Shown here: positions 1 to 64,000 of the stretch, one piece after another
How positions within the stretch are numbered: the first letter of the stretch is position 1
Layout: every line of letters begins with the position of its first letter
Assembly (NCBI GenBank): GCA_916048095.2
Contig: OU696585.1
Span: forward strand, 7,162,966 to 7,226,965
Length of the DNA stretch: 64,000 nt
Direction: 5' to 3'
From: Sacculina carcini
Taxonomy: Eukaryota; Arthropoda; Thecostraca; Sacculinidae
Made by a program: the position numbers and the translations under genes
Notes under the pieces: generated by a model
Databases searched by the model: none
Told to the model about the DNA's origin: nothing
What the model saw: the letters and a program-made list of their open reading frames with translations, nothing else

Positions 1-256
1 GCCCTCTCAAACAGAGACTATTAACCTTTATCCTCCCAGTGATCTTTATCCTTTATCCTTTATTATTATTTTTTGTTCCCCGTATTTATTATTCTGCTTT
101 CGAGTGAAAATTACCCGTACTGGCATATACACAAGCAATTGTAATAATAAAAATATTATTTCTATTAATTATATACCACAGGTTATATGTGTATATATTT
201 TAGTATTATTTGTCTTGGTGATATATTTGTGATCCAATGAGCAGAGGAGTCAAACA

Positions 257-351
257 TCGTTCCTATTGTCAGACCTTCTTCAGTCACGTTCGAATGAGCA
301 ATTCAGGAATCAGAAATCACTGATATTAGCTTCACTGAAGAAGGTATGACG
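257..351. repeat. Imperfect inverted repeat with CTGAAGAAGGT motif
   Basis: The left half, read on the minus strand, gives CTGAAGAAGGTCTGACAATA. The right half reads CTGAAGAAGGTATGACGAAC on the plus strand. The two arms form an imperfect hairpin. Similar 'CTGAAGAAGG...' stretches occur in terminal regions of Penelope-like elements, so this may be a remnant of one, but no coding part accompanies it. Assignment is tentative. Confidence 0.35.
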
Positions 352-997
352 AACAGAACTATCATTTGTGCCTGTCTCTCTTACATTGTGCAACAAAATT
401 TTATGAAAGTTTTGTTTATCTTAGTTGTTCATCGTTTTTATATGTAGTTGTATTCGCTGATTAAAAAAATCACTTCATTTTTGTTCTAGAGGCAATAGTC
501 TTCTCATAAATGAAGAAACATGTTTCTATAATGGCATTTTTCTGAAGTCACATTCTTGTTGCCCAAAAGACATTTTATAGCAGTCGAAAACCTTGCCATG
601 TCTATATATATATATATATATATTCATAAACAAAATATGCATCAACAAAAATAAGGTGCACAGTGTTATCTATGTCAAAAAGTTGCAGTTTGAATATTTG
701 CATTGCATATTTGCAACGTGTGGAAGCAATTGCACACACGGCTAATACAATCAGCCAATATCGTAAAAGCTCGTGGTAATTCACTTATGTGTATGTTCAC
801 TGTATCTCACTTATGACACACACACATACACACACACACACACACACAGCAGGAGAAGGAGAGAGTGAATGAATGCAAGAGGGGAAGAGAGTAATTCTCC
901 CGTACTCTCTCCTCATATGTCTCCGTGTGTGTTTATCTGTGTATCTGTGAGTTTATATTCGGGTTTGCATGTATCTGTATATGTGTGTATGTTTGTA

Positions 998-1055
<58 letters not shown>

Positions 1056-1908
1056 TGTGTATGTTACTCGTCACCAGATTTATCGCCTAATATATTGTAA
1101 GAAATTGCCCATCAAACTGTGTGTACGTGTGTGTTTGTGTGTGCAAGTGTGTATGTGTCTGTATGTGTCTGTATGTGTTAGTTTGTGTGTGTGTGTGTGT
1201 GTCAGTGTGTGTGTGTGTATGTGTGTGTGTGTGTTTGGTAGTGGTTTGATGTAGTGTTATTGACATAGCGCCTGTCTTTAGTGCCGGTTAATTTTGCATC
1301 CGAAATATGCGGTGTTATTACACGATTCCAGCAGTTATCTATCAAACAGCTGACGAGAATTAGACAAATATAGCGATGTTTTTCTCACAAGCACACATCA
1401 CAATTCACTGATTGAAAACGAAGCGAATCTTGAAGAAATACATCTCCCAAGTCTCTGGAAGCTTTCAACTGAAATCACCAATATTGATTGCTATTGATGA
1501 CGTGCATTCAAAGTTATAGTCAATAATTTTTGCTGTCATATAGGGAAGGATAATTCCGTGGAAGTGCTGGCGCTTTGACAGTTAAGAGGACTTGAATTTT
1601 CAGCCAAATACGTGGAAATTCATCGTTTATAAAAATATCGACAATGCTTTAATAAAATCATACAGATCATACACCGTCGTGTGAGGAACAACCATGCTTA
1701 TATCAGAAGACACAAATAATACTTATTATTATTTTTATTAAAATATATGAACGAGATGTGTAATGGGAAGAGCGTTAACATTATAAATTGCCTCTCCATG
1801 CATCTTGATCATCAACAAACAAACAGGGAGACGAGAAAATAACAATAGAAAATAAAAAAACACACTGGAAATGATATCAGGTGAAGCGCAATCAAAACTG
1901 CTAACGCA

Positions 1909-2013
<105 letters not shown>

Positions 2014-2734
2014 GCACCTATTATGTGCAACAATATATGCCGATCTGCAACAAATATGATCAAATAATAAATAAATTTAGCACTAATATTGATATGATAT
2101 AACAAGTTTATTTATTAGCTTATAAATTTTAATAGCATTAACTTGTTAATAAATAAATAATTGTGGACTTGTGTTTAATTTTTTGTATAAAACTGCAACT
2201 GTGCATTTTTTGCAATGATTGCAATCAAAACAGTTTAATTGTTTATATTTGAATTGTTTATACAAGCAAACAGAACGGTATCAAGCTCTGACATGTCTTG
2301 TGTGCAATAAATGCAGAAACACAAACTACAAAAACAAACAACGACCAAATTATTGGTGAATTTCCAAGCTGTTTTTATATATATAAAAACCCTGTTATGA
2401 TTGGCTTGGTGATTTCAATCAGTGAGAGAATGTGCATTTATGAATACATTTTTGGGGGCTGAATCATGTACATGCATCGCTATGCAACGTCTTTGTGATA
2501 ATGTTTATATCAAGAAATTATACAGGAAATAGTTTTATTGACCTGTTTTAGTGAAATTCTTGGTTATGAGCAGTTGATGGAAACATTTGTAACATATTTC
2601 CAATTGGGCAGTGTTTTAGTATTCACTGTAAAATGTCTATATGAGCGGTATGTCGTTCTATTTTCTAATCCCTTGCCCCGTAGTACCGTTCAATAAGATG
2701 TTTTACGGTAGTTAATGAAATATTTGTTATATGT

Positions 2735-2810
2735 ATAATGTGTGTAATGTGTGTAATGTGTGTAATGTGTGTAATGTGTATAATGTGTGCAATGTGTATA
2801 ATGTGTTTGT
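2735..2810. repeat. 9 bp minisatellite (AATGTGTGT)n
   Basis: About eight head-to-tail copies of a 9 bp unit, with T/A and C variants in the later copies. Confidence 0.85.
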
Positions 2811-2896
2811 ATAGTATCTTATAATAAATGTATTATGTAATATCAGTAGCTAATGTAATTAATGTAATAGGAAATGTGTTCTTGTGCTGTTGGCAG

Positions 2897-3038
2897 TATG
2901 ACTGAAGAGGATCTGGTGGAGTCGTGTGATGCCTTAGATTCTGACAGTGATCCTGAAGATCAACAGTCTGGTGCCGGCGATCAACAAGTGCGATCCCTAC
3001 TGCACACCTGGCTGGGACACCTGGATCAAATCAGACAG
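2897..3038 (+). CDS. Candidate host exon, acidic protein segment
   Basis: This 142 bp segment has a splice-acceptor-like left edge (pyrimidine-rich TTCTTGTGCTGTTGGCAG) and a donor-like right edge (CAG|GTGACA). In the open frame it encodes an acidic stretch starting MTEEDLVESCDALDSDSDPE, then a short amphipathic segment containing LLHTWLGHLDQIRQ. The sequence is balanced in composition and not repeat-derived, unlike nearly all other open frames nearby. Microsatellite resumes just past the donor. I do not recognise the protein family. It could be an internal or first coding exon (an ATG lies at 2898) of a plus-strand gene whose other exons lie elsewhere, perhaps outside the window. Boundaries are inferred from splice motifs only. 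Confidence 0.45.
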
Positions 3039-3440
3039 GTGACATTGATCTGCGCAACATACACACGCACACACACACACACACATAGGTCTCAACACAC
3101 ACATATACATATATGTAGGCTTGCAGTTGTGTCATGTGAGGCAATGTATAGATTTGTCTGTCTCTCTGTCAGCCGAGTGGACATACTAATTTCTGCACCT
3201 CACCAAGGGGTCAAATAACCGTTTTGAAAGAATTTATCCGTTTTTCACAAGCTGCTACACAGAGCACACAGTAATGGTTAACACAAACAGCATTCAAAGT
3301 CTTCTAATCACAATTTATTATGCGACAACCCATGTTTTGATAACTTGGCCGATATTTCGACACTTCGGACTGAATGGAGTGAATCTTCTCGATTCACATC
3401 GGATTGAATGGTCTGGCGGGCCGTAAAGTTCGTCCACTAC

Positions 3441-3475
3441 TTTCAAGTGATCTCATGAACTGAGATCACTTGAAA
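3441..3475. repeat. Perfect 15 bp stem, 5 nt loop hairpin
   Basis: TTTCAAGTGATCTCA, loop TGAAC, then its exact complement. No T-run or gene is adjacent, so a terminator role is not suggested. It may be a transposon end-fragment or a cruciform-prone site. Confidence 0.8.
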
Positions 3476-3663
3476 ATCACAATTGATGTTAGTTCATTGT
3501 GTTGCCACAGATAGCGCTCAAGTGCTCAATCGTAATTAAATGGCGATTCGCTGATAATTATCTCTACACACAATGCTCACGATATAATCAATTGATCAAT
3601 TGTGTATTTAGCACAGTGACGGTGTAAGTTTACACATAAACGGTGCATCTATGAATAACTTGC

Positions 3664-3838
3664 AGTGGCGGCGCCAGGATTTTCCGCTGGGGAGCTGAGG
3701 GAGGGCTTATTTAATAATATGCGGGGGTTTTAAGAAGTATGAGTAACTACACTCGTACTGTTCATAGTCAGGATTTTTGTGGAGTCTCAGGGGGGCAGGG
3801 CTTGACACATTTCAGACCTTTGGCATCGCCGCTTTCGT
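3664..3838. mobile_element. MITE-like fragment, TGGCGGCGCCAGG ends
   Basis: The left end reads AGTGGCGGCGCCAGGATTTT. The right end on the minus strand reads AAGCGGCGATGCCAAAGG, a degraded inverted match. Interior G-runs followed by GGGCT resemble the elements at 48004 and 60473, suggesting one dispersed non-autonomous DNA-transposon family. Confidence 0.5.
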
Positions 3839-4034
3839 GGAATATATAACGTAGTTATATTTGTCCCTCCTGACAGGATCGTGACTTGAATTGGCTCGTG
3901 AAATCTTATTGAAACTCGACGTGATTGTGAAGCTGTCAATTTTCGCGCAATTCAATCACAATGACACGAGACTTGTGACAGAAAGCGCGCCACAACACGA
4001 ATCAATTCTGTCAAATTTTGCAAAACAACGCTTA

Positions 4035-4089
4035 TAGCCTGTATATGATGATTGTATATGATGATTGTATATGATGATTGTATATGATG
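4035..4089. repeat. 13 bp tandem repeat (GTATATGATGATT)n
   Basis: About four head-to-tail copies of a 13 bp unit ending at GTATATGATGCC. Confidence 0.85.
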
Positions 4090-4098
4090 CCGCCAACG

Positions 4099-4515
4099 TC
4101 ATGTAGACTGGGTGTCTAGGTGTCTAGTTATCTAGGATGTCTAAGTGTATAGGTGTCTAGATGTCTAGGATGTCTAGGTGTATAGGTGTCTAGGTTTCTA
4201 GGATGTCTAGGTGTATAGGTGTCTAGATGTCTAGGATGTCTAGGTGTATAGGTTTCTAGGTTGTCTAGGATGTGTAGGAGTCTAGGAATCTAGGTGTCTA
4301 CGTTTCTAGGTTTCTAGGTTGTATATGTATCTAGGATGTCAAGGTGTATATGTGTCTAGGATGTCTAGGTGTCTAGGTATCTAGTTGTCTAGGTGTCTAG
4401 GTTGTCTAGGTGTCTAGGTTGTCTAGGTGTCTAGGTTGTCTAGGATGTCTAGGATGTCTAGGATGTCTAGGTTGTCTAGGCGTCTGGTTGTCTAGGTGTC
4501 TAGGCGTCTAGATGG
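4099..4515. repeat. Minisatellite based on GTCTAGGTGT
   Basis: Some 40 degenerate copies of a ~10 bp unit (GTCTAGGTGT / GTCTAGGATG / GTATAGGTGT). A higher-order alternation of the variants is visible in the first half and simpler units in the second half. Confidence 0.9.
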
Positions 4516-5084
4516 TGTTGATACACTGCTTCGCTGGCATAATCTACGGAATTACGAATGATATTGCATCGTCACTGGAAAACTATCAACCTAACAGCCA
4601 ACACCTTGTCTAGACGGTGTTGCTGAATGCATGTCGTGAACACTGTCACAGCACTTCATATATAGCAAGAGTTGAGCAGCTATGATATCAGAGCTTCACG
4701 ACGACATCTTTGTTGCAGCCAACACTACCTAGATTCTAGGTGGCGTTGGCTACAACTCATGACTGAACTGTTTATTGATAGGTGGAGCTACTGCATAGTT
4801 GCAATTGCAAGCCTATTCTATCAAGGAACACAATACTTCTGCATTGATATATACATTCTGATAAGGGCATTCAGAATACTCACCTAAATATGTAGAAGTA
4901 CAAAACGTTACCTACTCATCAAAACGTTACCTAAATGCAAATAGTACTTTTTTGGTAGTTTAATGTCTTTATGTTAGAAAATATCGATTTATCTAGATAT
5001 TTATTCACCATCTTAATAAGATATAGGTTAAAGGTTAATAAGATATAGGATAAAAGGTTAACTATGTTAAGGTTAGGATACACC

Positions 5085-5470
5085 GTAGTAGAAGAGTTCA
5101 CCACTTTGTTACATTTTAACCTAACTTTTTTGTGTATACCTAACCTAACCTAACCTAACCTAACCTAACCTAACCTAACTTTTTTTAGTTTTTTTTTAAC
5201 CTAACCTAACTTTTTTAGTTTTTTTTTTTTAACCTAACCTAACTTTTTTTTTAACCTAACCTAACTTTTTTTAGTTTTTTAACCTAACCTAACTTTTTTT
5301 TTTAACCTAACCTAACTTTTTTTAGTTTTTTAACCTAACCTAACTTTTTTTAGTTTTTTTTTAACCTAACCTAACTTTTTTATAGTTTTTTTTTTAACCT
5401 AACCTAACCTAACTTTTTTTTTAACCTAACCTAACTTTTTTTAACCTAACCCAACTTTTTTTTCTTTATT
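5085..5470. repeat. Left cap: (CCTAA)n telomere-type array mixed with T-tracts
   Basis: The outer end of the left arm starts with unique sequence shared with the right arm. About eight perfect CCTAA units follow (5139-5179), then CCTAACCTAACT blocks alternating with T-runs and TTTTTAGTTTTTT. CCTAA/TTAGG is the standard arthropod telomere repeat. The C-rich strand runs 5' to 3' inwards, as at the left end of a linear chromosome. Confidence 0.85.
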
Positions 5471-5925
5471 CTATTCCTAACCCGACCCAACCCAACTTTT
5501 ACTTTTATTTCTTATTCTTCCTTTCTTATTATATTTATTCTTTATTCTATGCTCAACCTAACTTTTTTTCTTTATTCTATACCCAGCCCGACCCAATCCA
5601 ACTTTTATTTTCATTTCTTATTCTTCCTTTCTTATTATATTTATTCTTTATTCTATGCTCAACCTAACTTTTTTTCTTTATTCTATACCCAGCCCGACCC
5701 AATCCAACTTTTATTTTCATTTCTTATTCTTCCTTTCTTATTATATTTACTCTTTATTCTATGCCCAACTTTTATTTTTTATTTCCTATTCTTCCTTTCT
5801 TATTATATTTATTCTTTATTCTATGCTCAACTTTTATTTTTTATTTCCTATTCTTCCTTTCTTATTATATTTATTCTTTATTCTATGCCCAACTTTTATT
5901 TTTTTCCTTTATTTCTATTTTATGT
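5471..5925. repeat. Minisatellite of 106 bp then ~62 bp units (left arm)
   Basis: Pyrimidine-rich repeats. Two ~106 bp units carry both CAACCTAAC and CCCGACCCAATCCAAC motifs, followed by three ~62 bp units that are shortened derivatives. They apparently grew from the adjacent CCTAA/T-tract array. The Phe/Tyr/Leu-rich open frames through here are repeat translations and not genes. Confidence 0.85.
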
Positions 5926-6282
5926 CACGATACTCATTATATCGGGATCGCCAAGTCGATGTTTGGCAGAGACGTGAATATAATAATTTTCAATCATACT
6001 TGAAATATATATAAAAAACGGTTTGACTAAATCGGTCGCAAAGACAATGTTCCAATATGACGATGAATCACTCGCCACGTTTATATAAAGTGTCTGGTTT
6101 ATGTCAAATACTGCGGTAAGGATTAAAATGCCAGATGAATTCATTGGCGTCAAGCCAAGGATGAATATTTTGAATATATTTACCTGATACACAGGTATGG
6201 GATTAAAACATTTGCCGGTAACAAAGACCAAATTTACACACAATTTATGTAAATGTAGCCGAAACGAATGCTTGTGAATCAC
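5920..6282 (-). CDS. Possible small ORF of element, 120 aa, unknown
   Basis: An open frame of 120 codons at the outer edge of the gene cluster, present in both arms. It has hydrophobic and beta-like segments (LCVNLVFVTGKCF, GILILTAVFDINQTLYINV) and no recognised domain. A TATA-like TTTATATAA lies only ~10 bp upstream of the first ATG, so the true start may be the internal Met at codon 47, or the frame may be non-coding. The region also contains the 65 bp duplication with TATA motifs. Low confidence that it is expressed. Confidence 0.28.
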   Translation of the reverse strand: MIHKHSFRLHLHKLCVNLVFVTGKCFNPIPVYQVNIFKIFILGLTPMNSSGILILTAVFDINQTLYINVASDSSSYWNIVFATDLVKPFFIYISSMIENYYIHVSAKHRLGDPDIMSIVT

Positions 6283-6350
6283 TAGCTACGTTTATATAAC
6301 GTGTCTGGTTTATGTCAAACACTGACTAAATCGGATTAAAACGCTATTCG
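6067..6350. promoter_or_regulatory. Duplicated ~65 bp block with TTTATATAA core
   Basis: Two direct copies, at about 6067-6130 and 6276-6345, share AATCACT, ACGTTTATATAA, GTGTCTGGTTTATGTCAAA and GGATTAAAA. The TTTATATAA core reads as a TATA box on the minus strand in both and is palindromic in one. A duplicated promoter-like module is the simplest reading. The mirror copy lies at about 18829-19112. Confidence 0.45.
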
Positions 6351-6472
6351 ACTGTGTCGGAATTGATACAAAAATGACTTGCAACGAAATGACCTTTGTG
6401 TATTTTCACTTGATACACAATTATGGCAAATATACAAGTGGAAATCATGTAGAATCATATTGACGACACGAT

Positions 6473-6796
6473 TCAACGAACACATCGTGAACACAAATGT
6501 TTGTTGATTTTTCGATCAATCTTTATGATGTAAATCATATCGTGTGTCTCATACACAATTTCCAGCTCAGCCGACCATGTATCAGGCACAGAAACACCTT
6601 CCTGTAGAGCGTCCGAAAGACACACGTCAAACGATGTGTACTCCTTGTACGATTCGCTGATGATTTGTTTGCAATCTGACGAACTACCACCAACATATCG
6701 ATAGTTATAATTAGGCACTAGTGTAGCAGGAGAAACACAGCTCATGATGTTTATACAAAGAAAGATAAACAATGACTGTAAGAACGAAATTATCAA
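6473..6796 (-). CDS. Small ORF of element, 107 aa, possible signal-anchor
   Basis: The open frame starts with a hydrophobic stretch (IISFLQSLFIFLCINIM) resembling a signal peptide or membrane anchor. A Cys-containing hydrophilic body follows, with NYRYVGGSSSDC and a basic, Cys-bearing tail (KHLCSRCVR). A second Met at codon 18 (6745) would give a 90 aa soluble protein. No family recognised. It is divergent from the 197 aa gene at 6928, with ~130 bp between them that would hold both promoters. Identical in both arms, which says little about selection because the arms are nearly identical throughout. Confidence 0.42.
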   Translation of the reverse strand: MIISFLQSLFIFLCINIMSCVSPATLVPNYNYRYVGGSSSDCKQIISESYKEYTSFDVCLSDALQEGVSVPDTWSAELEIVYETHDMIYIIKIDRKINKHLCSRCVR

Positions 6797-6927
6797 ACAC
6801 GGAGTGATGGCGATAATTATGACGCATGCGTCGAAAAGTAGTGCAATTAGTCTCAGCCGTGATACGCAGTTGAGCTCGAGACGTTTGCGGGTGAGGTTGT
6901 GTAGTTTTTTATCGCGGAACTGTCAAG

Positions 6928-7521
6928 ATGAGTCAGGTGAATACAAACGTTGATACGTCCAAGCGGATCCTACCATTAGAACATCATGCGGTCAAGTTTG
7001 TTGCCGACACACCATTAATCTGTGGACACCCGCTGGAGCAGAGGATTTGGATTATTTTCGGACGACTGGAAAAACACAGTCAGACAGATTTCGATCACTT
7101 ACAAAAACAGCTTACAAATATTATGCAACTTGAGCGATATTTTGACCCTTTTTGGAAACTTCGTCGCGGCGCGGTCAGAATATTCACCAACGAGGAGCGT
7201 GCACTACAGATTGTGATCGATACACTTATGAGTCGGCCAATGAGAGATGCTGTTCTTGGAGCCGTTGCAGCTGCTTTATCATTCAAAGTGTTGTCGGTGG
7301 CGTTGGTGCGAAGTGACGAGACTCAGATTTACCGGCCGCGCGATGAGACCCGCAACACAATGGAGTGGATGAAGACCATTGTTATGAGCTACTATGACTC
7401 GAGAAAACAGTATTTGACCGAAACCAAGATTTATCGCGAATTTAAAGCCGACAAAATGAAAATGATTGTGCACAAGGAGGTTCAAGGTGAACCACAAAGT
7501 AAACGGAACAAAATTTGTTGA
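6928..7521 (+). CDS. Element gene, 197 aa, unknown function
   Basis: An intact frame with a good start context (AAGATGA). The protein has a His/Arg-rich N-terminal third, a predicted helical middle (DFDHLQKQLTNIMQLERYF), a short hydrophobic helix (AVLGAVAAALSFKVLSVALV, about residues 110-129) and a Lys-rich C-terminus (KADKMKMIVHKE). No Walker motif, polymerase or integrase signature is visible. It runs inwards, convergent with the capsid operon, and ends ~107 bp from the 174 aa gene. Position suggests an accessory or regulatory protein of the element. Function is not recognised; the hydrophobic helix would allow a membrane-active or virion-associated role, which is speculation. Confidence 0.6.
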   Translation: MSQVNTNVDTSKRILPLEHHAVKFVADTPLICGHPLEQRIWIIFGRLEKHSQTDFDHLQKQLTNIMQLERYFDPFWKLRRGAVRIFTNEERALQIVIDTLMSRPMRDAVLGAVAAALSFKVLSVALVRSDETQIYRPRDETRNTMEWMKTIVMSYYDSRKQYLTETKIYREFKADKMKMIVHKEVQGEPQSKRNKIC

Positions 7522-7628
7522 ATTATTCTATGTGTACGGTATACCAATACATTTCGTAATGTGTCACAAGAGTTTTATTATTGCGCGCGAAAAAAAAAAA
7601 AAAAAAAACTTTGTTATCGTTCAATTTA
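7522..7628. terminator. Convergent 3' region with A19/T19 tract and poly(A) signals
   Basis: A 107 bp gap between convergent genes. On the minus strand AATAAA overlaps the stop region of the 174 aa gene (7625-7630), and AATAATAAA follows beyond a 19-base T tract flanked by CGCGCGC. This fits shared polyadenylation for both transcripts. The mirror copy is at 17551-17657. Confidence 0.5.
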
Positions 7629-8153
7629 TTAAAATGGTAGCATGCGTGGTGTACACAGATTCATTGCATACATCAATTTAGCGAAATGTTGACAACGTAA
7701 AATACAGCAGTTTGTAGGAATGACATGATTATATGGACACGGCGTGATGTTGGGTAGTACATGTATGTTGCGTGCGTTCATGGATAAGTAGTCAGGTAGG
7801 ATGTCTTCGAGATTTTCAATGTGTAGTTCAAGTAGATGCGAAAGTCGACGAGCCTTGTCGAGTCCTTTGGCGTAGATGTGGTCGGGTGCTAGACGTTGTA
7901 TGAGGGAACTTGCGTCGCGCAGCTTTTGTTCATACTTGTGCGTGTTGTAAGGATTGTAATTATATTCCAAGCCGTGTAGGGTCGCCGTCAAAAATAGAAA
8001 ATAGTTGCGTCGCTCAACGTTGAGTTTTAAATGTGGAGGCGGTAAGATGGTGTGCCACAAGTACCCCGAACACAGGTCATGCACAACCAATTCCTTGACA
8101 ACAAAAGGCGAATCCTTGTGCTGGAAACCGTCACAGTCTACAAGTATGACCAT
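7629..8153 (-). CDS. Conserved Polinton-associated protein, ~174 aa (left arm)
   Basis: The frame is open from 8201, but the likely start is the Met at 8153, giving MVILVDCDGFQ and overlapping the protease stop by 16 bp. Features: hydrophobic N-terminal strand with acidic pair (VILVDCDGFQ), FVVKEL, a PPP motif, HGLEYNYNPYN, YAKGLDKARRL, and a C-terminal Cys/His cluster (CPYNH...CC...C). From memory, proteins with a D-x-[DE]-G-F-Q start, KEL and YVKG-type motifs sit beside capsid genes in Polinton/adintovirus-type elements of invertebrates. Their biochemical role is unknown to me. A nuclease-like fold is conceivable from the acidic strand but unproven. Last gene of the apparent five-gene cluster. 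Confidence 0.68.
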   Translation of the reverse strand: MVILVDCDGFQHKDSPFVVKELVVHDLCSGYLWHTILPPPHLKLNVERRNYFLFLTATLHGLEYNYNPYNTHKYEQKLRDASSLIQRLAPDHIYAKGLDKARRLSHLLELHIENLEDILPDYLSMNARNIHVLPNITPCPYNHVIPTNCCILRCQHFAKLMYAMNLCTPRMLPF

Positions 8154-8584
8154 ACCAGCGCTAAAAGCTGATTGTTGATAGCAGGATCGGTGGATAGGCA
8201 CGAAACGAAATCGTGCAGATCCCAGCCGGCGTCAAACAATGCAACAAATAGGGCACAGTACTGTCCACACACGTCCGAGTCCGGCGCCTGAATGACGCGC
8301 GTGTTCAACATACATCGACTGTAATTGACATGTTTGTTTATAAAATTTACAAACGAGGGATGCCAGATGGGTGAGTTGCCAGACGAGTCGAAATATTGGA
8401 GATTTTCACCGTCCCAGGCAAACACGACCCAATGCAGACCCGATTGCCAGCGCGGTTGTATATTCACAATAATTGATGTGCGCACACCACGAGCAAATGT
8501 GAAATGTTTTAGCCGGTCGCACGCCCAAACCCCTCGAAATGTGGCGACTGTGTCGAGCAGCCGTTCCAATTCAAGAGCGTTCAT
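8138..8584 (-). CDS. PRO: Adenain-type maturation protease, 148 aa (left arm)
   Basis: A C5-family (adenovirus protease-like) cysteine peptidase. The triad and oxyanion residues align with adenain by spacing: His51 followed by Trp (GLHWVVFAW), Asp66 (YFDSSG), Gln99 and Cys106 in QAPDSDVCGQYC. The Gln-to-Cys gap of seven equals that of adenain (Gln115/Cys122). At 148 aa it is a compact version of the ~200 aa adenovirus enzyme. In this family it cleaves capsid and core precursors during virion maturation. Its ATG overlaps the major capsid stop (ATGA), and the next gene starts inside its last codons, so the cluster is tightly packed. Family assignment is secure. Confidence 0.93.
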   Translation of the reverse strand: MNALELERLLDTVATFRGVWACDRLKHFTFARGVRTSIIVNIQPRWQSGLHWVVFAWDGENLQYFDSSGNSPIWHPSFVNFINKHVNYSRCMLNTRVIQAPDSDVCGQYCALFVALFDAGWDLHDFVSCLSTDPAINNQLLALVWSYL

Positions 8585-9870
8585 AGTTGAAAATCTGTGC
8601 TGACACGTCCGGCGCTGTCAATTGTGATTTCGTTTTCAAACGTGGCGTAGATTAGAACGTTAATTGTCTCGGGTAGAGCGTAGGAGAATGCCAGCTCACA
8701 CCTCACATTACCTTGTTCACGCGGATGCAAATGATCACCACCACACTGATCCGGAGTCAAATCTACAATAAACAGAGTATAGCCGGACGCATAATCATCA
8801 TGTGTGATATCCAGGCCCTGATTTTCCGTATCGAGACCGGTGCCGTCAAACAGTGACAGATACGATCTCATGTATAGACCTTTTGTGAAATCGGGGCGAT
8901 AAGGGTGTGACGGGTATGGCTCGCCATTTATATAGAACTGAAGACTGTTTAGATGGTAGTGGTGAAAATTCCATGGGTTTTTCTGTAGCGATCCATGATA
9001 CGCTTCAGTGCTTACGAGTCCCAACAGAATTTGTCGCGGCACTTGTGAGGTGAAAATATTATTCAGCGTTCCACTCATGTTTCCTTTGGGGAGAGTATAT
9101 GTTTTCAGTAGAACTCGTGGAATAGGATAACGGGCTGGTGTCTTCGCCAGCTGTTTGTGAAAATTCACCCACATCGAGTCGGATAGCGTTATTTTCTCGA
9201 CATGCACACACAGGTCGACAATTTCAATCTTGTATTCTCCCTCGGCACCGAGTAGAGCAAACTGATCAGAGTTTCGAATCAGTTTGAGTTTCTCCGAAAC
9301 TGTACCGGGCAATATACGACATTGATGGTTGGTATCCAGTTGTAGCGGTATACAAAAATCAAAAACTTTGCTTCCAGCCACCCATTGTTTGCGTTCGTTA
9401 AAACCAATGTTCAAAAGTTTAACATCATGCAAGTGTCCAGCAGTATCTTTACGCCAAAAACCCGACCGTAAATGACCGTTTTTAGCGTTCTGGTTATACG
9501 ACAACAACGTCTCAAGATAGGCACGATAGCCATACAGCGCGCTGGAATCCGATACAATAGTATCACCAATCTGGTAGTCAATCTGTTTGAAGAGAGCATG
9601 TGGTAGCAGATTGACAACGCTCACGTTGGCGTCGTCCATTAGCTCGCTACCGTCACGATTGACAACACGTGCTTTGCCATAGAGCCTGGTTTTTGATGGA
9701 CGCGTAGACGATTTACCGAGCGCAGGTAAGTGAAATTCAAACGGACCTTCGCTGCTTAGTCGACTCACTGGGTAATATACATGGGTTTTGGACGATTTCA
9801 CACTGGTTTCAAACACTGGTCGAGAGAATACCTCGGTTATTTCACAAGCGCATTCGTCTACGTTTTGCAT
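8581..9870 (-). CDS. MCP: Double-jelly-roll major capsid protein (left arm)
   Basis: Polinton/adintovirus hexon-type major capsid protein, of the family often labelled 'F54H12.2-like' in invertebrates. Recognisable landmarks run in order: an ECACEITEVF...VFETSV start, YYPVSRLSSEGPFEFHLP, LLPHALFKQIDYQIGDTIV, YGYRAYLETLLSY, SGFWRKDTAGHL, then in the second half PRQILLGLVSTEAYHGS, LNSLQFYINGEPYP and a C-terminal LAFSYALPETINVLIYATF strand. The frame is open from 9957, but the family-like start is Met30 at 9870, giving 429 aa. That start overlaps the preceding core gene by 29 bp. The protein would form the trimeric capsomers of an icosahedral shell. The frame looks whole. Confidence 0.92.
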   Translation of the reverse strand: MQNVDECACEITEVFSRPVFETSVKSSKTHVYYPVSRLSSEGPFEFHLPALGKSSTRPSKTRLYGKARVVNRDGSELMDDANVSVVNLLPHALFKQIDYQIGDTIVSDSSALYGYRAYLETLLSYNQNAKNGHLRSGFWRKDTAGHLHDVKLLNIGFNERKQWVAGSKVFDFCIPLQLDTNHQCRILPGTVSEKLKLIRNSDQFALLGAEGEYKIEIVDLCVHVEKITLSDSMWVNFHKQLAKTPARYPIPRVLLKTYTLPKGNMSGTLNNIFTSQVPRQILLGLVSTEAYHGSLQKNPWNFHHYHLNSLQFYINGEPYPSHPYRPDFTKGLYMRSYLSLFDGTGLDTENQGLDITHDDYASGYTLFIVDLTPDQCGGDHLHPREQGNVRCELAFSYALPETINVLIYATFENEITIDSAGRVSTDFQL

Positions 9871-10231
9871 TGTCAAAGATGTCGCGTTCCTGTTGACGTC
9901 GTTGACCAACACCTTTTCGTTTTGTCGGTCGTCGAGAGACTGATTGATTCGTCGCACGATTTATACTATTTATACTGGTTCGAAGAATACGTTTAGCTTC
10001 GTGTCGAGAGCGATTGCGGACGGCTTGACTTGCATTTTCTCCGTCGAGAACGTCTTGCAGTGTGCGTACCCCCGTCTTCAAGGCGGATTTGGCCAGATGT
10101 TTTGTCAGAGGTTGTTTGGCAACAGTTTTGATGGCGGGTACCACCACTCTCATTAAGCCTCTAAAAATACTCCCAAGTCCGCTACCACGCTGTATCATTG
10201 GACCTCGAAATATCAACTGAGAATTTGTCAT
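9842..10231 (-). CDS. Basic core/pVI-like minor capsid protein, 129 aa (left arm)
   Basis: The start is chosen at 10231, where ATG overlaps the upstream TGA (ATGA). The frame is open further, from 10270. The N-terminal region has IQRGSGLGSIFRGLMR, a Gly-rich then amphipathic/hydrophobic helix ending VVVPAIKTVAKQP, followed by LKTGVRTLQDVLDGENASQ and a very basic C-terminus (RRPTKRKG, NAKRRRMRL). This layout fits the small pVI/pX-like proteins between penton and hexon genes in adenoviruses and adintovirus/Polinton elements, which bind DNA or the inner capsid and include membrane-lytic helices. Exact orthology to pVI, pX or pVII is not decidable by eye. Confidence 0.72.
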   Translation of the reverse strand: MTNSQLIFRGPMIQRGSGLGSIFRGLMRVVVPAIKTVAKQPLTKHLAKSALKTGVRTLQDVLDGENASQAVRNRSRHEAKRILRTSINSINRATNQSVSRRPTKRKGVGQRRQQERDIFDNAKRRRMRL

Positions 10232-11715
10232 TGTTGTTTTTGCATAAAATGTAGTGTCAGGTACGAACAACCGTGGTGAAATGGAACCAATTGTCCATTG
10301 CTTTGTCTTATATGCACTCCCAGATCGGTAATGAACTCATCTTCCAGCGGTACATACTGAATTTGATTGAATGTTCGATGAATTTGAGGTGATTGTATAT
10401 CGTTCGTGTACGGACTGACAACACGTAATACCGGAGCCATAGTATCACCAACCATCTGCGCCTGTAGCTTGTCCATGTAGATATACAAAAATGTTGGGTT
10501 GAGTCGACTTACATCCATCACATTCGACGAGCGTGTATGTTTTTCAATAACAACGCGACTATCTGACACTACGTGGCTGGTGAACCCAAGAGCCCTAGCT
10601 ATTTTGGTGCTTACTGATACGTCAGTGTCCCCACACCATACATGTCCACCAGTATCCAGAGTGAGCACTTGTCTACCGCAAACATAGTGGAAATTTTCCA
10701 GCAGCGCCTGATTGGACATGTAGTGCCCAGTGATGAGTTGGAATGTCTCACCATCAATCTCGAATTCATTCATACGATTTTCTACATTCAGCCAGCGAGC
10801 GGAAAATGTGATTTCGGCCAGTCCAACAGTCCACGAACGATCTAGATTCAGTGGTGCCGGTAGCTGAACACGAAATTGAGATGCAGTGTTTCCAGGATAA
10901 AGATGCAGACAGCTCGAACTGTCCAACGACACATAGAAGCATTGGCTGGACATTTTTCGAAAATGCAGCGTCAAAATTAGCCCTGGGCCGGTAGTGAAAG
11001 AGAATTTCTTACGGGATTCGTCAAGGATTTTTACCTGAACAGTAGATATATTGGAATGTGACAAAGGTTTATAATACATTTGATTAAATACCAATTCTTG
11101 TATAGGCGACGTATTAATCACATGTATTTGACGGAGTTGTGGTTGCAGTGAGCGGTTGACAATTTGTGCAGCTACAAGATCTGTTTCGATAGTCAACAAT
11201 TGCGTCGAGGCTGGGTCCAACTGAAACGGTGTGGACATGACCATGGTGATATCGCTGGCGTCAAACACACCATAATGTGCATAGTGATATCGTCGTGTCG
11301 AGTGTGCTATCGATCCGTTGACATGCAATAGTCGGGAAAATTGTTCGCTTATGTGCAACACAATGTTTGTAGCCTCCAGCCATAAATGATTGTCTCGTGA
11401 TACTTTTACTTTCACATGATCGCTATTCACATGCGTTTGTAGCGCCGAAATGAACGTATCCACAGTATACTTGCCAGCATACACTGTTGATGATTTATTG
11501 AGATCGTCCGTATTTGGACTGTACTCTGAAAATATTATATCTTTGTTGAGGGTCAGCCAGTTGGTGGGCAGTAAAACAGAGTGTAAGGCCACTTGCCATT
11601 GTTGTGTATCTAAGCATAAAGGCTGAGCGAGATTCACCGAGAATTCAGCGGTGGTGTTATGTGCGAAGGTCTTAGTGCTTGCCACACTTGGCAACGTTAC
11701 ATAAAACTCATTCAT
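10228..11715 (-). CDS. Duplicated penton/minor capsid-like protein, 495 aa (left arm)
   Basis: The frame is open through an upstream microsatellite, but the real start is the Met at 11715 (MNEFYVTLPS), 40 bp downstream of TATATAAG. The protein is an internal tandem duplication. Half one begins FYVTLPS...NTTAEFSVNL...QQWQVALHSV and ends LILTLHF. Half two begins FYVSLDS...NTASQFRVQL...RSWTVGLAEI and ends YLTLHF. The FYVTLPS/'NT...F...L...W.VGL' signature is familiar from proteins beside Polinton-type capsid genes, taken as penton or minor capsid jelly-rolls. A vertex or spike role is inferred from position upstream of core, hexon and protease, the adenovirus order. No split is seen between the halves, so it appears to be one polypeptide. 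Confidence 0.82.
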   Translation of the reverse strand: MNEFYVTLPSVASTKTFAHNTTAEFSVNLAQPLCLDTQQWQVALHSVLLPTNWLTLNKDIIFSEYSPNTDDLNKSSTVYAGKYTVDTFISALQTHVNSDHVKVKVSRDNHLWLEATNIVLHISEQFSRLLHVNGSIAHSTRRYHYAHYGVFDASDITMVMSTPFQLDPASTQLLTIETDLVAAQIVNRSLQPQLRQIHVINTSPIQELVFNQMYYKPLSHSNISTVQVKILDESRKKFSFTTGPGLILTLHFRKMSSQCFYVSLDSSSCLHLYPGNTASQFRVQLPAPLNLDRSWTVGLAEITFSARWLNVENRMNEFEIDGETFQLITGHYMSNQALLENFHYVCGRQVLTLDTGGHVWCGDTDVSVSTKIARALGFTSHVVSDSRVVIEKHTRSSNVMDVSRLNPTFLYIYMDKLQAQMVGDTMAPVLRVVSPYTNDIQSPQIHRTFNQIQYVPLEDEFITDLGVHIRQSNGQLVPFHHGCSYLTLHFMQKQQ

Positions 11716-11754
11716 ATCGACCAGTACACTAAGTATATTAATGCGTTTGTCGAT

Positions 11755-11762
11755 CTTATATA
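11755..11762 (-). promoter_or_regulatory. TATA box TATATAAG (left arm capsid cluster)
   Basis: Read on the minus strand, TATATAAG lies about 40 bp before the penton-like start codon, leaving a short 5' leader. Canonical spacing for a core promoter. Confidence 0.55.
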
Positions 11763-11802
11763 CAAACAGGAAACAAAATAAACTCATATAAAAAGAAGAA
11801 AT

Positions 11803-11803
<1 letters not shown>

Positions 11804-11864
<61 letters not shown>

Positions 11865-11975
11865 GCGCGCGCGTGCTGGGCCTCGCGGTAGACCAAAACA
11901 TACGCACACGCATACACACTGACCCACGCGCGCGCGCGCGTGTGTGCCGGGGCTCTCGAAAACCTGTTCGACATG

Positions 11976-12062
<87 letters not shown>
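11804..12062. repeat. Alternating purine-pyrimidine block (left of centre)
   Basis: Successive (CA)n, (TA)n, (CG)n, then (CG)n and a long (CA)n interrupted once, with little unique sequence between. The mirror is 13105-13375, where the (TA)n is 12 bp longer. Such tracts favour Z-DNA and cruciform structures and polymerase slippage. Confidence 0.9.
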
Positions 12063-12063
<1 letters not shown>

Positions 12064-12568
12064 CGCCGCAGTGTTTAATTCTGAATTAATACTTCAAGGT
12101 GCTAACTACACCTAGATTAGCTGATACAGATGTACTGGCGATGTTGAATAAAATTTGAATTAATGAAGACTTAACGTTCGCACACACATGTGTAACCCGC
12201 ACCTAGAAATACACAGGAAAAAATAAAAGATAAAAAAGGGAACCATTCACGTAAAGCTCAATTAAATCAAAGGAACTCTGTGAAAACACACCTCATTGAG
12301 ACGTTCTAGTTTCTAGAGCTTCCAACTACTCTATACACCGCCTCTTGAATGGTGGTATGGGACGGACCGCTCTGGTGACACACACACACACACACACATA
12401 AATACAAGTGGTAAAATACACTATCATGCAGGTAATTTTTACGTCAATAAAGTAAATTATATAGAGTAACGTCAATAGTATCATCAGCATAAGATTCGAT
12501 GTCAAATAGATGTCTTACCTTCGGGTGAAATGCGTCACGAGCGGTTGAGCATCCTGGGAAAAAACCTC

Positions 12569-12598
12569 ATCCCCGCCCCACAGAACGAGAGCGAGGAA
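12569..12598. other. 30 bp unique spacer at palindrome centre
   Basis: The left arm ends ...AAAAAACCTC at 12568 and the right arm begins GAGGTTTTTT at 12599. The 30 bp between are GC-rich and not self-complementary. A short asymmetric spacer is what fold-back repair of a broken end leaves. Confidence 0.9.
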
Positions 12599-13103
12599 GA
12601 GGTTTTTTCCCAGGATGCTCAACCGCTCGTGACGCATTTCACCCGAAGGTAAGACATCTATTTGACATCGAATCTTATGCTGATGATACTATTGACGTTA
12701 CTCTATATAATTTACTTTATTGACGTAAAAATTACCTGCATGATAGTGTATTTTACCACTTGTATTTATGTGTGTGTGTGTGTGTGTGTCACCAGAGCGG
12801 TCCGTCCCATACCACCATTCAAGAGGCGGTGTATAGAGTAGTTGGAAGCTCTAGAAACTAGAACGTCTCAATGAGGTGTGTTTTCACAGAGTTCCTTTGA
12901 TTTAATTGAGCTTTACGTGAATGGTTCCCTTTTTTATCTTTTATTTTTTCCTGTGTATTTCTAGGTGCGGGTTACACATGTGTGTGCGAACGTTAAGTCT
13001 TCATTAATTCAAATTTTATTCAACATCGCCAGTACATCTGTATCAGCTAATCTAGGTGTAGTTAGCACCTTGAAGTATTAATTCAGAATTAAACACTGCG
13101 GCG

Positions 13104-13104
<1 letters not shown>

Positions 13105-13191
<87 letters not shown>

Positions 13192-13302
13192 CATGTCGAA
13201 CAGGTTTTCGAGAGCCCCGGCACACACGCGCGCGCGCGCGTGGGTCAGTGTGTATGCGTGTGCGTATGTTTTGGTCTACCGCGAGGCCCAGCACGCGCGC
13301 GC

Positions 13303-13375
<73 letters not shown>
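13105..13375. repeat. Alternating purine-pyrimidine block (right of centre)
   Basis: Mirror of 11804-12062: (GT)n, (CG)n, (TA)n and (GT)n. The (TA)n tract is 12 bp longer than in the left arm, the main length difference between the arms. Confidence 0.9.
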
Positions 13376-13376
<1 letters not shown>

Positions 13377-13416
13377 ATTTCTTCTTTTTATATGAGTTTA
13401 TTTTGTTTCCTGTTTG

Positions 13417-13424
13417 TATATAAG
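13417..13424 (+). promoter_or_regulatory. TATA box TATATAAG (right arm capsid cluster)
   Basis: Mirror of the left-arm box, 40 bp before the ATG at 13464. Confidence 0.55.
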
Positions 13425-13463
13425 ATCGACAAACGCATTAATATACTTAGTGTACTGGTCGAT

Positions 13464-14951
13464 ATGAATGAGTTTTATGTAACGTTGCCAAGTGTGGCAA
13501 GCACTAAGACCTTCGCACATAACACCACCGCTGAATTCTCGGTGAATCTCGCTCAGCCTTTATGCTTAGATACACAACAATGGCAAGTGGCCTTACACTC
13601 TGTTTTACTGCCCACCAACTGGCTGACCCTCAACAAAGATATAATATTTTCAGAGTACAGTCCAAATACGGACGATCTCAATAAATCATCAACAGTGTAT
13701 GCTGGCAAGTATACTGTGGATACGTTCATTTCGGCGCTACAAACGCATGTGAATAGCGATCATGTGAAAGTAAAAGTATCACGAGACAATCATTTATGGC
13801 TGGAGGCTACAAACATTGTGTTGCACATAAGCGAACAATTTTCCCGACTATTGCATGTCAACGGATCGATAGCACACTCGACACGACGATATCACTATGC
13901 ACATTATGGTGTGTTTGACGCCAGCGATATCACCATGGTCATGTCCACACCGTTTCAGTTGGACCCAGCCTCGACGCAATTGTTGACTATCGAAACAGAT
14001 CTTGTAGCTGCACAAATAGTCAACCGCTCACTGCAACCACAACTCCGTCAAATACATGTGACTAATACGTCGCCTATACAAGAATTGGTATTTAATCAAA
14101 TGTATTATAAACCTTTGTCACATTCCAATATATCTACTGTTCAGGTAAAAATCCTTGACGAATCCCGTAAGAAATTCTCTTTCACTACCGGCCCAGGGCT
14201 AATTTTGACGCTGCATTTTCGAAAAATGTCCAGCCAATGCTTCTATGTGTCGTTGGACAGTTCGAGCTGTCTGCATCTTTATCCTGGAAACACTGCATCT
14301 CAATTTCGTGTTCAGCTACCGGCACCACTGAATCTAGATCGTTCGTGGACTGTTGGACTGGCCGAAATCACATTTTCCGCTCGCTGGCTGAATGTAGAAA
14401 ATCGTATGAATGAATTCGAGATTGATGGTGAGACATTCCAACTCATCACTGGGCACTACATGTCCAATCAGGCGCTGCTGGAAAATTTCCACTATGTTTG
14501 CGGTAGACAAGTGCTCACTCTGGATACTGGTGGACATGTATGGTGTGGGGACACTGACGTATCAGTAAGCACCAAAATAGCTAGGGCTCTTGGGTTCACC
14601 AGCCACGTAGTGTCAGATAGTCGCGTTGTTATTGAAAAACATACACGCTCGTCGAATGTGATGGATGTAAGTCGACTCAACCCAACATTTTTGTATATCT
14701 ACATGGACAAGCTACAGGCGCAGATGGTTGGTGATACTATGGCTCCGGTATTACGTGTTGTCAGTCCGTACACGAACGATATACAATCACCTCAAATTCA
14801 TCGAACATTCAATCAAATTCAGTATGTACCGCTGGAAGATGAGTTCATTACCGATCTGGGAGTGCATATAAGACAAAGCAATGGACAATTGGTTCCATTT
14901 CACCACGGTTGTTCGTACCTGACACTACATTTTATGCAAAAACAACAATGA
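13464..14951 (+). CDS. Duplicated penton/minor capsid-like protein, 495 aa (right arm)
   Basis: Mirror copy of the left-arm gene with one visible amino-acid difference (Ile in the left arm, Thr here, in HV[I/T]NTSPIQ near the end of the first half). The start is the Met of MNEFYVTLPS; upstream codons of the open frame are microsatellite. The stop overlaps the next ATG as ATGA. Two FYV[TS]L...LTLHF halves of ~245 aa each are intact here too. Confidence 0.82.
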   Translation: MNEFYVTLPSVASTKTFAHNTTAEFSVNLAQPLCLDTQQWQVALHSVLLPTNWLTLNKDIIFSEYSPNTDDLNKSSTVYAGKYTVDTFISALQTHVNSDHVKVKVSRDNHLWLEATNIVLHISEQFSRLLHVNGSIAHSTRRYHYAHYGVFDASDITMVMSTPFQLDPASTQLLTIETDLVAAQIVNRSLQPQLRQIHVTNTSPIQELVFNQMYYKPLSHSNISTVQVKILDESRKKFSFTTGPGLILTLHFRKMSSQCFYVSLDSSSCLHLYPGNTASQFRVQLPAPLNLDRSWTVGLAEITFSARWLNVENRMNEFEIDGETFQLITGHYMSNQALLENFHYVCGRQVLTLDTGGHVWCGDTDVSVSTKIARALGFTSHVVSDSRVVIEKHTRSSNVMDVSRLNPTFLYIYMDKLQAQMVGDTMAPVLRVVSPYTNDIQSPQIHRTFNQIQYVPLEDEFITDLGVHIRQSNGQLVPFHHGCSYLTLHFMQKQQ

Positions 14952-15337
14952 CAAATTCTCAGTTGATATTTCGAGGTCCAATGATACAGCGTGGTAGCGG
15001 ACTTGGGAGTATTTTTAGAGGCTTAATGAGAGTGGTGGTACCCGCCATCAAAACTGTTGCCAAACAACCTCTGACAAAACATCTGGCCAAATCCGCCTTG
15101 AAGACGGGGGTACGCACACTGCAAGACGTTCTCGACGGAGAAAATGCAAGTCAAGCCGTCCGCAATCGCTCTCGACACGAAGCTAAACGTATTCTTCGAA
15201 CCAGTATAAATAGTATAAATCGTGCGACGAATCAATCAGTCTCTCGACGACCGACAAAACGAAAAGGTGTTGGTCAACGACGTCAACAGGAACGCGACAT
15301 CTTTGACAATGCAAAACGTAGACGAATGCGCTTGTGA
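14948..15337 (+). CDS. Basic core/pVI-like minor capsid protein, 129 aa (right arm)
   Basis: Identical in sequence to the left-arm copy. Gly-rich RGSGLGSIFRG segment, hydrophobic helix, LKTGVRTLQDVLDG, and an Arg/Lys-rich tail. Its last 29 bp overlap the start of the capsid gene. Confidence 0.72.
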   Translation: MTNSQLIFRGPMIQRGSGLGSIFRGLMRVVVPAIKTVAKQPLTKHLAKSALKTGVRTLQDVLDGENASQAVRNRSRHEAKRILRTSINSINRATNQSVSRRPTKRKGVGQRRQQERDIFDNAKRRRMRL

Positions 15338-16598
15338 AATAACCGAGGTATTCTCTCGACCAGTGTTTGAAACCAGTGTGAAATCGTCCAAAACCCATGT
15401 ATATTACCCAGTGAGTCGACTAAGCAGCGAAGGTCCGTTTGAATTTCACTTACCTGCGCTCGGTAAATCGTCTACGCGTCCATCAAAAACCAGGCTCTAT
15501 GGCAAAGCACGTGTTGTCAATCGTGACGGTAGCGAGCTAATGGACGACGCCAACGTGAGCGTTGTCAATCTGCTACCACATGCTCTCTTCAAACAGATTG
15601 ACTACCAGATTGGTGATACTATTGTATCGGATTCCAGCGCGCTGTATGGCTATCGTGCCTATCTTGAGACGTTGTTGTCGTATAACCAGAACGCTAAAAA
15701 CGGTCATTTACGGTCGGGTTTTTGGCGTAAAGATACTGCTGGACACTTGCATGATGTTAAACTTTTGAACATTGGTTTTAACGAACGCAAACAATGGGTG
15801 GCTGGAAGCAAAGTTTTTGATTTTTGTATACCGCTACAACTGGATACCAACCATCAATGTCGTATATTGCCCGGTACAGTTTCGGAGAAACTCAAACTGA
15901 TTCGAAACTCTGATCAGTTTGCTCTACTCGGTGCCGAGGGAGAATACAAGATTGAAATTGTCGACCTGTGTGTGCATGTCGAGAAAATAACGCTATCCGA
16001 CTCGATGTGGGTGAATTTTCACAAACAGCTGGCGAAGACACCAGCCCGTTATCCTATTCCACGAGTTCTACTGAAAACATATACTCTCCCCAAAGGAAAC
16101 ATGAGTGGAACGCTGAATAATATTTTCACCTCACAAGTGCCGCGACAAATTCTGTTGGGACTCGTAAGCACTGAAGCGTATCATGGATCGCTACAGAAAA
16201 ACCCATGGAATTTTCACCACTACCATCTAAACAGTCTTCAGTTCTATATAAATGGCGAGCCATACCCGTCACACCCTTATCGCCCCGATTTCACAAAAGG
16301 TCTATACATGAGATCGTATCTGTCACTGTTTGACGGCACCGGTCTCGATACGGAAAATCAGGGCCTGGATATCACACATGATGATTATGCGTCCGGCTAT
16401 ACTCTGTTTATTGTAGATTTGACTCCGGATCAGTGTGGTGGTGATCATTTGCATCCGCGTGAACAAGGTAATGTGAGGTGTGAGCTGGCATTCTCCTACG
16501 CTCTACCCGAGACAATTAACGTTCTAATCTACGCCACGTTTGAAAACGAAATCACAATTGACAGCGCCGGACGTGTCAGCACAGATTTTCAACTATGA
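15309..16598 (+). CDS. MCP: Double-jelly-roll major capsid protein (right arm)
   Basis: Mirror copy, 429 aa from the preferred Met at 15309 (the frame is open from 15222). Same landmarks as the left copy, including YGYRAYLETLLSY and SGFWRKDTAGHL. Stop and protease start overlap as ATGA. Confidence 0.92.
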   Translation: MQNVDECACEITEVFSRPVFETSVKSSKTHVYYPVSRLSSEGPFEFHLPALGKSSTRPSKTRLYGKARVVNRDGSELMDDANVSVVNLLPHALFKQIDYQIGDTIVSDSSALYGYRAYLETLLSYNQNAKNGHLRSGFWRKDTAGHLHDVKLLNIGFNERKQWVAGSKVFDFCIPLQLDTNHQCRILPGTVSEKLKLIRNSDQFALLGAEGEYKIEIVDLCVHVEKITLSDSMWVNFHKQLAKTPARYPIPRVLLKTYTLPKGNMSGTLNNIFTSQVPRQILLGLVSTEAYHGSLQKNPWNFHHYHLNSLQFYINGEPYPSHPYRPDFTKGLYMRSYLSLFDGTGLDTENQGLDITHDDYASGYTLFIVDLTPDQCGGDHLHPREQGNVRCELAFSYALPETINVLIYATFENEITIDSAGRVSTDFQL

Positions 16599-17041
16599 AC
16601 GCTCTTGAATTGGAACGGCTGCTCGACACAGTCGCCACATTTCGAGGGGTTTGGGCGTGCGACCGGCTAAAACATTTCACATTTGCTCGTGGTGTGCGCA
16701 CATCAATTATTGTGAATATACAACCGCGCTGGCAATCGGGTCTGCATTGGGTCGTGTTTGCCTGGGACGGTGAAAATCTCCAATATTTCGACTCGTCTGG
16801 CAACTCACCCATCTGGCATCCCTCGTTTGTAAATTTTATAAACAAACATGTCAATTACAGTCGATGTATGTTGAACACGCGCGTCATTCAGGCGCCGGAC
16901 TCGGACGTGTGTGGACAGTACTGTGCCCTATTTGTTGCATTGTTTGACGCCGGCTGGGATCTGCACGATTTCGTTTCGTGCCTATCCACCGATCCTGCTA
17001 TCAACAATCAGCTTTTAGCGCTGGTATGGTCATACTTGTAG
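16595..17041 (+). CDS. PRO: Adenain-type maturation protease, 148 aa (right arm)
   Basis: Mirror copy with the same His51/Asp66/Gln99/Cys106 set. The protein sequence is unchanged from the left arm. Confidence 0.93.
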   Translation: MNALELERLLDTVATFRGVWACDRLKHFTFARGVRTSIIVNIQPRWQSGLHWVVFAWDGENLQYFDSSGNSPIWHPSFVNFINKHVNYSRCMLNTRVIQAPDSDVCGQYCALFVALFDAGWDLHDFVSCLSTDPAINNQLLALVWSYL

Positions 17042-17550
17042 ACTGTGACGGTTTCCAGCACAAGGATTCGCCTTTTGTTGTCAAGGAATTGGTTGTGCAT
17101 GACCTGTGTTCGGGGTACTTGTGGCACACCATCTTACCGCCTCCACATTTAAAACTCAACGTTGAGCGACGCAACTATTTTCTATTTTTGACGGCGACCC
17201 TACACGGCTTGGAATATAATTACAATCCTTACAACACGCACAAGTATGAACAAAAGCTGCGCGACGCAAGTTCCCTCATACAACGTCTAGCACCCGACCA
17301 CATCTACGCCAAAGGACTCGACAAGGCTCGTCGACTTTCGCATCTACTTGAACTACACATTGAAAATCTCGAAGACATCCTACCTGACTACTTATCCATG
17401 AACGCACGCAACATACATGTACTACCCAACATCACGCCGTGTCCATATAATCATGTCATTCCTACAAACTGCTGTATTTTACGTTGTCAACATTTCGCTA
17501 AATTGATGTATGCAATGAATCTGTGTACACCGCGCATGCTACCATTTTAA
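17026..17550 (+). CDS. Conserved Polinton-associated protein, ~174 aa (right arm)
   Basis: Mirror copy. The preferred start is MVILVDCDGFQ at 17026, inside the protease 3' end. One silent base difference from the left arm is visible near the C-terminus. AATAAA overlaps the stop codon region (17549-17554). Confidence 0.68.
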   Translation: MVILVDCDGFQHKDSPFVVKELVVHDLCSGYLWHTILPPPHLKLNVERRNYFLFLTATLHGLEYNYNPYNTHKYEQKLRDASSLIQRLAPDHIYAKGLDKARRLSHLLELHIENLEDILPDYLSMNARNIHVLPNITPCPYNHVIPTNCCILRCQHFAKLMYAMNLCTPRMLPF

Positions 17551-17554
17551 TAAA
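17549..17554 (+). terminator. Poly(A) signal AATAAA at end of capsid cluster
   Basis: The hexamer overlaps the TAA stop of the 174 aa gene. The T19 tract and CAATAATAAAAC follow within 60 bp. Confidence 0.5.
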
Positions 17555-17657
17555 TTGAACGATAACAAAGTTTTTTTTTTTTTTTTTTTCGCGCGCAATA
17601 ATAAAACTCTTGTGACACATTACGAAATGTATTGGTATACCGTACACATAGAATAAT

Positions 17658-18251
17658 TCAACAAATTTTGTTCCGTTTACTTTGTGGTTCACCTTGAACC
17701 TCCTTGTGCACAATCATTTTCATTTTGTCGGCTTTAAATTCGCGATAAATCTTGGTTTCGGTCAAATACTGTTTTCTCGAGTCATAGTAGCTCATAACAA
17801 TGGTCTTCATCCACTCCATTGTGTTGCGGGTCTCATCGCGCGGCCGGTAAATCTGAGTCTCGTCACTTCGCACCAACGCCACCGACAACACTTTGAATGA
17901 TAAAGCAGCTGCAACGGCTCCAAGAACAGCATCTCTCATTGGCCGACTCATAAGTGTATCGATCACAATCTGTAGTGCACGCTCCTCGTTGGTGAATATT
18001 CTGACCGCGCCGCGACGAAGTTTCCAAAAAGGGTCAAAATATCGCTCAAGTTGCATAATATTTGTAAGCTGTTTTTGTAAGTGATCGAAATCTGTCTGAC
18101 TGTGTTTTTCCAGTCGTCCGAAAATAATCCAAATCCTCTGCTCCAGCGGGTGTCCACAGATTAATGGTGTGTCGGCAACAAACTTGACCGCATGATGTTC
18201 TAATGGTAGGATCCGCTTGGACGTATCAACGTTTGTATTCACCTGACTCAT
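17658..18251 (-). CDS. Element gene, 197 aa, unknown function (right arm)
   Basis: Mirror copy of the gene at 6928-7521 with no visible amino-acid change. Convergent with the capsid cluster and divergent from the 107 aa ORF. Confidence 0.6.
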   Translation of the reverse strand: MSQVNTNVDTSKRILPLEHHAVKFVADTPLICGHPLEQRIWIIFGRLEKHSQTDFDHLQKQLTNIMQLERYFDPFWKLRRGAVRIFTNEERALQIVIDTLMSRPMRDAVLGAVAAALSFKVLSVALVRSDETQIYRPRDETRNTMEWMKTIVMSYYDSRKQYLTETKIYREFKADKMKMIVHKEVQGEPQSKRNKIC

Positions 18252-18382
18252 CTTGACAGTTCCGCGATAAAAAACTACACAACCTCACCCGCAAACGTCT
18301 CGAGCTCAACTGCGTATCACGGCTGAGACTAATTGCACTACTTTTCGACGCATGCGTCATAATTATCGCCATCACTCCGTGT

Positions 18383-18706
18383 TTGATAATTTCGTTCTTA
18401 CAGTCATTGTTTATCTTTCTTTGTATAAACATCATGAGCTGTGTTTCTCCTGCTACACTAGTGCCTAATTATAACTATCGATATGTTGGTGGTAGTTCGT
18501 CAGATTGCAAACAAATCATCAGCGAATCGTACAAGGAGTACACATCGTTTGACGTGTGTCTTTCGGACGCTCTACAGGAAGGTGTTTCTGTGCCTGATAC
18601 ATGGTCGGCTGAGCTGGAAATTGTGTATGAGACACACGATATGATTTACATCATAAAGATTGATCGAAAAATCAACAAACATTTGTGTTCACGATGTGTT
18701 CGTTGA
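18383..18706 (+). CDS. Small ORF of element, 107 aa, possible signal-anchor (right arm)
   Basis: Mirror copy of the ORF at 6473-6796, same sequence. The alternative start at 18434 gives a 90 aa form without the hydrophobic leader. Confidence 0.42.
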   Translation: MIISFLQSLFIFLCINIMSCVSPATLVPNYNYRYVGGSSSDCKQIISESYKEYTSFDVCLSDALQEGVSVPDTWSAELEIVYETHDMIYIIKIDRKINKHLCSRCVR

Positions 18707-18896
18707 ATCGTGTCGTCAATATGATTCTACATGATTTCCACTTGTATATTTGCCATAATTGTGTATCAAGTGAAAATACACAAAGGTCATTTCGTTGCAA
18801 GTCATTTTTGTATCAATTCCGACACAGTCGAATAGCGTTTTAATCCGATTTAGTCAGTGTTTGACATAAACCAGACACGTTATATAAACGTAGCTA

Positions 18897-19259
18897 GTGA
18901 TTCACAAGCATTCGTTTCGGCTACATTTACATAAATTGTGTGTAAATTTGGTCTTTGTTACCGGCAAATGTTTTAATCCCATACCTGTGTATCAGGTAAA
19001 TATATTCAAAATATTCATCCTTGGCTTGACGCCAATGAATTCATCTGGCATTTTAATCCTTACCGCAGTATTTGACATAAACCAGACACTTTATATAAAC
19101 GTGGCGAGTGATTCATCGTCATATTGGAACATTGTGTTTGCGACCGATTTAGTCAAACCGTTTTTTATATATATTTCAAGTATGATTGAAAATTATTATA
19201 TTCACGTCTCTGCCAAACATCGACTTGGCGATCCCGATATAATGAGTATCGTGACATAA
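18897..19259 (+). CDS. Possible small ORF of element, 120 aa (right arm)
   Basis: Mirror copy of 5920-6282 with the same doubts about its start and expression. Confidence 0.28.
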   Translation: MIHKHSFRLHLHKLCVNLVFVTGKCFNPIPVYQVNIFKIFILGLTPMNSSGILILTAVFDINQTLYINVASDSSSYWNIVFATDLVKPFFIYISSMIENYYIHVSAKHRLGDPDIMSIVT

Positions 19260-19700
19260 AATAGAAATAAAGGAAAAAAATAAAAGTTGGGCATAGAATA
19301 AAGAATAAATATAATAAGAAAGGAAGAATAGGAAATAAAAAATAAAAGTTGAGCATAGAATAAAGAATAAATATAATAAGAAAGGAAGAATAGGAAATAA
19401 AAAATAAAAGTTGGGCATAGAATAAAGAGTAAATATAATAAGAAAGGAAGAATAAGAAATGAAAATAAAAGTTGGATTGGGTCGGGCTGGGTATAGAATA
19501 AAGAAAAAAAGTTAGGTTGAGCATAGAATAAAGAATAAATATAATAAGAAAGGAAGAATAAGAAATGAAAATAAAAGTTGGATTGGGTCGGGCTGGGTAT
19601 AGAATAAAGAAAAAAAGTTAGGTTGAGCATAGAATAAAGAATAAATATAATAAGAAAGGAAGAATAAGAAATAAAACTAAAAGTTGGGTTGGGTCGGGTT
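19260..19700. repeat. Minisatellite of ~62 bp then 106 bp units (right arm)
   Basis: Mirror of 5471-5925, purine-rich on this strand. Not coding. Confidence 0.85.
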
Positions 19701-20093
19701 AGGAATAGAATAAAGAAAAAAAAGTTGGGTTAGGTTAAAAAAAGTTAGGTTAGGTTAAAAAAAAAGTTAGGTTAGGTTAGGTTAAAAAAAAAACTATAAA
19801 AAAGTTAGGTTAGGTTAAAAAAAAACTAAAAAAAGTTAGGTTAGGTTAAAAAACTAAAAAAAGTTAGGTTAGGTTAAAAAAAAAAGTTAGGTTAGGTTAA
19901 AAAACTAAAAAAAGTTAGGTTAGGTTAAAAAAAAAGTTAGGTTAGGTTAAAAAAAAAAACTAAAAAAGTTAGGTTAGGTTAAAAAAAAACTAAAAAAAGT
20001 TAGGTTAGGTTAGGTTAGGTTAGGTTAGGTTAGGTTAGGTATACACAAAAAAGTTAGGTTAAAATGTAACAAAGTGGTGAACTCTTCTACTAC
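19701..20093. repeat. Right cap: (TTAGG)n telomere-type array mixed with A-tracts
   Basis: GTTAGGTTAGGTT blocks alternating with A-runs, ending in about eight perfect TTAGG units (19999-20041) and ~50 bp of unique sequence shared with the left end. The G-rich strand points outwards, as at the right end of a linear chromosome. Homology to the left arm stops at about 20093-20096. Confidence 0.85.
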
Positions 20094-21039
20094 CGTGATA
20101 TGAACACCTAAGTCTTGTTCAAATATCAAAACCCAACTAAATGAAATTCTTATATAATTATCCCTATATTGCCTTCAACTGAATCATATATGCCTTCATC
20201 GCTTGTTGAGATTACCGGCAAAAATTATATCCTATATCTCCATACCCTGATGTATGAGAAATGATACTAAATATCACTAGAACCAAATTATCGCTGCACA
20301 TTATTTATTCAAATGTATTTTGCCATTCAGAGCGGAACAGAAAACATATTGACAAAAATTCGTGATTGGCGAGGCATAAGAAGCTTCAAGGGCTTGTGCT
20401 GCCTCAAAAACAAAACATTTAAACAATACAATAAACACGTATGTACAGGGAAACGAACAAGAAGGTGAAGAAGAAGAAAGGAGGAGCCATCGAGAAGGTG
20501 GCGGTGAGGACCCATCAATGTCAATCTCAATTTAATATTGTCTTATATAATGACTGTACAGTTGTTTCTTTAATTCTGACATCTTTCGTATTGTTTTCAG
20601 TGACGCCGATAATTGATTCCATAATTTTTTACCTAAGTGGAAAGAACTCAAATTTTTTGCCTTTGTGCGTGTAAATGTATTTATGATCAATACAAACCAA
20701 GAAACCTTAACACAAACAAATATAACCTATTAATTAGGACTTTAATATCATTATTAATATAAATAATTAATTATAAGATAATTATAATCTATTAATGTAA
20801 TATATTAATTATGATTAAATAATTAACTATTGGAAATTATTAATTATAAACCAGCACAAACCATCGCTACACAATCAAGCATCTTATGATCAGTGTAGTA
20901 TCTTGTCTAGTCTTGATGAATTCTGTTCTATCACCGTCTGATGTCTAGCTTCCAGGTGAAAAGGTGTCGCTCAATTTGTCTGTCTGTCCGTCTGTTTGAC
21001 ATCAACCGAATAATCGAGTTTGACATTTCCCGTCTGGCA

Positions 21040-21076
<37 letters not shown>

Positions 21077-22506
21077 AGTGTGTGTGTCAGTCATGCGTCG
21101 CTAATTGGCCCAATATGAGCCGATTAATTTCCGGTATCGGCTGTTCAATTTCATTGTCCGCGTGTGTCGGTGTGTGTCAGTGTGTGTATGTGTGTATGTG
21201 TGTGTGTGTGTGTGTATGTACTCTGTTTTTGCCTGGTTGATACAATAATACAGTCTGAAATAATTCTAGTTATTTCCTGCCTTGCGTGGATGCTGCCTGG
21301 ATATCTACATCTGTTTATATCTGAAATTGTGTTAATTATCTCAAATATACCGCGTGCGTTTGCCGCTGTGGCGTGAGCTAATTCATATCAGGTGTCTCGA
21401 CTGTAGTCAATTTATATGCAAATTACCACGAGCATCTAGATAAAAGACAATATTTGCTATTTTTAATTACCGCAAAACTTCGATTAAAACGGCAGCTCTA
21501 ATTAAACGTCATTTTAACAGCTACAATATAATTGTGTCACTGGATTTTTATTAGTGAATTTGTTATAACTTACCATTAATCACTATTAATTAATGTATTT
21601 TGTTAAAAAAAATATGCATGCGTTATATGGTTCTCTTAACATGCATAAAATATACCGTATCTTCTCAAAATTCTGACCAGTCAGTGGAGAAATAGAACGG
21701 CATGCCTTACACTTTCATACGAACAACACTTTCATACACACACACACACACACGCATTATTATCACGCACAAGTATGTTTTGAATGAGTAAATTTGTCAA
21801 AAAAAAACTAAAAATATAATATGCTTCAACTTCTGGAAACAATCAAATTTAATGGAAAAAAACAATAACAATATAATTAATTAACTAAAAATATATTGAT
21901 GGTGATTATTTTTGCAACAATTAAATTTATTCACAAATAAATAGTGTAGGTATTTGTGTGTATGTATGTGTGTATATATGTGTTTAGACCACTGAGAATT
22001 CAGCTGAGGTCAATTTATTGGGTATAGTATCATCAAAATCAGCATTACAAAATAACAATATACGGAAAAAGGTACAAATTTCTCACAAACACACACAAAA
22101 CACTGACTTGTACGCAAGTAATATTGCATTCACACAAAATCATCGCTGTACAAAAATGAAACTAATATTACCACACCCCAATATCACAAAATATATCCCA
22201 AAAAAGAATGAAAGGTGTGCAGCAAATTAAAGTTGTCATAAATTATATAAACATTTGAGCGAAATTATCGAAGGTGGAGAATATAAAAACCCAAAGCTCG
22301 CCGCTAATTGAACCCGCTTGATTTGTTCACATAATTGGACCACAGAGAGAGAGGGGGGATACAGAAAGAAAGAGTGAGAGAGAATGTTTGTCATCTGTAA
22401 AATGTCACTGTGTGATGTCAACTAGCTCTTGAAGGTCACCACTGTTCAGTGTTGCGAAATTACTTTATAAATTGATCCATATTGTCACTCACAATTAACT
22501 GACCTT

Positions 22507-22513
<7 letters not shown>

Positions 22514-22541
<28 letters not shown>

Positions 22542-22689
22542 ACGTGTGTGTGAACACACACACACACACACAGACACACACAGACACACACATGCATACA
22601 TATGCATACACACACACAACTGCATACCAAGGTCTGATGAGCATTGGTCTAATTTCGTCAAGAAACTCAGGAAAAACTGGACTGTTCCC

Positions 22690-22742
<53 letters not shown>

Positions 22743-22745
22743 AAT

Positions 22746-22778
<33 letters not shown>

Positions 22779-22800
22779 CATACACACACACACATATATA
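22514..22800. repeat. Facing (GT)n and (CA)n tracts
   Basis: A (GT)n run is followed within ~15 bp by (CA)n with CAGA interruptions, and after 80 bp of unique sequence by further (CA)n. The opposed tracts can pair as a long hairpin. Confidence 0.85.
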
Positions 22801-23031
22801 CACATGGGCACACAGCACATTGGTCAATTCATGACCGTTGGTTAATTTCAACACTGACTCTCACATGTGTGTAAGTGTGTATGTGTGTATTTGTGTATGT
22901 GTGTGTGTGTGTGTATGTGACGGTTACATGTGACGGTGAGCACATACACAGACAGAAACACACACACACACACACACACATACATACAAGTTGTTGATGG
23001 AGATGTGCTGAAATGGTGGTGGCATTGCTAA

Positions 23032-23033
<2 letters not shown>

Positions 23034-23106
<73 letters not shown>

Positions 23107-23125
23107 TGTGTGTGTGTGTGTGTGT
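23034..23125. repeat. (GT)n microsatellite
   Basis: About 90 bp of GT repeat with one ATGT interruption. Confidence 0.95.
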
Positions 23126-23251
23126 CTACGTGTTTGTGTGTATTAAAATGCGTGCGTGTGTGTATATGTGTGAGCAAGTGTGTATGTGTGTGTACGTGAG
23201 AATGTATGTGGATACGAGAGGTGTATGTTGGTTGTATATTCTTCGACAATA

Positions 23252-23284
<33 letters not shown>

Positions 23285-23633
23285 CACACACACACATACG
23301 TACACACACTCTGTTAAGGTCGCATTATATGTTAATTTTAGAATTGTGGAAATAATTGCAGCTCGAACAGAAGGACGTGAAATGTGCGTGTTTTCATCGA
23401 TTTGAATTCGTTGATTCGTTGATAACTGAATATATTCTGAATTTCCCCATCGCTTTTCCAGCAGTGATTTTGCTAGTGCACAGTGATATTTTGGTGTGAA
23501 AATGTGGACAAAGTCTTGCATGCTATTGTCAAATCTTAAAATGACTGACGTTTATATAAGCCTTGCGCAGGAGCGGACTGAGTAAGTTTTTTCTTCGAGC
23601 GGTTCACTAACCAGCTTCTGGGTGCATTGTGAC

Positions 23634-25216
23634 TAGTGATGCAAAAAACCCGTTTTTTTTGTTGCGGTTTTTTTTTGCAAAAAAAAAACATGTTTTTTTA
23701 GGTTTTTTTTTGGTTTTTTTGGGTTTTTTAGAATTAGCCCCAATTGTCATCGGATGTTAGATTTAAGTACATAGAAATGAGTTCAATTGATGTTTTGTAC
23801 ATCTTTACGTGTCTTATTTCAAAGAAAATTTGATAATAGTATAAAAAACAAGAATATTTATCAATAAATACCTCAGGAGACTGTTTGAAAGTGCATCCGG
23901 GTCCGGTGGTTAAGTTTTTTTTCATTGAGAAAACCCATGTTTTTAAAGATGGTTTTAATTATGTGGATATTTGAAATAATTTGTCAGCATAACAAAACAA
24001 ATTCATTGAATAATCATGTTTTTTTTTAAAAGAAACCATGTTTTTTATGAAAAAATGCAATGATGTTTTTCAAACTGGTTTTAAATTCGTTTTATTAATG
24101 TACAGGTCCAGAAAATGTTGGCAGCAGAACAAGACAAGCTAATTGGTTGGTCAAGTGTTTTTTTGACAAACGTTCATTTAAACTAACGCTTTTTTATGAA
24201 ACAATGTCTTCTAAAACAGTATCTATGTAAGATAGATTTGATTGATGTACGTTCAAATAACATTTGTATAGCAAGTAGCCTGCTGGTACGTATAAGCGGC
24301 TGGTTAAACCACTTAATTTAAACTGTTCTTTTAAACCATGGTTTTTTTCAAAATATATTTTTTGGAAAAACTGTTTTCGTAGATGTAGAGAATGCGAAAA
24401 AAATTGGCGGCAGATCAAGGAAAGTTTAACCAAATTAACTGTTTTTTTATTAGTAACCTGTTTTTAGAACTGGTTTTATGGATGATGGTTTCTTTGATGT
24501 AGTTATTTGTGTTCAAATACTTTTTTGTACATCAAATATATTTCCGTTCTATAATATATCAAATATATTTCCGTAATATGGTCCGTTGCCACTGCGACCC
24601 GCTTTTATTCGTAGTCTCATTAGGGACACTAAGTTTGTGTGCATATTCGTAGTATTTGTGTAAATATTTGCAGTGTTTGTACTCTTATATTTGCAAATAA
24701 TTGATCTGCTGAATGACATGATGAAACTTATTATAACCAACGTAGTTAATTTCTGGCAGTAAAAAGTTAATGTGTAAAAAATAAAAATAAATTATGCCAC
24801 CTGTTGTTTTTTTTAAAACAGTTTCAGATTTTAGCATAAAAAACGGTTCTCAAACCCTGCTTTCTTACACAATGATTAACTCAATAATTGAATGCAAAAC
24901 TGTACTGTACATAGAAGCAAACTGCACAGTACCGTGCAAACAATGATATTAGGTCTTTCAGACACATTATAACAATTATATTGTGCATATTTAATGATAA
25001 TTCAATTTGATAGGGACACTAATAGCATGAATAACCCATGTGTTGATAAAAATAATTCATTTAACATCCCAAATATATCATTTCCATAATTCGAATGCTT
25101 TGCATGACTCTTAAAAAAAACCAAAAAGAACGTGTTTTTTTGGTCGCGGTTTTTTTTGGCAAAAAAAACGTTGTTTTTTAAAAAAAGTCGTCGGTTTTTT
25201 TTAGGTCGCATCTCTA
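23634..25216. mobile_element. Non-autonomous hAT element, 1.58 kb, perfect 8 bp TSD
   Basis: The left end TAGTGATGCAAAAAACCCG matches the right end on the minus strand, TAGAGATGCGACC followed by an A-rich run. The element is flanked by exact 8 bp duplications ATTGTGAC at 23626-23633 and 25217-25224. Eight-base TSDs and TAGNGATG ends are hAT hallmarks. The interior has no transposase frame. It is AT-rich and studded with short motifs of the type GGTTTTTT / AAACCATGTTTTT / AACTGGTTTTA throughout. A well-supported, complete non-autonomous copy. Confidence 0.9.
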
Positions 25217-25224
25217 ATTGTGAC

Positions 25225-26035
<811 letters not shown>

Positions 26036-26536
26036 CGACCAGCTCAAACGATAGGTGTATCAAATTTTACTACACAAATATAATGTCGACAGACATACAG
26101 AGTGGACGATAATACTCGAGTAAAACTTGTAATTTACTACAACTCACAAAAAAGAGCAAACTTGGTTCTTCGAAACAAGCCGGAGAGTGACAAGCCCGCG
26201 CAGCTGCAGCAGCATCACGTCGTGTAACAATTTCAATGCAACATCGAGGGGTGTGGACCTCACACATACATTGGCATGACGACGACGACGCTGTCGCGGC
26301 TGCTGACTTGCCACCTCAACAACGGTGCAATCAAGAGGCATTTCAGTTGGGCGCATGACAAAAAAATCACACGTCAAGACATCGTACAAGGAACACAGGT
26401 TTTGGCCCGCGAAAACGACGCACGGCGATTGCGCATGTTAGAGGCGGTATATATCACCCAGCTGAAGCCGACGCTGAATATACAGCTCGAAGAAAACGGT
26501 CCGCTATCTCTTAAGTCTGATATAACCTGCATTTAA
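26036..26536 (+). mobile_element. Penelope-like element 3' fragment, GIY-YIG endonuclease
   Basis: Coding remnant of a Penelope-like retroelement. In order: IKFYYTNIMS, then VKLVIYYNSQKRANLVLRNK (the connector after the reverse transcriptase), then CNIEGCGPHTYIGMTTTTL (CCHH-like Cys plus the YIG half of a GIY-YIG nuclease), LTCHLNNGAIKRHF, and EAVYITQLKPTLN (the catalytic Glu and Asn-type C-terminal motif). The 5' part including the reverse transcriptase is absent. The copy is broken, in at least two places by eye. Confidence 0.85.
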
Positions 26537-26571
26537 ACCTGCCCGTCGTGCGGGTCAATTCATAAAAAGCG
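26530..26571 (-). mobile_element. Helitron-type 3' terminal motif, isolated
   Basis: On the minus strand it reads TATGAATTGACCCGCACGACGGGCAGGTTTAAATGC, matching in two overlapping parts the terminal hairpin TTCCGCACGACGGGCGGG found eight times at 54124-56335. Sequence to its right may be the degraded body of a related Helitron. It abuts the Penelope-like stop codon. Confidence 0.5.
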
Positions 26572-27935
26572 AATACAAATCAAACAGCTAAAAGTGAAAT
26601 CCATAGAAAAGTCAAAATTAATTATTGAGATTTAAAAATATGCTATAAATTGTCATATCGTGTTACTTGCATATGATAGGAATATGTGTTTTTCATCCCT
26701 ATTGGTCCACGCCATTATAATTCTTGACATTTGACTTTAATTATAAAGTATATTTTGGATATATTTTGCGCTTTTTATGTTGGCCTTACAAGTCTATTAT
26801 GACACCTATCATATATCCCCTAGCATTTAAACCCGCACTGCATTCCATATTTCTACATTACACCTACATTACCGATAAAATCTATTAATGATTATGCTAG
26901 ATTGAGCACAAACAATTCATTTTGTTGTTTAAATTCTATAAAAGACATGTACATACACAAATTGTGTGTTTAAATGAGTATAATTATTAATTCCAGTATT
27001 TTTCTATCAAGATAATACTTGATACCGTACAAGTACCGCGATACTTGGAGCCCAATATTGTACATTATTAATATTTACTGAGCTGTGTAGGTGTGTATGT
27101 ATATGCAAACGTGTAGGCATGTGTCGGTGAGCTTCTACATGGCAGTGTTAGGAGACGGCAAGTGTGAGCCACAAATACCACAAATACTTGGGGAAATTGA
27201 GTTTTGTTCTCAGAATCGTAGCACACCTCAAACTTAAAATAGCCACGATATAGCGATATGTCCTCGATATAGCTGAATTTATCATGGACATGTGGGCTTT
27301 CCAGTTGAACAGCGTATATGCATGCTTTCTACCCGAATATAGCCCTGAGTAACAGTCCTAAAAAATATGTTACAACGTGATACCAGAATGTGTGATACCA
27401 GAATTTCGCCTTGTAAATTGTCATTTTACATTTTCGCCTTGTAAATTCGCATGATTGTGTATTGTTTCGTGCTTTTTTGCTCGTATTTTTGGCAAATATA
27501 TTCTGAACACAACGAAAGTAAACGTATTGTGATCGATAAAAAAACACACACACACACATTTGCTCTTCTGTGCGACCTTAAAAAAATAAAACAAAACTAC
27601 TGACACCAGATGTGTTGAGAGAATGTACATGTGTATGTGTTTACATGTATGTGTGTGTGTGTTATTATAATGGGACCTTGTGCTGATATGCTGATATACT
27701 GTGTGGCAGCATATGCTGCCTTCACATCCCGATTATATCTAAAATCATCAATTATATTTCCAACTCAAAAACATTAAGAACATTTACGACCTAAAACGAA
27801 ATTTTACGACCTAGAAAGTCACCGCTTACGTACACTTTCGATGGAAATATTAGATTTCGTACATTTTATCGAGGACCCGCGCACAAGTGCGTTATTGTGC
27901 GCGTGTGTCACTGTGTATGTGTGTGTACTCACCGA
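26572..27935. other. AT-rich unassigned DNA
   Basis: No gene or clear repeat beyond short (CA)n (27543-27558) and (GT)n (27650-27660). The first few hundred bases could belong to the Helitron-like fragment ending at 26530. Confidence 0.5.
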
Positions 27936-27939
27936 GTTG

Positions 27940-28330
27940 TACTCACCGAGTTGTACTCACCGAGTTGTACTCACCGAGTTGTTCTACAGGATTTGAGCTT
28001 AAGCTCGAGCTGACCTGTGTCTCAACCTATCAATTTTACTTTTAAACTCTGATATTTTTTCACTCTCGACAATATCCGTGGGTAGTTTATTCCAACTATC
28101 TTTAGCTCTGTATGGGAAGCTGTACTTCTTTATATCTTTTTTGCAACGGGGTTTCCTTAATTTATACTTGTGTCCTCTTCCTTTCATCTGCTTATAAAAA
28201 CCTGTAATTACTGGAGTAGCCCTCTCTTTCATATACTTAAATATGTTTATCAAATCCCTCCGCTTTCTTCTGTCCTCCAGACTAGTTAGGTTCAGAGCTT
28301 GTAGTCGTTCCTCATAGGTCCTGTCCATCA
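27940..28330 (-). mobile_element. 5'-truncated CR1-like LINE, C-terminal RT end and tail
   Basis: The minus-strand frame 28328-27999 encodes a 109 aa C-terminal piece typical of CR1/Jockey-like reverse transcriptases: YEERLQALNLTSLEDRRKRR, DLINIFKYMK, then FPYRAKDSWNKLPTDIV and FKSKIDRLRH. The 3' UTR is only ~60 bp and ends in about four copies of a 14 bp tail repeat (ACAACTCGGTGAGT on the minus strand, 27930-27985). Similar CTCACC-GAGTTGT tails are common in crustacean and other invertebrate LINEs. The element is cut off at 28330 by GT-rich simple sequence. Clade assignment is approximate. Confidence 0.8.
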
Positions 28331-31664
<3,334 letters not shown>

Positions 31665-32146
31665 TGTAACGTACACGACGTTATTCAGACGAATCGGAAG
31701 CCATTGGTTTGATACCGCTATATTTTTCCGTGCACTCCGGTGTGGTGTAATGAATCGTAGCGTAGCGTAGCGTAGCGGTTCAACTGAGCATAAAAACAAA
31801 AAACAACGTTAAAAACATACTCATGAGTACAATACACCAAGTGAGAAAAAACAACGAAGAACACGTGATTTCTGCATATCATTTGCATATAAGAATACAG
31901 CAAAATGACAAAATCAAAATCATAGACAAACATGAAAATAACTTACACTTTCTGGCCTCTCTTGGGTTTAATGTGGCGCAAACAAGTACAACTCTCAGGC
32001 ACAAAATCTCAGACACAAAACCTCTACTCCAGGGGCAATACACATAATACGCAGTAAGGCACGTGCACAGGCTGCCAAATATAGGCGCTGCGTTGCCAGA
32101 CAAAAACGACGAGACAAAATAAGACGAAGTTTGGCCAGGCGTTACA
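31665..32146 (-). repeat. 3' LTR of BEL/Pao element
   Basis: 482 bp, TGTAAC...GTTACA. Contains a CGTAG pentamer repeated four times near one end. For the minus-strand element this is the downstream LTR. A GGGGCCGG purine-rich stretch precedes it on that strand as a possible polypurine tract. Confidence 0.95.
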
Positions 32147-32495
32147 CCGGCCCCAGTGCAACACTTGCACTCAAACACAACGCCAGGACAACGCTAAACC
32201 CAACATATAAATGAGAAATAATGAGAACCGAAACCTCCATCAGTGTCGTCTCTGACTCAATACAACACGGATGAACTGACAATACATCACAAAAAACACT
32301 ACCAGTGTCCACCGTAAGTTTAATAACATGTAAATAAGCAACGCAATACAAAAGATCGGAGTCCACTCGGGCGTGGTCACTGATCGCGATTGTGATAAGA
32401 TATCAGCAGCGCAACACACGTTTAAACAACTAAACGCCAACAAGCAACTGAATACAACAGTAGCTTCACAAACATGTAAAAAAAAACAATGACAA

Positions 32496-35400
32496 TCAAG
32501 AATCAGCCTCGTTTGCTTCCAGTACACATATCTTTGTAATGGGTCGTACATAAATTCCGGTACCCGTTCTTATTGATACAGAACGAACTAACTGATCGCC
32601 ACCCTTATGAACCTCTGTGACTACCCCCAAAGGCCATCTATTTCTGGGAGTCACCTCTTGTCGTAACAATACTAAATCACCCGTCTTCATATTCGGCTGT
32701 TTGGTTTTCCACTTCTGCCGTTCCTGCAAGCACGGCAGGTACTCTCGAATCCATCGCCTCCAGAATAAGTCAGCAAGATATTGTGATTGCTTCCAACGAC
32801 GCCTAAATGCATTCTTTGGATCAAAACTCAGTTTAGGAAAAATTGGTCCCGACCGCTGAATCAATATGTCATTTGGTGTTAACGGCCTGTCGTCCGTAGG
32901 ATCGTCAGAAGTCTTGGTTAGAGGTCTACTATTCACGATCCCTTCAGCCATCGTCATCACGGTTAGTAAAGTCTCATCGTCCATCCTTTGTTGTTTAACG
33001 ATACCATCTAGTACAGCCCGTACAGTACGAATCTGCCTCTCCCATACGCCTCCATGATGTGATGCTTCCGGTGGGTTAAAATGCCACGTTATCTCTTTCT
33101 TCGACAGGTGATCCTGGATTTTTTCCAAGTTCCATAACTTCACAGCTCGAGATAGTTCCCGTTGCCCACCCACAAAGTTAGTACCATTATCGGACCAAAT
33201 CTCAACGGGTTCACCTCTTCTTGCAGTGAATCGTTCTACTGCGTTGATGAAGCTATCAGTATCTAGCGAATGAGCAACCTCTATATGTATTGCTCTGATA
33301 GCCATACAAGTAAATATACATCCGTATCGTTTGACTTCAGATCTCCCCCTTTTTACCACAAAGGGACCAAAATAGTCGATTCCAACTCTCGTGAACGGTG
33401 CTTCGTAAGGTGTTAGTCGACATTCAGGAAGATTAGCCATCTTCTGATACCTGAAACTGCCCCTCAATCTTCTACAAGTGACACATTCAAAAACTATCTT
33501 TTTTGCAAGTCTACGACCTCTCAATATCCAGAATCGTTTTCTGCTCTCTGTAAGCGTTCTCTCTGAGCCACAATGTCCAAATAGATTATGTATTTCATAT
33601 AGTATGCATTTTGACACATGGTGATCTCCAGGCAAGATTATCTGATGCTTCGCATGATCTTCGATCTTCGCGGCCTGAGTCCTGCCTCCTACAACAAGTA
33701 CTCCACGATTTGACAACATCGGATCTAATCGCTCCAATATACTTGTTTCATCCGAATTCAAAGACTTCTGGGCGTAAATAACAATCCATTTCTCGGAGTT
33801 TTTTAGTTCATCTACTGACAAAAAGCCATGACTAAAAGGTTTCTTACGCAGAAAGGCTCGAAATCTTAGAATCCAGGCTATAGCTCTTTTCATTCGGTGC
33901 CAAGAAGAAAAATGGGTTAATAACTTGCCAGTATGATTTTCTTCTGTCTTGATTGCATACACAACAGGATCTCTTCTTGTTTCCACAATGCATGACAGCT
34001 CTGCGCATTTCAGTGCAGGTTGTCTCGGCCACTTATCACTCGTTGAATGCAGAAATGACGGTCCATTTAACCACCTGCTGTTATTTAAAAGCTCTGTCGC
34101 TGTGAGTCCTCTAGAGGCATCATCTGCTGGATTCTCGCAACTGGGGACGTAATTCCATTGAGTTTGCACCGTGTTCTCCGAGATCTTGGCTACTCGATTT
34201 GCCACATATGTCTGAAAACGTTTCTCGCTGTTCTGTAAATACCACAGTACAATGGTGCTATCCGTCCAGAAAACAGATTCACGAAGAGGAACATCGAGTT
34301 CTGATCTTAAACAATTGTCCAATCGGACTGCCTCGACTGCACCAGCCAGTTCTAGGCGCGGGATAGTTGCACCCTTTATTGGTGCCAGCCTGGCCTTGGC
34401 CAAAACCAGCCTGACAGAACAAACGTGTGCATCATGTTCGGTACGTATATACGAAACGGCACCGTAACCGTATTCTGACGCGTCACAAAAGTGGTGAAGC
34501 TGGTAAGTTACTGCAGGCTCATCACTTGCATTAACACACCTGGGCACTCTGTAGGAGGCAACAACAGTAAAATCATTCGTCCACTTCAACCATTGCTCCA
34601 TTATGTCCTCTGGTAATTGGCTATCCCAACCTACATCCAGACGACACAGTTCCTGAAACATCCTTCTTGCTGGCAGCACAAAGGGACTGACAAATCCGAG
34701 AGGGTCGTATACAGTACTCAAAGTGCTAAGTAGTCCTCTTTTGGTGTACGGCTTCTCTTGAATTTGAACGTCAAATTTGAAAACGTCCAGTTCGACATCC
34801 CAAAGCATACCGAGGGCTCGTTGTACCGAGAGTTTCTCTAAACTCACATTAAGCGATTGATAACAACTTCCCCGTCTCTCTTCTGGTATACCTTTCATAA
34901 AATCAGCAGAATTAGAGACAAACTTTGTGAGCTTGAATCCTCGAAACGACAGTATTTCCATGAGCTGCTTGGCCACCTCAACAGCCGCATAGGCAGACTT
35001 CTCTGTCTTTAAGCAATCATCGACATATAAATTTCTCAAAATAGTGCTTAGTACACTGGGGGGATATTCACTAACAAACTCGCGAGCTACTTCTTGAAGT
35101 GCGTAGGCCGCACAGCTAGGGCTCCAATTCCCTCCGAATAGGTGTGACGTCATCCGGTATTCTTTCAACTCTCCATTGGTATCGTCGCCTTCGAACCACA
35201 AAAACCTCAACACATCTCGGTCTTTCAAATTGACTTTAACTTGATGGAACATTGCTTCAATATCAGCTACGAACGCGATCGGACCTTGTCGGAATCGCAA
35301 TAAGACACCAATCAACTTGTTAGACAACTCAGGACCCTGATGTACACAGTCATTCAGAGACACCCCCTTGTACTTGGCCGCAAAAACGACACGCATCTTA

Positions 35401-38018
35401 CCCGGTTTTCTAGGATTTACCACCGAATGATGAGGCAAGTACCAAACCTTGCCGTCTGATCGATTCAAATCACTAATTGGCACTTCTTCGGCATAACCCT
35501 TTTCAGTTAGCTTCTGTATTTCCTTGGAATAACTATCTTTGAATGTGTGGTCCTTGATCAGACGCTTCTTTAGCGACTGCAAGCGGGTCACTGCCAGTGT
35601 ACGATTATCTGGCAAACAAAGGCTGCCGGCCTTGAATGGAATATTCAAAGTGTAGTGGACACCATCCAATGCTATATTTTTGCTCCACAACTCCATCACC
35701 TTCATATCGTCCTGGGACATTCCGGTCTTTTCGCAGTGCGCATCTTCCAGATCCCACATACGAGCCAAGTTGTTCGAAACATGCCCACCATGAACAAAAT
35801 ACGATGATCTCATAGTAATTCCAGCATCTACAGGACCATGGATGGCCCATCCGAGAGGAGTCTTCATTGCATACGGCTCACCTGGCCTCCCTCTTCGAAT
35901 TTCTGTAGGTATAAACAGATCGGAACAATCTTGACCAATCAAAAGGTGTACTTGTCCAACGTCCAGTTTCGGAATACTAATATCACTCAAATGTCGCCAC
36001 TTGTTAACCTCGATATCGCAGGCTAAACCTGAGAGATCAATATTTAACGACGGCCTCACCGTGACCTCTGAAATAAGAGAACAGTTTGTATCCTTCACGT
36101 CTGATAGAACCAGCTTTGTCGATTTCGACTCAATTATCATCTTCCTCTGGGTTATAGTCGTCAACTCAATTGCACGAGATTTTCCTTCGGCACAAACGTC
36201 TTGGAAAAGGGTTTCGGTACAGTAAGATGAATTTGAACCTGAGTCAAGGAGTGCATAAGTATCAACATGATTGTCAGATCCGGGACATCTGACCCTCACA
36301 GGGACAATGGGCAGCGCCAGTTTTTGACCCTGACTACATGTGAAATGACTGGTTCTGGATTTGACATTAGTTTCACGATTCATAGGTAAATGTAGAAAAC
36401 TGCTATGTGCCTTTCCACAGCCGTCAACGGTACAAGAATATTTCCTCGTGCAATTACTGCCTATATGATCACGTTTAAAGCAGATGGCACATAGACCCTC
36501 CGACTTCACGAGATTCCAACGTTCCTTGATAGACAGCGACTTGAAGCGTGGACAACGCAAAATGTAATGTCGCTGGTCACAACAAGGACACTTAAACTCA
36601 CTGCTGTCCTGATGTAATATATGGGCATGCGGACCACTGCACACACTGCATTTATACTGTGATGGGCACTTACTGAAAACGTGTCCTCCTTTTAGACATA
36701 TAAAACACAGTCTCTTTTCCATCACAATACGCTGCCGTTCCTTAACATTCATTTTGAGAAGACCAGGACAAGATATAGTCTCATGACTTCCGCAACAGAC
36801 ACAACATAAATCGCTTGATTTGAACGATAACTCATGTTCACCATCAGCTTGAGTAAACAGACTCACATGACCTCGTCTATTTCTTTCCGACCGTTCCTGC
36901 GGTGTCCTCTTTACAGCTTGCAACGACGTTATTGGGTCACATGCCAGGCGTGCCTCTTTCTGAATGAATTCACAAAAAACATGAAACGGTGGATACATAA
37001 ACACTGAAGACCGTTTACCGGCTCTCCAACTGTCCACTTCTAATGCCCACTTCTGCACGATAGAGTCTGGCAGCTTTCTCAGCAGCCGCTGGCTTTCTCT
37101 CGGATCATCAAGATAGCCAAGCGCGGGAACTGCTTCCGACAAGCTGAGACAATACTGCAAAAAATCAGAGAACCTCGCTATAGCTCTACCATCATGCTCA
37201 TCAATAACAGGCCACTTGTACAGTTTCTCCCTGAATGCATCAAATGTGGTCGCTTCATCACCATATCTCTCTACGAGGAGTGCCTTCGCTCGTCTGAACG
37301 ACTCACCAGTCCTCACGGTTAAAAACCCTCTGATAATTTCCTTTGCTTCTCCTTCTGTATATTTCTGCAGATAATACAGGCAATCAGCACCACTCACCTG
37401 TGACTCAACACAAGACTCAAATGACCGCAACCATAGCGGAAATTGAAGCCTGTCTCCATGGAATACATCTGGCTCCGGAGGAGGAAGAGACACTCTACTG
37501 TGTCGTTCTGAAAGCAAATCAGCAAGTCGGTGAAGAGAGCTCGCTACAGCATCCCCACGTGAACCATTGTTTGGAGAGGGAGAACTTTGCTTCAGTATCT
37601 CACCGGATCTCAAGGGAATGTCACCAGCAATTTCCGGCTTTAACACTTTACTGGAACCATCACACTGCGGAGATCCTAGCGGTATATTCATTGGTATATC
37701 CGGCTTGGGCTCCTCGACAGACTCTAACACCTGTAATTCAGCCATAGTAGCCTGCATCTCTTTCTCACAGCGCAAGTCCTCTAGTTCCATATTCTGTCGC
37801 TGAATCTCAATCAATTTCTCATACTCTCTACGTTTATATTCTCTTTCGGTTCTTATTCTGGCGATCTTCGCAAGTCTCTCCAAACGCGCATTACTCGAGG
37901 CTACACTTGGACATTCCGACCCACATACTTGGGACCTAATCTCAATCAAATGATCCTCATCTGACCCCTTGGATTCATCTGGTTCAGCCATACTTAAGCG
38001 TAAAGTGGAACAATTCAC
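32496..38018 (-). CDS. gag-pol: BEL/Pao Gag-Pol polyprotein, 1840 aa
   Basis: Single frame encoding, in order: a charged coiled-coil N-terminus; DUF1759 Gag region (VFHGDRLQFPLWLRSFES, about residues 185-340); Cys-rich segment with knuckles (CFICLKGGHVFSKC near 435, CAICFKRDHIGSNC further on); aspartic protease with LLDSGSN (Asp592); reverse transcriptase with FVADIEAMFHQV and YVDD at 998-1001; RNase H with FCDASEYGYGA and FWTDSTIVLWY; HHCC-type zinc region (HNLFGHCGSERT...CVTCRRL); integrase core with IDYFGPF (~1546), WSDNGTNF (~1608) and GVWERQIRT (~1660); and a DUF5641 C-terminus (GDLVLLRQE...NRWPLGVV). All catalytic motifs are present and the frame is whole. Gag and Pol are fused in one frame, which is common in this superfamily. 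Confidence 0.95.
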   Translation of the reverse strand: MNCSTLRLSMAEPDESKGSDEDHLIEIRSQVCGSECPSVASSNARLERLAKIARIRTEREYKRREYEKLIEIQRQNMELEDLRCEKEMQATMAELQVLESVEEPKPDIPMNIPLGSPQCDGSSKVLKPEIAGDIPLRSGEILKQSSPSPNNGSRGDAVASSLHRLADLLSERHSRVSLPPPEPDVFHGDRLQFPLWLRSFESCVESQVSGADCLYYLQKYTEGEAKEIIRGFLTVRTGESFRRAKALLVERYGDEATTFDAFREKLYKWPVIDEHDGRAIARFSDFLQYCLSLSEAVPALGYLDDPRESQRLLRKLPDSIVQKWALEVDSWRAGKRSSVFMYPPFHVFCEFIQKEARLACDPITSLQAVKRTPQERSERNRRGHVSLFTQADGEHELSFKSSDLCCVCCGSHETISCPGLLKMNVKERQRIVMEKRLCFICLKGGHVFSKCPSQYKCSVCSGPHAHILHQDSSEFKCPCCDQRHYILRCPRFKSLSIKERWNLVKSEGLCAICFKRDHIGSNCTRKYSCTVDGCGKAHSSFLHLPMNRETNVKSRTSHFTCSQGQKLALPIVPVRVRCPGSDNHVDTYALLDSGSNSSYCTETLFQDVCAEGKSRAIELTTITQRKMIIESKSTKLVLSDVKDTNCSLISEVTVRPSLNIDLSGLACDIEVNKWRHLSDISIPKLDVGQVHLLIGQDCSDLFIPTEIRRGRPGEPYAMKTPLGWAIHGPVDAGITMRSSYFVHGGHVSNNLARMWDLEDAHCEKTGMSQDDMKVMELWSKNIALDGVHYTLNIPFKAGSLCLPDNRTLAVTRLQSLKKRLIKDHTFKDSYSKEIQKLTEKGYAEEVPISDLNRSDGKVWYLPHHSVVNPRKPGKMRVVFAAKYKGVSLNDCVHQGPELSNKLIGVLLRFRQGPIAFVADIEAMFHQVKVNLKDRDVLRFLWFEGDDTNGELKEYRMTSHLFGGNWSPSCAAYALQEVAREFVSEYPPSVLSTILRNLYVDDCLKTEKSAYAAVEVAKQLMEILSFRGFKLTKFVSNSADFMKGIPEERRGSCYQSLNVSLEKLSVQRALGMLWDVELDVFKFDVQIQEKPYTKRGLLSTLSTVYDPLGFVSPFVLPARRMFQELCRLDVGWDSQLPEDIMEQWLKWTNDFTVVASYRVPRCVNASDEPAVTYQLHHFCDASEYGYGAVSYIRTEHDAHVCSVRLVLAKARLAPIKGATIPRLELAGAVEAVRLDNCLRSELDVPLRESVFWTDSTIVLWYLQNSEKRFQTYVANRVAKISENTVQTQWNYVPSCENPADDASRGLTATELLNNSRWLNGPSFLHSTSDKWPRQPALKCAELSCIVETRRDPVVYAIKTEENHTGKLLTHFSSWHRMKRAIAWILRFRAFLRKKPFSHGFLSVDELKNSEKWIVIYAQKSLNSDETSILERLDPMLSNRGVLVVGGRTQAAKIEDHAKHQIILPGDHHVSKCILYEIHNLFGHCGSERTLTESRKRFWILRGRRLAKKIVFECVTCRRLRGSFRYQKMANLPECRLTPYEAPFTRVGIDYFGPFVVKRGRSEVKRYGCIFTCMAIRAIHIEVAHSLDTDSFINAVERFTARRGEPVEIWSDNGTNFVGGQRELSRAVKLWNLEKIQDHLSKKEITWHFNPPEASHHGGVWERQIRTVRAVLDGIVKQQRMDDETLLTVMTMAEGIVNSRPLTKTSDDPTDDRPLTPNDILIQRSGPIFPKLSFDPKNAFRRRWKQSQYLADLFWRRWIREYLPCLQERQKWKTKQPNMKTGDLVLLRQEVTPRNRWPLGVVTEVHKGGDQLVRSVSIRTGTGIYVRPITKICVLEANEADS

Positions 38019-38209
38019 AAAAAACGATGTAGCGCGTGTTTATATGACTAAGCTAGCCTTGGGCACACCGATAGAAAATATAACAATCAAAATACATAAC
38101 ATAATTCAATCAAATTCAAATGAAAAAACGAAAAATTCAACTCATGTCTTCCCGATGAAGCTGTCCAGAAAGTGTACGAAGACGAGTCGACAGCAGCCAA
38201 AGTTTGAAC

Positions 38210-38691
38210 TGTAACGTACACGACGTTATTCAGACGAATCGGAAGCCATTGGTTTGATACCGCTATATTTTTCCGTGCACTCCGGTGTGGTGTAATGAAT
38301 CGTAGCGTAGCGTAGCGTAGCGGTTCAACTGAGCATAAAAACAAAAAACAACGTAAAAAACATACTCATGAGTACAATACACCAAGTGAGAAAAAACAAC
38401 GAAGAACACGTGATTTCTGCATATCATTTGCATATAAGAATACAGCAAAATGACAAAATCAAAATCATAGACAAACATGAAAATAACTTACACTTTCTGG
38501 CCTCTCTTGGGTTTAATGTGGCGCAAACAAGTACAACTCTCAGGCACAAAATCTCAGACACAAAACCTCTACTCCAGGGGCAATACACATAATACGCAGT
38601 AAGGCACGTGCACAGGCTGCCAAATATAGGCGCTGCGTTGCCAGACAAAAACGACGAGACAAAATAAGACGAAGTTTGGCCAGGCGTTACA
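38210..38691 (-). repeat. 5' LTR of BEL/Pao element
   Basis: Same 482 bp as the other LTR with one visible difference. It would carry the promoter for minus-strand transcription. The primer-binding site should lie just inside, at about 38190-38209 (minus strand GTTCAAACTTTGGCTGCTG); I did not match it to a tRNA. Confidence 0.95.
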
Positions 38692-38898
38692 AGTTATGTT
38701 GTAATTGACTAGGTATGAAATAGCTGAGGGTCTCATGCAATTGACCAACTGAGTCAACTTTGAACACTAATGCATGATGGCTGTCATCCCCCCGAGCCTC
38801 GACACAATTATACGCCCTCACGGGCATAATTCAGTATAAATGTGTTTTTCTAACTTCTCTTATTTTTTACTGGGGGCCATGGAGCCCTCCGGATCTGT

Positions 38899-38930
38899 CC
38901 TGGGGGTCGCGGAGGTTTGGAAACCCCTGA
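38899..38930 (-). mobile_element. hAT-like terminal motif (CAGGGGTTTCCAAACC)
   Basis: The minus strand reads CAGGGGTTTCCAAACCTCCG, the common end of short hAT-type MITEs. Partner end not found. It is preceded by a 'GGGGGCCATGGAGCCC' block. Confidence 0.4.
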
Positions 38931-38939
38931 TATAGAGAA

Positions 38940-39022
38940 ATGGAATGTATACCGAATGTGTACCGAATGTGTACCGAATGTGTACCGAATGTGTACCGAA
39001 TGTGTACCGAATGTGTACTGAA
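38940..39022. repeat. 11 bp minisatellite (GAATGTGTACC)n
   Basis: Seven head-to-tail copies, the first and last each slightly diverged. Confidence 0.92.
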
Positions 39023-39370
39023 TAGCATATTTTACACTGTGTGACGTGTAAAAATGAAAATGCACATTATACATTGTACTATGCGTATAACTTTTAATAT
39101 GTACTGGCGGATTTCTGCGAGAAAATAAAATGCCTCGAATTGTGCTGTGTTTTTACTGCCAAAAAGTAATTGAATTTATGCTAAGGACAAAGTTTATTGT
39201 GTGTGTGCTCGTGTGTGTATGTGTGTTTGTGTGTGTGTGTGTGTTTATGTGTGTGTTTGTGTGTGAATTTAGCGAGGCGGTAGCCTTGCATTGTGCTAAA
39301 TTGTATTTTAGCCGGGTCTGTTAGTGAAGACAATTTATGACTGACAGGAAAGTGGGTCACATTGTTGCTG

Positions 39371-39372
<2 letters not shown>

Positions 39373-39458
<86 letters not shown>
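39373..39458. repeat. (GT)n microsatellite
   Basis: About 43 uninterrupted GT units. Confidence 0.96.
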
Positions 39459-39460
<2 letters not shown>

Positions 39461-41504
39461 TTTCCGGTGTTGCCCCATCTCACAAATACTCGAGTAGTGG
39501 TTCGCTTGGGATTTACTGACACAAAGTGTACAGTGTTTGTAATAAGTCACACTTAATTAGCTGAATGGTGCATGTACTTCGCTGAAACATTGACCGCCAA
39601 GTCAAATTGTTCCTACACAAAACACCACAAGAAACACTGCAATTATATTAGGGAATAAATTAGGCAATTTTTTTAAAATTGAATTCTTCGAAATAATATG
39701 AATTAACGTAGTTATAGCTGTGATTGTGGATCGAGTTTTTGAATATATTACTCATTATATTGTGTCTTTTATTATTTCTTGATTTTCTGCATTGATGCTG
39801 TCCTGTCTGTTTGCTTGCAATAGATGCAATAATCGATGCAATCACCGGTGCACACTCTCACAACACACAAACACAAACAATCACACATAGATATACACAC
39901 ATGTATATATGTTTCTGTTTATATATATCTATATGTTTATGCATGAAAAGTGTTCATATCAGGTTGCGTTATTTGCGATGTCTACCGCCAATTCTGTTTT
40001 ACCGCTAGTATTGTTGTGTTCCTTTGGCTTCTTGCTGACTGAAAATCCAGCAACTGGTTTTTGTCACCAGACACGAACAAACACACCGCCCACACACACA
40101 CACACACACACACACACCTGTGTTAACAATAGCCATTATTTGCCAGGTTAGGTTGTATCACGCGAGAGCACTCACCTCATTAGCACCTGCCAATGATGAA
40201 CGACCACCTCGCACCTGGCTCGATAATAAATCAGGGGCTGTCAGCGGCGCAGCCACAACGAATAATAATAATAATATACACGCGATATGCATTCGATGTA
40301 CACGCGAAATCATTAAATATACATTCGATTAATTATTACAATAGCATAAACTGCACACATATTCCGCAAAAAGAAAAGCGAATATGAAAAAAAGATAAAA
40401 TTAAACAAGACAAAAAAAATATACAAAACAAACACCGAAGTATGAGCACGCAACAAAGATTGGGTAGAAATATAAGTATTTTATTTTATCATATTAATGT
40501 GTATTTATTTATTGATGGTTGTCATTTATTGAATCACATTTATTGTTTATTGTTATTATTTATTGAGGAACGTAGGCGGAGTGATATTATGGAGTGTTAT
40601 CGTATGATGGTTTATTATTTATTGTTATTTATTTATTATTTTCTTCTCCAACTCTCTTTGTAGAAATATTTGTTTTCGAACTCTCTTTCTCTCTGAAAAT
40701 TTTGGTCACTTCCGGTACATGGGGCCAACGCAGGGTGGTAATAGTGCACTTGCACTCTTCCCATGCTACTGTGTTTGCCTGTAATTAATAATAATAATAA
40801 TAATAATAATGTGAAACAGGAGTAAATGGCAGGAGCTGGAAATGTTGCCGCATTCTTTCAAGCTGAGGTTCTTCCAGATTATCATCATCTGGGTTTACTG
40901 AAGTGGGTAAGCGAGTCAGAGGATAACAATCATTTTCAGTCAACGGTCAATGATTAGCGAGTAATGATGTGTTCTATTCAGCTTCGCAAGAACCTGTAAG
41001 CACTCAGAAGTGCTTCAGAAGTGACTCCAGAAGTTATTCAGAGCTCTTCAACATTTTTCACTTATGGATGGTGCGTAAATGTGTCCAAGTTTTATTAATT
41101 ACCACACCCAACTTTGAGTCGGTATTATCCCCACGGTGTGGTAATTGTAAATTGGGCAGGGTTGGGTGTGAATTGAGCCGGCATTCAACCTTAATTCACC
41201 CCCGATATCGCTTTTCGACAATGATCTGTATGTATAAATCAACTACTTCTTCTCGACGAATTAGCGGATATCTCTACTTGTACTGATTACACCTGTTCTA
41301 TGTTCTCCCTGCACACATACACACACGGACATACACACATAAACACACATACAGAGCAGATTGCTAGAGTGTGTGTATGTCCGTGTGTGTGTGTATGTGT
41401 GTATGCACCATCAAGTTGCACGAGAAATCCTCCTCAACCGAGCATTTCCGTTCTGTCCTAGTTATTTTATGGATTTTAATACTGCAGTATGTGTGTGTCG
41501 GTGT

Positions 41505-41557
<53 letters not shown>

Positions 41558-41858
41558 TGTCGTGTGATACGCATGCTTGCACGTGAGAATTTCTCCCAGC
41601 CTACCCCACACCTCATCCCCACTTTTATCCACAATCGCTCGTAATGTAATGTGTGTCAGCAATGAGTCTCTCGCGTTGTGTTCTCATAAAATGTTGAATT
41701 CGAGTTTCTAATTTCTAGCATTTGAAGACATTTTGATCACCGTCCCATACTGAATTCACTAGTATCATTATTGTATTCAAATTAATTAATAAGATGAAAT
41801 GGGAGAGGGTTAACGTTATAAATTGCAACGTTATAAATTGCATGTTGATCATCAACAT

Positions 41859-41861
<3 letters not shown>

Positions 41862-41895
<34 letters not shown>
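41862..41895. repeat. (ACAG)n tetranucleotide repeat
   Basis: Eight or so ACAG units. A reverse-strand counterpart (CTGT)n lies at 48809-48847. Confidence 0.92.
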
Positions 41896-42741
41896 AGAGT
41901 AATAACAGAACACCGGAAGTGAAATTTATATAGTGTTTCATACTTGTAATTTTTTAAATGTATAAAATATATATCTTGTATATGTTTATTTGTATATATG
42001 TTTTGTATATTTTATACAATTTAAATGGAAAAATAAATCAATGAAACAAATTTGGTTTATCAGTTGTGACCGGTCGTATTGTGTTTTGCCATTGTCATTA
42101 TGTGTGTGTGTGTGTGTGTGTGTGTTGTTGCATATACCGTCTGTTTTGTGTTCAACACTGACCCAATTGGCACCCAATTACACTCACCTAGAACACACAC
42201 ACACACACACCCATACACGTCGGCAATACCGTTGACACTGAGTCTAGATCGTTAGTGAGGTTAGAAGATAGATAGGTGATACAGGTAGGATAATAGTGTG
42301 TGACCTTGTGTTGTGCTGGGATGATAGACACACTGTATCCTCTTGGAACAAGTGATTTGATCACCAGATATTATTGAATGAGCCATCCATGTATTATTCA
42401 CACATCCACATATTGAATATTTGTATTTTCATATTAAGAAAAGGCAGTTCTATCAGAAGCTGTATATTAACCTTACGAGTGGCATGATAAGCAGATACGG
42501 TGTGGAAAGATGGATTTTATTGCCAGAGCAGTTGCAAGACGTAGGGAATAATTGAGACCCCCATAATAAATTATACACCATTATAATAGAGATACGACTT
42601 TGGGAAAAGGCAGTTACGATCGGTCCCTCGGTCTCCTGGGGACTTACACTACTTTTATGCGCTGTTTTATGAGAAATTTCAATATAATGCGTGAGGAAAC
42701 GGTGTCCCTCAACACTCGGGATTCCCCTGGCCGGGGTTACA

Positions 42742-42758
42742 GGGGGGGGGGGGGGGGG
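42742..42758. repeat. G17 homopolymer
   Basis: Run of 17 G on the plus strand. G-quadruplex-prone; its length is uncertain in most sequencing data. Confidence 0.9.
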
Positions 42759-43283
42759 TTTGCTACAACTTTGATGATTGCGAAAAAATGGCACCGATTA
42801 TGCAAATATGCATATATTACTTGCTTTGTAGTTATTTCTTCAGTTTAAACATTAATATAAGCGTGATCAAGAATTTGCGATGTTTTCCAATCGGCAATGG
42901 TGTGTTTGTAATGTTTTATCTGTTGTATATTTGGTCATAATTTCAATTAATTTGGAATTATAAATTGGAAGGTGTATTTTTCACTTTAGGAATCATATTT
43001 TATTACGGGAGTTATCTAGGCATGTAAATTCGAATAGAATGTGGACAGATGAGTTGGACAACACTGACAAATAATTTGAATTTACTTGTAATATCGTTAA
43101 ACTAGCAAAACTATAGCTGATTTTCACAATTTATACACATTTTCATACACATTATATCCATCGAATGATGTTTTCATTCAGCTAAATATAATTAAATATA
43201 TTTTCGACGCAAATGTATTGTACTGATAATGTTCACATCTTCACCTTGTACGGTATATATTCGACAAACATGTAATGACCCAT

Positions 43284-43292
43284 TCACACACA

Positions 43293-43379
<87 letters not shown>

Positions 43380-43400
43380 AGACACACAAACACACACAGA
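43284..43400. repeat. (CA)n microsatellite
   Basis: (CA)n of ~80 bp with CAGA interruptions at both edges. Confidence 0.95.
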
Positions 43401-43804
43401 TAAGCACAACAGTGAAATTATGCACGCACCATGACCAAGCAGCGACTCTCTACTGCTACATGCTGTCATTTATGATTGCCAAGCTGATTTCGACCAAATT
43501 CTCGTGCATTCTATTTGCTGATTCCTCCATTCAGCGAAGCCATTAGGACTAATTTGGCATATGCATGTATCCGCGTGTGCATGATTTATATCTGACGCTC
43601 ATAAGAGACACGCGCACACACGCACGCGCTTACAGAGCAAGAGATACACAGAGCCGTGGAGGGAGGAAAGAGTGACATACAGGTGTGCCCATTTCTCAGG
43701 TGCATCGCGTGTGTATGCACGTGTCTACGTGTCTGTGTGTGTGTGTGTTGTGTGTGGCGTGCGTGACTAGCAGTGAAGTGGTGACAGTAGATGAGACCGC
43801 ACGG

Positions 43805-44142
43805 GCCAGCTCTCACAAGGCACCTCCATCAGTGAGCTTGTTTGTTCTCGTGGTATTTCGTGGCAAGTTGTTGTGGTGATCTGGAATATGACGGGATTTT
43901 TCGGCGGTTTGACCCGTCATCGTCGTGAGGATGCGGGTTGTGCTGCCAGCAAGCGAGGTCGAGCCAAACTCAGTCTCTCGCTGCGGAGTCGCTCCAATCT
44001 CCGCCATGCCTGCAGTAGACAAAATCTGGCGCAATCTCACGCGGGTGGTCGAAGATCCCCAGCTCATCGCCAGGGACTGGATTGCTCGAGGGAGCGGTCT
44101 CCGGCTGTACTTCTCAATCATACACTGCCATCCCGCACGCGC
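43805..44142 (+). CDS. Candidate host exon, GC-rich, unknown product
   Basis: A GC-rich island with non-repetitive composition inside AT-rich DNA. It ends in a donor-like CGCAAG|GTGGGT at 44142/44143. Two plus-strand frames are open. One is Arg/Ser-rich and begins TGFFGGLTRHRREDAGC. The other contains MPAVDKIWRNLTRVVEDPQ and LIARDWIARGSGLRLYFS. A minus-strand frame is also open, so the coding frame cannot be chosen from composition. No family recognised. The left boundary is arbitrary. Confidence 0.3.
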
Positions 44143-45719
44143 AAGGTGGGTCGTGTTCCTGTCGACTGGTGTCTAGCAAGATATTCTGTTTTTAATTTTT
44201 ATTTCACGGAGCTTCCTCAGACTCCAACCCGGACACGTCTGACCTTACGATCTACTCTCCGGATCCTCGATCTCACCAGATCCTTCGACCTCACACAGGT
44301 CCTCGATCTCAGCAGACACAGTCGTGTCTGCTGTCAGTCGTTTGACAGTCAGTCAGTCGTTTGACAGTCGTTTCTTCACACAGTCGTGCTAGACCCAAAG
44401 TGCAGGCCGCGTCAGATCACTGCGTCACTGCGTGTGCACATGAACACTCACCCTTCTCCATTGTGATTTTCCAATTAGGAGCTAACTGAGTCGAACAAGG
44501 ACGGTGCATTATTTCTCCTTCCTTCACTAAATCACTTTATGATAGTTTCTTTATCAATTTATATCCACCGCCCAGATTCATCTCGGTCATCCAATACCAT
44601 ATTTCAGCGCAGCACCATCAGCAACGACATAAGTGACCTTTAAGTGAAGAAAAGACAACACTCTCTTCGTGTCACTTCGTATTCCTCATCGTGTGCACGT
44701 GAAGTGTGTCCTGGCTTGTGATGGGTGATATCAGGGACGAATCAAGCCTGTCCGCCTTCTCCGTCTTATAGTGTATGACACTTAAACAAGAATACACAAG
44801 AAAGTAACAATAATGCACAGAATGGAACTATAATATCCAGCATAAAATGCGTCTGGAATTTGTGAACACTAAACCTTTTGTACACTTGAATACCTCAATT
44901 AGGTCTCCCACATCGTTCTCTCTAATGTATGGAGGTTGAGCTTCTTGAATCCGTCACTTTATTTGAGCTGTTCATAGTGTCATTGTCTCATTTTGTCATT
45001 CTCTTCTCAACTCTTGATTCCTTCAGTATCTTTCTGTATGTTTGTTTCGATATCTTTCAAACATGCAAACGTTTTTGTATTTCGTGGAATATTCACATTT
45101 CTTGACACACACTGATGAAATTAGCCAGGTTCTAAATGTTCAAATCGTTTCTGTTTCTCATGACAGTCTCATGATTTGGAATCAGCAACGTGTCTCGCTT
45201 TTTTCTAATTTGTATACTCCATTATGATCGAATTGAAGTTTAACCAGACAATGGAACATAAAGATAGACAAAAGTATCTATCTATTGCGCTTGTAGCACT
45301 GCCCGCAAGGAAAACGTAGACGACAGGATAAGGTAAAAAGGAAATCAGAACGAGGTGAAAGGAAGTAGATAGGACGAGGAAAAATGTAAACGCATCTAGC
45401 ATTTAATTGTAAATATTATCCACCACCTTCGTCACGTTTTTTCTGATATCACTCACACCGTTCGGCAAATAATAGTGGAAGACCTCGGTTCCACTATGAT
45501 CGCGCAGCAACACATTGGTATGCTTGCGCGTGTGTGCATGCTTGTGTTTAATGAAGGCAATGTGTGTGTGTGTGTGTGTGTATGTGTGTGTGCAGACTGT
45601 ATGTTGTTGTTCACAGATGGTCGAATTCAATCAGAGTCAAATGTCTAGTAGTATCTGTGTATGTATGTTTATCTGTGTGTCTGTGTGTGTGTGTCTGTTG
45701 TTGAAGGTCCACACGTGTG

Positions 45720-45820
<101 letters not shown>

Positions 45821-45972
45821 AGGTGAGCGCGCATTCGTGCACAGTCTGATCATGTACCTGTACCTGTACCTGTACATGGTGGACATTTGTCCACGCTGAT
45901 TTAACCAGACGGTGTGTGTTGTGAAACAATGACACACACACACACACACACACATACACACACATATATGCA

Positions 45973-46014
<42 letters not shown>

Positions 46015-46701
46015 TACATACACTTACACAGACACATGTGTGTCCGTGTGTTGCTCAACGTGGATACAATGCACGAGTGGAGTCCGTTTCGACGTCGGTT
46101 TTTCCTTTATATTCACTATTTGTAGCAAGAATTTATATCTCCTCAATCGTGTTAAATAGCGGTGGCAATATAAGAGGGGCACCTAATGGGAGATTCCCAA
46201 ACTAACTAAAATTGAATGCTCGCGCAATTATTTCAAGTACACTGTAAAAATCGTTATACTTTCTCTAATATATTTTTTGCATGAGCATTACATCAAATGA
46301 TTATTATGTACTATTCATAAACAAACAGAAACAAAGATTGTTTGCGAAATGACGGGAGGTAAGAGGCAAGATTTCAAGACTTCAACACGCTTCATCCACC
46401 TTGTTTACAGTGCAGGGAAAACGCGTGTGTGTTTTGTTTGTGTTGCAAGCGATATTGCCCGGAAACTGGGAGTTGCCATGTTTATATATGTTCTTCACCT
46501 TTTTTGAGATCGAGTACCACTTGGAGGTTACACAAAGTCGCCGCGTAACACCTGGTTCCAGAGACATTCAGTTCGATCAGAAATGACTTAATAATTTACT
46601 AACAACACATCGGAAATCATGCTCTGGTGTCATTGTTCATGACACCGAAAGTGTTCCGGTACCACCTGGAAGTTCTTCGTGTACCAATAGTGGTACGTGT
46701 A

Positions 46702-46722
46702 GCACAGGTTGGGAACCACTTG
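46702..46722 (-). mobile_element. hAT-like terminal motif (AAGTGGTTCCCAACCTG)
   Basis: The minus strand reads AAGTGGTTCCCAACCTGTG, the typical terminal sequence of hAT-type MITEs. No partner end was identified. Confidence 0.35.
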
Positions 46723-47359
46723 TATAACACAACATGAGAATTTCTAGACAATCACACTGATAATGTTGGCGGTTTTGAATGTCAATTCCTGACCTGTTGA
46801 ATGTCTAATCAAAAATGATTATCTATCAAAAACAATTGAGAGATCTCAACTTCAAACACAACACATTACAACCTCGCAAACGACACGCACTCTTATACTC
46901 TGCTTTCCTCACACTCTCTCTCTCTCATAGTGTATCGTATGTTGACCCGATAATATCACGATTCAATGCTAACCCAGTTGTTTCTGTTGGCGTGTCTCGT
47001 GACACCTGACTTGTTGCATTATTCTGCAATAATGACTTGCTTTCAACGTGCTGATGACACAGATCACTCCAGCTCACATACACACACATACACACACATA
47101 CACACACATACATACACAAATGCACCTAAAGGAGGCAGTTTTTGTGAGCAGCTTGGTAGACCCGAGTGACACACACACGCACAGACATACACACGGACAT
47201 ACACACACACGTGCGCATGATCACGTGCTGCTGATAAAGTTGGTCATTTTCACCGGCGCTTTTTGCTGTTGCTCTCATGCTCTTTATTCACATCTCATCC
47301 TCTTTCTTGCTCTGTGTCGCAGTTTCAATCAGCCATACTACTCAGCCTTTCTCCCATCA

Positions 47360-47912
47360 CACACATACACACTGGCACATACACTGACACACACACTGAC
47401 ACACACTGACACACACTGACATACACTGACATACACTGACACACACTGACACACTGACACACTGACACTGACTCACACTGACACACACTGACACAAACAC
47501 ACACACATACACTGACATACACTGACACTGACATACACTGACACACACTGACACACACTGACACACACACACACACACATACACTGACACACACTGGCAC
47601 ACACTGACACACACTGACACACACTGACACACACACACACACACACATACACTAAGACACACACACACACACACATATTTTGACACACACACATACTGAC
47701 ACAAACTGACACGCACGTACTGATACACACACACACACACACACTGAGACACACACTGAGACACACACTGACACACACACTGACACACACACTGACACAC
47801 ACTGACACACACACTGACACACACTGACAAACACTGACACACACTGACACACACTGACACACACTGACACACATACACTGACACACACACATACTGACAC
47901 ACACTGACTCAG
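47360..47912. repeat. (ACACTGAC)n complex minisatellite
   Basis: About 550 bp of ACACTGAC-type repeats interspersed with (CA)n, with 8, 10 and 12 bp spacing between the TGAC elements. Open frames across it (Cys/Val/Ser/Gln-rich) are artefacts. Confidence 0.93.
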
Positions 47913-48003
47913 GTGCAGGTTGTGAGGTTGAGACACGTGAGCGAAGTGACCCACATGCTGTTAGTCGCGTTGGTCCCGCGTTTTCTGTGTGTTCTCCCAT
48001 TGG

Positions 48004-48234
48004 CATGGGCGGATCCAGGTGGAGAGCTCAGGGGGCTGAAGCTTCCCACAAAATGTTTCCATCAACTTGTCATAACCAACAGGTTCACTAAAAAGAGGTC
48101 AATAAAAATGTTCTGTTTAATTTGTTGATATAAGCATAATAACGCATATACATGACTGATCGCCCCCAAGATTCATCCACACCCACAAAATTAATTCAGC
48201 TCCTCCCAAAATTGCACTCTGGATCCGCCACTTC
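48004..48234. mobile_element. MITE, ~230 bp, GGCGGATCCAG inverted ends
   Basis: The left end ATGGGCGGATCCAGG and the right end on the minus strand AGTGGCGGATCCAGAG form inverted termini. Both ends are followed by a G-rich stretch and GCTGAA. No coding capacity. Related ends occur at 3664 and 60473. Confidence 0.7.
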
Positions 48235-48808
48235 TGATTGTCAGTATGAAGATTGGTCGTACAATCACTAGGTTGTCGTGTACTGGAGCCACTGCATCCA
48301 TCCACGTTCTATTAATAATAATAATAATAATAATTATTATTATTTCAATATTTCTTCGAGACAAACTTTCACTCAATTCACAATTTGATTGGTGATTGTA
48401 TGATTGTATGATTGATGATGATGATTGTATGATTGGTGATGGTGATTGTATGATTGGTGATAGTGATTGTGTTTTTTGTACCCTGCATTCTGTCCTGTTT
48501 TAATCTTGTATTTTATCATGCCATTAGCGTATCTGTTATGAGTTCCAATCTACCTGAGGCAATTATTCTAGATGAGATCATTGTAGCACATACCCTCGAC
48601 TAGACCACACTTGAGATTGGTCGGTATGTGCCCTAAGGCGAAGCAAGGCTGACAGATCACATGCCTCTGTGTGTGTCAGTTGTGTCAGTTGTGTCAGTGG
48701 GCGGTTGTCGTGTTGTGAGGTCATTGATGTGATCTGCCTTGCCGTCCAATTATAAAATGTCGTTTGCCAACTGACCCCAGACTGATAACTATCTCTGCTA
48801 CATATCGC

Positions 48809-48847
<39 letters not shown>

Positions 48848-48873
48848 TTTGTGGTCTGTGATCCTTAACAGAC
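48235..48873. other. Non-coding DNA with simple repeats
   Basis: (TAA)n/(ATT)n near 48313-48346, degenerate GATTGTATGATT repeats at 48388-48470 and (CTGT)n at 48809-48847. No gene seen. Confidence 0.65.
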
Positions 48874-49108
48874 ATCCACACATTACATCCACACATTACA
48901 TCCACACATTACATCCATACATTACATCCACATATTACATCCACACATTACATCCACATATTACATCCACACATTACATCCACATATTGCATCCACATAT
49001 TACATCCACATATTACATTCACACATTACATCCACACATTACATCCACATATTACATCCACACATTACATCCACATATTACATTCACACATTACATCTAA
49101 ACCTTACA
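48874..49108. repeat. 13 bp minisatellite (ACATCCACACATT)n
   Basis: About 18 copies. Variants alternate between ACACATT and ACATATT, giving partial higher-order order. The open frame through it has a 13 aa period and is not a gene. Confidence 0.95.
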
Positions 49109-49500
49109 TTCTTACTTCTCGTTTACTATATATACACACTTTTTGTATTGTTTTCTCCGTAATTCGACCTATCTTTTTCCAGGCAAGCGCATTTTGGTCA
49201 TTTACACATGGATTGTATTATTTCAGAGGCAGAGTGAACATTGATTCAGTTAATCCACCATCAAATGCGCCAGTTCAACCCGTTCTGTCACGTGGTGAAA
49301 TAATTTTTCTTTTTCACCTTTTCAACTTTTTAATCACACTTAAAATGCCGTGACACAAACGAATATATTTTATCAAGTTGTTTTCAAATTTCTACTGTCA
49401 GCTGCAGGAATTTCTCGAAAGCAAAACTACTTTTTATTCATCTAATCGTCACCATGCACACAAATATTTTTCACCAATTTATTTTGCTACTTCGAAAGCG

Positions 49501-49582
<82 letters not shown>

Positions 49583-49611
49583 AGCGGGTATGTTCTGATT
49601 GGTATGCATGA

Positions 49612-49674
<63 letters not shown>

Positions 49675-49981
49675 ACATTTCATGCTGAGTGAGTGTGTAA
49701 TAATTTAGGTATATGAAACTTCACTAGGTGTATAATGCTACCATGGTGGAGCTGTATGTGTTCGCACACAGACATACACACACATACTGATCCACACGCA
49801 CACACATGCACATACGTACACTTATATATATACACACACACACATGTTCAGAAGACATGTTTGTTTGTAGGTTATAAATATCGTTACGCTGGGTTTCTGT
49901 ATATGGTGTTATACATGCACGCACACTTCCACAAACACACACACACACATACAATGGTCTTAATCGTCTATACGCAAGTGC

Positions 49982-50051
<70 letters not shown>

Positions 50052-50068
50052 TGTGTCATCATTAAAGA
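49109..50068. other. Non-coding DNA with (GT)n pair and (AT)n
   Basis: No gene. (GT)n at 49509-49580 and 49617-49672, (CA)n at 49830-49850, and (AT)n at 49985-50048 directly before the hAT-like remnant. Confidence 0.65.
49985..50048. repeat. (AT)n microsatellite
   Basis: About 32 TA units, cruciform-prone. Confidence 0.95.
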
Positions 50069-51050
50069 CAGGATGTTCAGGTAAAATGTCATAAATGCCT
50101 ATATTTGCCTATTTTAGGTTTTTTTCCGGATAAATGCCTATTTTGCTAATTCGTAAAATATATTGCCTATTCTGCATTGCCGTTTATCTGTGGTAAACTT
50201 CTCGGATGTATCTCTAGGCTGGTTTGTATGTTTGATCGCACTCAGATAACAGTTAACGTAGCAATGCACTCTCGATGAATTCTTGCGTGCATTGTTGCTG
50301 AATTCCATCTTGTAGCCGTATGTGTGTGTGTGTGTTGTGTAAATACTTAATATATATCAAGTATTGGTTGTTTGTGTGAGGTTTGTATATTGTATGTCTG
50401 CATGCCTGTGTCTGTGTCTGTTAGGTTTGTATATTAGCAGATTTAGTGTGAACGAACGGGCTAGAATAACGTTCAGAATGTTTCAAAATGATGAAATCCC
50501 TTCCGATCAAATCAATGCACCAATATTTTGTGTTTATAACCGCACACCTTTTAATATTTCCCCACTTGAATGGATAAATAGCAGAAGAGAAATTATTCTA
50601 GACACATTTACAGAGTTGGAGTCCACTATACACACTGTATACAACATATATTCAGTTCCTGGTGAAAATGGGTGTGATGTATAGGCGAAGCTTAAAAGCG
50701 CACTTGAGGTAAATGAAGTTTGTGCAACTAATTTTTTTAAGAACATTGATGGAGGCAACTTTGGAGTTGTGCCTCATTTATATGCAACTAATCATTCTAA
50801 CTTTCGATATGTTCCAATCAGGTTGAAAGAGCTTTTCACTCTTCAAGTATGTGCTCCACGCTCGTGGAAACAATTTGACTTCTAAAAACATTGAAATAAT
50901 AGTTTATACGTGTATATAAACACCGATTGTTATGTGCTAGCAACGTAATTGATCAATAATAATGCTTGTCTCAGTATTAATAAATGCCTATATTTGTCTA
51001 TTTTGCTATTTTATCGTGCCCTTTGCCATTTTCAGTGTCTGAACATCCAG
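50069..51050. mobile_element. hAT-like DNA transposon remnant, ~1 kb
   Basis: The left end CAGGATGTTCAGGTAAAATG and the right end on the minus strand CTGGATGTTCAG...GAAAATGG share GGATGTTCAG in inverted order. Both ends carry AATGCCTATATTTG and CTATTTT motifs. Inside, a plus-strand frame (start about 50436) encodes a transposase-like stretch with FSVNERARITFRMFQND, WINSRREIILDTF and, after one in-frame stop near 50682, AKLKSALEVNEVCATNFF and NFGVVPHL. No clean target duplication was found. An inactivated, internally deleted copy; superfamily placement is tentative. Confidence 0.55.
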
Positions 51051-51129
51051 TTCTTAGTCATATCTATAAATATGCATAAGTACAAACCTTATTTACAACA
51101 ACGATCCAACCATTATTCAAATACTAGTC

Positions 51130-51365
51130 TGTGTGTTTGCATGTTTGCATATATATGTTTATATATGTGTGTTTACATGTGTGTCTGCATGTGTATTTGC
51201 ATGTGTGCCTGCATGTGTGTTTGGATGTGTGTTTGCATGTGTGTTTGCATGTGTATTTGCATGTGTGCCTGCATATGTGTTTGGATGTGTGTTTGCATGA
51301 GTGCTTGCATGTGTATTTGCATGTGTGTTTGCATGTATGTTTGCGTGTGTGTTTCCATGTGTTTT
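51130..51365. repeat. 12 bp minisatellite (GCATGTGTGTTT)n
   Basis: About 20 copies of a 12 bp unit with GTATTT and GTGCCT variants. A higher-order pattern of ~72-84 bp is suggested by recurring 'GCATGTGTGCCTGCAT'. The resulting frames are open because 12 is a multiple of three. Confidence 0.92.
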
Positions 51366-51450
51366 CATATTTCCTGTGTCGAAGTTTCACCTCACATGAT
51401 CTTCATGTGTGTTTGCGTGTTCGTGTGCAGTTTCGTTTTTTGCTGAACGT

Positions 51451-51507
<57 letters not shown>

Positions 51508-52144
51508 TGTGTGTGTATATTTGTGGTGCACGCTAGCAGTGTTTTGTATCTGTATGCGTGCTCGTCTGCCGATTGCATGTCGTTCACACACACACACAAA
51601 CATACAAACCCACACACGTACGGAGTATATGAAAGTATAATGGATATAAACAAAGACCAATGGCGACACACACGCATTCATATGTGTATATGTGTGTGTG
51701 TGTGTGTGTGTTATGGATTCACACATAGTGGGTCTCATTTCACTTTTAATTCCACGACGCTTTTAGCAGCGAGCTTTTTGTGCGGTCATCATTTGTGCGT
51801 AGCTCGAGTGTGAGTGCTTTACACGCACCGTCACGAGCTTTTATAATACCACGCCACGCGCTAATTCACCAGGCATCCTCCATTTCGCTGATATAGTGAA
51901 GCACTTCCGCGCTGAAAAATATTTTTCCTTGAGAGCATACGCGTTTTTTTCTGTTAGATAATATGTTTTCTAATTAATTACTGATCTATTAGTTAATTTT
52001 GCAAGCAAGTTGCATAATTACCTCCTTGCAACGATACTGCAATCGCCCAAAATCTGTAAGTTTAATGGTTTACTTATATACTTTGCATCACACATTGTTC
52101 ACGACTGATTTTTCTTTTATTTTTTCTTGTAGTGTGTATGTGTG

Positions 52145-52148
<4 letters not shown>
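51366..52148. other. Non-coding DNA
   Basis: (GT)n at 51454-51504 and (GT)n at 51685-51712. The rest is AT-rich unique sequence with no supported gene. Confidence 0.6.
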
Positions 52149-52195
<47 letters not shown>

Positions 52196-52280
52196 ATATA
52201 TATAAAAGAGATCCTCTGTGTGTCTGTCTGTGTGTGTGTGTGTGTGTGTGTTCGACCCTCCTTGGTCCATTTTCTATCAG

Positions 52281-54020
52281 CTATTATTCGGCCACCACTC
52301 AGCCTACCCGCTAACAATTTATACCATCACGTTGGAATTTTCTTGTCTACACTTTAAATTAAATTTTAAATTTCAAAAATGAAATCAAAAAAAGTTATAG
52401 CGGTGAAAAGACAAAATGAACCCTGAAAAATGCAAAAATTGTGGTCAATGCTCTGCCATCTACACCTCATAAACCAGAAATGGTACAGCCAAACAGATTA
52501 TACCACTGTGTAGAAAATTTTCTGTTCTACAAGATAGGTTATAATTCATATCCAAAAATAGAACATAAAAGATGTAAACATGACAAAATTTCAATCTATA
52601 TTCAAAATTATATTTATACTCCACGCGTCCGATTTTCTATACTTTTTTCTCTATGTATCAAAAACTAATTATCACACAACTAAATAAATAATACCATCAT
52701 GCTGGGAATTTTGTTTGCTACAACACGGTATAATTTTTAATTTTCCAAAGTGTATTAAAAAAAAGTTACGGCGGTGTGAAGTCAAAATGACAAAGTCAAA
52801 AATGCAAAATTAGCACTGGAAACCGTGAATGTTTTGGTAAATATTCCCCTATCTATTCCTCATAAACCAGCAATGGTACAGCTATAAAAATTATACTATT
52901 GTGTAGATAATTTTGTGTTCTACAAGAAAAGTTATAATTTATACCCACAAATGATACAAAAAATGTGTAAAATTGGCAAAATTGTCAAATACATCCAAAA
53001 TTACACTTGATCACCGGGCGCCTAAATTAATTCATTTTTCTACCTATTTCTCAGGAACTATTTGTCACACATTAAAATAAATTATATCATCGTGCTGGAA
53101 ATTGTATTTTTTAAAATGCGGTATAATTCTTAATTTTCCAAAGTGTATCTGAAGGAAGTGACGGCGGTGTAAAGTCAAAAGGACATATTGCCAATTTGAC
53201 AGCTATTATGCGCACTTGCGATTACACAGGAATATACTACTGTGTAGAGAATTTTGTGTTCTACAAGAAAAGGTGTAATTTATACCCACAAATGATACAA
53301 AAAACGTGTAAAATTGGCAAAATTCTCAAATACATCCAAAATGACACTTGAACACCGGGTGACTACAATTTATTCATTTTTATACCCATTTCTCAGGAAC
53401 TATTTGTCATACATTAAAATTAATTATACCATCGTGCTAGAAATGTTGTTTCCTACAGTACGGTATAATTCTTAATTTTCCAAAGTGTATCTGAAGGAAG
53501 TTACGCCGGTGTAAAGTCAAAATGTCATGTTGCCAATTTGACAGCTATTATGCGTACTTGCGATTACACATGAATATACACTGATTAAATTTCACTGAAG
53601 TCCAATCACAATTTACGCACTTGCGATTACTCAGGAATATACTAATGTGTAGAGAATTTTGTGTTCTACAAGATAAGCTATAATTTATAACCACAAATGA
53701 TACAAAAAACGTGTAAAATTGGCAAAATTCTCAAATACATCCAAAATTTCACTTGAACACCGGCCGAATAAGATTAATTAATTTTTCTACTATTTCTCAG
53801 TAACTATTTGCTAAACATAAAAATGAATTATACCATCGTGCTAGAAATCTTGTTTTCTACAATACGGTATAATTTGTAATTTTACAAAGTGTATCTGAAG
53901 GAAGTTACGGCGGTGTAAAGTCAAATTATCATGTTGCCAATTTGACAGCTATTATGCGCACTTGCGATTACACAGGAATATACACCGATTAAATTTCACT
54001 GAAGCCCAATCACAATTAAG
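52281..54020 (+). repeat. Tandem ~340-400 bp units inside the Helitron
   Basis: Five diverged units are recognised by TATACCATCGTGCTAGAAAT (about 52322, 52691, 53085, 53423, 53827), each followed by ACGGTATAATT, AAGTGTATCTGAAGGAAGTT and GCGGTGTAAAGTCAAAA. Unit lengths vary (369, 394, 338, 404). Later units are more alike than earlier ones. Confidence 0.85.
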
Positions 54021-54123
54021 AATGCATCATATTATCTCCAAGCATGGATGGTGTGGTTTTATTGCGTACAGTTTAATTAATGCTACACTCTACTGAATAT
54101 AAAGGCTTTATTGTCCTCAATAA

Positions 54124-56335
54124 CGTTCCGCACGACGGGCGGGTAAAATGCTATTGGGAACAAAGTAAACTACTGAATTTAACTGTGTAATTTAATTGGT
54201 TTAATTTCAAGTTGCATAAGCATAAGTTGCATAAGGATATGGGCTGCAATATCATGTAATGCCAACTTATGCTGTTTTAGCGGAAGCATTAACCTGGAAT
54301 TATAGAGATGACAGAAGGTTGCATTGTTTTGATAGTGTTGTGGAAAAACATGTTTTCTAAATTGAAACATAAATTTCACATTTAGACTTTTAGATTAGCT
54401 ATAACTTTCCTGTGGGTTTGTTTTTCTTTTTCAATTTGCACTAATTTTTTTATGAATTGAATATTAATTATATTTTATGAACTGTTCCGCACGACGGGCG
54501 GATTAAATGTATCTATAAAGAGTGGGTTTAAATGATAGCGAGGTATATGATATTTTGCTAGCAGTAAATATTCTAGCGATAAAAGTAGAATAGCTCTTAA
54601 GCAAATGATTTTGGAGAATGATGTGAACCTTTAAATATATTTTGCGATCTGATGATATATGTATTAGGAATAATACGTAGCAGAATATAGATTGCATAAT
54701 ATAATATCGGCTGTAATATCAAGGGCTGCATTATCGATGTAATCCAAAAAATAACAACTGTATGAATATGATGCATTAGTGGAAGCATTAACCGGGAATT
54801 ATGAGATAATATGATAATGGTGTAAAATTATATCGCATTCTGCAACAAATGTGAATTTAGCTACCTTACAGTTTGGTCCCGATACTATATTGGCGGGTTG
54901 AGAGAAAAGTATTGGTGGGCCGCGTGTTTGGGACCCCTGGGGTAGATAATCTCAGTCTTCTGATTACAAATTATGATCGCATCAGTATATTTTGTGATCA
55001 CAAACTAATAAGTTAAATCACCTCAGACTAGGCTGAGAGCGGTCAAGATTGAATGGTTGGGTTGGGTTGGGTAGGTTTGACTCAGGTTATATTGGGTTTT
55101 AATGATAGCGGAAAATATATAAATTATAACAATAAATATTATAGCGGTAAAAGTGAAATAGTACTTAAGCAAATGATATTGGGGAATGATGTTAAGTAAT
55201 AAATATAGTTTGGAAACAGTCTGATGAAAAGATTGCATCATCTTTCATTGTTTGTTTCGTGTTTGTGTTCTGAATTATACCACACGACGGGCAGATTTAT
55301 ATATCAGGCGGGTTGAGGGATAATATTTGTCAAAATAAGAACAAAAATATTCACATTTAGACTTTTCTATTGGTTAAGATATTTATAGGTTACATTTTTT
55401 GCTTTTCAATTTGTATTCATTATATTTTATGGATTTGATATGAATTTTATTGTATGAATTGTTCCGCACGACGGGTGGGTTTAAAAAAGTGTTTTTAGAT
55501 CATTTTTTCAAATGGTTCATTTAAAAAAAGTTTTTTTTTATATAAATAAAAATGTTCCGCGGGCAGCAACTATAGACAATAGAACGTTCAATTTACCCTG
55601 TAGAATTAATCCATACACAAAACCAATGGATTTGACTTCAAGATGCAGAACGGATCGTGTTCGAGTTCTGAATTATTCAGCACGACGGGCGGGTTTAAAA
55701 ATGACTCAGGCGGACTGAGGGGAAATATTGTGTCGAAATAAAAATAATTAAACTTATAATTTTCAATTGATTAATATTTTTATGAGTGTACCCTATTTCA
55801 TTTTTATTTTTCCATATTTTTTATGAATTGAATATGAATTTCATGTTATGAATTGCTCCGCACAACTGGCGGGTTTTAATGCTATATATATACATAAAGA
55901 AGAAATTATCTGTTTGTCTGTGTATGTATGCTTGAATATGAGGTGACATAATTGCGCTGGTTCATGGTTCGCTGGTTCAATGATCAGGGGCTTCAAACGC
56001 AACCGAAGCGATGGCTCATTTTTATGAAATAAAAATGTCCCGCGGGCAGCAATAAAACGTTCAATTTCACCGTGTAGAATGAATTCATATACAAAACTAA
56101 TGGATTTGACTTCAAGAACCAGAACGGATGGTGTTCGAGTTCTGAATTATTCCGCACGTCGGCCGGGTTTAAATATGAGGCGGGCTGAGTGAAAATATTT
56201 TGTCAAAATGTAAATTAAAAATAATGAAATTTAGACTTTTTAATTGATTAAGGTTTTTATGAGTTTGCCTTATTTATTTTTAATTTGCAATATTTTTATG
56301 AATTCTTCCGCACAACGGGCGGGTTTTAATGCTAG
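54124..56335 (+). repeat. Eight copies of the Helitron 3' hairpin motif
   Basis: TTCCGCACGACGGGCGGGTT-like motifs at about 54124, 54483, 55275, 55460, 55677, 55858, 56150 and 56307, each preceded by TTATGAATT-type DNA. Two end in TTTTAATGCTA (55883 and 56335). This suggests serial end-to-end capture or tandem insertion of related short Helitrons. Confidence 0.82.
55884..56335 (+). mobile_element. Miniature Helitron unit, ~450 bp, in tandem with the first
   Basis: A new 5'-like end (CTATATATATACATAAAGAAG, then TGTTTGTCTGTG) begins immediately after a 3'-like end (GGCGGGTTTTAATGCTA). The unit finishes at the real CTAG|T terminus. Its interior repeats a ~170-200 bp block seen at 55555-55750 (ACGTTCAATTT, ATGGATTTGACTTCAAGA, GTGTTCGAGTTCTGAATTAT). 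Confidence 0.7.
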
Positions 56336-57689
<1,354 letters not shown>

Positions 57690-57690
<1 letters not shown>

Positions 57691-59232
57691 CTGCTGTCGT
57701 GTCAGTGATGTCGTGTCAGTGATATCGTGTCAGTGATGTCGTATCAGTGATGTCGTGTCAGTGATGTCGTGTCAGTGATGTCGTGTCAGTGGTGTCGTGT
57801 CAGTGGTGTCGTGTCAGTGGTGTCGTGTCAGTGGTGTCGTGTCAGTGGTGTCGTGTCAGTGATGTCGTGTCAGTGATGTTGTGTCAGTGGTGTCGTGTCA
57901 GTGATGTCGTGTCAGTGATATCGTGTCAGTGATGTCGTGTCAGTGATGTCGTGTCAGTGATGTCGTGTCAGTGATGTCGTGTCAGTGATGTCATGTCAGT
58001 GATGTCGTGTCAGTGGTGTCGTGTCAGTGATGTCGTGTCAGTGATGTTGTGTCAGTGGTGTCGTGTCAGTGATGTCGTGTCAGTGATATCGTGTCAGTGA
58101 TGTCGTGTCAGTGATGTCGTGTCAGTGGTGTCGTGTCAGTGATGTCGTGTCAGTGGTGTCGTGTCAGTGGTGTCGTGTCAGTGATGTCGTGTCAGTGGTG
58201 TCGTGTCAGTGGTGTCGTGTCAGTGATGTCGTGTCAGTGATGTCGTGTCAGTGGTGTCGTGTCAGTGGTGTCGTGTCAGTGATGTCGTGTCAGTGATGTC
58301 GTGTCAGTGGTGTCGTGTCAGTGGTGTCGTGTCAGTGATGTCGTGTCAGTGGTGTCGTGTCAGTGGTGTCGTGTCAGTGATGTCGTGTCAGTGATGTCGT
58401 GTCAGTGATGTCGTGTCAGTGATGTCGTGTCAGTGATGTCGTGTCAGTGATGTCGTGTCAGTGGTGTCGTGTCAGTGGTGTCGTGTCAGTGATGTCGTGT
58501 CAGTGATGTCGTGTCAGTGGTGTCGTGTCAGTGATGTCGTGTCAGTGATGTCGTGTCAGTGATGTCGTGTCAGTGATGTCGTGTCAGTGATGTCGTGTCA
58601 GTGATGTCGTGTCAGTGATGTCGTGTCAGTGATGTCGTGTCAGTGATGTCGTGTCAGTGATGTCGTGTCAGTGATGCCGTGTCATTGGTGTCGTGTCAGT
58701 GGTGTCGTGTCAGTGGTGTCGTGTCAGTGGTGTTGGGTCAGTGATGTCGTGTCAGTGGTGTCGTGTCAGTGGTGTCATGTCAGTGGTGTCGTGTCAGTGG
58801 TGTCGTGTCAGTGATATCGTGTCAGTGGTGTCGTGTCAATGGTGTCATGTCAGTGGTGTCGTGTCAGTGATGTTGTGTCAGTGGTGTCGTGTCAGTGGTG
58901 TCGTGTCATTGGTGTCGTGTTAGTGGTGTCGTGTCAGTGATGTCGTATCAGTGGTGTCGTGTCAGTGATGTCGTGTCAGTGGTGTCGTGTCAGTGATGTC
59001 GTGTCAGTGATGTCGTGTCAGTGGTGTCGTGTCATTGGTGTCGTGTTAGTGGTGTCGTGTCAGTGATGTCGTATCAGTGGTGTCGTATCAGTGATGTCGT
59101 GTCAGTGGTGTCGTGTCAGTGATATCGTGTCAGTGATGCCGTGTCAGTGATGTCGTGTCAGTGATGTCGTGTCATTGGTGTCGTGTCAGTGGTGTCGTGT
59201 CAGTGGTGTCGTGTCAGTGATGTCGTGTCATT
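57690..59232. repeat. 14 bp minisatellite, ~110 copies
   Basis: Head-to-tail GTGTCAGTGATGTC units over ~1.54 kb. The tenth base alternates between A and G in runs, with rarer T/C variants (GATATC, GATGCC, CATTGG). Longer duplicated patterns of variant order are visible (for example blocks near 57870-57960 and 58030-58110), showing segmental expansion. Because three units make 42 bp, some frames stay open; these are not genes. Confidence 0.96.
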
Positions 59233-59933
59233 AACGCACTCTACAATGCATGATATATATTAACACACATATTAAAATGTTGTCATTTTCTTTATAGAAT
59301 CTGCGCATAAGAACTCGTATGGCTGTATGTGTGAATGCTAAATGAATGAGCGTTTATGTATGCGTGTGCGTGTGTGTATGTGTATGTGGTGTTTCGTCTA
59401 TCTGGTGTTTATAAATAGACCACACCAGGGCTCCTTATGGAGACACAAGCTCATGGGACATGAAGCTCAGGCAAAACACAAGCTCATGGGAGCAAACACA
59501 CACACACACACGGAAATTATATACACAGACGCACAGATATATATACATTCATTCTCACACACTTGCACGTACAGACACGCATACTCTTGAGGAAACATAC
59601 ACACAACATGAGGAAATATTCCTGTATGATTGTTGTGAAAGCCTATCACAATGGTCGTGGATATATATGCTGTCTGATTGCATATCAGCGTAATCGCCAC
59701 ATATTCTCAATACGATTTAACTGAAGATTGCTAGCAGCATTTTGATCACGCTTTTTTCCGGGTTCACAGTTGTGAGCTGTGACTGCTACTAGCCCCAATA
59801 TCAGGCAGGATCGACGGCCAATTTCCTTCTCGTTAATATTCACCACGTAATTCCCTACAGATGGTCCAGATTGAACGCTTTATATCAGCCACATTCGAAC
59901 TTCGCGAGCAAACTGATAATTCAGCGCTTGTGC

Positions 59934-60016
<83 letters not shown>

Positions 60017-60470
60017 TGTGTTAGTATGCGTGTCTCGTGTGTGGCCTTGCTATCGTTGTTTCCAATCACGACAAAGTGCGGCGAGAGAATGTCCAACATG
60101 CGTCGGTTTTGTCTCAACGCGGTACAAATTGACGCCACCCCATCTTGTCCGAATTGTGCATGTGTGGTTTGTTCTGTTAGTATTCCACCACCTCAGGCGT
60201 TATAAACAGTGCTAGTCAAGGCACGGGAAGTTTTTGCTAGGCAAATATAAACTCATACACAATATTTTCAGTAATTCTTATCAGCGCCACGCACATGCAC
60301 CCACGCGACACACAGACTCACATTACAACGTCCAACATTGTCCAATACGGTGGATTACAAGTTTGATTGGTTTTAGCAGTGTGCTCAAAGGTGAAATGTG
60401 AAATGCGCTTAAACTTTTCTAATTATAAATGACGTGGCTGCTCTAAGTCGTCCTGAAATCCCAATCAATA
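59233..60470. other. Non-coding DNA with long (GT)n
   Basis: Unique AT-rich DNA, a twice-repeated AAGCTCATGGGA at about 59447-59490, and (GT)n at 59936-60014. No gene supported. Confidence 0.6.
59936..60014. repeat. (GT)n microsatellite
   Basis: About 39 GT units. Confidence 0.96.
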
Positions 60471-60472
60471 CC

Positions 60473-60525
60473 AATGGCGGATCTAGGACTTCATTTAGGA
60501 GGGCTGAATTATGTGCGAGTGAGTG
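60473..60525. mobile_element. Solo MITE end, TGGCGGATCTAGGA
   Basis: TGGCGGATCTAGGAC followed by AGGAGGGCTGAATTA. This matches the right end of the 48004-48234 element (TGGCGGATCCAG...GGAGGAGCTGAATTA). Other end not located. Confidence 0.55.
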
Positions 60526-60550
60526 ATATGATGGAGCTTCGCTAGGCTTC

Positions 60551-60800
60551 AATAAATTCGAGCCTGTTTGTGCGCAAGGACATGTTTGTCGAAGGACAAG
60601 TCGATCTTGATCGCTGACGAGAAACAGAGCTTCACGTCTGCACTGTGACAAGACCTGAAATACCTCCCTGTCAGCCTCGTAGACACGTGTCGCCTCTGTT
60701 ATAGCAGCAATGCCACCTTTGGCGCCGCTGAGGTATTTCAAGTCGAACCTGACTGCAATGATTTCGGCACCAAATGGTCGCTGCAACTCGATGATCACCT
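60551..60800 (-). CDS. Candidate host coding fragment, unknown
   Basis: On the minus strand a TTTTTTACCAG acceptor-like site is followed by a balanced open segment (VIIELQRPFGAEIIAVRFDL, KYLSGAKGGIAAITEATRVY, EADREVFQVLSQCRREALFL, VSDQDRLVLRQ). A donor-like CAG|GTCTTG lies inside. The sequence is not a simple repeat, and codon positions look protein-like. No family recognised. It may be an exon of a minus-strand gene or a decayed transposon gene; a MITE end lies just downstream. Confidence 0.33.
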
Positions 60801-62067
60801 GGTAAAAAACAGGACACAAAAAGCGCATCGGTGGCATTCTTCAGATGTCTGAGTCTCTGTAGATGGGTCGTGTTTGTTTGACGCTAGTATATTCGAGGAA
60901 GAGGTTCCACGTGATGAACCTATCTTTTCGAGGAGTTCCTTGATGTCTTACATTCTGGGAGAGGTCTTGGAAGCTAGTCAGCGTTTCTTCCTAGGTTTTG
61001 TTGGGGGGTTCCGTTACTTCACCCGTCCTATAATAAGATGAGAATAATCCTTGGATAATGCAGAGCTCAGCTCAGCTAGACATTGTGAGCCTCAGTGAGA
61101 TGAAGATGCCAATTAAGGAACCGTGCATCTCGGATTGACAATACAAATACCAGCTGCATCACGTCAATCCGGCTATTATCCTCGACGAATACCGCAATAA
61201 CGGGCGGCAATTCTTGGAGCACCATTGACCTACAACATCTCGCCACACTCGCCATTTAGTTTGACAGATTTTCACCAGCCGTCGTTCAACAATGAAGTTC
61301 GTTGTTTGCATTGATTGTCTCGATTTGCTGACTACTTAGCGGATATCGGGTTGTTAAGATGGATAATTGGAGAGAAGGTTGGGTTCAGCCCTTAGTGTTC
61401 CTCTGGATCGACCAGTCCGCAAAAACTTATCTGACTATATTTATCTATATTCTTGATGAATCATGTCTAATATGTTGTGTTTTGGGTTGTGGATCTTAGT
61501 TGTATAACATGGGAATTTATTGTATCAAATGTAGTATTCATGACGACAAATACGCAAAAATATGCACGTGTAAAATTTAAGTAAATAAAACTATAATATA
61601 TAATATATATATATATAGATATACAATATTAAATCGCCAAGTGACAAATATAGACCGCAAATTTGTAGCTGAAAAAGTCAAGTAAAAATTGGAATACTGA
61701 ACACGTTTAATAATTAATAAATTTTTGGTAATAATTTTTGCGATGATTCAAATCTTTTTTGTTTTTAATTCTCGGTGGTATTGTAGCGCGGTGTATCAGC
61801 AAGGCACCGCTGCCTACACACCACGTGGCTGCACTCTCTCCGCTCTCTCCAGAGCGCCCACGCTCTGCTGGCTTGCGAGAGCATCGCGCCACTGGGCGTG
61901 GCTTCAAGCGCTTGCGGACGTTTCCGCCAGGCGCCGCCACAGGCACTGGCTGCGGCATCTGGCGTGTTTGTATGTGTGTGTGTATTTGTGTGTATGTATG
62001 TGTGTATGTTCATCAGTCAATTCATCAGTCGTCAAATAAACTCTCGCGAGAGTACTGTTTTTCACTG

Positions 62068-62130
62068 GTGTAGCGAGGCGGCGCGATGCCTAACATCTCA
62101 GCATTGCGCCGCCTAACGACTCCGCTACAG
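62068..62130. repeat. GC-rich imperfect foldback
   Basis: GTAGCGAGGCGGCGCGATGC pairs with GCATTGCGCCGCCTAACGAC (11 nt loop), then CGCTACA mirrors TGTAGCG. The whole can fold as a long hairpin with an outer TGTAGCG / CGCTACA clamp. It is possibly a fragment of a short interspersed element, as TGTAGCGGAGTCGTTAGGCG on the minus strand loosely recalls a tRNA A-box. Confidence 0.5.
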
Positions 62131-62525
62131 TATACTTGTAAGTCCTTCATAAATAAATCAAGCAATGGAGATTGTTCCTAATTTTATAACGTTTCTCAGG
62201 TGTTCCAAACAGTTTTAATTTCAAAGAGCTAAAACACAACTCCGTTGAACGTTATCAGAGTATGTCCTTATTAAACACCTTGAATGGGTTCAGTACGCGT
62301 AAGTCAAGTAGCTCCTAGATCAGTGGTTGTTGTTCTTTTTATCTGATTTCTCACTTCTTAATGAGCCATCTCTTCATTTTCCAGACAACTGCGCTGATAA
62401 ATTCAATAAATTCAGTTTCTACAATAAACTAAATATCAAGAGGTAATTAGAAACAAAAATAAACAAATTTGAATTGATAAATGGAAAATGCCCTGCCCTA
62501 GACGAAGACGTATTTGCCAGTAGTG

Positions 62526-62541
62526 CCGCTAGATGGCGCAA
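62526..62541 (+). promoter_or_regulatory. CTCF-like motif (CCGCTAGATGGCGC)
   Basis: The core TAGATGGCGC matches the conserved AG-N-GGCGC heart of animal CTCF sites and the 'CTAGATGGCG' word common near arthropod promoters. Motif match only. Confidence 0.3.
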
Positions 62542-64000
62542 GTAACGATAACTCTGGTGGTGGCGACATCTGTACGGCCATTTGAATATCAATTTGGTTT
62601 CTGTCAGTCTTGTTTAGCCTTCGCTCGTGTGAGTTTGCCGCTGCTAAAAGCTGTCCTCTTATGGTGTTAACTGAATTCCTTGTTCAATCTATCGTGGTGT
62701 ATTGTCACGGCTAGGCTCTGTTGCTGGCACGTGTGTGTTGTGGCAGTGTTGAAGTTGTGTTATGCAGCGGTCATATTCGTCATTATTGACAGGTCATCGT
62801 GCAAGATTTGAGGTTAGTGTAATAAGCTGTGCCTTGAATATTGTCACACAAATTTACATCTCCTTTTGATGAAAACAATTGGAGGAAACTGTTGCTGAAC
62901 TTATTATCATCCTGTGAGTTGAGTTCAGGCAGTGAATTCGTCATCTTATCGGCTGGCGATGTCTGAATTTGCCACATTTTTCTTCTTTCCTGGTCAATTT
63001 AAAACGACGATCTCCTTCACGCTATCACATTGGAGCAGATGTCATTTGAATCATCCAGTCTTGTCTCGGTTCGCTGGGCTCGTTTTTGTTAAGCAGAGAG
63101 GGTATTGTTACCGAGGGTGTGTCTCGAAGGTGATTTGTGATAACTGGTCATTGTTTGTTGATCGTGGCTGAATATAATGCGGCATTGTCTCTAGCAGAGA
63201 TGTAGCACAGTCAACGTTGATTGTTTCAACCTCTCCATCCTCATATTTTATCTACCCTGTTGCTAGCCGATATCGACTTTATGATATCCAATGTCCATCG
63301 TCATATCGCCACTTGAATGCTGCATTTTATATCGTAGTTTTATGGTATTATGGTTGATTGCTGACTCAACTTTGATCCTATACTTAGTCTGGACGTTTTT
63401 AATATCAGCGTGCTAAATATGGTTGCATCTATTCATCGACATCTCCGAATTTGACGAATTTTTGAGGAATCGACATCAATCTGTGATCTTAGATTAAATA
63501 TCTTCATCTGAAAGTTTTTTACTGAGTCAAAACCACGCTTGTGTGATTGTTTTTCTTTCGTTGAGATGTGGAATCACCAAGGAATATGATTGGGCATAAC
63601 ATTCTACATAAGCATCAGCAAAATACTTGGAATCGGTGCGTTTATAAGGAATGATTGATTCTTCATCTTGGTTAGGAATAGCTGCTGCTCTGCCCAATTC
63701 CTGGTATCACATTGAAGTGATGTGTGGTTGAAGGCAGGCATTCTGTGAAGTCGGAGGAATCATTCTGGTTCCAGGGTGATGATAGAATGCACAATGAATG
63801 TATGTGCAACAGAGAAAGTCAATGTAATTATTAATGAAATGTGCAGTGATGATTTGAGTAAACCAAGATAGAGAAATCTTGCAGAGTGTAGAAGTTGACA
63901 ACGCTAAAATGAAGAATGCTTTTATAGAATGAAGAATGAAGATAGCTGTTGGAGGTAGTATTGAACTCTGCGCTTCAGGGCAAGGCGTGGGTGGAAAGTA

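Follow-up and report, generated by a model that had tools for sequence, protein, structure and literature searches.

Vertebrate Mavericks, as presented in the available part of one account (PMC8097293), are elements of about 17 kb with terminal inverted repeats (TIRs) and, in nearly all intact elements, eight conserved open reading frames (ORFs); the same text gives linear protein-primed molecules as the presumed replicating form of Polintons and notes that virions have not been observed. Polinton/Maverick elements and adintoviruses resemble the family described here in their rve integrase, PF03175-group family-B polymerase (PolB), A32-type ATPase, double-jelly-roll major capsid protein (MCP), adenain-like protease, TIRs and length of about 17 kb, but they differ from the copy under study, which is palindromic and lacks integrase, ATPase and PolB. 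A second difference lies in the target-site duplication, which is 6 bp in vertebrate Mavericks and 5 bp here (10/10 copies, with 6 bp in 0/10), and the family is therefore called Polinton/Maverick-like.

Palindromic defective genomes are familiar from other DNA viruses. AAV, a single-stranded parvovirus without an rve integrase, forms left-end and right-end snapback genomes. These are designated 5′-SBG and 3′-SBG, may be symmetric or asymmetric, and accompany internal deletions, as far as the excerpted text of PMC8235507 describes them. On that description they resemble the palindromes reported below in being self-complementary, in arising from either end and in being symmetric or having an unpaired loop, whereas the products here are chromosomal insertions with target-site duplications. 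Some DNAs of adenovirus incomplete particles were reportedly found by Daniell, in 1976, to be inverted duplications of one end. Fragments of varied length from one genome end are also described for such particles in the accessible portion of PMC5033970. These defective DNAs are found in virus particles and are not inherited insertions. Poxviruses, which use no rve integrase, offer a third comparison. Their terminal repeats can be extended and mirrored (PMC9415595, in part; McFadden and Dales 1979, by its reference title), and their genome ends are cross-linked (PMC9415595, same part), unlike those of the element here. Among the literature matches listed, none described palindromes of this kind in Polintons.

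The window, that is, the whole stretch of 64,000 nucleotides of Sacculina carcini contig OU696585.1 that was analysed, contains a palindrome that is probably an integrated defective genome of the snap-back (copy-back) type, derived from a Polinton/Maverick-like element, made during PolB-driven replication and inserted by the element's integrase.

Structure of the palindrome

An initial annotation had described a near-perfect 15-kb palindrome with arms of about 7.5 kb round a 30-bp spacer. The palindrome is real: in self-blastn, 5078-20101 aligns with its own reverse complement at 99.64% identity, and arm-by-arm alignment gives two 7.48-kb arms and a 30-bp loop, 12569-12598, that is not fully paired. 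The outer edges had been set at 5085 and 20093, where symmetry indeed ends, but the outermost 2 bp are contributed by a target-site duplication, so the element proper is 5087-20091 (15,005 bp). Aligned base by base inside the element, the arms differ by five substitutions (5502, 6043, 7647, 11117 and 11161) and two small indels, a 1-bp homopolymer difference at 5219 and a 12-bp (AT)6 at 11820; K between them is 5/7481 = 0.00067. Chance cannot account for 7.5-kb arms at such identity. The left and right host flanks are unlike each other.

5082-5086, no strand: left target-site duplication ACCGT, identical to 20092-20096
20092-20096, no strand: right target-site duplication ACCGT, identical to 5082-5086
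5087-12568, minus strand: left arm, inverted copy of the element's capsid end (self-blastn, arm alignment)
12599-20091, plus strand: right arm, the element's capsid end (self-blastn, arm alignment)
12569-12598, no strand: central loop, the turn of the palindrome; pairing incomplete, outer part an imperfect stem
5087-6228, no strand: left TIR of the parent (about 1.14 kb), inner edge placed by symmetry from 18951
18951-20091, no strand: right TIR of the parent; L032:56-1192 aligns with 20091-18951 at 97.3%
15222-16598, plus strand: MCP, 458 aa, double-jelly-roll fold
8581-9957, minus strand: MCP, left-arm copy
16595-17041, plus strand: adenain-like protease (Peptidase_C5), 148 aa, PF00770 E 3.8e-8
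8138-8584, minus strand: adenain-like protease, left-arm copy
13464-14951, plus strand: 495-aa protein without a homolog found or a usable model
10228-11715, minus strand: 495-aa protein, left-arm copy, start placed by symmetry
14909-15337, plus strand: 142-aa basic protein, no family above cut-off
9842-10270, minus strand: 142-aa basic protein, left-arm copy
16978-17550, plus strand: 190-aa protein, no family assigned (family profiles, PHROGs)
7629-8201, minus strand: 190-aa protein, left-arm copy
17658-18251, minus strand: R, 197-aa protein, inward-pointing, genome-wide marker of the capsid end
6928-7521, plus strand: R, left-arm copy, inward-pointing
18383-18706, plus strand: 107-aa ORF, no family assigned
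6473-6796, minus strand: 107-aa ORF, left-arm copy

The same gene set had been reported to diverge from the centre in each arm. This holds for the capsid and protease genes and their neighbours; each arm, however, has at least one inward-pointing gene (6928-7521 and 17658-18251). Both MCP copies are open, matched at 100% and without stops. Bracovirus proviral DNA contains Maverick genes. When the capsid model was compared with a viral structure library the first match was UniProt R9XLG5, an uncharacterized protein of Cotesia sesamiae Mombasa bracovirus (27% identity; TM-scores 0.38 and 0.35), a likeness drawn from one protein at low TM-scores. Among viral contigs, neither the capsid protein nor alignment A1 as query retrieved a relative. 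The 495-aa protein was examined as a penton (minor capsid) candidate; its homolog search gave no match, its single-sequence model has a pLDDT of 31, and no gene in the element was recognised as a penton. Nothing usable came from the PHROGs search and no matches from the Rfam and tRNA searches, while PF16903 matched nowhere, controls included. The flanks were covered through those of their ORFs that have 80 codons or more and a high amino-acid entropy.

The parental element

The source of the palindrome is a Polinton/Maverick-like element present in many copies in the same genome; one full-length-type copy is 17.07 kb long and has 1.14-kb TIRs. Its rve integrase (L032:1217-2020, PF00665 E 2.9e-12), A32-type packaging ATPase (PF04665, 5.8e-8) and PolB (L032:4361-7459, PF03175 DNA_pol_B_2 E 3.2e-47) share one end, with the capsid module at the opposite end, so that the family has the integrase, PolB, double-jelly-roll MCP, adenain-like protease, ATPase and TIRs of Polintons/Mavericks. 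The arms in the window are the capsid end of this parent, present twice: the 7.5 kb at the right end of a full-length-type copy, as far as fetched (L032 and L033), is collinear with the right arm, and the central loop is continuous with the right arm in the full-length-type copies L032 and L034. An exact parent of the arms was not found. Genome-wide counts, for which the best candidates were scored and which are lower bounds, give at least 92 MCP and at least 145 integrase matches, and at least 150 scored matches to R.

Polinton TIRs run from hundreds of bp to about 1 kb, and in line with this they measure about 1.14 kb in C6a and C6b and 0.9-1.05 kb in C35a. In these three non-palindromic copies the left and right TIRs align at only 84-96% identity, whereas those of the palindrome are one substitution and one homopolymer base apart, as would be expected of a palindrome made of one end twice. 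A motif count in 5087-5970 gave 32 CCTAA and no TTAGG; a reading of these arrays as a feature like that of linear chromosomes was dropped, as they also occur in the TIR of full-length-type copies.

Target-site duplications and related palindromes

A search for the same arrangement at other loci, which the initial annotation had proposed, yielded at least six more palindromes besides full-length-type copies in the same genome. Seven palindromes have 5-bp duplications, namely that of the window (C20), C26, C24, C35, C3, C16 and C9, as do the non-palindromic copies C6a, C35a and C6b. In all ten, the copies with both termini read, a perfect 5-bp duplication lies directly outside the terminal motif, whereas exchanging flanks between loci gives a match in 2 of 90 pairs. 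The duplications of three of the seven palindromes (C26, C3 and C9) sit in CA repeats and are weaker. The termini of the window palindrome are those of full-length copies; because of these shared termini and the 5-bp duplication, it was most likely inserted as a ready-made palindrome. Four palindromes represent the capsid end and three the integrase end, all with inverted outer ends and duplications.

The depth to which the palindromes were read varies. Besides the window palindrome, two were read as whole arms, with self-complementarity of 99.5% (C26) and 99.4% (C24). C35 was seen as arms and ends, its outer 2.3 kb being inverted copies with 8 substitutions in 2298. C3, C16 and C9 were read at the outer edges, which are inverted at 100% over 175 columns in C3, at 100% over 155 in C16 and at 99.5% over 364 in C9, and at the centre, where both arms meet; judging from the spacing of their genes, the C16 arms may differ in length by about 96 bp. 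Arm divergence ranges from 0.0007 in the window to 0.0035 in the outer part of C35. The six sequenced centres lie at different points: C26 turns at the place of the 495-aa gene, and C24 has a central stretch of about 0.7 kb.

These features bear on three other accounts. All palindromes described here are known from the genome assembly alone, and fold-back chimeras are a known long-read error; an assembly artefact, whether such a chimeric read or a mis-joining of haplotypes, is nonetheless scarcely credible in view of the unlike flanks, the perfect target-site duplication, the real arm differences (five substitutions and two indels) and the six further loci with duplications. Two independent neighbouring insertions in opposite orientation might be expected of so abundant a family, in which neighbours do occur, but all seven loci have one terminal motif and one duplication per outer side, no terminus lies between the ends (among 159 of 191 termini, with C35 assessed by its loci), and the capsid or integrase genes are mirror-symmetric to within 0-18 bp of both ends; that account is extremely improbable and was rejected. 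A break-fusion fold-back of an inserted copy, one of the origins first considered, is disfavoured, since in its plain form it would duplicate one host flank and leave no perfect duplication at the outer ends.

Turning points

Three turns, those of the window, C3 and C16, were compared with parental sequence, and inverted repeats were found at each. At C3 the parent has a complementary overlap of 13 bp and at C16 one of 14 bp, each with 12 bp paired; when fold-back points were drawn at random in that parent, the mean overlap was 1.3 bp, and each of the two lengths was reached in 0.4% of 20,000 draws. The longest exact inverted repeats around these two turns, 9 and 7 bp, lie off the turn and do not exceed those of shuffles (means 8.1 and 7.6). 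The window turn has a homology of 4 bp only, CCTC/GAGG, with about 40 nt separating the two, and in 12 of 200 shuffles its inner 36-nt hairpin was matched by equally good folding. A difference between the window arms (T) and two full-length-type copies (C) was considered as a snap-back scar; three other loci match the arm-side sequence no less well than does the palindrome's own right arm, which weakens that idea, and the difference may be ordinary variation.

The fold-back point in the window falls inside an ORF of a full-length-type copy (L032:9297-9644), and the palindrome therefore looks derived. The 19-mer across its junction occurs once in the genome at 0 mismatches, and for none of the junctions was recurrence at independent loci demonstrated. 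The new element architecture that had also been suggested, if taken to mean a palindrome that propagates itself, thus finds no support. A related proposal treats the palindromic form not as a by-product but as a second genome that is functional and selected, acting through capsid dosage or as an interfering satellite. Both window MCP copies are open, and AAV snapback genomes alter capsid and rep expression (PMC8235507, in the part available), but C26 and C24 have their centres elsewhere, integrase-end palindromes exist and the window junction is unrepeated, which makes the proposal quite improbable; varied centres, origin from both ends and an unrepeated junction are what errors would give. 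It is also unlikely that capsid-end and integrase/polymerase-end palindromes are regular inherited complementary satellites, which full-length copies mobilise and insert in trans and which shape capsid dosage or interfere with the full-length form. Were this so, the germline would be a fossil record of defective genomes.

Proposed origin and its implications

Of the origins first considered, a head-to-head product of a replication or hairpin intermediate is the best fit to the authentic termini, the 5-bp duplication, the palindromes of both ends and the inverted repeats at the turns compared. Like snapback genomes, these palindromes consist of two inverted copies of one end round a loop, with a short inverted repeat at the turn, and involve both ends. 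On this reading the parent is linear, has TIRs of about 1.14 kb and encodes a PolB of the protein-primed kind, as its family suggests, and replication would take place outside the chromosome, presumably with protein priming. A strand begun at the capsid end would halt about 7.5 kb in, and its 3′ end would fold back, pair with itself at CCTC/GAGG and be extended to its own starting end. The hairpin would then be copied, probably before integration, into a linear duplex whose two sides carry the same end, with its capsid module and TIR. With genuine termini on both sides, this duplex could be inserted by the integrase like any other copy, with a 5-bp duplication; the enzyme would presumably be supplied in trans by a full-length copy. 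The same accident at other points and from either end of the element would yield the other palindromes of the genome.

Lengths and gene order among the related elements allow this origin to be set against a rearrangement after insertion, in which a full-length copy inserts, a later fork or repair fold-back copies one end outward, and TIR homology rejoins the other side with the duplication kept. Palindromic and same-end elements are 10.8-17.85 kb long, none above the standard range, given that 19 standard four-gene elements measure 16.1-22.6 kb. The 56 elements bounded by listed termini include 38 with at least one of four marker genes, of which 26 run from integrase to capsid in the standard order, 8 repeat one marker, oppositely oriented, at their two ends and 4 are untypable. 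This census used 159 of 191 termini and excludes from the 38 the bounded elements without any of the four marker genes (18/57); C35, a further element with the same marker at both ends, was recognised and added from its loci and stands outside the 38. The TIRs (about 1.14 kb in C6a) are long and, at 84-96% alike, similar enough for exchange, and microhomology at the junction suits chromosomal template switching equally. Rearrangement would, however, require a pair of linked events at every one of the seven loci, and the share of same-end elements (8/38), their origin from both ends and their lengths suit replication products better; it keeps a small chance of being correct. Chromosomal fold-back combined with exchange between TIRs could also keep a duplication intact.

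Snap-back palindromes with authentic termini and duplications are the expected residue of linear protein-primed replication. As such replication would leave them behind, they may be taken as indirect evidence of a free linear intermediate that serves as integrase substrate. They would also have a built-in clock, since arms identical at the start allow arm divergence to date each insertion, as LTRs do. In other genomes, inverted pairs of same-end elements would mark Polinton families that replicated recently.

Other symmetric arrangements

Among the PolB matches scored, pairs less than 20 kb apart comprise seven divergent (-+) and one ++, with no +- and no --, which counts in favour of the proposed origin. 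Taken alone, the integrase, R and capsid pairs give weak pair-orientation tests (P 0.03-0.05), and some of these pairs are not palindromes at the predicted centre. Three symmetric gene sets (C4:8196071-8214902, C4:11575753-11595492 and C37:3447983-3459772) are not self-complementary at the predicted centre and so have large unpaired centres or another origin. No termini were found in the stretches fetched for these three sets and for the copy in L045/L046; a pattern search for termini gives both ends of C4:8196071-8214902. Two integrase sets, C3:7390544-7400455 and C37:4122318-4133872, are symmetric by gene order alone. The flank probe L060 is a common repeat with 160 matches and is therefore uninformative on whether similar C37 sets represent one duplication.

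An R..M..R element at C2:3783727-3800354 suggests a resemblance to poxvirus mirror-image ends. At 28.7 kb and with two integrases, C3:4400579-4429266, which was counted as one standard element, may comprise two. Of the host's chromosome ends, the one read, at the start of the small contig C28 (L047), contains another CCTAA-containing repeat.

Structure of the window palindrome

In a self-blastn of the window, positions 5078–20101 pair with their own reverse complement at 99.64% identity. Base-level alignment of the arms shows five substitutions, one 1-bp indel and one 12-bp indel around a 30-bp centre that is paired only in part, confirming the near-identical arms described in the initial annotation. 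The symmetry edges it had placed at 5085 and 20093 also hold, though the element itself lies 2 bp inside each: it begins at 5087 with AGTAGAAGAG... and closes at 20091 with ...CTCTTCTACT, and ACCGT stands directly outside both ends. Within the terminal inverted repeats (TIRs), CCTAA arrays occupy 5138–5460 and 19720–20040, and a motif count over 5087–5970 gives 32 CCTAA and no TTAGG. We take CCTAA to be the insect-type telomere motif, with the arrays presumably oriented as at real chromosome ends.

Parent element in the same genome

The genome searched comprises 264 Mb in 43 contigs (numbered C1 onwards; the window is C20:7162966–7226965). Scored matches genome-wide number at least 92 for capsid, 145 for integrase, 104 for the PolB fragment and 150 for R, the 197-aa capsid-end marker. 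A full-length-type copy, C6a, is organized as follows.

C6:6405056–6422127, whole element, 17.07 kb, TIRs of about 1.14 kb
adjoining the left TIR, rve integrase (PF00665, E 2.9e-12)
left-TIR side, A32-type ATPase (PF04665, E 5.8e-8)
left-TIR side, PolB, 1032 aa (PF03175, E 3.2e-47)

Since the right end of C6a matches the window arm 12569–20091 at 98–99% identity over the fetched parts, the window palindrome consists of two copies of the capsid end of an element of this type, with the core and other end absent. Its centre falls within an ORF of C6a (L032:9297–9644, L032 being the fetched stretch that carries C6a), and the palindrome therefore looks derived.

Recurrence of palindromes

The arrangement, which the initial annotation had suggested seeking at other loci, recurs in six further palindromes of the same genome.

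Palindromes by contig
C20 (window), capsid end, 15,005 bp
C26:1700521–1713607, capsid end, 13,087 bp, self-complementary 99.5%
C24:3354983–3367204, capsid end, 12,222 bp, arms 99.4%, non-symmetric centre of about 0.7 kb
C35:1145457–1163303, capsid end, 17,847 bp, arms and ends read
C3:10316226–10326996, integrase end, 10,771 bp, edges and centre read
C16:5863696–5876928, integrase end, 13,233 bp, edges and centre read
C9:4203364–4221013, integrase end, 17,650 bp, edges and centre read

Arm divergence is 0.00067 in the window, 0.00215 in C26, 0.00244 in C24 and 0.00348 in the outer 2.3 kb of C35, and these four palindromes are therefore young. Between the two sides of C3, C16 and C9, gene-to-end distances differ by 0, 0 and 2 bp for integrase and by 16, 96 and 16 bp for PolB; judged from this PolB spacing, an indel of about 96 bp probably distinguishes one C16 arm from the other.

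Bounded elements, defined from 159 of 191 termini, number 56, and one or more of four marker genes (integrase, PolB, capsid, R) are present in 38 of these. The order is standard in 26 of the 38, the same marker lies at both ends in opposite orientation in eight, and four are untypable. The eight consist of the palindromes other than C35, plus C4:8196071–8214902, which has integrase and PolB at both ends and no self-complementary 600-bp centre, and C2:3783727–3800354, which has R 1666–1667 bp from either end and one capsid gene. In the latter, a short inverted piece copied from the capsid end seems to stand in place of the integrase end, resembling a mirror-image end replacement. Another copy, C6b (C6:6577427–6587949; 10,523 bp), looks internally deleted.

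Eighteen bounded elements share the termini without matching the probes for integrase, PolB, capsid or R; 13 of them span 12.8–19.7 kb (e.g., C4:8643108–8657618 and C1:9528446–9543571), and they are perhaps another subfamily or other cargo using the same ends. On C37, three divergent integrase pairs (3447983–3459772, 4122318–4133872 and 4149143–4160699) have near-equal geometry, two also with paired PolB pieces of unequal lengths, and are possibly one asymmetric snap-back, copied or duplicated.

Probable insertion as a whole palindrome

Both termini were read in ten copies, namely the seven palindromes and three others. A perfect 5-bp duplication lies right outside the terminal motif in all ten, and a 6-bp duplication in none of them; when flanks are exchanged between loci, 2 of 90 pairs match. 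Less weight attaches to the palindrome duplications that sit in CA repeats, three of the seven. In the fetched stretches of four further copies (L045/L046, L057/L059, L060/L062 and L063/L065), no terminus was found. The two TIRs of the window differ by one substitution and one homopolymer base, whereas in the three non-palindromic copies the left TIR matches the right one at 95.8, 83.9 and 95.7%, the differences being mostly gaps in repeats. Fold-back of one already inserted copy, an origin offered in the initial annotation, is thus argued against by the outer duplications and near-identical window TIRs, unless a further exchange mediated by the TIRs is assumed as well.

Turning points and proposed mechanism

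At the window turn, full-length-type copies read AACCTCTCATCC...GAGGAAGAGGCTTTTTCCC and the palindrome reads GGGAAAAAACCTCATCC...GAGGAAGAGGTTTTTTCCC; the turn thus makes use of CCTC/GAGG, and the homology is modest. In the window, the inner hairpin of 36 nt is equalled by 12 of 200 shuffles, and the C26 loop is 8 nt. The left arm of C3 can be followed along the parent (L032) as far as 5699, the way back starting at 5533, and 12 of the 13 parental bases concerned are complementary. In C16 the corresponding points are 6806 and 6775, with 12 of 14 complementary. Near these two turns, exact inverted repeats reach no greater length than in shuffles. Complementary overlap that long exactly at the turn occurs at 0.39% (C3) and 0.37% (C16) of random fold-back points (20,000 each, drawn on that parent, with an overlap averaging 1.3 bp), in a control devised after the junctions had been seen. 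Turning points differ among the window, C26, C24, C3, C16 and C9, and these palindromes are therefore separate events.

Polinton TIRs and integrase insertion are already known, and protein-primed family-B polymerases copy linear DNA from its ends. Beside the observed structure, termini, duplications, recurrence and, in three cases, inverted repeats at the turn, a mechanism may be proposed. During extrachromosomal, protein-primed replication, a nascent strand may fold back at a short inverted repeat. The folded strand would be extended to its own end and then copied, converting hairpin to duplex and yielding a linear palindrome whose two termini are genuine and which integrase, presumably acting in trans, would insert.

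Among the defective genomes reported for AAV (PMC8235507) are snapbacks of the left and of the right end, both symmetric and asymmetric, as well as internal deletions; the palindromes from both ends, together with the C4, C2 and C6b elements, resemble these classes. One-ended defective DNAs are known in adenovirus (PMC5033970). The open-literature matches listed include no report of palindromic Polintons, though one could exist in a subscription journal.

Other features of the window

26228–26533, ORF fragment, which we take to resemble the end domain of a Penelope-like retroelement
31665–38691, retrotransposon, presumably of BEL/Pao type
57695–59230, array of a 14-bp unit (TGTCGTGTCAGTGA) repeated head to tail about 110 times, matches 93%

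The direct repeats of the retrotransposon (31665–32146 and 38210–38691) flank a 1840-aa ORF and are identical at 481 of 482 bases; the insertion looks very recent.
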